NCBI GenBank assembly: GCA_001692895.1
Contig: KV748181.1
Location: forward strand, 1,178,001-1,242,000
Source: Cenococcum geophilum 1.58
Lineage: Eukaryota; Ascomycota; Dothideomycetes; Gloniales; Gloniaceae
DNA: 64,000 bases
Direction: 5' to 3'
In this document: piece after piece, positions 1 to 64,000 of the stretch
How positions within the stretch are numbered: position 1 is the stretch's first letter
Layout: every line of letters starts with the position of its first letter
Made by a program: the position numbers and the translations under genes
Notes under the pieces: model-generated
Seen by the model: the letters and a program-made list of their open reading frames with translations, nothing else
Databases searched by the model: none
Told to the model about the DNA's origin: nothing

Positions 1-3000
1 TTAATAATAAATCTGACGAAATTGGTCTTCCTAGTAAAGAATTCGCATTTCTTAATTACTACTGGCATTTGTTTTTCTTATAGTCTCTTTAAGACCCATT
101 TAATGTGTTCTCCATGCTCTTCCTTATTTATTAAGTAGATAATAATATCGTTGAGGTATACCATAATAAATTCATTCAAATATTCTCCTAATATATTGTT
201 AATACGTTTCTATAACGTTACTGGTACATTTATAAGCCCGAATTGCATAACTAATGGTTTATATAGTCCTTCCTTCGACCTAAAGGCTGCCTTCTATTTA
301 TCGCCTTCCTTAATCCTAATCTAATAGTACGCCCATCTTAGATCTATCTTTATAAAGATTTGCGTATTGCCTATCCTATCTTAGATTTCGCTAATTAAGG
401 GTAAAGGATACCTATCCTTCCTAGTAATGCTGTTTAACTATCTATAGTTAATATACAGCCTTAGTTTACCATTCTTTTTTGGTACGAATAGTACTGGATA
501 ACCCGCTGATGACTATAATGGTCTAATATATCCCTTTCGTAAGTTCTCTTAGATAAACTCTTTTAATGCTCTGCCTTCTTCTTTAGTAAGCTTATAGATT
601 AGAAAGAACCTTAGACTTATTTCTGGTTCTAATTCTATTTTATAATCCCACGCTATATACTCTAATAGCTTTTTACTCTTAGGTGACTATAGTTTCTTGC
701 TATATTTGTAGTATTTTCTTAATATATAGCTTAGCCCCTTTTCCGTTTCTTTGTAGGTCGCTCCTACTTAATACTATACCAACTTAGTTTGTTATTACAT
801 CTTGCGGCGTTAAGTATCTCTAATATCGACCTAACCTATAACCCAATCGATCTTTGGATTATATTCCTGTAACTAAGGCATTCCTAATACTGCCTTATTA
901 TTCCCTAATAGTAATATGTCGAAAGACATCTCGATTTATTTTCCTTTAATGGTTAGCTAAATAGGTCCTATTTTGAGATTAATAATGCCTCCTCTATAGG
1001 CTATTAGATATCCTAAAATTATCACTAATAGGTAAAGACATTCCTTCTGTCTGTGTGGTAACCCCATTCTTTTAACTGTTACTAGTAAGATGTGGTTTCT
1101 TATCGCTCCACTATCTATTAATGCCTTAAACTGTTAATCTTGCTATTTAACTCGTAAATTTAGGTATTGTCCTTAAATTCCTTTAAGGGTCTAAGGCTTT
1201 ATCACTGGCTCCCTCTAGTCCTATAGGCCTCTACTTTTCCTAACTACTAGCTGCTAGATCCTATCTATACTTAGTTTAACTTAGGCCAATACTTAGTTTA
1301 TTTTTTATCTTCGATATGCTATAAATAGGTATTCTCTGGATATTTTTACCATTATTATCTATCTAGGTATTCTTCTGTAAGGAATCTTCCTAGTTAAAGT
1401 ATTAAGTCCCCTTATTCTTAAACTTCTACTAGGTGCTAACCATACATATACTTAGCGTTTTAATATTTCGCCTTATCTGTTATCTAATATATCCTTATTA
1501 GATACTTCCGATTCTTATCCTTTAGTGCTTTATATATATTACACGCATTATCCACGTATGCTATTTACGATAGTATATAGTGTGCTTAATGTCTTAGGTT
1601 AACTCTCGGCTCGTCTTCGTTCTGGAGTTTAAACCTTTCTTATATTAATTTAAGCGTTGCGACTTTATTCGCGGGTACTAAGATTTGTCTTTTGCTTTTT
1701 TAGTCCTCTAATTACTCTTCTAGATCCTTTAATGTTATAATTAAGGCCCCCTTAATATGAGTTATAGCCTTCTCTATAATTAGGTGGTCTTAGATAACTT
1801 TTTCGTCTAACTATATATAGAAATCTTCCTACTCGTCATTATATCGTTGCCTATACCACTTTTGGTACAGCTGCTTAAGTGTATACGGCTTATCCGTAAG
1901 GAAATATCTCTTTATTACTGCGTTATAATAGCCTTTAGTATATTATTCCTTAAATCTAGTAGGAATCCCTAGATCCTCTTCTTGTTCCAGTTTAGTAAGC
2001 CACTTAGCTCTTAGTATGCCTGCTCTAGGCCTATTAGTAATCCTTTATACTAGCGCTCTGTCCCTTATACGTCCTAATATGCTAGATCTCTTATCTAGTT
2101 TCTGTTCTTACTATAAGGTAATTCTTGCCCTAAATTCCTCTATAGTTTCTTTTACGTTACGTCTTATAAGTAGATCCTTAAAGTCTCCGTACTTCTTAAT
2201 CTTAGTATTATCTTTTTAATCTTTAGGCCAAACACTATATTCCCCTAGTAAGTCTTCTAGGTCTATATATCTATCTCCCAGTCTAATTACTATTTGCGCT
2301 ATAGATTCCCTAATCTATAAGGAAGCTCCTTACTTCTTACTTATAGGTGTTTTGATTTATACTCCAAATTCTTAACCCCTTAGATTCTTTAATCCTAAGC
2401 TTGCTTCTAACTTAAGCTTAGCTTTAGCCTTAGTCTAACTAGGCTTAACTAGTGTCCTTGTCTTATTTTAAGAGTCCTAGATCTTACTTATCTCTTCTTA
2501 AGAGTCTTATACCGTTAGGAATTCTTATCCCAAGCTTATTTATATATCTTTAAACTAAGCTACTGCTCTACTCTATCGGTTTCTGTCTATTATAGGTCTT
2601 TAAGCTTACCTTATCTTATTTTAAGAATCTTAGTCGTCTTTTATCTTATTATAAGAATCTTAAGCCTTTGGCCTTTTGCCTTTATTAAGTAGTAAGCTAG
2701 CACTAGCAGTTGTCTGCTTGCTTAATCATCCCTAGATATTACTCCTTCCGTCTTATAAAGCGATAAACGCCGTATCTAACGGTGTTATAATACCCGTTAC
2801 TAAACCTTACTCTATGGCGGTCTCAGTCTCTACTTCTATTGCGTTATTAAGGTTTAGATACACCCAGTTAGTTCCTTTACTATCCTTATTATTATTAATT
2901 AATAAGTACTCTAACTCTATTATTATTGTTACTAATTATTATCCGCATATTACTGTAATATCTTAATCTAGCTCGTAGAGTTAATCTTATTTTTTATCTA

Positions 3001-4315
3001 ACTCTTTAGTTCCTTGGAGTCCTTTTAACTCTAGCTTTTATAGCTAATAGCTTGCGCTGTACTTAGCGTCTTTATAAATTTAGTATGCGTTATTATAATA
3101 AAACGCAAAACTTTTAATTAAACATTCTTTTGTTCCTTATAGTACACTATTATTCCTTTATATATGTATATTATATACTATTAGTCTAGTTCCCTTTATT
3201 ATATAGTAACTCTAACCATCTTTAAAATCCCTCGCGAAGTAACCCTATTTTCTATAATTTATACAAGCTCCGTCTCTAAACTACTAACTTTGTTATAGAG
3301 TTCGCCTAAACGTCTTCTGCTATTAAGATCCCTAGTTTAGCCTCTACTCCCTAGTCCTATAATTACTAGATCCTTAACCTCTAGATTTCTATAGTTTCTT
3401 ACTCCATCTCTTATAGGCTTCTTTAGTACTACTTAGGTCTATTAGCTCTACGCCATACCATAGTTTTTAACTTAGCTTTGGTTATTATATACTCTACGTC
3501 TTATATAACTGTGGAACTCTATCCTAGCCTCTCTTAGCCTGTTCCCTTTGGAAGATCCTATTATTAATCTTAATTGCTTAATCTATTAACTCCCTTAGGG
3601 TATCTATATCTTCTATTAAAATAATTACGTCTTAGACTTTAGCCTTAAGTCCTTATTTATACTGTGCTATAAGCGCCTTATTATTCTATTTAACCTATAT
3701 TGCAAGTATTTAAAACTATATTATATACTTAATTACTAAAGTTCGCTATATTAGGTCCTAAAGCTTTCTCTTTACTATAGTTGTTGCTTCTGGGTCTCTA
3801 AATATCTGTATTAATTATTCCGCGAATCCTACCCAGCTAAAAAATATAAATTATACTTCTTAATTTGCAGTAGTTATTCCGTTAGTCTATATTTCTATTA
3901 AGTAGGGTTTAAACCATTTAAGTGCCTAACCTATTAGGAATAGTCCTATATAGGCTATCTAGTCCATTATTATGGCTAACTTAGCCCCTTCTTACATGAC
4001 TTTAAAATGTATTTACGTTAGAAATCCTTTAAGCTTTAATCTTTCTTCTAAAAATCGTTTAATTAATAGTAACTTAACCTTTACTACTCCAATTCCATTA
4101 AGTTTATTTTTAAGTACTATATTATTTTCTATTAATTAATCTACTATTTCTTATAATTGTCCTACCATTATAGGTTGTTGCGAGTTAGTGTCCGCTATAC
4201 TAGTGTTACCCCCTAACCTTAAAGTAGTTGCCGCCGTTAATAGCGTTATGGTGGCTGCTTTTGGTAGTATATTGTTTAACTTTCTATATTTAATACTATA
4301 ACTAGGTAGTAATTG
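1..4315 (-). pseudogene. Ty3/gypsy retrotransposon gag-pol relic, copy 1 (partial)
   Basis: Internal region of an LTR retrotransposon, read right to left: gag, protease, reverse transcriptase; RNase H and integrase lie beyond the left edge. Visible on the minus strand are a CCHC zinc knuckle relic at about 3224-3269 (CINYRK*GYFARDF, with a Cys and the His mutated), the retropepsin motif ALIDSGAIRNH around 1090-1125, and the RT catalytic motif VYLNDIIIY around 140-165. The expected YLDD reads YLND, a Gly/Asp-type G-to-A change expected of RIP. Many in-frame stops. A second copy starts near 57.4 kb; position 1 here matches about 61711 there, and position 2330 matches the window end. Short plus-strand ORFs over this region are antisense shadows. 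Family assignment is firm; exact gene ends are not. Confidence 0.9.
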
Positions 4316-5059
4316 TGTAACGGAACCTTATAGTAGGGACTACAATAGGTTCTGTTAATGGGCTAGGTATATAGAAAATATAAAGATAGTAGTTAACAAC
4401 GTAATAATAACTGGTAGAGTGGTTGCCTAATAGATTAACTCTAATTATATTCTGAGAATTACTATAAGAAAGGAACTATCTAGGTAGGGACTAAGGGTCC
4501 TTAAATACACAACCGTACTCCTAAGAAATCCTTCTTGTACGTAATATACGTCTTATCTATATTAAACGTGACGTTCCTTATATTTAACCAGGGCTCCCAA
4601 CGATAACGTTATTTATAAGCTTATCGCGATAATATTAATAATAATAAGCGATATAAATATAATATTTGCTTGTGAATATTTATAAGCTTATAAATATATA
4701 TAGATATTTTAAAGCTTTAGTAGCAGTGTAAAAGAGTGGCTTATAGTAAAGGATTCGCTAAGAACTATAGATACTCCGCGCGTTCTAATATATATCTATA
4801 CATAGGTATATAGGGTGGGTGGTAATTTAGAAGAATTCTAAGTAATTTAATACTTTGCTAAGACTGGTTGTATAGCTTACATAAGATACTAATTATCGCG
4901 ATANTATCGCGATAATGAATATCTTAGGGCTCTTAATGATATGAATACGATAAGTGGTATGAATATACATTCATTCATCATTGGGAGCCCTGTATTTAAC
5001 GCAGATAATACGTCCAACTATTATGTGACTCGCTTATTATTCTTCGTTATATAGTTCCA
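4316..5059 (-). mobile_element. Gypsy LTR, interrupted by a hAT-type MITE
   Basis: Begins TGTAACGGAACC and ends GTTCCA, so it has the TG...CA form. The same sequence starts at 57389 in the second gypsy copy, and similarity resumes beyond the insert (for example the block ending at the LTR edge, 5010-5059). Without the 404-bp MITE and its duplicated 8 bp the LTR is about 332 bp. It is the 5' LTR of the minus-strand copy to its left. Internal gypsy sequence continues on its right side too, so it lies between two internal regions. Confidence 0.85.
4589..4992. mobile_element. Non-autonomous hAT-type MITE
   Basis: A 404-bp insert with perfect 12-bp terminal inverted repeats (CAGGGCTCCCAA at 4589-4600, TTGGGAGCCCTG at 4981-4992). 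It is flanked by a perfect 8-bp target duplication TATTTAAC (4581-4588 and 4993-5000). An 8-bp duplication and ends starting CAGGG are typical of the hAT superfamily. It has no coding capacity; the interior is AT-rich with palindromic TATCGCGATA tracts. One base (4904) is undetermined. Insertion into the gypsy LTR shows it is younger than that LTR. Confidence 0.9.
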
Positions 5060-5215
5060 TGGGTTCTATCCTAGTCCGTGCCTATATTAACCAACTAGCT
5101 TCTTCCGACTCTTCTCCAAGTAGTCGCAACATTGTACTTAAAGCGTCCGTAATATCCTCTAACTCTTCTCCAAGTAGTCGTAACATCGTACTTAAAGCGT
5201 CCGTAACACTAAAAG
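5060..5215 (-). pseudogene. 3' pol end of a further gypsy copy, truncated
   Basis: This stretch begins immediately right of the LTR and matches the sequence following the LTR of the second gypsy copy (58751 to about 58850), that is, the terminal end of pol. It carries a local duplication of about 55 bp (two copies of a block containing AAGTAGTCG, 5104-5205). It is cut off where the copia LTR begins. It implies a tandem arrangement, internal-LTR-internal, later broken by the copia insertion. Confidence 0.65.
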
Positions 5216-5620
5216 TGTCTAAACGAGTTCGAACAGGAATTTGTGGTTGCAATTACGTAAGCTAAGCGAGCTTAGGAAACTCCTTAAATTCTACCTCTTT
5301 ATATACGATTAGAAGAACAAGTTACCATCTAAAAGAGCATACAATACTACATGTATTTCGTGCCCCTGGATATGACTTACCTATATTATTAAGTTAATAC
5401 TATTGGTTACACAAGGGGATATCACGTAGCTACGGTTCGTAGATAGTATAATGATTATTCTTCTTGTTTAATTCTTGAAGAAAGGGGTGAGGAACTTAAG
5501 GTTCCTCATCACGCTAGTGCCGCGGCGGCACGTGACGGCAACTTGCCGCACGTAATGGCAACTTGCCACACGTAGTGGCAATATGCCTTATATAGTGACT
5601 ACTTGCCTTTATTCCTAACA
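5216..5620 (+). mobile_element. Putative 5' LTR of a Ty1/copia element
   Basis: About 405 bp, TGTCTAAACG... to ...ATTCCTAACA, lying directly before copia coding relics and after truncated gypsy sequence. It contains palindromes (GAGGAACTTAAGGTTCCTC) and three 20-bp repeats. Ends were chosen from the TG/CA rule and position only; no second copy of this LTR is in the window, so the call is an inference. Confidence 0.55.
5529..5588. repeat. 20-bp tandem repeat, 3 copies
   Basis: Three copies of a unit like CACGTGACGGCAACTTGCCG sit inside the putative copia LTR. They differ mainly by C/T and G/A changes. The pocket is unusually GC-rich for this region. Confidence 0.8.
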
Positions 5621-6131
5621 GATACAAATAAAAAGAAAATAGAAGAAAAAAACTTATCTATACCTTAGGTTAAATGTATAGTTAATTAGATTTAGAAAAA
5701 AGAATTAGAAGTAAAGAAGAATAATTAAAAGAATATATAATCTATAATTAATTTTAATTCTAAATCCCTAGCGTTTATAACACCGACTTAATATACTACC
5801 GTGTTTAGTACTAGTTAAATTTTATTTAAACTCTAGAATACCTAATACTTAACCCTAGCGTAGATATATACGTCTACAATAATAAAGAAAACTTTATATT
5901 CTTCTACCTAGTAGTAAAAGATAACTACCTAATTGCTAGCGGAAATAAATAAAAAAACTTACGGAATAGTAACTATAACTATTAATACACCTACTAGGAA
6001 GTTAAAAATGAAGCTATTCTATATAGCACTAGTATCTACCTTTTTTATAAATATTGTAGCACTATTAAGAGCTACTAATAACGATATCCATTTTAACTTA
6101 GGACGAAACTTGCTATACTAGGGGGCTACTA

Positions 6132-6330
6132 CGTTAGGAAAAAATTTAGCAGCATTTCGTAGCATTTAAAACAGACTATACGCATTAAGTAGCATCTAGG
6201 CAGCTATATATATATATTATATATATAGCTGCCTAGATGCTACTTAATGCGTATAGTCTGTTTTAAATACTACGAAATGCTGCTAAATGCTGAAAATGCT
6301 AGCTAAATGCTGCTAAATTTTTTCCTAACG
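6132..6330. mobile_element. Fold-back MITE, TA target duplication
   Basis: A 199-bp near-perfect palindrome: the left arm CGTTAGGAAAAAATTTAGCA... is mirrored by ...TGCTAAATTTTTTCCTAACG, with the centre in a TATATA tract near 6210. It is flanked by TA on both sides (6130-6131, 6331-6332). The right arm carries about 20 extra bases. A TA duplication fits the Tc1/mariner group, but no transposase is present to confirm the superfamily. The same termini bound the 8641-10473 insert. Confidence 0.85.
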
Positions 6331-8011
6331 TAGGTACTAGTGTATAGAAAGCCTATAAATATCCTAGGTTTAATAACTTAATCAACCTCCTTAATAAGAA
6401 AATTCTAGCTAAGCTAAATGGCCCGTAAACTAGTCAGCTATAGCTAAAAAAAAATAATATAAAATTCTCGGCTATGTAGGACCTAATACTATTAAGCAGC
6501 TTCCTAAGCACATTAATAGCGCAAAGCTATTTAAATTAACTACCAAATAAGCACCGCTTAAAATCGCATATAAAGTTTACTTAATAGTAAAGCATATATA
6601 GCAGATCTTTTAAAGACGAGAATATAAATATATAGTCACTTAACTATTCAAATAGCTAGTATTTAATATTATTAACCTTAGAGAACCTAGATATAACAGC
6701 GATAGATATATTATATACTTTTATTACACGCGTTTTAAATTTAACTTTATATTTACCGCCAAGAATAAAAATAAAGCTACTATCCTACCTACTATCTAAA
6801 AGACCTACCGTTTAATTAAAATACGATTTTACTAATATATAATTTTCTTCTAAAGTGATAATAAATATATATTTAGATAAATAGGGGATACTCTATAGAT
6901 ATAGTGTATAGACAAAGGGATTACTTTTAAATGTTAAGCACTGTATACTAAAAAACAAAACAATAAAGTAGAGCAATTTAGACAAACCCTTATAGAACAA
7001 TTAAGAGCTATGCAACTAGAAGTATTATTACCCCTATTTTTAGGACTAAAAGCGTTCCTTACTACTAAATACACCCTTAATTAAACACTAAATAAAACTA
7101 ATATCTACCATATTTGGATTCTAAATCTCCGCAACGTTATTTAAACTAAAGATTTTAGATTTAATAAGAACTTATTCTACGACCTTAAAGGATAGAATAT
7201 TAATTATCTACTAAGAGACGTATTAGAAGACACTGTCCAGGCAATTAATCTACTAGAACCTCTCTATAAAGATAAATCCAAGGATAAGTCTATTCTATAT
7301 ATAAATTAAATAACTACCTCTAAATTAAATAATTTAGTAGAGCTTTCTATAAAGGATATTAAACAGTTACCAACTCTTAGTAGAATGGTATCGTTAGATT
7401 TACTAGAACTAAATACCTTACTATAAGGACTTTAAGACAATATTTTAGATATAATTAAAGTAATTCCTACCTAACTAAGTAGTTTACTAGAACCGTCTAA
7501 TTAAGTATTAAATACTAATCTATAAGCTAACAAGGTCTTAGCTAAACCTTTTACCGATCTTATTTTACTAGCAAGATCTAAACGAATTTAATATTAAGTG
7601 TATGCAATAGCACTAGCCAATTTATCTACACTATTTGGTTACTACACTAAATTCGCTATAAGACTAATAAAGAATAACTAAATTGGATCCTTATCCCTAC
7701 ATTATAACAATCTTCCTCCTAAACTAAAGAATCTTAAAAAACTAAGAAAGTATCCTTTAACTACTAGCTTTTAAAAGGCCATAGAAAAAGAATATAATGA
7801 CTTAAAACGCTAAGAAATATTTAAGACTATACTAAAAGAAGAAGCATTTAATAATAAATCCTTTTACTAAAATAAGTTTTTAAATATAAGCTTAATAGTA
7901 ACGGTTACCTATAAAAGCTAAAGGCTTAACTATGCATCTACGGAGACTTGTAGATTACTAAAGCAGAGACCTATACAGTAACCCCAGTTGCTTAAATATT
8001 CCGTACCCTTA

Positions 8012-8418
8012 ATGTAATCCACCTCCAAGCTAGCCACCCCAAAAACCACCAAAAATCAGAAAATCTGTGCCTTAATATCTTAACAATAGCTTAATAATAA
8101 AATCTAAAATTTTATAATTAGCCTTTTATACCTACTTTAAGACTCCTATTAAAGTTTTAGAGTAATAAACCTAGCCGTTATTAAGATATTGAGTTTTAGC
8201 CCCTAATTTTGAGCCAAATTTCTATATTTCTAGAAGTACTTAATAAATTACTTTTAAAGTTAAATAAGAGTCTTAAAGTAGGTATAAAAAGCTAATTATA
8301 AAAATTTAGAATTTACTATTAAGCTATTGTTAAGATATTAAGGCACTGATTTTCTGATTTTTGGTGGGTTTTAGAGTGGCTAGCTTAGGGGTATGGCCAG
8401 CTTAGGGGTAGATTACGT
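8012..8418. mobile_element. Second-type fold-back MITE
   Basis: A 407-bp inverted-repeat element. The left arm begins ATGTAATCCACC and continues through AAGCTAGCCACCCC and ACCACCAAAAATCAGAAAAT; the right arm is its mirror, ending GGTAGATTACGT. TA flanks both ends (8010-8011 and 8419-8420). The right arm holds a short duplicated block (GCTTAGGGGTA twice). Its termini differ from the CGTTAGG family. It interrupts the copia reverse transcriptase. Confidence 0.8.
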
Positions 8419-8640
8419 TATAGCTATAGCAGCCGTATTTAACCCGGAAATTTAATAGTATAACGCTGTAAACGCATTTATAAACGCTAAGCTTAGTAAA
8501 CTAGTCTAATGCTACTACCTAGAAAGATTTAATTAAAATGGATATATCCTAAAGCTACTTATAGCGCTATATAGATTAAAAATCTTACTAGTATACTAGC
8601 TAAGTTTGGATTAAAAATAGTCCTAGGCACTAACTGCTTA

Positions 8641-8975
8641 CGTTAGGAAAAAATTTACCAGCATCTGATTTTACTTTTCTGCCATTTTAGCATTTTTAGC
8701 ATTTTTAGCATTTTCTAGCATTTAGCAGCTAAATGCGGCATTTATTACTAAGTACTAGAATTTAGCCGCCAAATGCCGCATTTATAATTAAGTATTAGCA
8801 TTTAGCTGCATTTGTAATTAAGTATTAGCATTTAGCTGCATTTATTACTAAGTACTAGCATTTAGCCGCCAAATGCTGCATTTATAATTAAGTATTAGCA
8901 TTTAGCTGCTAAATGCTAGAAAATGCTAAAATGGCAGAAAAGTAAAATTAGATGCTAGTAAATTTTTTCCTAATA
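8641..8975. mobile_element. Possible stand-alone fold-back MITE inside the larger insert
   Basis: The left 60 bases (through CTGATTTTACTTTTCTGCCA and AGCATTTT repeats) are mirrored by 8905-8975 (AAAATGGCAGAAAAGTAAAA...TTTTTTCCTAATA). The centre holds 30-36-bp repeats containing AAGTATTAGCATTTAGC. The right end would have CG of the terminus changed to TA. Confidence 0.6.
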
Positions 8976-8984
8976 TAGAGGCTC

Positions 8985-9445
8985 CGCATAAAGTTCTACA
9001 CAAAGTTTAAAGTTCTGCACGAAGTTCTGCACGAAGTTCCGCACGAAGCTCTGCGCGAAGCTCTACACGAAGCTCTGCGCGAAGCTCTACACGAAGCTCT
9101 GCGCGAAGCTCTACACGAAGCTCTGCGCGAAGCTCTACACGAAGCTCTGCACGAAGTTCTACACGAAGCTCTACACGAAGCTCTACACGAAGTTCTACAC
9201 GAAGCTCTACACGAAGTTCTACACGAAGCTCTACACGAAGTTCTACACGAAGCTCTGCACGAAGCTCTACGCGAAGCTCTGCACGAAGCTCTACACAAAG
9301 CTCTTATACAAAGCTCTGCACGAGGCTCTACACAAGGCTCTACATAAAGCTCTGCGTACAGAGGCTCTGCACAAGGCTCTGCGCGAAGCTCTGCGTACGG
9401 AGGCTCTACACGAAGCTCTGCGTACGGAGGCTCTACACGAAGCTC
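8985..9445. repeat. 12-bp minisatellite
   Basis: More than 25 near-identical copies of GAAGCTCTACAC / GAAGCTCTGCGC. The array is regular to about 9300, then less regular with GTACGGAGGCTC variants to about 9445. Because 12 is a multiple of 3 it stays open on the minus strand as an Arg-Ala-Ser-Cys repeat; that is a by-product of the array and not a gene. Confidence 0.92.
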
Positions 9446-9589
9446 CGCATCGGGTCCCCGCTATATTCCCGATAGCCTCTACACGTGCCTCTGCCAAGTA
9501 TACCCCCTATATACACCTAGGTAGCCACCTCATTTTTTACCCTTCCTTCCTTACATCCTCCCTACCTAGGGGGACACCAGAACGACAGC

Positions 9590-9890
9590 CAGCAGACGAC
9601 CGTCGCCAGAGCTGGACGACCGTTGCCGGAGCCGGACGACCATCGCTAGAGCTAGATGACCGTCGCCAGAGCCGCACGACCGTCGTCAGAGCTAGACGAC
9701 CATCGCCAGAGCTAGACGACCGTCGCCGGAGCCAGATGACCGTCGCTAGAGCCAGACGATCGTCGCCAGAGCTGGATGACTGTCGCTAGAGCTGGACGAC
9801 CGTCGTCAGAGCACGACCGTCGCCGGAGCCATATGACCGTCGCCAGAGCTAGACGACCGTCGCTAGAGCCAGACAACCGTTCAAACAACC
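9590..9890. repeat. 20-bp GC-rich minisatellite
   Basis: About 15 copies of a unit like AGACGACCGTCGCCAGAGCT, with two units slightly shortened near 9810-9850. The unit contains the palindrome CGACCGTCG-like core. CpG-rich and barely touched by RIP. Confidence 0.92.
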
Positions 9891-9934
9891 AGCCAGCGAA
9901 CACTATAAACGATTCAATCGATCGATTGAATCAA

Positions 9935-10032
9935 GGTAACATAGACGGGTAGGCATAGATAGGTAGGCATAGACAGGTAGGTATAGACAGACAGATAGAC
10001 AGATAGACGGGCGGACGGGTAGGCAGGCAGGT

Positions 10033-10075
<43 letters not shown>

Positions 10076-10102
10076 TAGGTAGGTCGGTAGGTAGGTAGGT
10101 AG
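9935..10102. repeat. GGTAGGCA / GGCA simple repeat
   Basis: A run of GGTAGGCATAGACA variants passing into pure GGCA repeats (about 10018-10078) and then GGTA repeats to about 10102. Confidence 0.9.
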
Positions 10103-10292
10103 AAGAGAACCGTCGCTATATTATATTAAATTATCTGAAGTAGTGTGATTTATTTTACACCAACTGCGTAGGAAGAGTAATACTTATTTATTACTTAAAG
10201 TAAGCAAAATATTTAAAATGCGCGAGAAGGGCATTATATATTAATTGCGCATTAAGTACAAAATGCGTAATTAGCTGCACTTCATTATTAAA

Positions 10293-10370
10293 TACAGCAG
10301 TATGCCGCACTGCATTGTTAAATGCAGCAGTATGCCGCACTGTATTGTTGAATGCAGTAGTATGCCGCAC
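10293..10370. repeat. 30-bp tandem repeat, about 2.5 copies
   Basis: Units contain ATGCCGCACTGCATTGTT followed by AAATGCAGCAGT. They lie inside the 1.8-kb insert just before its right terminus. Confidence 0.8.
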
Positions 10371-10860
10371 CTTAGTCAATACCATACGCTACACGTTGTA
10401 GTGCGCGGAATGCGCATTTGGCCGCCAAATGCTGCCAAATGCTGCAAAAATGCTGGTAAATTTTTTCCTAACGTATTTATTAATAGACAACTTATTATCT
10501 TTTTCTACGTAAATAATATTGCCGTTCTATTTGCTAAAAAGGACCTTTTAAAACTAGAAGAATTTAAAGCTAAACTTTTATGCTAATATAAAATCCGTAT
10601 ATTAGGAGACCTATAGTGGTTCTTAGAAATTCAAATTAAAGGAGATTAATTAAGTTAAAAGATCTAGCTTTACTAAGATTCCTATATTAAAAAAATAGCC
10701 AATCGATTTAATATTTAACTAAGAAGATTTTCTAAGTTATTACCTTTTACTAAAGAACTAATTCCGTCTAACTAGTAGATAAACCCTTAAAGAATACTAG
10801 CCTACTAATAACGGGTTAATTTACTTATATACTTTGCCGCATCGGGAAAATATTCGCAGG

Positions 10861-11214
10861 CTGAGATTTAAGTAGAGTTTGTTAAGCGAGTTTCGCGTAA
10901 TTAATATGCTATTAACCAACTTAATATATTTAAAAGTTAAATAACACGCAGTTAACCAACTTAATAACTTTAAAAGTCAACTGCACATTCCTTGATATGT
11001 AATTAACGTAATATAATATATTATTTTAAAGTTGTATACCAATTGCGTAAATTAATTTTTATTATTTTCTTAGCCTATAGTATGCTAGCTTATAACACAT
11101 TTAACTATTATAAAATAATTTTATATAATCTTATATAATCTTATATAGTCTTATATAGTCTTATATAGTCTTATTACTATATTATATATTATAGGTTCTA
11201 TGCTAGCTTAGCTG
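10861..11214. other. Non-coding spacer with short repeats
   Basis: No gene is recognisable. It contains two copies of a 46-bp block with TTAACCAACTTAATA (10909-11000) and a run of CTTATATAGT repeats (11125-11170). It lies between the copia relic and the end of the KDZ transposase, so the missing terminus of the KDZ element may be here. Confidence 0.5.
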
Positions 11215-13250
11215 CTTTTACTGCGTCCTAACTTCTATATAATAACACAATATAAGTTTCTTCTTTAAGAAAGTTGTCCGAGTATAAAGTATTATATTAG
11301 TCCTAATTAATATAATTATTAACATAGTATAAATCTAGATAAGAAGTAGCGGCTAGAATAATAAGCGCGCTTTATAGAATAGATGGCATTAAATAAAAGC
11401 GACCACCTCTAAGTACTTACCTAGTATTTACGCTTAAGCGCGGCTACCTTTTTACCTTAACCATGCCGTGTATTGGATGCGGTAGTTTATAATTTAATAG
11501 TTAAAGCAGCTCTACTATAGCTCTAGTATACTGTATGTATATACTATACTTATCTAACCTTTTAATATCTAAAATAGTAATAATTAACTAAAGCTGGCCT
11601 ACAAGTCTTTTACCTAATGGTGTGCGGCCCTTTTTAATATGGTCGCCGTTATCTATATACTCTTAAACCTATACGTAATTACGCCTCTACTAGTTAGAAT
11701 ATTACCAATTTAGTACACAACGTACTACCTTACTAATTTAGCCCTTAAGGTTAGTTATATTTTTTCCGTCTCGTTTCTAACAGCGGATAGATAAATATAT
11801 TTTAATAAGCAGGCGCTTAACCTACAAAGAATCCTTCTTTTTCCGGTCCATATTAGAGTTCTAGGCACATTTACCTTATAGTTTTCGCCTACACTCTTAA
11901 ATAAATACTATAATGCCGTCTAGAAACCCTAGGATTTTATAGTAGTTTACTATATAAGATATATAAAGCCACGTCTTTAACTTAAGACGCCTTTAGATAA
12001 GATCTATTACCTTATCTATATCTTCTAAAGGCCACTAAAGCTTTATAACTGCTAAATATTATATTAGTTAAGTAACCTATACCTCTAAACACTAGGAAGA
12101 CTATAGTATAGAATTACTATTTATAAAAGCTATTTTGTCTTCTATTACTAGTATTACTACCTATTTTAAATTATAAGAGCAGATTTAAGATAGCGAATCC
12201 CGTTTATTTATTAAGTTATAAAACGCCTTAATAATGTAACGGTGTCTAGCTTCGCCATTTGCGCTAGTATAGTACCTATCTACGCATCCGTATAGGCGGA
12301 TATTTTCCTTAAAATATACAAGGGCATAGAATTTTGGTATATTAAAATGGCCTATATTAAAACCCTTTACCTTTAGACAGAAACTTTAAAATACGCCTTT
12401 AAGCATATCAATTTAATATAGGGCGTGGTGTATATATTATAGTGTCTCCTTATTATAGGTGCGATACTAAGCTATAATAATAAAGTTATATACAGCTCTT
12501 ATAAAATGTATAGCATATAGTTCCCTAGACGATAGTAGTAGGGCTAGTATAGTAATAAGTTAACGAACCATGGCTTTTTATTTATTACCTATTTATTAAG
12601 TAACTTTACTAAATAACAGATTATTAAACTGTTTTAGCCCTATAAAAGCTAGGACTTATTTAAAACGCTAATTAAGCTAAACCTCCGCAGACATATTTGT
12701 TATAGTTATCTTCGTTTTTCTTCTCTTTTTTTTTTAGCTAGATAATATTGCCTACTAGTTTCCATACCTATTTAATAAGTTATATAATAATACCCTTTAG
12801 AAGCTAATATAGAATATCTACTATTATGCCCTTATAGATGTCAAATAGGCAATAGTACCACGCGAAATATTTTACTAGGTATACCCAGTTGTTTAAGAAT
12901 AAAAGAATGTTCTTTAGTTACTAGCGTTTAATCTGTCTTTTTGTCTCCTTATAGGTGCGTAGTAGGTATTATTTCTTAGTTAAGTTCTTGCGCTTTAAAG
13001 GGGGGACCTAGCATATAGTGCAGTGCTATTAGCTTTTAACACCTATAAGCAGCACTTATTCTTTATAGTTTGCCATTATTCTATATATAATTGGATAATA
13101 TTATTATATAAAATTATCCGTATATTAAAGGTCTATACCACTTTCTATAAGATGCTTAATTACTATTATATTTTAGTTTATAAAATATAGCGTTAGAATA
13201 CTAAAGCAGGACTTATATTTAAGTATAATTCTTATCGCCTTATAATATAC
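11215..13250 (-). pseudogene. KDZ/Plavaka-type transposase relic, C-terminal part
   Basis: A DNA transposon transposase read on the minus strand from 13250 leftwards. Readable pieces are SKVYYKAIRIILKYK at the right edge, HLIESGIDL, then MANYKE*VLLIGVKS (family pattern: ADYPEQ...), HCTIC*VPP with zinc-type cysteines, a TYKETKRQIKR segment, and VDILY*LLKG near 12790-12820 (family pattern DILHQLYKG). The C-terminus is probably YSDNFLKEETYIVLL near 11250. Trp and Gln positions are stops. It is cut at 13250 exactly where the 39-kb element begins. The N-terminal part is found at 52665-55500. Family assignment rests on motif memory, without an alignment. Confidence 0.72.
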
Positions 13251-13280
13251 TTTACTCCATTAAAAAAGAAAATGGAGATC
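13251..13280 (+). repeat. Left boundary: direct repeat and inverted end
   Basis: TTTACT at 13251-13256 is shared with the right boundary. It is followed by an A-rich spacer and ATGGAGATC (13272-13280), which mirrors GGTCTCCAT near the right end. TTAC TCCATTA A fits TTAC-N7-A. Confidence 0.75.
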
Positions 13281-13614
13281 TGACTGCCGGTTTTGGAGGG
13301 TTCTGTCGCCGTTTTTGGAGGTCGCGTCGCCAAAACTCCCCGCCGCCCTAAGCCTCTTGCTTGCCGGTTTAACGTTAAGCCTCTCGCTTACCCAGCCTAT
13401 GCCCCGTTTTTTACGGGCAGACTAGTTTATCTAGAAGTATAACCCTTTTACGCGCCTAGCACTAAACCTATATATACTCTATGGCTCCTACCTTTAATCC
13501 GTTTAACCCAGGCCCCGTTTCTCTTATTCTTTACCCTCCTATCTCCTTAACCCTACATTACTCTCTATATCCTTTCTGCTGTTACTACCCTAAGTTCTTT
13601 TCTAGCTCCCTAAA

Positions 13615-16090
13615 ATGCGGCGCGCTTAATTATTAAATCGTAGCTTATTATCTAGCGTTACTAACAATAAGTATATAGATATAGATAGCGACGGTAATAG
13701 CTACTAGACAGAACCGACCGTCCTTAACAGTAATACTAACAGCACTACTAAATCTAAAAATACTTGCGAAGCGTCCGCTTAAGCATAGCTTTATAAGGAT
13801 TAAGACTATCTACTAGAATATTACCTTAAATAGTTAGAAGAGTTTAAGGAATCTAATTTTACGACGCAGGACTACGCTAATGCCACTATAGCTCTCCTTA
13901 ACCGCATTAAAGAATACTAGGATTAGTAAGTAATAACCTATTTAGCGGCTTCCTCTTAGGCCTAACTTGGTAGAGAGCTAATAATTTCTAGATACTGCAC
14001 CTATATAGGGAAAGACCCTAAGAAAATATACCAAGTCCTCTCGCTTTAGCTCCTTTATAGCTTCTTTAACTAGTCCCTAAACTAGAAATAAGGGAAAGGT
14101 GGTAGGAAATAGTACGGGACGAAGGTTTCTAGCTCGCTTGGCCTATACTGGAAGTACTATCGCCTTATATACAAGAGAGCGACTAGAGGGAAAATTGCTA
14201 GCGAACTAAACCGCTAGATATATAAGGTGATTACATTCCTAGTTAATCCTTTAACCTAGTAAGGTAAGGCAGAGCTAAGATATCTTTCTTAGGTACTTTA
14301 GAAACTAGTGGAGAAACATAGTCTAAGCAAGAAAAAGTAAGAAAAGACTATTATAGACGCGGAGGATCTCGCCCTAGTCCTTAAGACTAACTTAGTTATA
14401 ACAAGGAAGTAATATATAGTTAGACGACATCGGATATAAGTGCATTTCTTAATATAACTAGGTCTTTACACTATAAGCCAACCTAAAGCTCTTCTAAACC
14501 TATGCTACCGATATATAATAGTTATACTTATTTAGGACCCAAAGGGCGGTCCCTATAACATCGTGCTTAAGTTTACATTTAAATTTACTAAGGAATATCT
14601 TAGTATAAAGGAAGCGTGTGTTATCTTTCTACCCTATTTCTTTTACCTTATACTTATAGAGAACTAGTAATACTTTCCTAATTCCTAAGATTATCTTTAA
14701 CCCCTTACTCATTCTTAGCCCTTACGTCTTTCTCTTAGGCCTCCTCTTTACTAACTAAGCTTTTAGAGCCCCTAACCTAACGTCCGCGGAATAGCTTACT
14801 AAGCTATATATTAAGCCTAGGCGTAACCAGTTACTACTACTACTCTATCCGGACCTAGATAATATCCCCGTATTTTAGCAATTAATTAAAGCTTTTTATA
14901 GCTATAAGGTCTTACCCGACTAACCTTTATAGTACTTAACTCTTTTACTATGGATTAAGGACCTTAGTATAATTACGGGATTTCGGCAGGTTACGCGCCT
15001 ATATAGTCTTCGTTACGGCGTAGGTAAGGCATTTAATAAAAATAGTAAGTTCTATTATATAGAGCTAGTTCTACTAAGACATTTCTAATATCTTTACTAC
15101 TTAGGTAATGTAACTAATGCCCTCCGGAACCTAATAATGTAGCACGCCGACGCTTAAACGTTCCTAAAGCACTACCTTTCGCGGCGTGTTAACGTAGATA
15201 CATAAGTAATTATTTAAGGCTTAGAGCCTTAAGAAAAGTTAATAAAAGTAGTATACCGAATAAGCCAATTAATTAACCCGCGGCGGCCACAGCACCTAAT
15301 AATAGAACAATCCTTATTGGTAAACAAGAACCCACGTATTTGTTCCTTAATTAAAGTTCAAAATAAGCTAAAGCTTAGCCTTAAGCGCAAAACCGCAGGA
15401 AGCACAGAATACTAAAAGCTTAGCCAAGAAATCACAAATAAAAGGCAACGTCAGAGAAATGTGCTATTAGAAAATATTAAGAAGAATTAGGATAATAAAT
15501 AAGCTGTAATTAATATTAAGCGGTAACTTTCCGGAGTTATATTTAGCGAGGATATTAAAGCAACCTTAAAATCTAATAATAATAGATCGGCCGAACACAA
15601 ACGCCTTATTAAAGTAATTATAACGCTACCTAGTACGTCACTAGAAGATAAGATACGTAGACGCAATAATGCTATTAATGCAGTTGTAGATTACTGCAAT
15701 GTTAAGGAAGGTAGAGCGTATTGGCTAAGTCATCGCCAGAAATAGTTTAGGATAGGTGTCGCCCTTAGCCAGGTTAAGATTAAAGAAGATACTAAGATTT
15801 TAGAAGCGGCTAAAGCGCTAGAGAGGGCAAAGGCATCCTTATATAAGGAGAAAAGACCAAAGATATACTTTATCTGCCTTAGGAACTAAAAGCTACTAAT
15901 CGGCAAGCGTATATATAAGTTCCACACTCTAGCTGCTCTTACAAAACATTTCCGAGAAGGGCATCTCTCTAAACTCCTATAGTAGGGTAAGATTAGATAT
16001 AACGTTTGCGAAGTGACCCTTAAGCATAAAATGCATCTTTAGAACTATGTGTATAGTATACATAGGACCTTTTCCTAGTCATTGCGCGCT
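13615..16090 (+). pseudogene. DUF3435 tyrosine recombinase (Starship captain) relic
   Basis: The first gene inside the left end, reading inward. The ATG at 13615 is a plausible start because the same frame carries conserved N-terminal text (DYLLEYYLK, EEFKESNFTT, DAEDLALVLKTN, then LLNLCYRYIIVILI and FTKEYLSIKEA). The frame shifts by one between about 14620 and 15000. The catalytic C-terminal part then follows: SLRYGVGKAF (Arg), *HADA*TFLKHYLSRRVNVDT (His and nucleophile Tyr, 15140-15200), then GLEP*EKLI and INPRRP*HL. A zinc-finger-like tail ends it (FHTLAALTKHFREGHL). The Arg, His and Tyr of the recombinase active site remain readable while Gln and Trp codons are stops. GC-rich upstream sequence (13270-13400) may hold the promoter. 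Family call is strong. Confidence 0.88.
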
Positions 16091-16689
16091 TATCTTATTA
16101 TTTGCCATTTTTTATCTTATTTTAGTCTATTGTCATCCAATCCTATTCCGGTATTTAGTAGAATAGATACAATAACTAGGATTTTGTAATTCGTCCAGGA
16201 GGCGAGGGGTGATAGGTAAGGTGAGGGTAAGGTAAGGGTAAGGTAAAGGATAAGATAAAGCGTGGGGTAAGGGGTAAGGGGTAATATAAGGGGAGGCTAA
16301 TGGGAGATGGATAATACAGTTGCTATATAATATCTAACGGACCAACTATAGACGAGATATACATTTGAATTTCTTAGATTAACCTAAATAGAGAAAGGAA
16401 TAGAAGTATTATATAATAACTTCCTACCTAAGCCGATCTCCTAAGCTATGCATCTTTACTTATATATAACGCTGGCACCTTTTATAATAAAGTATATAAC
16501 GGTAATTAGGGTTAGATAGATAACTGCTGTCCTTAATATAATATATAAACTCGGCTCTATAACCAATATTATAACAAGTCCTAGTTATACAGAGGGTATT
16601 AAGACAGTTATTAATGTTTTCGCTTTTGCGCTCAGCCGCGGCGAACCTCGCCTTAGCGGATTAAAGTAGTGATTCCGTTTGTTATAGCT
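16091..16689. other. Spacer with TAAGG-rich simple repeat
   Basis: No gene recognised. Positions 16205-16295 are a purine-rich run of GGGTAAGG / GGGGTAAG variants. It resembles telomere-type sequence only loosely and has no regular TTAGGG unit. Confidence 0.6.
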
Positions 16690-17560
16690 AAGACTAGATA
16701 GCTTAAAGTTTCTATATAAAATTTTCCTCTATGTCCTTAGATGCGGTAATCGCTATCCATATAATGCCGATAGCGAAATCGCTTATAACGTCTAGCTCTG
16801 TAAAGTCTTCAAGTTTAACAAGCTCTTTAATGCGCTTAGCTGCTATTAAGGTAATTATATTATGCAATACTAAGTCGCCTATCAGGCTGTCACAGTGCTG
16901 CAATGAAGTAGACTGAATAACTACGTTGTGGTATGAAGAGGGGAAGAAGGTGGAAAGGGGGTATTGTATACAAATAGTAGGGCCGGCCGCCAAGTCGCTA
17001 GTGGTGGGCCAGCCAACAGTAGGGAACAGTACGAGACAGTATGAAACAGTATGCGTCAGGTCAGTGCCGTGACACAGGCTAAAGACATCCTTAATAATAT
17101 TAGGGAACCCATCCGCAGACCAGCTAGTTCCTAAAATATATTAGATTTTTATATTCGTAAGCTCTTTCAGCTATAGTATATTATAGTAATCGGCAATTGC
17201 ATTAACACAGACGTGGTAAAGTATAATATCGGCCGTTATCGGCCATGTCGTTATATCTTCATTATCGCCACCGCCATTGTTATAGTCCCTCTTGTACATA
17301 AATTGGATTATTCTCTTAACGGTGCCAGAATCAAACTCGTTAATATTTATAATATTAGTCACCGCCTTCTATCCGTCAGTTAGTTAGGGTCAATTCCACT
17401 AGACACTTAGTTAGATTTTACCTAAAAGTCTCTATTACAGGCAGCTGCAAGTATAGGAGATTGGGTGCATATAATCGCTTTATAGACTTTAAACTCTAGC
17501 CCCTAGTATATAAGTTTCAAGTCGCTATATTTCTCGCTATCTATAAGCTGTGCTAAGCTA
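16690..17560 (-). pseudogene. BTB/POZ domain protein relic
   Basis: Minus-strand pieces follow the order of fungal BTB/POZ proteins: SDLKLIY*GLEFKVYKAII, then SPILAAACNRDF, an open frame with FDSGTVKRIIQFMYKRDYN, then VNAIADYYNIL*LKELT, and a C-terminal helical part (IKELVKLEDFTELD). The typical fungal pattern is SDL-G--FKVH----SP-FAA followed by ML-YLYTGDY and YA-ADKY. Two stretches (17171-17362 and 16712-16993) remain stop-free, so this is one of the less damaged cargo genes. Such proteins usually mediate protein dimerisation; the specific role is unknown. Confidence 0.75.
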
Positions 17561-18250
17561 AACGGAACACTTTTAAATATTATATTTCGTTGGTTTTCTT
17601 TCCTAGTTCTAGTTTTAACTACGTCTTAAGCAATATTTAAGGGAGTAATTTAGTGTTTAACAGGATAATTAAGAATAAGAACTCTACTTTATTAAACGTG
17701 GCTCTAGAGCCTCTATATATACATTAAAAAGTCGTTATTAGCTTTATCTAATCCGCGACGGATTTAGCTAATTAGTTAGAGCCTTAAACGTTAGTCACTT
17801 AACTAAGAACTTGTATGACTTCTAAAGTTCCAGGAAGGGTAAGTGGTGGGGTATACGGCCACAGCGCCTAGAAGTAGTTAGGTCATATAATAGAGGCTTA
17901 GTTAAAGGATATGTTCCCATAGCTTAGGTTAAGGCTCTATACTCCTCTAAGCCATATTAAGCAAAGTTAAATAGTATTATGTTCCTGCGTACCGGCTTAT
18001 TAATTACACTATTCCTGCGCCTCTAAGAGCGGTTTCCCGGTCGTCGACTTCTTGTTATTGGCTAGTTAAAGTATACTTTTTAGATAAGGGGCACTGACTA
18101 GATTCTCGGTTGATTACTTTATAAGTCTTAGAGATACTATATTCCCTGCTAACAATTCGCTAACTAAGCAAGTAGATTAATAAAACTAACCTCGCGAACA
18201 CACTGCTATATAAAGCTCGGTAGATAAAAATACATTTCCTAAATTAATAG
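17561..18250. other. Spacer without recognised gene
   Basis: AT-rich RIP-type sequence. Neither strand gave a recognisable motif. It separates two minus-strand relics and may hold their regulatory sequence. Confidence 0.4.
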
Positions 18251-19190
18251 GATCTAGTACAAAGAGTAATTACATAATGCTTTGGCATATTTAAGATACT
18301 TTAGAATTATATAACTTCACTATTATTAGCATTAACAAAATGTCTTTTAGGAAATGATTTACCATCTTCTATTATTAGTGGAGGGAACTCTCCTAGTATA
18401 TTAGATATTTATTTAACATTTACGCATATTATAGAGGGCTTATACGTACCAAAATTAGCTAAAAGCACTAAAGAACAATACTAAGAAGTAACGGAAGAGG
18501 TACGCAATGCAATATCGTTGTATATCTGCAGTAGAGGCATAAAACCTAAAGGAGCCTAACCATGCTCTGTATTGCTATAGTGCTTATCCCTTACATAGCC
18601 GTACGGCGATATTACAGTCTTTTTAGAGAACCCTAGACTTAAGCAAAACCAGCACTAAGAGATGCTTTTAAAAAGAAAATTCGGTTCCGGGTAATATAGT
18701 TATTTAGGTAAAGCCGCCGAGGAGTTTAAGGAAGATTAGATAGTGGATAAATCCAAAGACGGAGAGTAGAACTGAACTCCTTATATTAATTTATCTCCCT
18801 TATTTACCGTTATTCCCCTATCCGTTTTTTCTATCAGTTTTTCAGCCTCCTTTAATTTATTTAGGAGAGTCGCCTAGTTACGCCTCCACTTATAAACGCA
18901 TTGTGAACCAGCCAGTAAGCATCTTAAATAAGGTTTATCGCCATCGCCATTACACTTAAGTTTCTTTAAGGAGCATTAAAAGCACAATCTTATTCTCCTT
19001 AGCACTTAAATTCACAAGTCTCGACTATAGCTAGCAACAGCCCTTGCCCTATAACGCCACTTATATATCTTAAAGAGGTTACCTTAGAAGAAAGTTCTAG
19101 GGCATTTATCGCAATAGTAGGTCGGCTTTTTATCTATAAGAGTTAGGAATATACGCTGCGGTTAAATAGAGTAGAGGCCTATAGGATTTT
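18250..19190 (-). pseudogene. Zinc-finger transcription factor relic (C2H2 + Zn2Cys6)
   Basis: Minus strand. A C2H2-like finger (HCDKCPRTFFQGNLFKIYKW) lies at about 19036-19112. A Zn(II)2Cys6-like binuclear cluster follows at about 18895-18990 (CSLKKLKCNGDGDKPYLRC, then LLAGSQCVYKWRR), with some Cys changed. The rest (for example GFMPLLQIYNDIALRT, LVLLANFGTYKPSI) fits a long regulatory tail down to about 18250. Fungal regulators combining a C2H2 finger with Zn2Cys6 exist. The binuclear cluster is specific to fungi and supports the host assignment. Target genes cannot be inferred. Confidence 0.68.
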
Positions 19191-20119
19191 TAGTATCGGT
19201 TTAAGTGCCCCACTTAAAGATAACTTTTTGTACAATTTTTATAGTTACACACATAAATTTCCTAAATTAGTAGCCGCCCCTCTATAGGTAAACTGTTAAC
19301 TCTAGTAACTATAGGGTAGAGCATCCTTTTACTTACCTATTTCCATTCTATCGCGGCAGTTAGCAGTTAAAAGTAGACAGCTAAGTTTATATACAATATT
19401 AAAGAAGTTTAAAATACAGAAATATATAGAATTAAAGATGTAGACCACTAAGAAGAGGCGGGATATAAAGTTTCTACATATTAATATAGCGCTAACACCA
19501 ATATCATATATAGAATGATCTGGCGTATTAACAATTAATATAGTGATATAAGCATTCCTAATATAGAACACTAGATCTCTCTCTATTTAAGGCGTAAGGC
19601 GTCCTACTTTTTCGCGTTCTAGATAGTAGAAGAGTAGAATATAAAAAGTTAAAAAGATAAACTGTTAGGGAGCGGACTACTAAGCGGAACCTTTAGAAGT
19701 TTTAAAGAGTCCTATATCTAGGAAACACTGCGTAGGTAGAAGAAGCGAGCGAGAAAAAAGGGCCACTTTAATTACTTATAATACTTGTAGGGAACACGCG
19801 TCGTGCTTATTGCTATTATTTAGAGTATACATACTCCTAAATTATTTTAGTTTTAAGACGGCTTATTTTCTTAAATAGGTAATAAGCTTTAGGGATAAAT
19901 CTAATTAGCTCCTACTAAGCCTATTAAATAATTATATCGAAGGCTTGCAAAATATGGAGAGTTGTAGAATAAGGCTTAGGTTATCTAACCTTAAGGATCT
20001 CCCGCGATTTGGCTTAGATTATATCCGGGATAACATTAAGAGGAAAGAAAGTAATATTAGCTTCTCAATTAGCTCTTATCTAAATTATAGCGGAACCCTA
20101 AATGGTTTAGTAGCTTATA
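19191..20119. other. Spacer; two short open frames, no recognised product
   Basis: A 61-codon plus-strand frame (19945-20130, starting MQNMESCRIRLRLSNLKDL) and an 80-codon minus-strand frame (19329-19571) are open, but neither matches a family I know. The second may be the damaged 5' part of the zinc-finger gene. Otherwise RIP-type sequence. Confidence 0.35.
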
Positions 20120-21299
20120 GTAACTACTAAATCCTAAACGCCTTCGCACCGCAACTACTAAATTATAGACGCCTTCGCATCACGACTACTAAATTATAGA
20201 CACTTCCGCACTGGGACTACCAAATTATAAACGCTTTATACTGTAAGCACTAGTATAAAGAGCCCCATATTAAGATCTAATCCAATCATAATATGCGTAC
20301 TAGATTTAATAGTATTAGTAATAGATCCCGGTAGCTTAGGATAATAAAAGGGATATACTTATTACTTATCCAGTGTTTGTCTAGAGGGCCCTATATAGTG
20401 TTATATAATATAAGCTCCTGCGTAAATACTTTATCAATTCCTAGCACTCTTTAGTGGTAATAGGGATCTTAGGTACCCTGCTTTTCTAACGCTTAAAGCG
20501 ATATACGCTCTTTTAATCAATAATCCTTTTTATTTAAGAATAAAATGCTCAAATTTATTGCTGTTATTTAATATCCTTTAATATCCATTCCCTTCTATTT
20601 GCTACTAGTAATATATAATTACACCCAGGTTTACTATAAGTGTACTTATCTTCGCTATACCGTAAGAGCTTAGTATATAAAATACCAGGAGACGTAAAAA
20701 AGATATCCGGCAAACGTTATTACAGTATAAGAGCAAACACTTAAGCTATTAATATATAACTAATTTTCTGTTATAGTAAATACAGGCTTAATAAAAACTG
20801 CGGTATACCTCTATAGGTCTATATAGAGGCCCAAGAAGCTTATATAAGAATTTCTTCTAGGTAACTGCAAATATATATTAAACTAAGAGGCTTACTTAAA
20901 TATGCATAAGAAGGCAAAGGAGGAAATAATTTAATAAACGCAAAGGGGGCTGCGCATTGCTGGCAAAGGGCGTATACAATTCTCTTCTTCGTAAATGCAC
21001 TATAAATAAGCATTTAGGGTAGAGAAACCAAACTATCTCTAATAAAGCATTTGATATGTTCTAAACCTAGCGATAAGTAATAGTTATTATGTATGTCCGG
21101 CCCAAACGAAACTTACTTTAGAACGGCCCCTAGATAGTAGGACCTTAGACATAGGCTAGGTAAACCTCAGCATATATACTCACAACATTCTCTAATCGCC
21201 CGCCCGTTAAATACATCCAATAGCTTTTAAATAGGATAGCGGTAAGTAGCTCTTTATATACTACAGACGGTATATATACTAACATTTATAAAGAAACTA

Positions 21300-22456
21300 A
21301 TATATACAATAAATGCATCTATAAAAACATCTCCACTTCACCCCCAACCTACTAAACGTCAATATCCGCTAAAGAGAAAAGATACTAACCTACAATTGTA
21401 CCGTTTATCTATATTATATAAAGATCTCAATACGCGAGTTAGTGTTCTAGAGGAGATATTTAGGCTATCGCCCATAATATAAGTAAACGAAGTCGCCTTT
21501 ACTAAGGCCGTCACCGGTTACATTCTCGCCCTTAAGCATTATATAGGAGCTAGATATTTTCGACCCTTAAAGTTAAAAGGAGAGTGGGATTGTCCTATTA
21601 AAGATTATAATAGAAATTACCAGCGTCTAGATTTGTATTATAAGCATATTAAAACTTTAGAGGGGTTCAGGCATAAGATTTTAAGGCATTATCTCGACCA
21701 GGATACGTGTCTACCGTATAGCTACTAATTTAACTCTCCTACTGGTCTTCTTTAATATAAGCGGAAAGCTTATAGTGTAAAAGCTTTATTACGGACTTAA
21801 ATGTTCACACCATTTATAACGTATATTAAGAAGAGTATATTATAAGATTATATCATTTTAGAAATGCTTATAGAGATATAGACTCACAACCGGTAGAGGC
21901 TAGTAGTTAAATAAAACAAACAGAAGACTCTACTATTTATATGCCTTATATAGACTCGCTAAAACCTAGCTTTAATAGCGGTGGCTAAGGAGAATCTATT
22001 TCTCTAAGCGCTAAAATAGGCCCCTTAACTTTAAAAGCCGAAGATAGCACTTAAATGCCCATCCCAACGTCTTTTACAGGAGGAGACTTTAAATTCACTA
22101 TAGCACCAAGCACTACGCTACATGCGATAAAACCTAAAGCACGAAAAGGTAAAAGGGTATTTAAGTTCTTTATGGCACCAAGCGCTGCTAAAGAGGGTTT
22201 CGGATTTACTATAGATCTATATACTAATTTTTCTGTTAAACCTAAAGCTAGAAGGGACTTTAGGTTAGGGTCACCAAGTGCCAATATAGTTAGGTTTAGT
22301 GGAAATGGTGCTAAAGGGGATTTTAGATATATAGCTCCATATATAGAGTTTCTAGTAGGTAAACCGGGGGGTTATAGTAAGGGAATTTTTGAATTTAGGA
22401 CAAAACCTTGCGCCGCTAACGTTCCCTTTATAGATCTTATATTTAGAGCGGGCTAG
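21300..22456 (+). pseudogene. C2H2-like zinc-finger relic followed by a repeat-rich open frame
   Basis: The first part reads SVLEEIFRLSP, then GEWDCPIKDYNRNYQRLDLY with YKHIKTLEGFRHKILRHYL and LDQDTC. This is a CPI--C---Y-R-DHL-RH pattern of fungal C2H2 proteins, with some Cys and His mutated. The second part, 22055-22456, is a 133-codon frame without stops (MPIPTSFTGGDFKFTIAPST...). It is built from repeated blocks around KPKAR and FKFTIAPS/FKFFMAPS. Whether the two parts were one gene is unclear. No precise function can be given. Confidence 0.45.
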
Positions 22457-22459
22457 GGT

Positions 22460-24200
22460 TAATAAGCATAGCTTTAGGACTCTTAGTAAAGAGATTAGAT
22501 AAAATATATCTTAAATAATGTAAACTAGTTGCGTCTTACTACCTATTAAGTGGGCTTATTCCCATTCCATATATAATAAATTACTATTACTTTCCCTTCT
22601 CTAATAGTAGGAGTTAAACTTAATCATCTCAGCTACCCATTATAAATAACACTGATTTTAATAAGAGCTGGCTTAATTAGTAGGCGCAATTACTTACATA
22701 TCCCCTCTATATGCTTTAATAATAGATATTTTATTAGTCTCTTCCTTTTAAAGGGCTGGGTTGTACTACATAATCTATCTCTAATTAGTATCTCCTCCAA
22801 GATAATAGCAACCAATAGCGATAATATCGTTGTTATTAGCTAGCTATTTCCAATCCGCTAATTATCTAATTATAAGTGTAGCATATTAAGGGAAATTGTG
22901 TTCTTTAATATATAAGACTTAAAAACCACCATCCCTAGTAAAACTAATAAGGGCATTTATAAACTTTAAAGGTATTAGTAAGCAGAGCTTTTTTTCCTTA
23001 AAGGAAAGAAAACTGGCATAACCTTATTCTCGTTAATTTGCGGCCACTTTAGAATAGTATTGGTTGCACCTTTAAGGACCACAATGCCTTAATCTTATAG
23101 AAGCTGTAAAACAAGATAGGTAGAGTTCTTGTCGGATAGGTCTAGCGACTACTCCTCCTAGTATCTATAGACTTTAAGGGCAAGGAAGCTTATATCTTTA
23201 ACTTAGAGAAAATCTTAACCTTTATATAACGCGATTTAAATTTAGGGCTAGTTGCTTTACCAATACTAAGAGAACCGGAAAACTAAACACATAAATAAGA
23301 GCAAAATTTGATTAAGAAACAACCCATACCCTAATAAAGCTTTTATTTATCTAACTATAAGGCACTCCCTATATATTACACATTTAGTAATATACTCTTA
23401 GTTCTTATTACTATATACTAGGTATATAACTACCTAGCGCATTATATCCAACTACTGGAAAATATTCGCGGCGGAGTCATTTATTACCGTTTAGAATAGC
23501 ATTTTCTAGTAATTAGCTTAGTATTCTATAATTATCTAGCCACATACATATTATTAACCTTGTTTTAGTTTTAGTATATCTAGTTAATCCAGGGTATCGG
23601 TATAACGGAGGCTTAATAACTAAAAAGCACCAAATCTATTATTGCGTCTACTCCGTATATATATACTTAAAACGCAAGTCAGCCTAATAGTACACTTAAA
23701 GAGGCGGACAGCTCTTATACATATAAGGCAACCATTAATAGAACTCAGCCTTACGCCTAATTTATAAGAAGGATTAGAGGTTAAGCGGGACTTGTTATAT
23801 ACTAATATATTTAGAGAAACAGTCCCCGTTCCTAGGATTACTTACCTTTAGCGTAAATTATCTCCTTTAAGTCGACTACTTAGAAGTAAGGCGGCGGCTC
23901 GTTTTTATATAACCTTTCCTACTTAATAACAGCTATCTAACCGTGTCTCTAACTGGTATTGATTGGTGTTTCCTAGACATTATAGAGTTTTATCTTAGGC
24001 GCCGGATTTAGTTATAACTTAGTATTACTTTAATACTTACTTACAGATTTTAATCCTTGTTTATAATTACTGGCTCATTTAATCTTTAATTAAGGGATAA
24101 CAACTATATTAAAGCAATGGATTTGGATTTAAATATACTTAGCCAAAAGAGGCGGTAATTACCACGTCGGCCGTAAGTGGCGGCTCTAATTTTTAGCATA
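22460..24200. other. Unrecognised AT-rich region inside the 4.2-kb segment
   Basis: Short coding-like patches exist on the plus strand (for example LVKLIRAFINFKGISKQSFF near 22940), but no family motif is recognised on either strand. Confidence 0.35.
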
Positions 24201-24399
24201 TCTATAATTTAGTGGTTACGGTGCGAAGGTGTCTATAATTTAGTAGTTACGGTATAGAGGCGTCCATAACTTAGTAGTCGCGGTGCGCTACATCTAGGAT
24301 TTAGTAGTTACCGCATAAAACGCCTCCCCTAGTCCCCTAAAGTCAGCCCATCCCGCCTACCCTAACACATCTATAGTCTTATACTAACTTTATTTATCT

Positions 24400-25460
24400 T
24401 AGGAGATAGTATATAACCCCCTAGAAAAGCATTTCTAATATTACACTAGTTCTTCTATAAGTCGCGATAAGATATCTAAGGCCACTTCCCTATAAGTTCT
24501 GGTATCGCCAGCACAGATATAAGGGCGGCAGGTTAACTAGGGCAAAAATATAATTACCTTCTCCCTTTACCGCTCTTAGTTATTTCGGTTGTAAAAATGC
24601 ACAATTATTAGTTTACCTACGCTACGTATTTCTATACACAGTTCTTTTATTACTTTATACTATTCCGTATTATACTTTATTAGTACTATAAGCCAAGCCA
24701 CTTCTAAGAGCATCTTTTGCTTTAGGTACTCCTCCTTTTTATTTTTCCTAAACTCATTATTAGGCTTCTTATTTAGCAGTACAAGAAGCTCTAAAAAGTC
24801 TACCCACCCCAAGACTTATTATAGCCAATAACTTAGTTACTAGAGTCTCTATTATTACTTATATTAGTTATCTAGGTTTATAAGGCCACTATATTAAAGG
24901 AATCCACTAATAGGGAACTAGGTTATAAGTCTATGGAACTCCTACAAGTAATACCGCCAAAGCCCCCGCCTAGCACGCTAGGTACTTATTATTACCATTT
25001 TATTCCCTTCCCTACTCCAGCCTTCTAGTATAGTGCTATCATTCTTAATATCAAGCCAACTCTTAGTACGCGTCTTAACAGCTTTAGGAAGCGTCTTAGT
25101 GCAGGTTCTATTTACTATAGCCCAACTTATTATAAAATAGGAGTAGCGCACACATCTAGGCTGCAATGCATCTTCTTAGGTTATAGTAAAATAAATCTAG
25201 TCGGATAAAGCATCGCGAATAATTATACTTAGTACAATTATTAGCTTTTTTCCAGCTATAGCAAGTTTAATTCTCCTTATCTTCTCTCAGACAGATTATT
25301 ACTTCTTAGTAAGTAAATTATCTAACCTCTAAAGAAATCCTCTAATATAAGGTAGTGGGTATGCGTTACAGTGTTTACGGTAATATCTTTATCAGAATAT
25401 ATAGGTTTTTAGAATTATAAATTGCAGGAAAGTAACAGGATTAAAGATAAAAACCCCAAT
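24400..25460 (-). pseudogene. Unrecognised coding relic
   Basis: The minus strand holds a 62-codon open stretch (24978-25166, including ISWAIVNRTCTKTLPKAVK and ILEGWSREGNKMV). It is flanked by further in-frame text upstream (AIAGKKLIIVLSIIIRDALS) and downstream (NNEFKKNKKEEYLKQKMLLE). Intact Trp codons and a coherent frame suggest a real gene. I do not recognise a family. Confidence 0.35.
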
Positions 25461-26849
25461 ATCTAAAGCCGTTTAAGTATCCGCCTCTTTACGCCGTACT
25501 TAAGCTAGGGTGGCATCTATCGTAGTGTTTATAGCGTTTGTAATTAGTTAAAAGCATTTTATAAAACCGCACTTATCCCTTAACCGTAAATTCGCGTCTA
25601 ACCGTTATTAATAAAAACTAGCCAATTAATTAAGCCGAATTTAACGCTCGTATTATTATAGGGCTATAATCGGCATCTTAACTTATACAGCTTAGTTCTC
25701 CCTTATCTGCAAGCATTAGGGATATAGGAAGGTATATTAAGGCGAAAGTTACTAGGGGCGGGATTTTCACACTAATTTAAGGCTTTATTAGTGGCGTCCG
25801 GGGACAGTAAGCGGGTTATGCCGGTTAGAACAGTTAGAACGGTTAGAATAGTTAAAATAGTTAGAATGGTTAGATTAGTTAAAGCGATATAATTAATCAA
25901 AACAATTAGGTCTTCGTCTTATAACCCTACTTAAGTTATATTACATCGTCCTAATCTTCCGTTTTAACGCCACTATGTCTTATAAGTCCAGCCAAGACGT
26001 ATATACCGCTGTAGGATATACAGATAACAAATAGAAATACTTTTTAGTAAGCTATATATTATACGCACTACAAAGTATTAGTTAACACTAGGCAGTACTT
26101 ATTACGTAAAAAAGCTAAGGATCTTATTAAAACCTATAATTCTTAAATATAGGTTCCTCTACCTGTCTAAAAGGAGGTTTAAACTTATATAATAAACAGG
26201 CTACAGAAAGCGAACATATCCCTAATACGTAATAAGGTTTTTCAGTAGTATATATTACAGGCTATTAAGAGCAATTTCCCTAGGGTATAATCTTAGGGCA
26301 CAATTCCATCTAGTCAGTTTTAGTTATAAATAGTCAATGTAAATACTTATTTAAGTTTTAGCGCAACAAAAGGCAAGCTAATTAAATAGTTAACCTAAAA
26401 CACTAGATAGGCCTTAGGATCCTGCAAACTAATTAAGTATTAAACCTAAAATACTACGTAAGCTGCCTTAGGACCCTATAAAGAGAGGAAATAAGTAATA
26501 AATGGCCGGGATAAGGATATATAAGGCGGGCGAAGAACTAATATAAAGCGGGTATTTAGTAGAAGGGGGATTATATTCCAAAGCGTTAGATTAATACCAC
26601 TTAATACTAGTTTACTACATAGCCCTCCTCTATCCACCTTATTTAAACTCCCCTAACGCATATAGAATCTACTATACACGCCCACGCTCTACCAGATATT
26701 AACTAAGAGTTGCTATTATCCTAGTCCCTATCCATTAGATAATTTCGCTCTATATATATTCTTGTCCGGTATCTAGGCCCCAATCCAATATTAGGTTTTA
26801 GTGACGATTCTACCTTATTTTTAGTTCTTTAGCTATTTAGGGGAGACTA
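25461..26849. other. Spacer with a 9-bp tandem repeat
   Basis: 25823-25884 is a run of about seven GGTTAGAAT / AGTTAGAAC units. No coding relic is recognised elsewhere; the last few hundred bases may hold the promoter of the ABC transporter gene. Confidence 0.5.
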
Positions 26850-29299
26850 GGTGCAAAAGGTCTAGCAGGCTATCTTGCTTAAAAATTATTATAGTAAATA
26901 TATCTTATTCTATAAAACCATAAATTATACAGCTATTTAAGACTATTAACTATATCTATTCCGTCCTTTTAGTTATTTCTTTCCTCTCCTATACCGTGCA
27001 ATCTATAAGATCGCAATCATTACTAGTTATATATAGGAAGCGGCCAACTTATATATTGTAGATAGTAGCAGGAATTATAGCCAGCTATATAAGTGTCTAA
27101 ATTCTGTAACTATAAGTATATCTAATAATGGCCAGGGTATAGAAGGTATTCTCTAAGCTATATACCAGCAAATTACTCTACACGCATATATATAATGTCC
27201 CTATATAAAATTATAGTTCTATACTAACTAGACGTTTAGGTCTTTATAAAAAGTTCAATACTTATATAAAGTACTATTTAGATCCTTTTTTAACTCAAAT
27301 TAATTCACCTAAAGCATTTTTATTTTAGCTCTTACCTAATTACCTATATCCTTAAAGTCGCCCGTTTTATTATCCTCGCCGTTAGCCAATCAATTAACGT
27401 CTATTAAGTTATACGCCTTATAATACCAATTCTAAGGATATTTCTATTGGTTGGGCTCTCTATCCTATATAAAATACCTCACCTAGTAAGCAAAGCAGAA
27501 CCGCTACTTAAGCAGCCTTAAGCTAGTGACATTAAAAGCTAGCAGAATTATATAGAGGATCTCTTAGTAGTTATACTATACCTACGGCCAAAGGATTTAA
27601 AAATATAGTCGTTGCTTTACCTAGTAAGTATCCTGCAAATCTTAGCTAGGCTACTAGCAATATTACCATTAATACAAACGGGTATATTTATAGATACTAC
27701 TATAAATAAATCTAGTCTATATTCTTATCCTTTCTAAATAGCATTAACTAACCGCTTAAAGGTTCCATTCCTGTTCAAGAATTTATCTTATAGGTAATAG
27801 CTCTACTTACCTTTATTCTAAACCGGTTCAACTTATATATAAAGGGGCACGTCATAAAATGTTTAATACATAACCTAAAAGAGCACGCCTTAAGACACGT
27901 TATAACACTCTCACTAGACTTCTATAGCAATAATAGCTCTAGGGAAGTCTTAGAGGTTATAGTCTTAAAAAAACAATATATCTATCTTGCAAAGAGTCTA
28001 ATCCTCAATTTAATACCTTCCGCAATCGACGTTATTACCTTCGTAGTTTATTTCTCGCACTTTATCGATGCATATATAGGACTTATTATAATAGATGTAA
28101 TCGTCATTCATATCTAGACTAAGCTCGTTAAAAATCCTAGGCTTTTTCAAATATATTAAGACTATAGTATAAATAGGTATAAGGAGGGCCAGATTAAGTA
28201 CAACATAGTTATATACTAGGATCTGGTAAAAACAGCCAATTATTAAGATTAGAAGTAGCGCGGATATTCCTCTATATTAATAGATAGTAACAAACTAGAA
28301 TTACGGATAAAGTGTCTATAACTTTTTACTGGTCTATCTAGGGAGGGATTAAAAGCAATTAGCCTAGCAATCTTAGTACTAGTCTTACTTATTCACCTTA
28401 TATAGGATACCGCAAGTATAGGCAGCTTATTTATTTTAATCGGTTCCTAGTAAAACACATTTATGTTTATAGGCTATCTCGTATAAACGTACAATATGCT
28501 AATAGGCTGCCTTAGTGTAAAAAAACGCTTTTCCAAACTTCTTTAAACTAAGCCATCTATCATTAACAAAGAAGGAGCAATATACCTTAAGGTTACCGCC
28601 GGCCGCGTTAAATTTAATAACATCTCATTTTCTTACGCCAACAAGCCAGCGGTAAAGAAGATTAGTTTCATAGTTAAGGGCGGAAAGACTATTACACTTA
28701 TTAGACTAACTAGGAGCGGTAAGTCTATACTTCTTAATCTCCTAAAGCGGTTTATTAACCCTAGCGAAGGAAGCATTAAAATTAACGGCCAAAATATCAA
28801 CAACGTCACACTAAGAAGTCTGCGAGAAAATATTGCAGTTATACCCTAAAACCTTAAAATACCAAATAAGTTAATTAGGGAAATTGCATTGTATAGGCTC
28901 CATACTAATAATATTAAAATTATAGAAAGCTATAAAGCCGCTTCTATATATAAACGGATTATATATTGCAATACTAGATACAACATAGTGGTTAGGGAAG
29001 GAGGTATTAAACTCTTGGGCGGTAAGCATTAACGCATTTCCATCGCAAGGGCCTTTCTCAAAAATCTAAAGATTTTGCTTCTTAACGAAGCCACATCTGC
29101 TATAGATAATATAACGGAGAAATTAATTTACGAATCGCTTAAAAGTCGGGGAAAAGGTCAAACAATTTTAACTATTACTTATCATCTTAGCACAGTTAAG
29201 GGTGCCGATAAAATTATTTTCTTAGAAAAAGAAAAGATAAAAGAAAGGGGAAGTTATACTAAGTTACTTAACCAACGTAAATCATACTATAAAATGTAA
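26850..29299 (+). pseudogene. HMT1/ATM-type ABC half-transporter relic
   Basis: A membrane domain of hydrophobic segments precedes a well-preserved nucleotide-binding domain. Order in the latter: VKFNNISFSYANKPAVKKIS; Walker A LIRLTRSGKSI (28700-28735; expected G-P-T-G-S-G-K-S-T with two Gly/Thr changes); ENIAVIP*N (Q-loop Gln is a stop); signature LLGGKH*RISIARA (Gln is a stop, about 29011-29050); Walker B and D-loop LLLNEATSAID (29073-29105, Asp to Asn); and switch region ITYHLSTVKGADKIIFLEK. The last 75 codons are open to the TAA at 29299. The family exports metal- or thiol-conjugates across vacuolar or mitochondrial membranes; HMT1-like members confer cadmium tolerance. Metal-resistance genes are known Starship cargo, which fits the context. 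The subfamily call is less certain than the ABC call. Confidence 0.82.
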
Positions 29300-29343
29300 A
29301 TAGTAGTAAATAATATAGACAGAATGGAGGGGGTTAGAAGCTA

Positions 29344-29441
29344 GTATATACGCTTTATAGATAGCATATACGCCTTATAGATAGTATATACACCTTATAG
29401 ATAGCTAGTACGCCTTATAGTAAGTATAGTACGCCTTACAG
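29344..29441. repeat. 20-bp tandem repeat, about 5 copies
   Basis: Units like TATACGCCTTATAGATAGTA, decaying toward the right end, directly after the ABC transporter relic. Confidence 0.8.
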
Positions 29442-30699
29442 ATCTCTATATTAGTAGCTATAAATGATATACGGCCCGCCAAATATAAAAGTTTATATAA
29501 TATGCCAAGACTTCTGCCTTTTAGGCTGCCCCGCATGTCCACCTATAAATTCTAGACTTTTAACCTTCCTATTCTTAATCCTAGCGAGAAATATCCAGCA
29601 TAGAAAAATATACACAACTATTAAAGCAACTCGAAAAGCTTAATCTTAGTACCAGATCTAACTAGGAAGAAAACACGCTTATTAAATCTAAGAGTTATAA
29701 ACCACATATCGTAAGTTTTGCTATTAAATAATCCTATAGGCCCCATAATAACAATTCCAGTCGCCGCAGCAACGTTGGATTTGTGTATGTATCCTTCTAT
29801 AATAATATTAAAAGGCCTAATAGAAGGTATAGCATAGTTATAACGGAGCTAGACTTGGGGAAAGGTGCCCCAATTATAAGCATTTAAAGTGCGCACAGTG
29901 TAAACCTATATAGGCCTTAACCACTATCGCTATTTTAGTAGTACTGATATAGGCTATACAGATTTTCTGTAACGAAAGTTGTAGAGGCCAGCCACTCTCA
30001 GTCTCCTATATTTAGCTATATAGTCTAGTATTATATAAGTCTGGCCATTTTAATCATTAAGCTTATTATAATCGCTACTAGTGTTACTACAGAGATAGTC
30101 CGCTAAAATATAGAATAACGTATATATATAAACATAAAGCCTATAAGGAATATCTAGTAGAAATAGAAAAAGAGCTAAATATAGAGTCAGATATAACAAC
30201 TTAGTGCCTTATAAACATACCGTATAAAAAGTCAGATATATCAGATATAAAAACTTAGTACTGTGTAAGCATACCTACTTATATTTATATAGCACTACTA
30301 ATAGTAAGAGAGTGTCAATATTAAGCTAAACACGGACTTATTAAAGGACCTATTAAAGTTTACAAATATACACACCTTTATTATTCTAAGTGCAAATATA
30401 AGTTTTATTAGGGAAAGTAGCTATAATACTAGTACCAGGAGCCGTAAATAAGAGGGGTAGTAGCGATAAGGATTTAATTATAGTTTATCTTCAGTCTTAG
30501 AGTTAAAAAGCACTATATATTTAGCGCAGTTTATTAAATCAAAATTAAATAGTGCTAGCTATTAGAGGATAAATTTAATACACGCTTACAAATGCTCCTA
30601 TATCTATATTCCACTACTCCAACTATTATTCCTTACTTCCTCCATAACGATTTCCTTTAGGCACTATTAATTAATTAAGGAATTTTATAAAAAGAGCGA
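29442..30699. other. Spacer without recognised gene
   Basis: RIP-type sequence with scattered short coding-like patches on both strands. No motif could be assigned. Confidence 0.4.
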
Positions 30700-30780
30700 G
30701 CTAGGTAGTTAGGCATAGCGCCCTCCAAACATATAGCTAGGATCTTAACAGATTTAGTAGCTATGGCTTTAATCTTATAA

Positions 30781-31390
30781 GCTAGGAGGTCGTAGGAGCT
30801 AGGGACTCATAGGAGCTAGGGGATCCTACGAGGTAAGTAATTATATAAGTAGGGTAGTCTAACCTAGCGCCCTCTAATTAATGCCTAGCGTACAAACTGG
30901 GTATTAATAGGTTTAATAACTTTAGCTTTAATTATACGAGCTAGATACTTATAGGAACTAGCCGATCCTATAAGCTAGGTAATTATGCAAGCATAGTGCT
31001 TATAGGAGCTAAGCAATCCTATAAACTAGGTAATCGTACAAGCTAGGCGATCGTGCGAACTAGGTAATCGTACAAGTAAAATACTCATGGGAGCTAGGCA
31101 ATCCTACAAACTAAATAATCATATAAGCTAGGTAATCGTGCGAGCTAGGTAATCGTACAAGCTAGGTAACCGTGCGAGCATAGTGCTTATAGGAGCTAGG
31201 TAATCCTATAAGCTAGGTAATTATACAAGCTAGGCGATCGTGCGAACTAGGCAATTATGTGAACTAGGCGATTGTACGAGCTAGGTGATTGTGCGAGCTA
31301 GGTAATCGTGCGAGCTAGGTAATTATACAAATTAGGTAATTGTATAAGCTGGGCGATTGTGCAAGCAAAGTAATTGTACGAGCAGAGTGA
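30781..31390. repeat. 17-bp minisatellite, 20-30 copies
   Basis: Unit GAGCTAGGTAATCGTGC with variants (AAGCTAGGCGATCGTGC, AAACTAGGTAATCCTAC). Some copies are interrupted by a longer GCATAGTGCTTATAGG link, at 30995 and 31167. The block CCTAGCGCCCT occurs at about 30863 and again at about 31390, bracketing the main array. Many units differ by C/T or G/A only, as expected after RIP. Confidence 0.88.
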
Positions 31391-31399
31391 TCTGACCTA

Positions 31400-32340
31400 G
31401 CGCCCTTTATTAACGCCTAGCATGTAAATAAAAAGCAAATATTAGGAAAATACTAGAACTATAAAAAAAGGAAATATGTAAGTCCAAGATCTAGAAACAT
31501 TAAAGAAGTTCCCATATATATAGACTTTATAACAACTCGCACCCCCCTTATATATACTTAGAGAAGTTCCTATATAAACAGCCCTATAAGCGTAGCTATA
31601 AGTCTAAGCCCCCTTATATAACCTAACTACCCCTTCCCACCACACTGGAATAGATAAATAACTACTAGGTACTATAAATAGAGAAATAATTTAAATAAAA
31701 AGAAAACACTATAAAAAAACATATTTATATCCTTAAGATATAAATCTATAAGTACCGTAGTCTTAAATATAACTAATAGTTACTAATATAGCATGCGTCT
31801 TAGGTCTATAAGAAATTCAAAAAATCCTAGGTCGTTAGTATAGATTTACCTTTACTTATTACTTTTAAGGTAGTAAATAAATTTATCTAAGTAAAAGTAT
31901 AGATTATCGCGAATACTTTATAGCTCGCTATAAGTTAAGCAGGCAGAGACTCTAGTGGGAATAGTAAAATATTATTTTATTTCGCGATAGGCTAAATAAA
32001 GAGAGGCTAAAGTTTTAACCCTTTAACCAGCTTTTATTAGAACTCTTCTTTATATTTTTATCCTTTACTTATAAATTTAAGACTATAAAGTTAAGGCCAC
32101 TATATTTAACCGTCGCCTATATAGCCTTATCACTTAATACCTCTCCATTGCTATCTGCCCCTATTTCTTAATCTTTAGTGCTAAAACTATTTTCTCCGTC
32201 ATATAATATCTCTACGTCCCATTCTTAATCCTTATTACTAAAGTCACTTTCTAAACCAGCTAACGCCTCTACGTTACCGTCATCTCTAAAGTCGGTTTCT
32301 CTATCCATAAACGTCTACTTACTAGCTAGCAATTTAGGGA
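31400..32340 (-). other. Spacer with a possible minus-strand N-terminal relic
   Basis: Read on the minus strand, 32310 to about 32070 gives a coherent acidic stretch starting MDRETDFRDDGNVEALAGLE. It continues through EWDVEILYDGENSF with stops at likely Gln codons. No family is recognised and no continuation is clear to the left. Confidence 0.3.
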
Positions 32341-32349
32341 CGCTGCGCT

Positions 32350-34190
32350 TATAGGTACTTAGGGTTACAAATACCACTTAAGAAGAAATTATAGTCGATA
32401 TTATTGGGATATAGAACAAGCCTATAGACCTCTAAGTACTGGCTACTCAGCGCTTTAAATAAAAGATCTCCCTTAACGCAAGGCAGATTAATAAAAGTTA
32501 ATTACCGCCTATATAAGGCAGAGCGCTTATAAAGGGCTTAGCTAGAATGCCAATTAAACTACCCTAAAGGCACTAATAGCTCCTTTACTATAAATAGGGG
32601 GTTAATATACAAGATTAACTGGCTAGGATAAGTATACTACTTAGGCAGTATCTTACCCCGGAAAGGATAGGCGTTAGAAGTAGATTATATAATGCTATTC
32701 CTACTAAGAGAGGCGTTATTAGGGGTTATTATTAACTTCTAGTTCTAGTTTATAACTTTATATAAACGCCTCTAAACCCTACTAAGGCATACAGCGTCTG
32801 TTAGGAATCGTCAGCTATTTAAATTCAGCAATAGCTTAGCCAATAGCTACCCCCAACAATGCCTCACTTAATACTTTACTTGTAGATCACTTTAGGCGCC
32901 TATAGTCTTAGGCGCAGACAATACATAAGCTAAAAGTAATCATAGCCACTAAATATTATACCATAAATACCACATAAAGTAGAAAAGGGCGGCTAGTATA
33001 CTCCACCTTTCCCTTCTACCTTTTGTCCTAACTCCGCTTTAGGAGAGAAATAGAATATAAACGTCATACTCCTAGCTCTTATATACCATTAATTCAACTC
33101 ACCTTTAAATCTAACCTCTTAACTATATATCCCTTACTATCTTTATAAGAATACTAGACATTATATACGTTACCTTAACTAAGCTTAGATATATTGCTAA
33201 CATAACCTATAAGTCCTCAATTAGTACTTATAAAAACATCATAATATACTATCGCCCCGAAGATAATATACCTATTCGTTAACTTACTAGAAACCTTAAA
33301 TTATCCTAGAATTGCATCAATAACAAAGACATAGCATCTACCAGTAGGGAGAAGAAATAATTGTAGCTTTCCGACCCTATATAGAAATAGATGCCTTATA
33401 CGCCTACTTAAACGCCTAATAAGGTTAACTTTTATAAAATTGATAACAATATAGAGGGTAACATGCAAAAGGATACGGAAATATACGCCAATTACCTTAA
33501 GAGCCTAGAAGGCCGTAGTAAAACCAAAACAGTCTTACCTAAGCCAATAGAGAGCTATAGTAAGGCTAAAACAGACTTACCTTAACTAAAAGAGGTTCAT
33601 ATTATAGGTTTGCCGGTACCTCTAGGTATGTTTATAAAACACCTATATATTATTTAGCAATACTAATAATTAAGTAGAAGATAGTTTAGCTAATCCTACA
33701 AACTTCCTTAGAGATATACCTCCCCCGGCTAAAGCGTTAACAATTTCCGATGCTACAATTTTAGACGGATAACTAAAGTATCTCTTATTGTGGTTACTAA
33801 CTTACTATATAATAGAGGACTTAAAGCGTCTCCAAAACCCTAGATATAAATCGGTTATATCTATATATAGTCCTATCGCAGTAGTATACTAGTATCCTAC
33901 CTAGGTTTCACCCGCGGGTATACCGTATAAGAGACTTATATTATACTATACTAAGAACCCATATTACCTCCGTTATCATGCTAGGATATATAAACCGCTT
34001 AATAATATTATAATAGAGATAGCTTAGAGGGGTAAACTATATAAGCAAAGGGACTAACCAAAAAAGGCGCCAAATAATTATTTAGAAGATCTATTAAGGA
34101 GAGGGACACGTAAAAGAAAGGTAGATTATACCGTAAATAGAGCCTCTAAGAAGCCAAAGAAATAAGAAATTTCCTATAAGAAAAGATTTT
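32350..34190 (+). pseudogene. Unrecognised coding relic with basic C-terminus
   Basis: Plus-strand patches include LKSLEGRSKTKTVLPKPIES and VHIIGLPVPLGMFIKHLYI (33500-33660). A coherent end at 33990-34170 contains YLEDLLRRGTRKRKVDYTV and ASKKPKK, which resembles a nuclear localisation signal. Frames change several times. It may be one gene or two. No known domain was recognised. Confidence 0.35.
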
Positions 34191-34900
34191 CACAATCACG
34201 TTCTTATTTTCTAGCGTTAAGAATTAAGGCGCCAATTAGGATTTCCTTAGCTTAGTATTATTTTTCTATCTAGTTGCTTCTATGTTAAGAGTATCTTATT
34301 ATCGTTTGCATATATATTAAATTGAAGTTAAGAACTTACTTACAGTAAGCTTATAAGTCCTCCACCTTTATATACTTAGCAGCGATAAGTTAGCCGCCCT
34401 ATAACTTATTTAGTCCTCTATAAAGGAAAAACTTATCACTTTCCTATTTAAATATCTTAAAATTAGCCTTTATCGGCCTACCCTCTTTAACCTAGTTAAA
34501 ATATACTAGTGTCTTCTTAACTAGTACAGGATAGAACTTTTCCTTTAAAGTAGTTAGTAGTCTTAGATAAACCTTAGTCCACTAAGCCACATCTTTTCTA
34601 CCTACTAGCCTCTAACGCGCCTCTATTATATATCCTTCTTCCTCTATCCTCCATCCTTTACTCCTAGTATCGTATTTCTACCCTTAACTAATACTCTCCT
34701 ACATTCGCCTCTTTAGCTATTATATCGTTTGCTTATTAAAGGAGAATTATATATTAAATTTAAGCTAGAACTAGCCCTGCCCTTTATAATAAGTGTTTAC
34801 CACATTTATATACTTAATTAGCAATAAGTTAGTAGATCTAACTAAGCTTGGTATATAAAGCAAGCGGAACTACTTAGCGACACCTCTACTAATCTCTCCA
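34191..34900. other. Spacer with a diverged direct repeat
   Basis: Similar blocks containing TTTATATACTTA-GCAATAAGTTAG occur at about 34368 and 34806, roughly 440 bp apart. They are too diverged and too short to call LTRs. No gene recognised. Confidence 0.35.
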
Positions 34901-35750
34901 CCAGCTACAGTCCTCATCGCCTCTTCTCTACAACCTCTTTTTTACTATATTCGCCGCTTACTCAGCCTTATACAACTACACTACCAAGGCCGATCGTAGA
35001 ACAACACTTAAAAGCGTGTTTATATATTACTAGACAAATACCAAGCACTGTAGGATACATTAGAGAAGGATATACGCCTTAGAGCCTAGGTTGTGGACAA
35101 GCTTTAATATAATTATAATTTAGTCGTGCCCAAGAATTTCCGCTCTTCGGCCTTAGCGTTACAAGAATATAAGGAGTAGTATTTATACTCCTACTGCCCT
35201 CTAAGATTTAGCATATTTTATCCATACATCCTCTTATAAAGAAAATAGCTTTAAAGCCCTCCTAAGACACTAGTATTATTAGTATCCTTTAGAAACCCAG
35301 CAACTAAAACATAGTGCCGCCCTTATTTAAAGTAGTAAAGTAATATAAACCGCGAGGCAAATAGACATTATATTAACTTACTTCGTCTACTAGTTTTATA
35401 TACCGTTAATATAATAAGCAGAAGACGGCAAAGCTTATAGCTACATACCATAATTAATAAGACGACCTTTACTACAATACTTATTATGGTTAGCTTCTCT
35501 TAAAAAAGCAATAAGGTCTATAATACCCCAAAGCTAATAAGACATATTAAAACCTAACCAACTTAGGAGGGAATTACTATTAATTTAATCTAATTTTAAG
35601 GGGTATATTGCAGGGGATTTTTATATCTAGTATAAATAAATAGAGATAAACGCTTATTACCTATACAAAATAGACACTAGTGAGGGTTATATTCTAAAGG
35701 GAATAAATAAGGCGTTGCTAAGGAGACAGTAATAATAATGTATTTCCCTT
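34900..35750 (+). pseudogene. Unrecognised coding relic
   Basis: The plus strand reads with few frame changes through SCPRISALRPQRYKNIRSSI, AYFIHTSSYKENSFKALLRH, DIILTYFVYQFYIPLI and YLYKIDTSEGYILKGINKAL. Stops fall at plausible Gln positions. I do not recognise the protein. A stop-free 76-codon frame just downstream (35818-36048) has no clear family either. Confidence 0.35.
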
Positions 35751-36309
35751 ACAATATATACCAGCGGAGGGGGAGTCCGCGTATACTAGATCCAGTTCTA
35801 GGAACTAAAACCTGTTTTTGGGAAACAGGTCAATTAACCGCTATAAAAAGATATTAACTGTATCCGTATTTGGCATATTAGATTTAGCTTATTTTAGAAC
35901 TAATAATCGTTTATTAGCGTTCTTAGGCGCCCCTTTAGCCTCGCTATATAAGAGCTCCGCTATATTAGAGCCTTACGCATCGCGGAACAAACTAAAACTA
36001 ATAAGTATAACCAGTTATGGACTAGAAAACGCTACCTACCCATTATAGCTTAGTATTCGACTAAGCCCTACAAAGCCTTAGTCTAAGCCACATTAGGTTA
36101 GCTTAACTTTTCTACGCCCAATCTTTAATCTTCGCGTTCGCTTATACCTTGCTTTCTTCCTTATACTTTTCTCTCTAGTCATTTCCTTATTATAAACCAC
36201 CACCAACGTGTTCTTGACCTCCCTATACTTATTATACCGTCCTTATATACTAGCATCTTTAATTTACCCTTCCCGCCTGCCTACCCGCCTGCTATATCTG
36301 CCCTCTTAA

Positions 36310-38755
36310 TATAGCTTTTAGCGCGTTTACCTATAATAGCGAATCTCTCTAAATTAGATATAATTAAAACAAAGCCTATCGGAAAAGGACTAAATAATTT
36401 TCGTAATTTATTTAACTTAACTTATTATAATTTAGATATCTCTAGCTCTTTAGACGCGTTATATTAGATAAGCAATAAAGGTAACTATTAATTTACCTAG
36501 TGCAAGCTTTATCTAACGCTCATAGAACTAAAGGATATTTTACTTAATCTAATACTAGCTCTGCAGAGCCTTCTTACTTCTCATTTATTGCCATCCTACA
36601 ACAGCAACAAAAACCTCTTTAGTAATCTATTAAGACTTAATTTAGCAGTTAATTTAAACAACTTCGACATTAAATAGTTCCTGCCTCTTCTAAATGCGAT
36701 CCTCCGGATTAAACCTAATAAAGTCATTTAAGAAAAGGTATACGCTACTATTATAGAGTCTACCCCCCCGCCCTAACCGCTGCCACTCTATATTTAAACC
36801 CTACATCTGCGCAATATAAGCAGCTTCACTAACTCATCCAAACGTAGGGAATACGTAGATTATATTCTAAAGGAGGAGCTAGGCCCTCTTTACGTAGGGA
36901 TTCCTAGCTTATATAAAGCATTCTTTAGGAAAGTAGAAGGTCTTAAAGAGGTAAGCGCTACCATTTTTAAGAAATACAAGAAAGGGGACAATCCACTATA
37001 TACCAAGGGCGGCTAGCATAACTGGCCTAAAAGCATAAAGCAAGATAATATCCTAGTGTGGTTTAATAACCTAATTAAATCATTTTTAGGCTTTACAGAG
37101 GAGTACGGGTCCGCCCCAAAGATATAACAAACACTTATTATATATACTAAGCAGCCCTTATAAGGGTCTACAGCGAAGCAAAAGCTAGATATTAGTTTTA
37201 TGGATAATCTAATAGCCAGCGAAAGCTCTTAATGCTATTAGTTATATATACTTATACTAAAAGAGCTAAAGAGTAATCTAAATACTAATATACCCTCACA
37301 GGCATGGTTTAATTTAGGGAAATACGTAAGAGAAGTCTTTGCCGCTTAGGACACTCGTCGCTTTATCCTAGGCTTTACCCTCTATAGATCTATTATACGG
37401 CTATAGGAGTATAACCAAGTAGGAGGCATTATATTATCACCATTTAATATTAATAAAGACGGACTATAGTTTACCTTAGCAATATTGGGATTTCTCTAGA
37501 TAAATAAGGAGCAGCTTGGGTTTAACCCTACCATTCTAACATTAGACAGCAAGCAATATATTAAGGTTATATGTAACGACTAGACTAAGTGTCTTATCCT
37601 TAATAAACTTATAAAGCGGGCACCCTATGTTACCGGTCGGGCGATAACTTGCTAGAAAGCACACCGCGAGGGCGATACTAAGACACCCCTTATTATCAAA
37701 AACTCGTAGCAGTACCTAGAGCGCGAGGAAAAAGGCAAACTACTGCGTAAAGCAATAGAGAAAGAAGTGGTTAATATGGCTAGGTACTACCACTATAAGA
37801 CTATTCGCGTTAGTAGATAAGATAATAACATCTATAATATTCGCAAGGGGCTAAATATTATAAGTGCCATAAACTATAAGCTAGAAAGCTTAATAATGCC
37901 TCTAAGACTAGGTAGAGTGTAAATTAGTATAAGGAAAGGCCGAAGTTCTAACAGAAAGAGATCTTCTAGCTATACCAAGCTACCGCCTAGTAAGTGTACA
38001 TATTTAGGCTCTCTAAAGCACCCTATTAAGCAGAATCGAGTACATTAGCGCGTTATTACTCGTAATTATAGCAAGCCTCTTTATAAGGCAAGGTCCCGGG
38101 TTTCATTACTTGCTATATTAGAGGGTGGCATTATAGGGTATAAGTCTTTATATATAAAAGCCGGCATCCTCCAATATGACGTTTTAATAGGCAACGTCTT
38201 AATAAATAAGGAAGAGGATAATCCTTCCTAGCCGTCATTCTTAATTAATCTTAATCTCGCGATTAAAGAGCAGTAGGAAGGAGCTTTAAGAGCATAAGGC
38301 AAGGCTAGTATAAGAGCGTTTATAGCTATAGGAGTGCTCCTAGGCAAGAAACACTCAGCCTAGCATGATTTTAAATCATTCTTTTAGGTACTATTCTAGA
38401 TTTGCGTACACTATAACGGGCTAAGTAAAGGTATTAGTCTAACCAAGTTTAAGTGCTAGAACTATAAAAATACTACAAAGTTGGCCGACCTAAAAAAGGG
38501 AAGAGTAACTAATAAAGGGGATTTTCTTAAGACTGTAGAAGATAACTTTTCGCCGTACTACCAGCCACTAATCCCTTAGGTTAATAGATTGCGAAGAGTA
38601 GTATTTCTAGGCGGTAAGAGGCAAAAGGGAACGGATAAAAACTTTCCTTCCTAGATAAAGGAGGTGCTTTAGGAAGCAAGGAAGGATCCAAAGGTATTAG
38701 CGGAGTAGATAGCTTTATAGCGAGTTTTATATTCTAATATCTAAACGAATTAGGT
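36310..38755 (+). pseudogene. FunK1 fungal-specific protein kinase relic
   Basis: The order and wording fit the FunK1 (Pkinase_fungal) family. The N-terminal part has LIELKDILLNLILALQSLLT and QEKVYATIIESTPPP-like text (Gln is a stop), then REYVDYILKEELGPLYVGIP (36846-36905). The middle has RRFILGFTLYRSIIRL, INKDGL*FTLAILGFL and AHREGDTKTPLIIKNS. The kinase part has VVNMARYYHYKTIRV and YDVLIGNVLINKEEDNPS (family HRDIS-NN; His, Arg, Asp and Asn positions altered). It continues with FLINLNLAIKEQ (family DLDLA, Asp to Asn), AFIAIGVLL and DNFSPYYQPLIP*VNRLRR. Near full length, about 800 codons, but with many stops. The kinase active site is mutated. FunK1 genes are often multi-copy in ascomycetes; its presence as cargo is an observation without an assigned role. 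Confidence 0.85.
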
Positions 38756-38759
38756 TATG

Positions 38760-40230
38760 CCGCGTGGTTTCTCTAGTAACTTACCCCGTTAATTAACCCA
38801 TTGTCATACGACCCTTAATCCTGTTCCTACTTAAACTTCTATTAATATCCCCTTAAGCGCACTAAAGGCTCTTTATTAGCTAGCTAGCAAGAGAAAATAG
38901 GGCAGGACTGGCATATTATAATACCCTATAACTATACTATCTTCCGTTCCTTTAATAAACTTAAAGAGTACCTATTTAATAGGTCTATAGGCATTATCGC
39001 AATGCAACTAGCAGTCCCGGTCACCGATTAGATTAAGAATTCTAGCAGTTAAGCTTTTCTTAATACTAAATAGGCCCTATTAATAGTTAAATCTATTTAT
39101 TCTAATATATCTACCTTAGGTCGACCTATACGCCATTTATATCTCTTCCCATTAAAATCCACTATAGGATATTCTCCTTCCTTAGCGACTATGCGAATAT
39201 TTTCTACCTCTTATTAGTAGATCTTTATTTCTAGCGCATTAGTTGGCAAGAACTCAAATAAAAAATCCTATCTAGCTTTTGTCTACTAGCAGATAAAGCC
39301 TTAATCTATGTTAGCTCTTATACCTCCACTAAGCCCCTAGATAACCCTATAGGTCTCCTTACTACTAACGAAATAGAAGAACTCTAGGCCAGTCTAGACT
39401 CGGACGATAATTACGAGGATAGTAGTATATAGGTATTATACGCGTCCAATAAACCCGTAAATCTCTACAAACTTATATAAGCACGCTATAACGACATCGC
39501 TAAAGCACCAAGGCCTACGTCATTCTGGCCAAATATTCGCTTCCATTTTAGGATATCCGATTAAGAGGACATAATACGTCTATTTAGGATAGCAGAAAAA
39601 AATTTAAAAGCTTTCCTAGAACCAAAACGCTTATAAGTACTCACATTAGCCTCTCTAAAGCTAGAATAGTTTTTCCCACCTAGCAAGGAGTGGGTATTAA
39701 GGGATCTTATAATAAGGGAGTTTATTAGAGCTAATACTATAGCTCTTAAACCGGATCTCGCAAAAGGCCCACTAATTAAGGGGTTAGGGTTTGGCGAAGT
39801 TATCCTATTAAGGATTTGTTAGAGTAGTAATCCAGATAGGAGTATACTACGTAAACTACCGCTTTATAGGGGTGCGTAGGCGGGACATTAACTGGATATT
39901 ATAACTACTAAGAAATTGTAAATAAAGAAAGGAGAAGAGGGGACTAATAAATAGAAGGATATTAGCGAGAAGGTTATAAAAGAGGTAGAAACTATTTAGG
40001 AATCCAAGTTTAGGGAGGGATAGGTTAGTAAAATGCTTAACAGCTAAAGGTGCTAGCAGAAAAGATAGAATAATATTTTATTATCCTCTACTCTTCTATT
40101 ATATAAGTAAAGATTCGGGTAGCTAAGGCTAGGTAGCAGCCTTAGTCGAAACGTATATAAAACAGCGTAGGGTAAGTCGCCTAGGCTAAATAAACCCAAG
40201 AGAGTAGATAACCTAATCTTCCGCCAGATT
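38760..40230 (+). pseudogene. Unrecognised coding relic
   Basis: A coherent plus-strand stretch from about 39330 reads DNPIGLLTTNEIEEL*ASLD, then RPTSFWPNIRFHFRISD*ED, EKNLKAFLEPKRL*VLTLAS and FFPPSKEWVLRDLIIREF, then DLAKGPLIKGLGFGEVILL. Intact Trp codons and few frame changes argue for a former gene. No family is recognised. The part before 39300 is unclear. Confidence 0.4.
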
Positions 40231-40339
40231 ATCAGGTCCCTATACCCTACTATCCTATATAGGCTTTATATTTCCATAAAATATATAATCTACTCCTAAG
40301 CCTATTAGAAGCCGCCTTATGCCGCCTAAATAGAGGCCG

Positions 40340-41060
40340 TAGGAGAATTAATCCCTTCCTCTAACTAATCCCCTACTTAAATAAGTCCCCTACTTAAACA
40401 AATCCCCTATAGGAGCCAATGCCTACGTATTTCGCCGCCCTATAGGAACCAATCCCCTACTCCTAATAATCCCCTACGGGATCCGATCCCCTACTCTAAC
40501 AAATCCCTTATAGGATCCACTTCCCTATAGGATCCACTCCCCTACGGTAACAAATCCCCTATGGTAATAAATCCCCTACGCCAATGAATCCCCTGCGGGT
40601 GCCAATGCCTACGTGTTCTACCGCCCTATGGGAACCAATCCCCTACAGCTTACATTCCCGTACGGCTTTTACTCCCCTATAGAAGCCAAAAGCTATATTT
40701 TCCTCTCCCCTACGGGAACCAATACCCTATAGCTTCTATTCTCCTATTCTTAGATTTACTATAGAACAAATCCCCTATAAATTCCGTTCCTGTAAATAGT
40801 AACTATATCTTCTACTAGCCTATAAAAACCATACCCTATAGCTCCTACTCCCGTACGGCTTTTACTACCGTATAGGAACTAATAGCGATTTTTTTCGCTC
40901 CCCTACGGAAACTAATCTTGTATAGCTTATAGTTCTCTATAGGGATTATTACCCGCTTTCTTTATCGCCTTATAGCTTTTAATTCCTTACAAAAACTAAC
41001 GCTTATATCTTTTACTCCCCTATAGAAACCAATACCCTATAGCTTCCGTTTTCCTATTCC
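40340..41060. repeat. Degenerate 17-bp minisatellite with CCCCTAYGGG palindromes
   Basis: Units such as GTAACAAATCCCCTATG and GGATCCACTCCCCTACG repeat at 17-bp spacing around 40500-40590 and become irregular to about 41060. Many units contain the near-palindrome CCCCTA(C/T)(A/G)GGG, often followed by AACCAAT. Partly spared by RIP. Confidence 0.75.
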
Positions 41061-41189
41061 CAGATCTATAAGTAATTCGCCTACGCTATAGCCTACCGTA
41101 TAGGCTTTATTATTATAGGAGCAAGTAAGTAATTTTAAGAAAGTAATAAGTAATAATACCACCAGCTATAGGATCTATAAGATATTTAA

Positions 41190-43480
41190 TGCTATATATA
41201 TATAAGCGAATCTATATATATAAGTTTATATTCTTAACTAATCTAGCACCTTTAAAGTTACTTTCAAAATTTTTATTTAACGTAAGAGCCTTATCTAAAT
41301 GCTTATATATAAGTTTCTCCCCCTTACTTTTAGCCAAGCCGTAGCTAATTTATATAGTGTTCTTAATCTAATACAGTATATTAGCGCTAGGCTTAAAACT
41401 TTTACTTAAACATTGCCTTACCTATCTTCTGTTTAATTAATAGTCTAAAAGCCGCTCTATATCCCTTCTAGAGATATTAGCAGCAGTATTAGCTTACTTT
41501 AGGAAGTCCTTTTATACCTACTCCCTTGCCAGTTTTTTTAGCTCATTATATTTAAGTATAAGATGTATTCTGCTCTGTATAGCTATATTAAATACAGTAA
41601 TTCTATTTATTATAAGAAACATAATACCTTAAAAATACTCTATCTATCGCAGAAAGACAGATACTAGGCTATTACGTTAAATATTATTTAAAGTTCTTTT
41701 TATAAGAAAGACATCGGCCTTATCTAGAAGAAGGACAGCACTCTAGTAGTAAACGTTTTTAATTATTAAAGCTAGGTTTTGTTCTAAACGGACTAGATCT
41801 ATATTAAGGTCTCCTATATAAGCCTTCTTATAGTTAAACTAATATATAAATACACTTATAAAGGGGAACAAACTATATAGAGGGGTCTCCTCTAAGATTT
41901 GGCAAGTGCTTTAGCTGTTAATATCTTTCCTACCCTAGGTGGGCCACTAAAACGGTTAGCCTTTAAAACAGCCAATGCCTTACTAGAAAACTTACTATAG
42001 TAAGAAGACTAGGCCTTTCCCCTTCCCTTTAATTATATTATTAAACTTTAATTCCCTGGACCTAGACTAGTAGCTCTTTATAAGTCCTTAAAGCACTATT
42101 TTCTTATCCTCCTTAATTGTAAGTGACTTAAATACTAAGGGATTCCATTTAATGTCCTTAATGTTAGCGACGGCAAATTCACCTATTAGTGCTTATATTA
42201 GTATATATAATTCCCTAGCTCTAGAAAAAAAGTATAAAAAGCCTAACCCTATTTTTTGTTAGCCAAACTAAAGGCTAGGGCAGTTAGTAGACAGATTAGG
42301 TACTTATTATCTCCTATCTCCTTAAGAACTAAACCCTAACTCTTTATATCGCCTTACTAATTAGTCCCTTAATTAATCACGCTTATTCTATATATATCTA
42401 TAGCGATTAGCTACTTACTATAGTTAGGATTCTAATAATAAAATGCTATTACGTCTACTATAATACGGCCGCTTATACTAGTAGAAAATCTTAACGGGCT
42501 ATCTTTGGTCTAGAAAAACGCGATCCCTTTATATTTATAGTAGTTAATGCCTCTTAAAGATATGAACTTCTGGCCATTACTAATAAGATCCTGCTTTATC
42601 TCGGCTTATCTCTTATAACGCTCTAGCGGAAATACCTTAAGAGACGTAATTTTTATAGTTAAACGGAATTCCGGAATAAAGAGGGTAGTTTTTACCTCGC
42701 TAAACGCCTTCCTATTATAGCCGAAATAGTAATAGTTAAATTCGAAGCTCTTTTCGCTAAAAAGTAAGGTTTTAAAGTTGCCTAAATTATATATAAGGTA
42801 TCTTAGTTAATCCAAGCCTTTGCAAATTGTAAGGACGTGTGTATTTAGTTTAAATAAGGCCCAGAGAAGATTAAAATTAATTTCGCTATAATCTAGAAGC
42901 GGTAGGAGACTATTAGTTATAGGCGCGAAATAGTCTTTAAGGAATCTTAGTAACCCCTAAAAGTGCTTAGCGCTAGTTAAGTTGGGAGAAAGACTCTCCT
43001 AGTATGTTTTTAACTAGGGTAGGAAATTAAATATAATATTTATAGGAATTTAGAAGTTAAATTAGAATAAGCTATATCTATAAAAAGGTCTACTTACTAT
43101 AGGCTTGTCTTCCCAAAGGGAGATAGCTTGTACGCCGTTTAATACTACCTATAAGGCGTCCCTTACTTCTCCTAAATTTATGCCTAGGTACATACTGCAG
43201 TCTTTCTTGTCCTTTTTTAGCTTAAAGTTAGTATCTAAGTTAATATATTTAAAGGCACCTAAAAGATAGACTAAATTTCTTCTAAAGGACACAAATATAC
43301 TAATTATATATATTACGCTTACTTAACGTATCCGGCGAAGTCTCTATGGTCTTATACTAGCAGCTTTATTTATCCCAGCTATAGTAAACGCTACATTAGC
43401 GTATTTCTAAGTGTGTTTTAGGGATTTCGCGAGCATATATCTTATTTAACACCTTAACTTTAACCTTAGAACCTCTTACT
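41190..43480 (-). pseudogene. AAA+ ATPase relic
   Basis: On the minus strand the ATPase core reads LTIKEDKKIVL*GLIK, then FSGPPRVGKILTAKALA (Walker A, 41900-41950; expected GPPGVGKT, the Gly to Arg and Thr to Ile changes both fit G/C transitions). It continues with AVLLLDKADVFLIKRTLNNI (Walker B, 41705-41745; the catalytic Glu of DEAD reads Lys), EYFQGIMFLIINRIT (sensor 1), and IAIQSRIHLILKYNEL (arginine-finger region, 41555-41590). The lid ends with NISRRDIERLFRLL. This is the fungal group with a long N-terminal half before the ATPase core; the N-terminal text to about 43480 is less readable. The substrate is unknown. All catalytic elements are damaged. Confidence 0.82.
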
Positions 43481-44455
43481 TCGGGTATCTCTTTAACCCC
43501 TAAACTTATAGGGGGAGGTAAAGGAGGTAAAGAAGGTGGAGGAGGTAGGGCCGCTTGGACTAACTTTAATACGACTATAAGTATTTTAACTATAAGATCC
43601 TACGCTAACTGCCCATAATATAGATACGTTTAGCTTAGGCTACTAGGGGGAGTGTTTATACTATTATAAGGCAGTAAAGGCGATAGCGTAACGGGCTTGG
43701 GTATAACTGGCATTGTTACTCTATAAAGCTTTAGTAACGTAACACTAATCTAAAGTGTAAAGTTAGAGTAGGGAGCTAAGTATAGATGGTATCGTTTCTT
43801 TAAAAGATCCGCCTTCTTTTATACCCTTTAATAGGACCTAAGCTACTACTATACCGCGAATATTTACTAGAACCCGCTTCATGCCATATAAATACTTCCC
43901 CCTATTTATCCTAGAAGACGCTATATTAATATTACTTCTAATATAGTATAGAACTTAACTAAGTAAAGGTATATAATCTCACTATAACTGCAGAAATAGA
44001 ACCGTAGCTCGCATTTAGTATCTTAGTTCCGGCACTAGAGCGACGTAGAAGGAGATATAATAGACACGTAGTTGTATATATAGTAGAGGCTTATAGCTAT
44101 CTAATATTGTTTAAACTAGAAATAATACGGAAAGGAATATAATTGGGACCCTATTACCTATTTAGGCTATATAAATTCTATAGACCTAATACACAGAAGC
44201 TAGGTAGATGTCTTAGTCAAAGTAAAGAGTATATACGGAATGGGAATAACTATAGGTATGCCGCCGCAATTGGTCTAAACTCGCTAGGCTCCGCCACATT
44301 TCGTTCCGTCCTGCCTATCCCGCCCTACCTTATCCTTTAAATCTCTACCTTTGCCCTTGTCCTTCCTATCCCCTCTTATCCTTCCCGTCCCCTCTTATCC
44401 TTCCTACCCCCCCCCGTCCTTCTTATCCCCATCCCATCTGTCCGTCTTTAATTTT
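43481..44455. other. Spacer with a pyrimidine-rich tract
   Basis: 44335-44455 is a run of CCTTCCTATCCCCTCTTATC-type repeats with a C9 block, possibly an old microsatellite. A 65-codon plus frame before it (44143-44340) has no known family. The upstream part may be the 5' region of the AAA ATPase gene. Confidence 0.5.
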
Positions 44456-46080
44456 ACTATATCCTTAAAATCTATAGAATAGAATAACTGGCTAATTAAA
44501 AAACTTAGAAAAGAATTAGCGACATTTAATAATGACATAAGTTTATTACTCTTAAACCAGGATTATATATTTAAATTATATTGTGATTTACTAGGAGAGG
44601 ATATGGAAAGGTTGGCGAAGCAATTATTATTACATTGTAGTATAAGGCTATAAGTATACAAACTTTTAACAGACGTTTTCCAATCCTTAGGTCCTAAAGT
44701 GTTTCTCTTATTTACCTTAGCAGTATCCATCTTAAAGCTAGGTAAAATAGCGCCTCAGACCCGCTTACCTAAAATTTAAAGTTAGTGGGAGATTACCCCG
44801 CACCTACTTAAACTAGCCGTGGTTGCGAAGGAACTTTATAAGGCCAATTCAATTAGCGCTTTAATTTCGTCGTCTTAGAAAAGTCGGTTTTTATAGGTGA
44901 CTATCACCACCAGTAGAGAAACTCTTCTATCCTAAATAACTTTATTGCTGATTCTTAATAGAGCAAGGCCGATCGCAAAGTACGCATCCTTCTTTATCTA
45001 AGACGTATGAAACGGATCTAGACGCAAGGAGTACTTTATTACAAAAACATCCTCTTTCTAACATTAATCTTTCCACGGGTATAAAAGACCTTTTATTTTA
45101 AACAAATTGTTAATAATTCTTATTAGAGGAACACTTAACACTAATTAAAGACGCTTAGTTACCGAAGAGGCATTCTAAAGCTCTACTTTCCTAAGACGCG
45201 AATTAAACACTTAGTATGCTAGTCTTAGACGCTTATTAACTAGCTGCTTATTTATCTTAGAGGGAGATTTACCACATAAAGAAAGCGCCCTCTTATCTAA
45301 TAACCAAAAAAAAAGGTTAAACACCTCTCTCTAAAATCTAGTGTATTTAATACTTATCTAAGATAGACACCTCTCCTAAGAGTCCTTCCAGCGCCACTAT
45401 GCTAGTGTATCGTTAAGTTATAGATAAACCATTATTAAAGCGTCCCCGGTTAGAATTACAGCAGATTCTAGGTCTATAAATAACCCTTAATAAGATATTA
45501 CTTATAGTTAACATTAATAGTATATCTAGTATTACTAGGACAGGGCTAGTACTATTCTTTCTTATTTATAAGGCGCTATATAGTTAAAAACCTCCCTAAG
45601 CCATTTTATACCAGGATAAAGGCGAGCAATTTATAGAGAAAGGAAAAGGAGAAAGGAGGACTAGCGGTTATAAATTACCTGTCTATATACATGCCAGAAA
45701 AGCCTAAAAAGGACACTCTCTTATTAGTTAGGATTGGCTATAAGGATAGATAGAATATCTTAATTTATTCGGTTTGGGGGACCTAAATACTCTAAAGTTT
45801 TGTCACGGAAGTGGGCACGAGCTGGAATACAATGTACTAAACAGGGTAGTAATTGAAGAAGGCTACGTACGCGTAACTATGCGTGGTTGATACAAAGACA
45901 TTTAGATAAAGAAGAAGATTCTTTATATGCCAGGTCGGGTATAAATAGGGGTTGTAGGGGAACGTGCGTAGGTGTCTCGGGACGAACGTGAGCATAGGTC
46001 AAGAACGTCAAAACGCGCAGGGACGTGAGAGCGTGTGAGTCCCGTGACAAGTTTTAGGGAAATGCTATAGAAGAAGCTAG
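44456..46080 (+). pseudogene. Unrecognised coding relic with a well-kept C-terminus
   Basis: The N-terminal part is helical (NWLIKKLRKELATFNNDISL, DLLGEDMERLAKQLLLHC, then VFLLFTLAVSILKLGKIAP). The C-terminal part from about 45640 is nearly uninterrupted: YLNLFGLGDLNTLKFCHGSG, ELEYNVLNRVVIEEGYVRVT, LYMPGRV*IGVVGER. CpA and TpG dinucleotides survive better here than in neighbouring sequence. I do not recognise the family. Confidence 0.42.
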
Positions 46081-46379
46081 AGATTGCCTCTTATCCACAA
46101 ATAAATAACATATATCGCTTTAGATTACCACTTATTACTACCTCTTTTTAAACTTAATTCGTGCCCTTATTATATAACATTAATACCTAGTAAGAACCTC
46201 TTTTGTTACTTATCCATCTTTTATACCTAATTCATTAACCACCTTCTCTTCGCTATTTAGAATATTGCACAATCTGCCTTTAAATATCATAGTTATCTCC
46301 TCTATTATCTTAAATTTATAACCTCCAATCTCCTCCTATTCCCCACTAAGCGCCTTATCCCCAGCCTTAGCAGATATAA

Positions 46380-48895
46380 TCTATATAGCTAAAAGTATAA
46401 CCGCGTAAGTCTGCGGGACTGGTAGCTATAAAGGAGAGGTATTCTATAGACGTGAAATATTAAGCAAATATTGTCTTTTGCAATGCGTTCTTAATTACAG
46501 ATAGTTATCTAAGGAGGAATAGCAGCTAATTTGGGAATTTGTTTTAGAATAAAAGGCTATAAAGTATATACGCATTTAAGTACAACTATTATAGAAGATG
46601 TAAGTTATTAGGCACATGCTACGCAGGGTGGAATGGCTACGCTGATATTTACCTTAATAGCAAGAATAGAATTGCTAGATAACTGCAAAAGGCAGAATAC
46701 GAGAAACATAAAAAGAGGTAGATCGTAGGCTTAAACGGAGAGCGGCTTTGCGAAAATGCGCTGCGAATAATTAGCAAAGTAGGGTTAAAGGAAATTTATA
46801 AGGGAAAATAGAGGTATTGCTGCAGTTAATAGGTTTATAGCTGCTTAGGCGTTAGTGCTTAACAAAAAGGCTTATATAAAAGAATTGCGAAGCGGCTACC
46901 TCTTAGGCTGCGGCCGGATTTACCCTGCTTTACTATTAAAGCTTTCTAGCGCAAAACATTACGTGTATAATTAGGCCACCAGCCAAACAACGGGTAAGGC
47001 GTCTGTTATAATGCGCATTTTAGCTATATATTAGCCGTAGTTTAGGGGATTAGAGTCACTAGATATATATAGCCCCTCTACTAACTAAAATATCTCTAAG
47101 GATTGGATTCTTGTGGCTCGATCTTATTTATAAGGCAAATTAACTGCAGCTAGTTTATACGCATTTACGTCGTATGCATAAGTTAATCAATTATTAACGC
47201 CCAACTTTATATTATTCGGACTGCCGCTTAGTTTTAGCTGTATTATGTAATTTAAATTGGCTGGCCAAGTTATAAACGTAGTTTCAGCCTTATATTCTCT
47301 ATTGTTCGTGGCGTTATAAGTAGTAATAAGTGGCTCTTGCTTACTGCCCTTAAAAAAGTAATACTCTTACGGACCTTTTCATGCAGCCCTTATATAATTG
47401 CCTTCCATTTGAGGCGTCTTGGGAAAATAAGTTATTCCGGCCGAGAACCGCCCATATACCTATCCGCTTACCACACTAAGTTACGTACCTTTAACCAGCA
47501 CTTACTATAGTCCTCAATTATAATAAATACTCGTTAAGTAAACCTCCTCATCTTATGCCCAAATTCTCTTCAACGCTAGCCGCTGCCTTATATCTGCGCA
47601 AAAGCAAATGCTAAAAGGGCTTACTGGTTTTCTTAGGGTGGATATTAGCAATATAATAGGCCTATAAAGCTACTAAATGCGAACGCGTTAAGCCGAAAGC
47701 GGAATAGGCTAGATAATTAACAGCGTTTTATATATAGCGGTCTTCATCTAAAACACACTAACGCGGGATGTAAAAGGCTGAAGCAAACTTTAAAAGGCCT
47801 CTATCTTTATTAAATGCCACGCTAAATGCGTCTGGTGCCTTATAGGACTATAGGGTGAGGCTCTGCAGGAAGCTAAATATATAAGACCCCGGAGTTGGGA
47901 GTAAATACATAGCCAAAGGTGTAGGACTGACTACCTCGATGTAAGGCAACAAAGTTAAATATTTTAGAGCCTTAGCTAACTGGTTATTTATTTAATCTAG
48001 TTCTAACTTAAGAAACAGTCAAACTTATATATATATTTTATTCGTTTACAACCTTAATACTAACTGCTTTATATATCTTGTACGCACCTACTATTTTATA
48101 GGCTATAGCTATGCGGATTAGAATATCTGGGAGGAAATAAATAGCTATAGCGGACAATGTACAGGTAATAATATTACGTAGACTAGGGGAACCCCAGATT
48201 GGGCGGGGAGTTATTATAAATATGCCTACCCTACTCTAGAGTCGCAAGACCTTCTTGAACATAACTATGGCCTTAACTGTCGCGCGCACGACACTATATA
48301 CTATATCGCCCCCTATTTAAGTTCTTATCACCACTCGCCCGGCTCTACTTAACTCTTATTAATCGGATACCAATTAGGCGGACACAGAGTTAATTTATAT
48401 ATTCTCTAAGCAAACGCTTGGTTTTTCTGACACTATAGTAGATATAAAGCCTACACGGCATTTAATTATAAAAGTAGTAAGATATATTTAGATTATCTTT
48501 AACTATAGGGTTTCTAAGAATGATTATAAACCTTCTATAGCCGCGTTTTAGGTATTAGACGGACCTACCTTTTCGACTGCTAGATTTTACTATCTAGGAT
48601 TAGAGAAAGAGGTAAATAATATAGTGCATATATCGCGGGGTCGTAGCGCGAAATTTCCCACCTAAACAGACCTTCGGAAGAATCGAGATACTTAAGAAAA
48701 TACAAAGCAATGAATTTCGTCTTTAAGCTCTATGTAAGTCTATCTACAGCCAATACGAATTGGGTGCCAAGCGCTAAGAAGAGGACCATTAATAGCATCC
48801 TCTCTCATTATTTCAAGTATAACATTAAGAATATTTATGCGTTAAGGTCATTACCTATAAGGGAGTCCTTAGAGACGGCTGGCTTGCTATAATAT
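46380..48895 (+). pseudogene. Unrecognised long coding relic
   Basis: Plus-strand patches recur over 2.5 kb: CYAGWNGYADIYLNSKNRIA (46615-46675), IVGLNGERLCENALRIISKV, KKVILLRTFSC and KQYSYGPFHAALI-type text near 47350, IPAENRPYTYPLTTLSYVP near 47430, and SYYKYAYPTLESQDLLEHNY near 48215. The last part contains a stop-free 60-codon frame (48710-48892). The sequence is rich in Trp, Tyr, Asn and Cys, which might mean a secreted or surface protein, but no signal peptide or family was identified. It could be two genes. Confidence 0.38.
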
Positions 48896-49049
48896 AGAGT
48901 ATAAATATAACTAAAGTAAAAGAAAATGCAGACACTATAACTATGCAGATGCTACCCATTAATATAATAGCCTAGTAAACCGGTTTCGTTTGTTTTCTAG
49001 CGTGTAAAGGGTAGTATCGCTAATTGTCACCTTAACCGGTAAAAGAACT

Positions 49050-50749
49050 ACCACTAACCGAAACACAAAAATACGCCTAAGCTACTAGCCCCGTCTCTTC
49101 TACACGGCAACCCTACCCTTCACTTTCACAACTTTAGAAAAAGAGTACACCTGCGACAATCTAGCTTTAGCTTACTAAACGCGTCTTTAGTAAGACTTAA
49201 GGGCATCTTTAGAACTTAAAAGCCCGCTTTTATAAACCTAGGTAGGCTTCTAAGCTACCTTATATTTGCGCCCTAACTTAGTTATTCTTTCCCCTAGAAT
49301 ATCGTCAATCTCCCATTTATCATCTAAGCTCATTTTGTTAATTTTGTCTTTTTTAGTCCTAGTATAACGCTTTATAGTAGGCTCTAGGTTTAAAACGCCG
49401 CTTTAGTTATTAGTGACGCCACCGCTATTACCGTCCTCGTCCTTATTATAAGTACGATTACTAGCCTTATTATATGACGGTTTAATACTATAAAGAAGGG
49501 TAGGCTCCTAAAGCAAAGAGCTAGCGGGCCGTAGAGTAGATACTGCTTACTAGTTAACTTACGGGTATTAAGAATCGAGGTTAAAGATAAAAGGGATAGG
49601 GGGGCTAGAAGATAAGTCTTTGCAATAGGTAGGTGGCCTTTATTACTTTTAGGGACGTAGACTATTACCACCCTCGCCGCCCTCGCTACCCCCGCTACTC
49701 TCTTTAGTAGGGTTATTAAAATTATAACTATTATTAGCCCTATCTTCTGGTGGTCTAGTATTATAAGGAGATATATAGTGCCAGGGGGAGGAGCTAGTAG
49801 GCCGCGTAGTAGAGACCGCTCGCTCCTTAATACCGTCACCGTCGTTAAGGCTAAGGGTAGGAGAGCCGGAAGGCGTAGTCCTCTAGGAAGCAGGTGACCT
49901 TTATTACTTCTTAGGTCATATACTCTCGCCACTCTTACTAATAGAAGTATTAGAGATATAATTAATGCTATCTAGTTAATTAAGCTAATTAGACCTCCGC
50001 TTCTTTAACTTCTTAGCTTCTAAAGACTCTTAACTAGCAGCTACTAATATTCTAAGCTCCTGCCTAAACTGCGGAGCAGTTCTAATGCGACGCCCCTTAG
50101 CTAAATTATCTATTTAATTGCCGTCTAGCGTTAAGGGTATAGTACGGTTATGCGTAGATGCGCGTACCTCCTCTTCCAGCGCTTCTAACAAAGGCAGCTC
50201 CTTATTATCTTTATTATCCTTATTACTGCCGTTATTTCCATTATCTACTAATTATTAAATAAGGCTATTATAAATTAAAAAGGGAAGCGTATACCTAATC
50301 CACAAGGTATTAGTCAATTATTGGCTTTGTTAGCTTTGTCATTAGTATTACCAGCTTTATCGCCCTAGATTTTCTACTAGTCGTTAAACGTACATATTTA
50401 TAACTGCTGGGGGAATAGGGAAAGTGTGGTGGGGTAATTGTAGGGGATAATTACCTTAACTTCCTCTAGAGACTTAACTATTATTTCCATCCCTATAGAA
50501 ATCTTCCTCGTCGTCCTTATTATCCTTATTATCCTTATAATACTTCTTATAAGCTTTCTTATAATCATATATAGGGTCTACAGGCGCTTTATTAGATAGA
50601 ATCTCCAAATTAAGGCCCTAGGTGGAATAACATGCCATTAAGTGCCTAACCTTCCAATGCTTCTTAACTTTTTGGGGGGAAAAGAGGTACTCCCCTATTT
50701 CTCCTTTCGGGTTTACTACTCGTGCTTTTCTTAGGGGCTATAATTGCAT
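49050..50749 (-). pseudogene. Relic of a low-complexity protein with a chromodomain-like tail
   Basis: The minus-strand start is probably the ATG at 50749 (MQL*PLRKARVVNPKGEIGE, then YLFSPKKVKKHWKVRHLMAC). An Asp/Lys/Asn-rich stretch (KDNKDNKDDEEDFYRDG) and Ser/Asn/Gly-rich text follow. Two tandem blocks of about 290 bp (49390-49680 and 49680-49935) share AVSTLRPASS / AVSTTRPTSS and RPP text. The C-terminus at 49254-49325 reads DDKWEIDDILGERIT*LGRK and YKVA*KPT*V. This resembles the first half of a chromodomain (E-I--IL--R----YKV-WKP). A long open frame in another minus-strand phase (49390-49932) is a shadow. Function unknown. Confidence 0.45.
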
Positions 50750-50759
50750 AATGCTAAGA

Positions 50760-52040
50760 AGCCCTTAGTTTTTCAGGGGGTGCAGTATAGAAATTGATAT
50801 TATTAAGTAAAATTTCTAAATAAAAGCGAAGGGGTTAAGAAGATGCCACTATTACTGCTGCTATTATTATTAGAGTTATTATTGCTTTATATCTTTCCAA
50901 TAGCCCTAAAGGACGGGTTATACTAGGCTTTTAAGTCCACGCTAGTCTCCTCTTCGCCACCAGCTCACATCCGCAGCATCTACACTAAAATAACCCTACT
51001 AGCTTAATAGCGAATTAAAACGTGTAATTTACGCTCTATTAGTAATTACCGTTTATAACATATAAAGGTTTATACGGGCTTAAACTGTTATAAGATTAAT
51101 GCCTATTAAGAAACTATAATTAAGACCTAACTAACTAAGCTGGCATATTCTGCCTCTAACAGGGGCATTATACTAAGCCTCCCTATTAAGGAGGTTAGTG
51201 GCGAAGTACCTCCTCTACCCTTATTTCTTAGAGTTAGGGCTAGCGCTAATGTGTCCGTTTTCTACCCTAATATACTAGCGAGCTAAATCCTCCGCGCTAG
51301 ATCCTCTACGAGACCATAATTCCTAGTATTAGACAGGTAAAGGGCGTGCTGTAATTCTACTATAAGTATTAAAAGACACTCTAAGTAATAAGGGCATCCT
51401 TAAATCTCTCCCCTAGATCCAAGGAACTTCCTTAGTTACACTCTGTGGAGCTTATAACTGCTACTTAACCTCCTAAATATACGCAAAAGCCTTACTTTTA
51501 CCCTTACCTATAGCCGGATATCATAAATAATATAAGGGGGCAGATAGCGCGAGTAGATTAGGCGATTACGCCCGTATCTATCTCGGCCCTTTTAGCTAAT
51601 ACAGCCACCGCATAAAGTCCGTCTCCGTTAGGAGATTAAATACGCGAATTTTTCTCTAGTATTTATTAGCCAAGAGTAGGATTATAACACTAGCTCTACT
51701 AGAAGCTAGGCTATACTACTAAATAGGCCGTTTACCCCTAGATTCCGCCTTATAAGTCTTAGGTCTATATAAAGGATATTTCTATATAACCCGTACCTCC
51801 TTAGCTAAATAGGGGGCTGGATTAGACTAAAGCCCGGCGGCTTCTTTAATCGCAATGCAATCCTCTAATTATTAGGGAAAAGTAAGGTCTAGGTCTAGGT
51901 TAAGAAGGCGCTAAAGAGGGCGAAGGCTTCTAGCTTCTGGCGGCGCAGCTTTAACCAAGCTAAGTAACTAGCATTAGCCTATAGTTTCGCTAAGGATCCA
52001 CTTCGGCATCTAGCTTCGCCTTTATTGTAACGCTATAATG
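50760..52040. other. Spacer without recognised gene
   Basis: Contains a TTA/TAA microsatellite-like patch near 50850-50890. Short coding-like stretches occur on the plus strand near 51340-51760 but no family motif is recognised. Confidence 0.35.
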
Positions 52041-52049
52041 CGACACTGC

Positions 52050-52630
52050 CTAACGTATCCCGCAGCTCGCAGTAGCTATAACCCGTATAATCTATTACTA
52101 GGCGGTTCTCGGTACAGCCTTATAGCCATTTATAGCTGTTCCGACAGGGATTAAGTTGTATATTATAGTCACGCCTAAGACACTACTAGAGGCGGAGGTA
52201 AAGAAGAGGATAAACGGAAATGTTATTCCGGTGCACTAATCGGTAGGGGACGTAGGCAGGAGGAGAGGAGAGAGGAGAGAAGAAAGGAGGAATACGGTAG
52301 GACTAAAGCATACGTTAATACTAGGAGAGAGTATAAATATATCCTATAGAAAGGGCTAAAGAGTTATAGCGCTGGGTAATCGTTAGTATAAAATATGCGG
52401 AGATTAGGGAAGGTAGGTAGAGCACCTGCATAGACGCTAAGGGGATAGAAAATGCCTTACGGCTAACAGCTAGAGTCTAAGGTGGCACGGTAGCAAAAAA
52501 GAAAAGAGGAGATAGAGCATAAGGGCAAAAGCAGTAAGGGAGAAGGCCTTTTATAATTAAGGTTAAGGTTAGGTCTTGGCCAAACTGGGGTAAGGAAGCG
52601 AGCGCGCCTTACCTATAAAGGAACCTCCAT
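52050..52630 (+). pseudogene. Unrecognised relic at the right end of the giant element
   Basis: One plus-strand frame reads for roughly 190 codons with stops only at probable Gln positions. It includes FIAVPTGIKLYIIVTPKTLL, KKRINGNVIPVHQSVGDVG, a basic RRRGERREERRN run and KMPYGQQLESKVAR. It ends just before the right inverted end. No family recognised. Confidence 0.35.
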
Positions 52631-52642
52631 TTCCTAATACGT

Positions 52643-52664
52643 GGTCTCCATCTTATTTTTTACT
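52643..52664 (-). repeat. Right boundary: inverted end and direct repeat
   Basis: GGTCTCCAT (52643-52651) mirrors ATGGAGATC near the left end. It is followed by a T-rich spacer and TTTACT (52659-52664), the direct repeat. Reading on, TTAC TTTTTAT A fits TTAC-N7-A and would be the original target. Confidence 0.75.
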
Positions 52665-52821
52665 TTTTATATTATTATCCTTTTCTTTAATAACTGGTAT
52701 AAAACCGACAAGAATATTTACGGGGGATATTTATTGGCGTTAAACTTATTAGTTAAGATTACCGATAGTAAAATATACCGGCTAGGCCAATTTATTATTA
52801 TAGTATATTATTAGCTAGGTC
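52665..52821 (-). pseudogene. KDZ/Plavaka-type transposase relic, segment between the two insertions
   Basis: The minus strand reads NKLA*PVYFTIGNLN, then ISPVNILVGFIPVIKEKDNN and IKSK up to the right edge of the giant element. The family pattern here is K-AWPVYLTIGNI...LLGYIPV. The frame continues to the left past the 39-kb element at 13250 (SKVYYKAI) and to the right past the LINE at 54671. Confidence 0.72.
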
Positions 52822-54686
52822 CCAGAATGGATTATACAATTTGTCCAAGGGTTTACAGGCCAGAAAGAAACATCACTGGTCTTCAGCGGATACCAGAGCC
52901 CCCCTATCGCAGTTGCAACAGGAATACTATAAGGATTACCCCTCTCGCCTATACTCTTCCTTTTCTTTATAAGCAACCTACTCGACTCCTTCGAGGAAGG
53001 GGCGACCTAGGGAATAGGCTTCGTTGACGACACAAACCTAATCACATACGGGCCAACAGCCGTAAAGAATTGCAGAACACTAGAGAAAGCCTATAATACT
53101 TATATAGAATGGGCAAAACGTTATAGAGTCTAATTCTCACTAGAGAAATACCAGCTAATCCATTTCATAAGAAAACGCAACCAATCTGCAGATCTCTAGT
53201 ATACAATTCGCATTTAAGGCTTTGGGGGTTAACCAGTTCAGGGCCTAAGGGTATTAGGAGTATAGGTAGACAGCAAGCTCCGGTGGAGCGCATATACGGC
53301 GTAAGCGGCCCGTAAAGGCTAAGCACAGTTTATCGCTTTATCTAGGATTGTTAATTCCACATAGGGTCCATGCTTCTAGAGGTCACGCCTACTATATACA
53401 GCAGTCGTCTGGCCAACTATAACATATAGATCCAGTATTTAGGCCATTGGAGAAACTAAGAAGGGCCCCCCTAAATTACTCCTTAAACCACTTTAAAAGG
53501 TCTAAACAGCCTGCCTTTAGAGTATTATAGGCGGGTATAAGCGAACAGCCACAGTACTGCTTGAGAAGGAATCCAATATTCCCCCCCTACAGTTATATAT
53601 TAAAGCCGCTGCAATATAAAGGACGCAAAATAAACGCAACTCTAATGTTATAAAGTACATTAAGACACGCCTAAGTAAACTATAGAGGGACCCTAGGGTG
53701 CCCTATAGGAGAACAAACTAACAACCCTAAAGTAGGGAAGAGATATTAGAGAAACAGGTAAAGAAAGCAGAAGAAGAATGGTACCGCTTTAGGGCCCAGG
53801 CCTATATAGAGGAGGAAGGGAGACGCATAAGAGGTTAGCAAAGATAATAGTAAGATAGAGAAAGGAGCTAAAGTAAAATACGCAAGAACGCCGGGAAACC
53901 ATCTACCGTAATATAATACTGGTTGGACCAACGCTGGAGAGGTAAATAGGAGTTAAAGGTACAGAGGCTAACTTAGGCAAGACGAACCTAAGCCATAGCA
54001 TGGTTAACGCCATAGGGGGTAAATACCTAAGGGCTCCGAGAAGGCCTAATAAAGGCAGAAAATATAATAGTAACACTCTTAAGAACAGGAATAATAGGAC
54101 TAAAAGATTAGCTTTACTAGCTGGGTGTCCTAGTAAATAGCCTAAGATATAAATGTAGCTAGCTAAGACAGACACCAAAACACGTAATACTGCTATGCCC
54201 CCTACGCACCAATTAAGAAATAATGCTCTTAGTAGCTGGCATAGAGAACTATAATACACTGCTCTTAATATAAAAAGGCCTTAAGGCGGTCACCTAGTGG
54301 CTTATTAGTTAAAATGTGCTAAATTAGTTCCGGGTTGTAAGGGAAATAGTAATAGAAGGCAAGGGGGCAAGCAGTAGGTGCCCCCTAGTAACTCTACAGT
54401 AGTAGAGTAATAGTTTATAATACTAGCGCGTCCGTAGGCTTATTACGGCAGTAGTAATTCCTAAGGAGGTTAAACAGTAAGGTAGTAGAGCACCATAGGC
54501 GACTCGTAGGCGCTAAGTAGGCAAGTCCTAAAAGGCGGGGAGATGGATCACAGGGTTTTCTCATTTTTCTTAAATAGAGTTTTCTCCCCATATATAAATA
54601 AGGAGTAGTCCGCGTGGGCCTAATAGGGATCTAAATCGGACGTTAAGCAATGAATTATTAATTTATTAATTATTATTAGCTAGGTC
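52806..54686. repeat. 16-bp target site duplication of the LINE
   Basis: TATTATTAGCTAGGTC occurs at 52806-52821 and 54671-54686, bracketing the LINE. Removing the LINE and one copy rejoins the KDZ reading frame (AVNKT*L | IIYYNNKLA). Confidence 0.88.
52822..54670 (+). mobile_element. 5'-truncated Tad1-like LINE
   Basis: Non-LTR retrotransposon, plus strand. It starts inside the reverse transcriptase (WIIQFVQGFTGQKETSLVFS), then PLSPILFL and GIGFVDDTNLITYG (the catalytic FVDD is intact, 53018-53060), CRTLEKAYNTYIEWAKRY, YQLIHFIRKRNQ, and later GLRVLGVQVDSKLRW-like text. A C-terminal part follows with ENIIVTLLRTGIIGLKD and HVILLCP (zinc-binding tail). The 3' UTR has GGGTTTTCTC blocks and GGAGTAGTCCGCGTGGGCC. 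It is flanked by a perfect 16-bp target duplication (52806-52821, 54671-54686) and inserted into the KDZ gene. RT thumb and connection regions read through with relatively few stops for this window. Confidence 0.88.
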
Positions 54687-55500
54687 TTATTAACTGCTAT
54701 AAGTATAGGAACTACTATAGCACCGCTAGAAACCTTACCTTATATCTCCTATTACTAGTTACTGCTATATAGCTTATTATAAACTTAGTAGTTATCAGCA
54801 TTATAGAATCTCTTTAGTGTATATACTAGTACATCTTTAAAGGGTTAATGGCTAATTAAAAAGATAATTATATTTATAATATCCTGGTAAAGGATATAGT
54901 ATTTCCTCTACTTAGAGCCTTTAATATTTAATTCCACCTTACACTCTAATTAGAGCTATTATTTGTCTTATATACCAAATAAAATAGTAGTAATTAGTTC
55001 CTTCTATTAATTTATAGATTAAAAGCTAAGTAGGCTATAAAGTGGGCTAAGGCGGGTGTCTTTAAGCAGTATATTAATGTCTCCCTTTATATAGCGAATA
55101 CGGCGCACCTATATTAAAAAGGCGTAATTAAACTCTAAATAAAAAGGATTGTATGGTATACTTTGGCTATTATTATATTATTATATAGTAATATCTAAAA
55201 TTGTCTGGTTAACTTACTATATATTATTATTAGTCTTGCACGAAATTGGTTTACCCGCCTTTATATTCTTAGTTACTTTAAATATCTCTACTCTAAGTAA
55301 TAATAATAATAATAAAATGCTTTTCTAATATAGTATACCGCATAGAGGCACTAGGTAGGTATTCTGCTTATATTTTACCGCCACCAGAGCGTACTTATTA
55401 GTATCCGTATTTATACCGTCTAATTATAATTACGCGTTATCTAACTAGTTAGAGTGGTGGAATTAATCGCAAATTATAAGTAGTTAGGCCGCAATAAACG
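54687..55500 (-). pseudogene. KDZ/Plavaka-type transposase relic, N-terminal part
   Basis: On the minus strand: VELNIKGSK*RKYYILYQDI, IIFLISH*PFKDVLVYTLKR, YNADNY*VYNKLYSS, then GKVSSGAIVVPILIAVNKT up to the LINE edge. This matches the Plavaka pattern of a YRD...FK-DL-YAP block, then WWW-TQ--LP-GATVVP-ILASDKT. Gln and Trp positions are stops. The true N-terminus is unclear, perhaps near 55500 or further right. Confidence 0.72.
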
Positions 55501-57388
55501 TGCAAGTGTTATATCTCTCTTTACGTGCTTTTTTATAGACGTATTAGTGGCTAGGTAGCCGCCTTTTATAATACTATAGGTGTCGGTAAAGGCCGCTATA
55601 ACTCTTAGGGGTATAAAAACACTATAGATAGCTCCGCTATATTGTCGCTAATTATATATTAAATAATATAGTATTATTTCTAGGTATAAAGAGTGCATAT
55701 TATAGTACTAACGGTTAATTACCGGTATTTAATCTAAGTGGCTTAGCTTTATAGCTGCTAAGAGTATACCTTTTATTTTCTTACTAGAACTAGTTATGCT
55801 AAAGCGTAAGTATAACTAGCTTAACACCGAGTTTAAGGACTTAAGAGTCTAAGGCAACTAAACTAGACGCTAAAGCGTAAGTATAACTAGCTTAACATTA
55901 AGCTTAATACTAAGTTTAAGGACTTAAAAGAGTTTAAAGCAGCCAAACTGTGAACTAAAGACTTAATAGTACCCAAAAAACCTTTATCCGTTTAAATAAC
56001 AATATATAGTATTCTTAGGCGATATCTATAGGACTATAGCTACAGTAAAGATATTATTTACCACTAATATTATAAAGCCCAATAATGTTAGCTATTTAGA
56101 CTTACGGATTCCGTTGTTTCTATATAAGCCGTAGTAAAAAAAAAAGGGAGGATTAAGGATAGTACTAGTTAAGTTAAGATAACTAAATAAGTTAGTACTT
56201 AGAATTATAATATCCGGTTTTAGGTATATAGAGTTTTAACTAATATCTAACTTAAGTTACCGCCCGGAAGTCTTATAATCGTCATTAGGGTAACGCTAAA
56301 AGGTTAGGCTGGATAATAGGTATCGGCAATAATATAGATAATTTAAAGCCCGCGAAGTAACTAAATAGAAAGCCCATGTTTTATAGGCTAACTACTTATC
56401 TTTAACAGCTTTCGAAAGTTTATTTCTAGAATTCCTTTTAATACCTCTAGTTTCCTATTAAATAGACATGTTAGTACAAGCCTATATACTACTAGGGTAC
56501 GGAGAGCTAAAATATAGTTAGAGCTTTTTAAATAATTTAGCAGAAAAGAATAGGTTATTTAGGTTAGCCTGTAAATCGGCTAGCTTAACCTTAATATCCT
56601 ACCCTAGCTTATAAAGATTAGGGCTATCTCTACCTAGTATACCACTGTCGGAACGTTAGTTATGTGACGCGGTTATAGGACTACGAAGCGAGGCTAGCTG
56701 ATTTGACCTTAGAGCAACCCCTTACTTCTAGACAACAATAAACTACCAACTTTAACACCGCATACGTATCACTATAAGTGATATTTGTGCACGTTAATAA
56801 AGCGAGTATACTAACACTAATTAGTAGACGTATAGATTAGGAAATACGCAATAAGCTAGAGCTTAAGAACCGTACTGGAAATAGTACACAGATCGCCTAG
56901 CCTTATCTATTTTAGTTAAAGGAGAAAGCTATATTACCCTTAAAGCTTAAGACCACGTATCAGCTTAACTGCTAACACGTTAAATCGCCTAGAAAATTAT
57001 ATTTTTGCTTAAAGACGATTTTAACCTCCCTTAAGCTTAAGAGAATTTGTGCTAGCTTTACAGCTAATATAATAAATCGCTAAGAGAATAGCAGTCTTGC
57101 TAAGAATACTTTATAGGCCTAACGGCTGTAGAGAATATATACCCCTAACATTAACCATAACCCTCGACCTTAACCTTAAACCTTAAACTTAACCTTAAAC
57201 TTAAACCTTTAGAACCTTTATTTAACCTTAAACCATAATATACACAAAGATACGATAATATGGAAATTAATTAGAAGGAGAGAATTGCTAAGTACGGCTA
57301 TAGAATTAACTTAGAGACGGCTATAAATAATAATCTAATAGAGTATATGGAGACTAAGATGCATCTATATATATAATCTAACTTTATA
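55501..57388. other. Spacer between KDZ relic and gypsy copy 2
   Basis: No gene recognised. 55797-55950 is a tandem duplication of about 75 bp (unit contains GCTAAAGCGTAAGTATAACT). 57155-57235 is a CCTTAAA-type heptamer run. This may include the outer part of the KDZ element. Confidence 0.45.
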
Positions 57389-58750
57389 TGTAACGGAACC
57401 TTATAGTAGGAACTACGATGGGTTCTGTCAATGGGCTAGGTGTGTAAAAAATGTAAAGACAATAGTCAACAACATAATAATAACTAGTAGAGTGGTTGCC
57501 TAATAGATTAACTCTAATTGTATTCTAAGAATTACTATAAGGAAGGAACTATTTAGGTAGGGACTAAGGGTCCTTAAATACACAACCGTACTCCTAAGAA
57601 AGTTATTACTTCATCTGCTCTATCTGCTCTGTTTGCTCTATAACAGATCTTATAAATTATACAGATTATACAGATTATATTACATAACTCTGCTTACTAT
57701 TCCTTATTACATAATTCTATAGGTTGGCCATCGAAAACGGATTCTGCACCTGTACGTGGTGACGGCTACAAACCTAGGTCTTCGAAGTTCAGACCCAGAG
57801 CCAACGCAGAGACATTGCATAGCGCGTGCAAGTAGGACCTAGTGGTTGTGTACGTCGTGGGGCGTAGTAAAAAGTTTTCACATAGGATGGTGAGATCTCG
57901 AAAACCACTACTAACGGTACCCCTTCACAATACAGCCACTAGTTCTCCTACTAAGCACCTATATAATCCAACATGGATAAACAGCTTTTAAAAGCATCCC
58001 CTAGCCCCCAATGAAAAGCATTAACGACCTTACATTAACGGACGAACGAGCGTACAAGCGAACGAACGAACGAGTAAATATACGGCCCCTCCTAACCCCC
58101 AGGGCAGTCGCCCGCGGAGTATACGGTCACTCGCCGTTTTCAACTACTAAATACTACCTAGCAGCTTAGATTGCGACCTACGGTTTTCCCTATCTCCTTT
58201 CAACGGAGTGGTGACCCTTAGAGAGGGCCTAGCTGGGGCCTAGGCACAAAAGATACCCAAATAACACAATATCCCGCTCGCTTATTAGTATTACGGTGGT
58301 TAGAACGGATAAATCCCCCTTACGCCTTTAATAGCTCTAGGGGGGGAGAGGCAAGGCATATATGGCAGTGGTCTATATAAGAGATAGCGTATAGGGGATG
58401 GGCAAGATATAGGACATAAAGAGACAATAAGACACAGCAATTAATTAGCAAGGCCTAGCTAGGACGTAGTAAACCCTAGCTTTAATAAGCTAGAGAAGGA
58501 AGCAGTAGTTCCTAAGGAGTTCAAAACATCTAAGGAGGAGGACGTGCAGCAGGCCCGCAGGGCCGCTGCTACGTGCAAATATGGCAAATCGGGGTTTTTC
58601 ATCCTACTGAGGCTGCTCATAGGGTTTTTCCTCCCCCAACTGCAGGGTTTTCTTCATGTAAATTACAAGTTTTCCCCCCTGTAACGGAGTAGTCTGCATG
58701 GGCCAAGATAGGATCCGTATCAGACGTTAATTAAAGAACTACTAATTCTA
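57389..58750 (-). mobile_element. Gypsy LTR of copy 2, interrupted by a LINE-tailed insert
   Basis: Starts TGTAACGGAACC like the LTR at 4316 and stays closely similar for about 210 bases. It then matches the LTR end up to ACATAATTCTAT (57720), and is split by a 1-kb insert. The last bases resume at 58743-58750 (CTA, the RIP form of CCA). Net length is about 340 bp. It is the 3' LTR of the minus-strand element to its right. Confidence 0.8.
57721..58742 (+). mobile_element. Chimeric non-autonomous retroposon with LINE 3' end
   Basis: A 1022-bp insert flanked by TAATTCTAT (57712-57720 and 58743-58751), extending to 12 bp with one mismatch. From about 58500 to its end it resembles the end of the Tad1-like LINE at 54447-54650: AGTTCCTAAGGAG, GGGTTTT blocks, GGAGTAGTC, CATGGGCC, GACGTTAA. 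The first 780 bases are unrelated to the LINE and contain an (AACG)n run at 58040-58076. CpG, CpA and TpG are frequent and stops are not enriched, so RIP has hardly touched it. It may be a SINE-like passenger using the LINE machinery; I saw no convincing tRNA-type promoter. Confidence 0.65.
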
Positions 58751-61700
58751 TGGGTTCTATCCTAGACCGTACTTATATTAACTAACTAGCTTCTTCTAAC
58801 TCCTCTCTAAGTAGTCATAACATTATACTTAAAGCGTCCGTAACACCATCTCCCTCCTCTCTATCTTTGTCCTTAAAGATACCTAGCATCTCTAGGTCGT
58901 TCACTAGAGGTATAATATCCGTCTAATCAATTTGGTTAATATCGTTACTTATAATACCTAAAGCATCCTCTCTTTCTTCTATAGCTCGCCGGTCTCGTAC
59001 CATTGCTGCGATATTATCTCTTAGTGAAATAATACTATCTCCGTGTTCTCGTTGTGCAAAAAAGGGGTTAGTCTGTATTACGTTGACGAGTCCTTTATCT
59101 TAATAACCTTCCTCTTATTTAGAGTATACTAAGGCAAACGTTTAATTGTCTTGCGATGTTCGTTCTATTTCTAACACTAAGTATACGCGTCCTATAACTC
59201 TTAGTAGTCTTTAAGTTCCCTAAGTAATTTGTTATAGGGTCTCATGTTTAATTTAAGGCAGAAAAACTTAAGGGTAATCTTGCCGCAGCGCTAGCGGAAG
59301 CTTATCGTCGTTCTAAAGAATCTACTTGTGCCCTTAAGGCTTAGCAGTCTGCCTTTATAAAAGTTTAACGTCTTTAACGTGTTCGTAAGAAGGTCTATTC
59401 TAAGGAGTGGAAACTTATAGAATAAGGTTTGCAGGAACTAGGTAATAAGAGAACCGACTCTCCTCCTATAGTAAAGGGAACAACTCTAAGTAGTTCAGCA
59501 GTCGCTCTTTCTAGGTCCCCCTTAGGTAACTCGTTCTTTAATACTCCTTCCCTATTAATATTGCCTGACCTATTTTCTTCTAATACTCCTATACCTTTTC
59601 TATAGCGTTTTTTAAATTTTCTAGTGGCTCCTAGGTAGTCTTAGTGTAGCCTATTTACTTAACCTCGTACTATATTTTATTGTTAGTGTCCTCGTGACTA
59701 ATAATCTTCAAAACTTACTATTTATCTTTTTCCTATCCTCTATACGTGTCTGCTTCGTAGACTGGTGGCTTAATATTCCCATATACTGGCTCTAGCATCG
59801 CGATATACTATATAGGATAGATCTTTATTTTAGCTAGTAGGTTTAACTTAAATATAACCGATGAAATCCTCTTTTTAATTTTAAAAGGTCCTAGTCTAAC
59901 GTAGTCCAACTTCTTACTTAGTTATTAACTTTTAAAATTTTTGTATAATAGCCATACTTTATCTCCCTCCTTAAGATCTAGTCCCTTAGATCTCTTAGCA
60001 TTATAGTATTTTTTTATCCTTTACTATACTACCTTAGCTGTTTCTATAAGGTTCGCATAAAGATTTATTAATATCTCCATCCTTTACTTAGCTATACTAC
60101 TTACTTTCTTTACTTAATGTAGCGATAATAAGGTCCTTAGCTTATATCCGTAATTCGCCTTAAATGGTAATATACCTATTCCTTTTTATGGTGTTGTATT
60201 ATATGCAAACTATATAACTAGTAGTAGCGATACTTAATTATTCTGTGCGTGATTAATATAATGTCTTAAATACTGCTCTAGTGTCTAGTTTAATCTTTCT
60301 GTTTAACTATCTATCTGTGGATGATATATAGTAAAAGTTGCTACTTAAACTCCTTATTCCGCTAAGAATACTTCCTAGAATGCTATTACGAATCTTAGAT
60401 CTCTATCCAATATAATCTTACTTAGTACTCTATATCTTATAAATACTTCCTTAACATAGATTCTAGCGACATCTTCCACTGATATTTCTTCTGTATAGGC
60501 TATAAAGTATCCCTACTTTGTAAGCTTGTCTACTATTACTAAGATCGCGTTATAATCTTGTCCGGTAATAGGATCTCTTAACTTTAGTAACTTAATAATA
60601 AAGTCCTATAATATGACCTCCTATGGTCTCTCTGGTATTTTAATAGGTTGTAGCCCTCTATACGGCTTATGCCTTATTAGTTTATTCCTTTAGTAATCTA
60701 GATATTCCTTAGTAACCCTTCTAGCTATCCTTTAGATTCTGTTAATAATATACTCCTCCTAGAGTCTTAATACTAAGCCCGTAGCTCCATTGTGTCCTTA
60801 AGTTAGTCCTTTATAGAAATCCTCCACAAACTGCTCTACTATGCTTCTTAGGATATACTTTGCTTCTTAATTTTCGTATATGTCTAACTATAGGTCTTCT
60901 AGCTGTTCTTTTAGAATCCTTTATACCTAATAGCTTTTTGGTGTCTTATAGACTTTTTCTAACTTACTCTCTTAAGTTGCTGCGATCTTTGGATGATTAT
61001 ACCTAATTAGTCCATCTATATCTTTTCGCAGTAAAGCCCCTAATAGCTTATCGTTACTTTATAGTTTAGCTTTTTAACTTAACACATTGGCTTGTATGTT
61101 GTCTGTACCCTTAGTATGCTAAATCTTAAAATAGTATTCTGCAAGCATCTCTGCCCATCTAACCTATCTTTGGTTAAGTTCCTTTATTATTAGGAATTCT
61201 ATTAGGTTCTTATAATCCATCTTAACTATAAATAGTTTCTCTATACCTTGCAAGAATGCTCTTTATTTCTTTAATACTGTAACTATACCTAATAACTCCT
61301 TATTATAGATGTCATAGTTTAACTCTAGTAGTGTTATCTTTTAACTATAATATGCTACTAGATGCTATCTATCTGGATGCCTTTATATAAAACATGCTCT
61401 TAGTGCAAAGTCTAATATATTTGTTTTTATAACCGTCTCTAGTCCTAGTTAATAGATCTTAAGAACTGGCTCCTAGGTAAATAACTCTTTGATTTTTTTA
61501 AAGAGTTCTTACTGTTCCTCTCCCTATACCTATAGTTCTTCTTTCTTTGTTAATTATGTAAGTGGTTTAATATTTTTTAACTACTGCGCTATAAACCTTC
61601 TGTAGTAATTACAAAACCTTAGGAATAATCTTAACTATATAACGTTCTCCGGTTCTTGCCAATTTACTATAGCCTTAATTTTCTTTAAATCTATACTAAG

Positions 61701-64000
61701 TTGGCCTAGTTTAATAATAAATCCGACGAAATTGGTCTTCCTGGTAAAGAACTCGCATTTCTTAATTGCTACTGGCATCTATTCTTCCTATAGTCTCTTT
61801 AAAACCCATTTAATATATTCTCCGTTAAGATATACTATAATAAATTTATCTAGGTGTTCTCCTAATACATTATTAATATACTTCTAGAACGTTACTGGTG
61901 CGTTTATAAGCCCGAATTGTATAACTAATAGTTTATATAGTCCTTCCTTTAACCTAAAGGCTGCCTTTTATTTATTGCCTTTCTTGATCCTAATCTAATA
62001 GTACGCCCATCTTAGATCTATCTTTATGAAGATTTGCGCATTGCCTATCCTATCTTAGATTTCGCTAATTAAGGGTAAAGGATACCTATCCTTTCTAGTA
62101 ATGCTATTTAACTATCTGTAGTTAATATATAGCCTTAGTTTACCATTCTTCTTTAGTATAAATAGTACTGGATAACCCGCTGATAACTGCGATAGTCTAA
62201 TATATCCTTTTTATAAGTTTTCTTAGATAAACTCTTTTAATGCTCTACCTTCTTCTTTAGTAAGCTTATAGATTAGAAAAAACCTTAGACTTATTCCTAG
62301 TTCTAATTCTATTTTATAGTCCCATGCTATATACTCTAACAGCTTTTTACTTTTAGGTGACTATAGTTTCTTGCTATACTTATGGTATCTCTTTAGTATA
62401 TAGCTTAGCCCTTTTTCTATTTCTTTATAAGTTGCTTCTACTTAGTACCATACTATCTTAGCTTGTTATTGCATCTTACGGCGTTAAGTATCCTTAATAT
62501 CAACCTAACCTATAATCTAATTAATCTTCGGATTATATTCCTGTAACTAAAGTATTCCTAATACTGCCTTATTATTCCCTAATAGTAATATGTCAAAAGA
62601 CATCTCAATCTGTCTCCCTTTAATGGTTAGCTAAATAGGTCCTGTTTTGAGATTAATAATGCCTCCTCCATAGGCTATCGGATCTCCTAAAATTGTCACT
62701 AATAGGTAAGAATATTCCTTCTATCTGTGCGGTAATCCCATTCTTTTAACTGCTATTGGTAAGATATAGTTCCTTATTACTCTACTATCTATTAGTACCT
62801 TAAACTATTAATCTTACTATTTAACTTATAAATTTAGGTGTCGTCCTTAAATTCCCTTAAGGGTCTAAGGCTCTACCACTAGCTTCCTTTGGTCCCGTAG
62901 GCCTCTACTTTTCCCGCCTGCTAGCTACTAGATCCTATTTATACTTAGTCTAACTTAGGCTAATACTTAGTTNNNTTNTTNTCTTTAATATNCNATAGAT
63001 AGGTNTTCNCTNGANATTCCCACNATTATNATCNNTNTAGGNATTNTTCNNTAAGGAATCTTCCTAGTTAAAGTATTAAGTCCCCTTATTCTTAAACTTC
63101 TACTAGGTGCCAACTATGCATATACTTAGCGTTTTAATACTTTGCCTCATCCGTCATCTAATATATCCTTATTAGATACTTCCGATTTTTATCTTTTAGT
63201 GCTCTATGTATGTTATATATATTATCTACGCACGCTATCTATAATAGTATATGATATGCTTAATATCTTAGGTTAACTCTCGGCTTATCCTCGTCCTTAA
63301 GTTTAAACCTTTCTCATATTAATCTAAGCGTTATGACTTTGTTCGCAGGTACTAAGATACGCCTTTTGCTTCTCTAGTCCTCTAATTACTCCTCTAGATC
63401 TTTTAATATTATAATTAAGGCTCCCTTAATATAAGTTATAGCCTTCTCTATAATTAGGTGGTCCTAGATAACTTTTTCGTCTAACTATATATAGAAATCC
63501 TCCTACTTATCACTATGTCGTTGCCTATACCACTTTTAATATAGCTACTTAAGTGTATACGGCTCGTCCGTAAGGAAATATCTCTTTATTACTGTATTGT
63601 AACAGCCTTTAGTGTGTTGTTCCTTAAACCTAGTAGGAATCCCTAGATCCTCTTCTTGTTCTAGTTTAATAAGCCACTTAGCTCTTAGTGTGCCTATTTT
63701 AGGCCTATTAGTGATCCTTTATACTAGCACTCTATCCCTTATACGTCCTAATGTGCTAGATCTCTTATCTAGTTTCTGTTCTTGCTATAAGGTAATTCTT
63801 ACTCTAAATTCCTCCATGGTTTCTTTTACGTCGCGTTTTATAAGTGGATCCTTAAAGTCCTTTTACTTCTTAATCTTGGTATTAGCTTTTTAATCTTTAG
63901 GCTAAACACTATGCTCCCCTAGTAAGTCCTCTGGGTCTATATGTCTATCTCCTAGTCTAATTGCTGTTTATATTGCAGATTCTCTAATCTATAAAGAAGC
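58751..64000 (-). pseudogene. Ty3/gypsy pol relic, copy 2 (partial)
   Basis: Read on the minus strand from the window edge leftwards. It has gag/protease (aspartic motif DSR at about 62790, expected DSGA), reverse transcriptase (about 62450-61720), RNase H (NYDIYNKELLGIVTVLKK at 61255-61322), an HHCC-type region and an integrase. The integrase catalytic positions read *DFIIKLLK (about 60600), IILDRDLRFV (about 60400) and YHPQIDS*TERLN (about 60310). A C-terminal domain follows (GPFKIKKRIS, near 59870). The three integrase acidic residues remain. Compared with copy 1 it lacks 36 bp at 61823/61824, removing the residues just after the RT catalytic Asp pair. Undetermined bases lie at 62973-63051. 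It runs off the right edge. Confidence 0.9.
62973..63051. other. Cluster of undetermined bases
   Basis: About twenty scattered N positions within 80 bases of gypsy copy 2. The matching region of copy 1 (about 1300-1380) is fully determined. Scattered Ns in a repeat suggest collapsed or conflicting reads from several gypsy copies. Confidence 0.9.

Follow-up and report, generated by a model that had tools for sequence, protein, structure and literature searches.

A RIP-mutated giant transposon of Starship type, one of dozens of family copies in the Cenococcum geophilum genome

Overall structure of the element

The segment from 13251 to 52664 of the window (the whole 64,000-nucleotide stretch of contig KV748181.1 analysed here) is very probably a dead Starship giant transposon of 39.4 kb that has been mutated by RIP, belongs to a high-copy family, was inserted by exchange at an AC core and appears to combine two lineages, A and B. 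The initial annotation had proposed a Starship with exact ends, and the ends, the empty site and the inward-reading captain bear this out to the level of single bases. The copy number of the family, the AC-core crossover, the head-to-tail junctions and the A/B chimera go beyond that proposal. Coordinates of all features are collected in Table 1.

Table 1. Features of the element and its flanks (window coordinates)
Feature	Position	Strand	Basis or remark
Starship element	13251..52664	+	captain end left; 39,414 bp counting both TTTACT
Left direct repeat TTTACT	13251..13256	.	TTT, target; AC, common; T, element
Right direct repeat TTTACT	52659..52664	.	TTT, element; AC, common; last T, target
Left inverted motif ATGGAGATC	13272..13280	+	sequence reading; recurs in copies
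Right inverted motif GGTCTCCAT	52643..52651	+	sequence reading; recurs in copies
Captain pseudogene, DUF3435 (PF11917)	14362..15694	+	pieces 14362-14646, 14666-15043, 15104-15694; E 4e-77
Cargo ABC transporter domain (PF00005), degraded	28655..29098	+	E 1.6e-15
Cargo fungal protein kinase (PF17667), degraded	37185..38405	+	E 2.5e-81
Cargo DUF7025 (PF22942), degraded	42618..42905	-	E 2.2e-14
Captain-end module common to family copy C34	13250..18015	+	3 transversions in 4,574 aligned columns (stretches counted)
Cargo block without a match of at least 100 bases in C34	18016..30657	+	sequence comparison
Cargo block mostly common to C34	30658..41131	+	contains kinase; 38712-40045 unshared; mosaic of transversion-poor and transversion-rich parts against C34
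Right-end module	48850..52664	+	lineage-B transversion markers 51265, 51327
Flank Plavaka transposase	12786..13157	-	PF18759 profile 196-317, E 3.6e-8
Flank Plavaka transposase	52677..54922	-	two matches with reverse-transcriptase element between
Right-flank Plavaka piece 1	54922-54674	-	profile 37-124, E 5.4e-6 (at curated cut-off)
Right-flank Plavaka piece 2	52820-52677	-	profile 121-168, E 0.0031 (under curated cut-off)

Both the direct repeats and the inverted motifs claimed for the ends are present. The terminal inverted repeats match at 8 of 9 bases and are preserved between copies save for RIP-type changes; such repeats are frequent, not universal, in the Starship superfamily. The DUF3435 gene expected to read inward as the first gene lies 1.1 kb inside the left end, and no Pfam domain was found between the captain and that end. 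Two interruptions of the captain resemble introns; by eye they measure roughly 45-60 bp, and they were aligned in 12 copies. An AlphaFold2 model of the captain (343 residues, 10 rows) has a mean pLDDT of 40.5. The captain protein alignment was made without L105 (copy C60, which has a frameshift) and without C34; the DNA comparisons keep both. Cargo is variable, with blocks present in some family copies and missing from others. Pfam searches of 10 kb within the inner region of C34 in six frames returned no domain.

Insertion site

The element sits within a transposase gene whose frame, as initially described, is continuous after removal of the element, but the gene belongs to the Plavaka family (PF18759) and not to KDZ as had been assigned. 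Profile matches on both flanks are all on the minus strand and in frame over the join, as established by profile search and coordinate arithmetic, and the two halves align to neighbouring stretches of a single family profile. The empty site is clean: at all 29 of the other Plavaka loci fetched (from 39 other places listed in the same genome), the flanks meet with a single TTTACT, an overlap of exactly 6 bp.

Copies across the genome

Both ends recur throughout the 177.2-Mb genome. A pattern search allowing up to 2 mismatches, for which reversed-pattern controls gave 0 matches, located 69 left and 70 right ends with the window's own counted, so that relatives share the 13251 end at 68 further places and the 52664 end at 69. 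The left query matched 39 places besides the window (40 scored of 128 first-look candidates); 25 alignments start at 13250-13253, and the remaining 14 start as much as 10 bases further outward. The right query also matched 39 others (40 scored of 166 candidates), of which 20 finish at 52663-52666 and the remaining 19 run past that by as much as 26 bases. Direct reading of the junctions sets the element ends at the bases originally claimed.

A right end could be matched to 45 of the 69 left ends, giving 45 pairs that span 28-139 kb, the longest of which may be mispaired. Size classes among the pairs lie at 33.2-34.0 kb (11) and 39.2-40.4 kb (8, the window among them). A single arrangement behind the common 39-kb size was unsupported: a probe from 20500-22500 missed other copies of the class among the best 40 of 77 candidates, and it recurs elsewhere in the family at equal or different offsets. 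Flanks are mostly unrelated at 30 right and 8 left ends, a few having a common repeat. The element is one of dozens of family copies scattered over the genome.

These features, namely discrete ends, an empty site, short target-derived direct repeats, mobility, variable cargo and a first captain that reads inward, are those of the Starship superfamily. Inverted repeats and a length of tens of kb add to the likeness, as the superfamily is described in PMC12153272 and PMC11905480. The difference lies in the 69 left and 70 right ends within one genome; A. fumigatus Starships are stated in PMC12153272 to occur, a few exceptions apart, 'at most in a single copy'. Starships have mostly been described from one or few copies, which makes it difficult to study where they cross over, how they exchange cargo and by what intermediate they transpose; about 70 ends of each kind in a single genome provide a natural experiment in which the crossover site and the target logo can be read at base level.

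A segmental duplication, or a stack of nested ordinary transposons mimicking one element, might be expected in a repeat-rich genome where pieces of the region are 67-92% identical to C34 and the right end is 89-92% identical to 39 other places. We regard this as extremely improbable: the exact empty sites at 29 of 29 loci already count as refuting it, both ends recur at dozens of places whose read flanks are mostly unrelated, and a six-frame search of the element's interior at E 0.01 revealed neither a reverse transcriptase nor any other transposase domain. A Crypton-like or other DUF3435 transposon with acquired host DNA, outside the Starship superfamily, is favored by the high copy number, which is more typical of ordinary transposons. 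The cargo points the same way, since ferric reductase, DUF3723, patatin-like and NLR genes are the canonical Starship cargo and none of these was detected in the element. This origin is nonetheless very unlikely, given many pairs of at least 33 kb with conserved ends, the position and inward direction of the captain, cargo that varies between copies and a target resembling TTAC-N7-A.

Target sequence and crossover site

Both ends were read in 27 copies. The left end is ACT in every one of these, preceded by a triplet other than TTT in 11 of them. The right end reads TTTAC in 29 of 29, the base after it being T in 26 copies, G in two and C in the remaining one (the junction set holds 29 pairs; the left end was unread in C9 and C20, where its estimated place was off, leaving 27). 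The 27 paired ends place the crossover within the AC core of TTTACT-N3-TAAA. The 6-bp direct repeat of the initial annotation is present in the window, but it is not a fixed duplication: AC is the one part that both ends share in every copy.

The target motif combines 28 left junctions with 36 right ones. At the right junctions the preferred bases are T at +1 (32/36), T at +5 (28/36), A at +6 (32/36), A at +7 (31/36) and A at +8 (26/36). The preference for A at +8 has a binomial p of 1e-6 against window composition, and +6 and +7 are more fixed still. TTTACT-N3-TAAA includes the Hephaestus-type TTAC-N7-A, so the suggestion of a target of this kind was correct. PMC12153272 cites TTAC(N7)A as the target of the Hephaestus family; the likeness in target consists of the TTAC core and the A at +8, and the target of the present family is more specific.

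The DUF3435 captain, a tyrosine recombinase, would excise or copy the element and insert it into TTTACT-N3-TAAA, here inside a Plavaka transposon, with strand exchange at the AC common to element and target. The right tip of the element would supply TTTAC and the left tip T-CYATT, so that the 'direct repeat' would mostly reflect target preference. The empty site of copy C40, sought as a test of a host-derived left triplet, gave 0 matches; RIP and divergence may mask the site.

Two head-to-tail junctions, each with one TTTAC between the partners, look like a joined circle. In the C52 tandem the far end was detected for neither partner, and the upstream partner at C3:4543564 consists of no more than a short right-end remnant next to a different repeat. 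A circular Starship intermediate has been proposed and is described in PMC12506042 as undemonstrated in any work to date; the head-to-tail junctions supply the exact sequence to seek in this family, with TTTAC of the right tip leading into T-CYATTAAAA.

An apparent chimera of two lineages

The window copy appears to combine two Starship lineages: its captain end belongs with lineage A, its right end with lineage B. In a comparison of 19 captains, that of the window differs by 0-2 transversions from those of C2, C34, C12, C19, C66 and C65 and by 22-25 from those of C29, C11a, C32, C1a and C3d. At 51265 and 51327 the window has C and T, as do 5 of 5 copies of the second group; 6 of 6 copies of the first group have purines. 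The grouping by captain and the grouping by right end therefore conflict, the latter being built on these two transversion markers, of which 51327 is also common to L038 and C3a. The markers are unreadable in C119, C31 and C52, and the marker list leaves out L012 (which diverges at about a quarter of sites), L102 (a duplicate of C34) and L013 (incomplete pairing; right-end transversion counts of 3-4); the right-end matrix shows 20 of 31 rows. C8 and C3c combine a B-type right end with captains closer to those of C31 and C119 than to that of C29, and the tie between right-end type and captain lineage is accordingly not strict. The A-type purines also occur in C5b and C60, whose captains fall outside lineage A.

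Several co-resident lineages probably traded cargo and ends, which would leave the window copy with an A captain end and a B right end. In the inter-element cargo swapping described in PMC11623301, cargo is found in different captain backgrounds, as it is here; the exchange in this family would differ in taking place between co-resident lineages of one genome, where it can be tracked by RIP-independent transversions.

An assembly misjoin of two copies is conceivable in principle, as the copies are similar. It would, however, join the flanks of two loci, and the flanks here are adjacent halves of a single, otherwise intact Plavaka gene that meet at 6 bp as in the 29 empty copies, which makes a misjoin highly improbable. 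The right end could also have been converted by a lineage-B copy after insertion, a variant that does not exclude cargo exchange before transposition. Such conversion is plausible between dispersed repeats, and transversion density against C34 is patchy; on the other hand, the window also differs from C34 in size and in its inner blocks, and no breakpoint was located. We consider conversion a real possibility, if somewhat short of an even chance.

RIP and divergence

Divergence in the family is dominated by transitions, and RIP makes transitions, not transversions. Of 413 variable ungapped captain columns in 12 copies, 381 are pure transitions, and the captain end differs from C34 by 287 transitions and 1 transversion in 3,636 columns. 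The composite RIP index is +0.54 to +1.40 in 32 of 32 two-kb blocks of the window. RIP over the whole element was rightly recognized at the outset. RIP peculiar to the element was rejected because the flanks are as strongly mutated, and RIP-degraded Starships are already published. Near-zero transversions are likewise no Starship peculiarity, as 30 Plavaka sequences have per-site medians of 0 transversions and 0.098 transitions.

Such 'derelict' Starships include Pi-rho (PMC11623301) and the Gaeumannomyces GtA element (PMC11905480). They share with the present element RIP over their whole length; as described in these sources they are single or few across species, and here a dispersed family in one genome is RIP-mutated wherever read. 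RIP (transitions) can be separated from ordinary divergence (transversions) in this family, so that bursts and exchange hidden in percent identity become visible.

The family has multiplied to dozens of copies, with 45 pairs and roughly 70 ends of either kind, probably in short bursts of distinct lineages and possibly between rare sexual cycles; RIP would have mutated the copies after expansion. We give about even chances to the broader proposal that a Starship family has lived here as an ordinary high-copy transposon, with transversion-free captain bursts, exchange of cargo and ends between co-resident copies, head-to-tail insertion of a joined circle and joint silencing by RIP, the paired ends fixing the crossover at AC and implying a TTTAC-T circle. 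The family bears on the view, put forward in PMC12153272, of RIP as a possible limit on how many copies a Starship attains: RIP has acted, yet a high copy number was attained before or despite it. The genome contains two DNA-methylase loci without stops and a third with stops, and a single MAT alpha-box match.

Boundaries and empty sites

The segment of the window spanning positions 13251–52664 is a dead Starship with exact boundaries, and the initial annotation, which had read it as a fossil, is borne out to the base: the junctions, read directly, agree with both claimed ends. The motif TTTACT is present at each end, with an inverted motif immediately inside it (see table). Searches of the genome carrying the window (177,193,698 bases in 162 contigs; the window is C6:1178001–1242000) scored 40 places each for a 301-base left-end query and a 351-base right-end query. 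Among the 39 others, left alignments start at window 13250–13253 in 25 and up to 10 bases further out in the remaining 14; right alignments end at 52663–52666 in 20, and the other 19 extend by up to 26 bases past the end. A pattern search with RIP-tolerant letters and up to two mismatches identified 69 left and 70 right ends, the window's own included, and the reversed patterns gave no left or right matches in the same genome.

Features of the element and of the interrupted Plavaka gene
Feature	Window position	Strand	Note
TTTACT, left	13251–13256		
Left inverted motif ATGGAGATC	13272–13280		just inside left TTTACT
Captain DUF3435	14362–14646, 14666–15043, 15104–15694		Pfam
Zn2Cys6	18984–18883	minus	sub-threshold Pfam match
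ABC transporter domain	28655–29098		Pfam
Fungal protein kinase	37185–38405		Pfam
DUF7025	42905–42618	minus	Pfam
Right inverted motif GGTCTCCAT	52643–52651		just inside right TTTACT
TTTACT, right	52659–52664		
Plavaka profile 37–124	54922–54674	minus	at curated cut-off
Plavaka profile 121–168	52820–52677	minus	below curated cut-off
Plavaka profile 196–317	13157–12786	minus	

The flank at 12800–13256 is present at no fewer than 39 other places in the genome. All 29 of the loci fetched are clean empty sites, in which the left flank through TTTACT and the right flank from TTTACT overlap by exactly six bases; their right sides are 83–92% identical to the window. The gene interrupted by the element had been taken for a KDZ transposase whose frame is continuous without the insertion. 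Continuity stands, since by coordinate arithmetic the frame continues over the join once the element is removed, but the KDZ identity is rejected: the profile matches are to the Plavaka transposase (PF18759). A reverse-transcriptase element (RVT_1, 52843–53262; about 52830–54670) is inserted in this Plavaka copy just beyond the right end, separating profile pieces 37–124 and 121–168.

Gene content

The table lists the domains recovered by a six-frame Pfam search with X at stops (E 0.01), which detected neither a reverse transcriptase nor another transposase domain within the element. The captain pieces are split by intron-like stretches of roughly 45–60 bp, judged by eye in 12 aligned copies. 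The sole stop-free frame of at least 150 residues within the element (49390–49971, minus strand, 193 residues) has no Pfam match. The element also contains a tandem array of 17-bp units (30929–31391), which is arranged differently in the copy on contig C34.

Copy number and captain state

Stack-matching of the ends yields 45 left–right pairs and leaves 24 left and 25 right ends unpaired. Paired copies span 28–139 kb (median 40.4 kb), with size classes at 33.2–34.0 kb (n = 11) and 39.2–40.4 kb (n = 8); the sizes of the two longest, 138 and 139 kb, may reflect mispairing or later insertions. A search with PF11917, in which 100 of 347 candidates were scored, gave at least 165 matches in the genome. 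Internal stops interrupt each of the 55 C-terminal captain matches assigned by layout to the window family, and among the matches listed only C49:753315 and C33:1229663 are stop-free. Left and right end pattern searches found no window-family end on these two contigs. The corresponding DUF3435 matches (C49:752543–753905 and C33:1229663–1230259) have one stop or none and may represent further captains with reading frames still open. A second DUF3435 set (e.g. C45:178644, C59:960590, C31:2072120 and C9:1330679), with a layout unlike that of the window family, covers approximately profile positions 1–210 with 6–13 stops in those four examples, and is probably another RIP-mutated captain family.

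PMC12153272 reports that, barring a few cases, a Starship is present in no more than one copy in A. fumigatus, and that multiple copies seem to build up in some other species. Among the titles and abstract openings listed by searches of open-licence papers, none indicated a Starship family as numerous as this one. PMC5023957 gives the C. geophilum genome as 178 Mb with 81% repeats.

RIP and transversions

Each of the 32 two-kilobase blocks into which the window was divided, whether within the element or in its flanks, has a positive composite RIP index (+0.54 to +1.40). Of 413 variable ungapped columns in the alignment of 12 captain copies, 381 show transitions only, most commonly in the CpA/TpG context. 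Relative to C34, the captain end differs by 287 transitions and a single transversion in 3,636 columns; the kinase block (34909–38711) differs by 589 transitions and 143 transversions in 3,801 columns, and transversion density varies inside blocks. Plavaka copies, used as a control, are as transversion-poor as the window family, so a rapid burst with subsequent RIP does not set that family apart. Two DNA-methylase loci in the genome, presumably RID/DIM-2, are free of stops, whereas another contains them; there is also a single match to the MAT alpha-box, so the machinery for both RIP and mating seems to be present.

The initial annotation was right about RIP, but RIP-mutated Starships, which it regarded as an unusual state, are already described in PMC11623301 and PMC11905480. 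What is unusual is the family: this one genome has about 70 ends of each kind, the crossover can be resolved, and resident lineages show signs of having exchanged sequence.

Signs of exchange between lineages

Compared by transversions, 19 captains fall into discrete groups. Lineage A includes the window captain and those of C2, C34, C12 and C19 (copies are named by contig), with no transversions among them; C66 and C65 lie one and two from the window. In lineage B, C29 and C11a are separated by none, and C1a, C32 and C3d differ from C29 by 2–6; this set lies 22–25 transversions from the window captain. Two right-end transversion markers, 51265 and 51327, are readable in all captain-compared copies other than C119, C31 and C52. 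Both are purines in C2, C34, C12, C19, C66 and C65, as well as in C5b and C60, and C/T in the window, C29, C11a, C1a, C32 and C3d, as well as in C8 and C3c. Among 28 right ends, a pyrimidine occurs at 51265 in 8 and at 51327 in 10, the extra two being the right-end row L038 and C3a.

Captain grouping and right-end markers together indicate that the captain end of the window copy belongs to lineage A and its right end to lineage B. An assembly misjoin could create such a chimera, but the flanks of the element would then not be adjacent halves of a single Plavaka gene. Probes also reveal cargo common to different captain groups. Three other copies carry the 20500–22500 block at about 7.1 kb from their left ends, one of which is estimated, and further copies have it at other offsets. 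For a probe block from C34 (captain A), the best 40 of 100 candidates include matches of 85–91% in 11 other paired copies, including C29 and C11a (captain B), and weaker ones in three more. We regard these as signs of exchange between Starship lineages resident together in one genome. Cargo swapping among Starships is described in PMC11623301.

Target site and tandem junctions

The left end reads NNNACT in the 27 copies with both ends read (TTT in 16, and in the other 11 ATT, TAT, TTA or GTT). All 29 copies read at the right end have TTTAC there, followed by T (26), G (2) or C (1). The target therefore supplies the left triplet before AC and the right base after it, and only AC must be common. 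The target consensus is TTTAC-T-N3-T-A-A-A (28 left and 36 right junctions), with T+1 in 32, T+5 in 28, A+6 in 32, A+7 in 31 and A+8 in 26 of 36; the p-value for A+8 was reckoned against base composition only. The consensus includes TTAC-N7-A, which PMC12153272 cites as the canonical target of Hephaestus.

At C52:608614–608671 a right end directly abuts a left end with one shared TTTAC, and end pairing detected the far end of neither partner. The same head-to-tail junction occurs at C3:4543531–4543588, where the upstream partner is a short right-end remnant beside another repeat. A joined circle inserting at a resident end would produce a tandem junction with a single TTTAC, as seen at C52; PMC12506042 states that the proposed circular intermediate has not been demonstrated by any work to date. 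Judging by their right flanks, the insertions within each of three sets (rows L012, L031 and L032; L020, L029 and L030; L017 and L027) appear to have entered one repeat at a single position, so some repeats may be preferred targets.

Outside the element, direct repeats of 2.3 kb that are 86% alike (1–2326 and 61711–64000) run off both ends of the window; 4316/57389 and 5052/58743 mark further direct repeats. The left flank holds tandem arrays with units of 12 and 20 bp at 8950–9914, in the window's GC peak (0.55).
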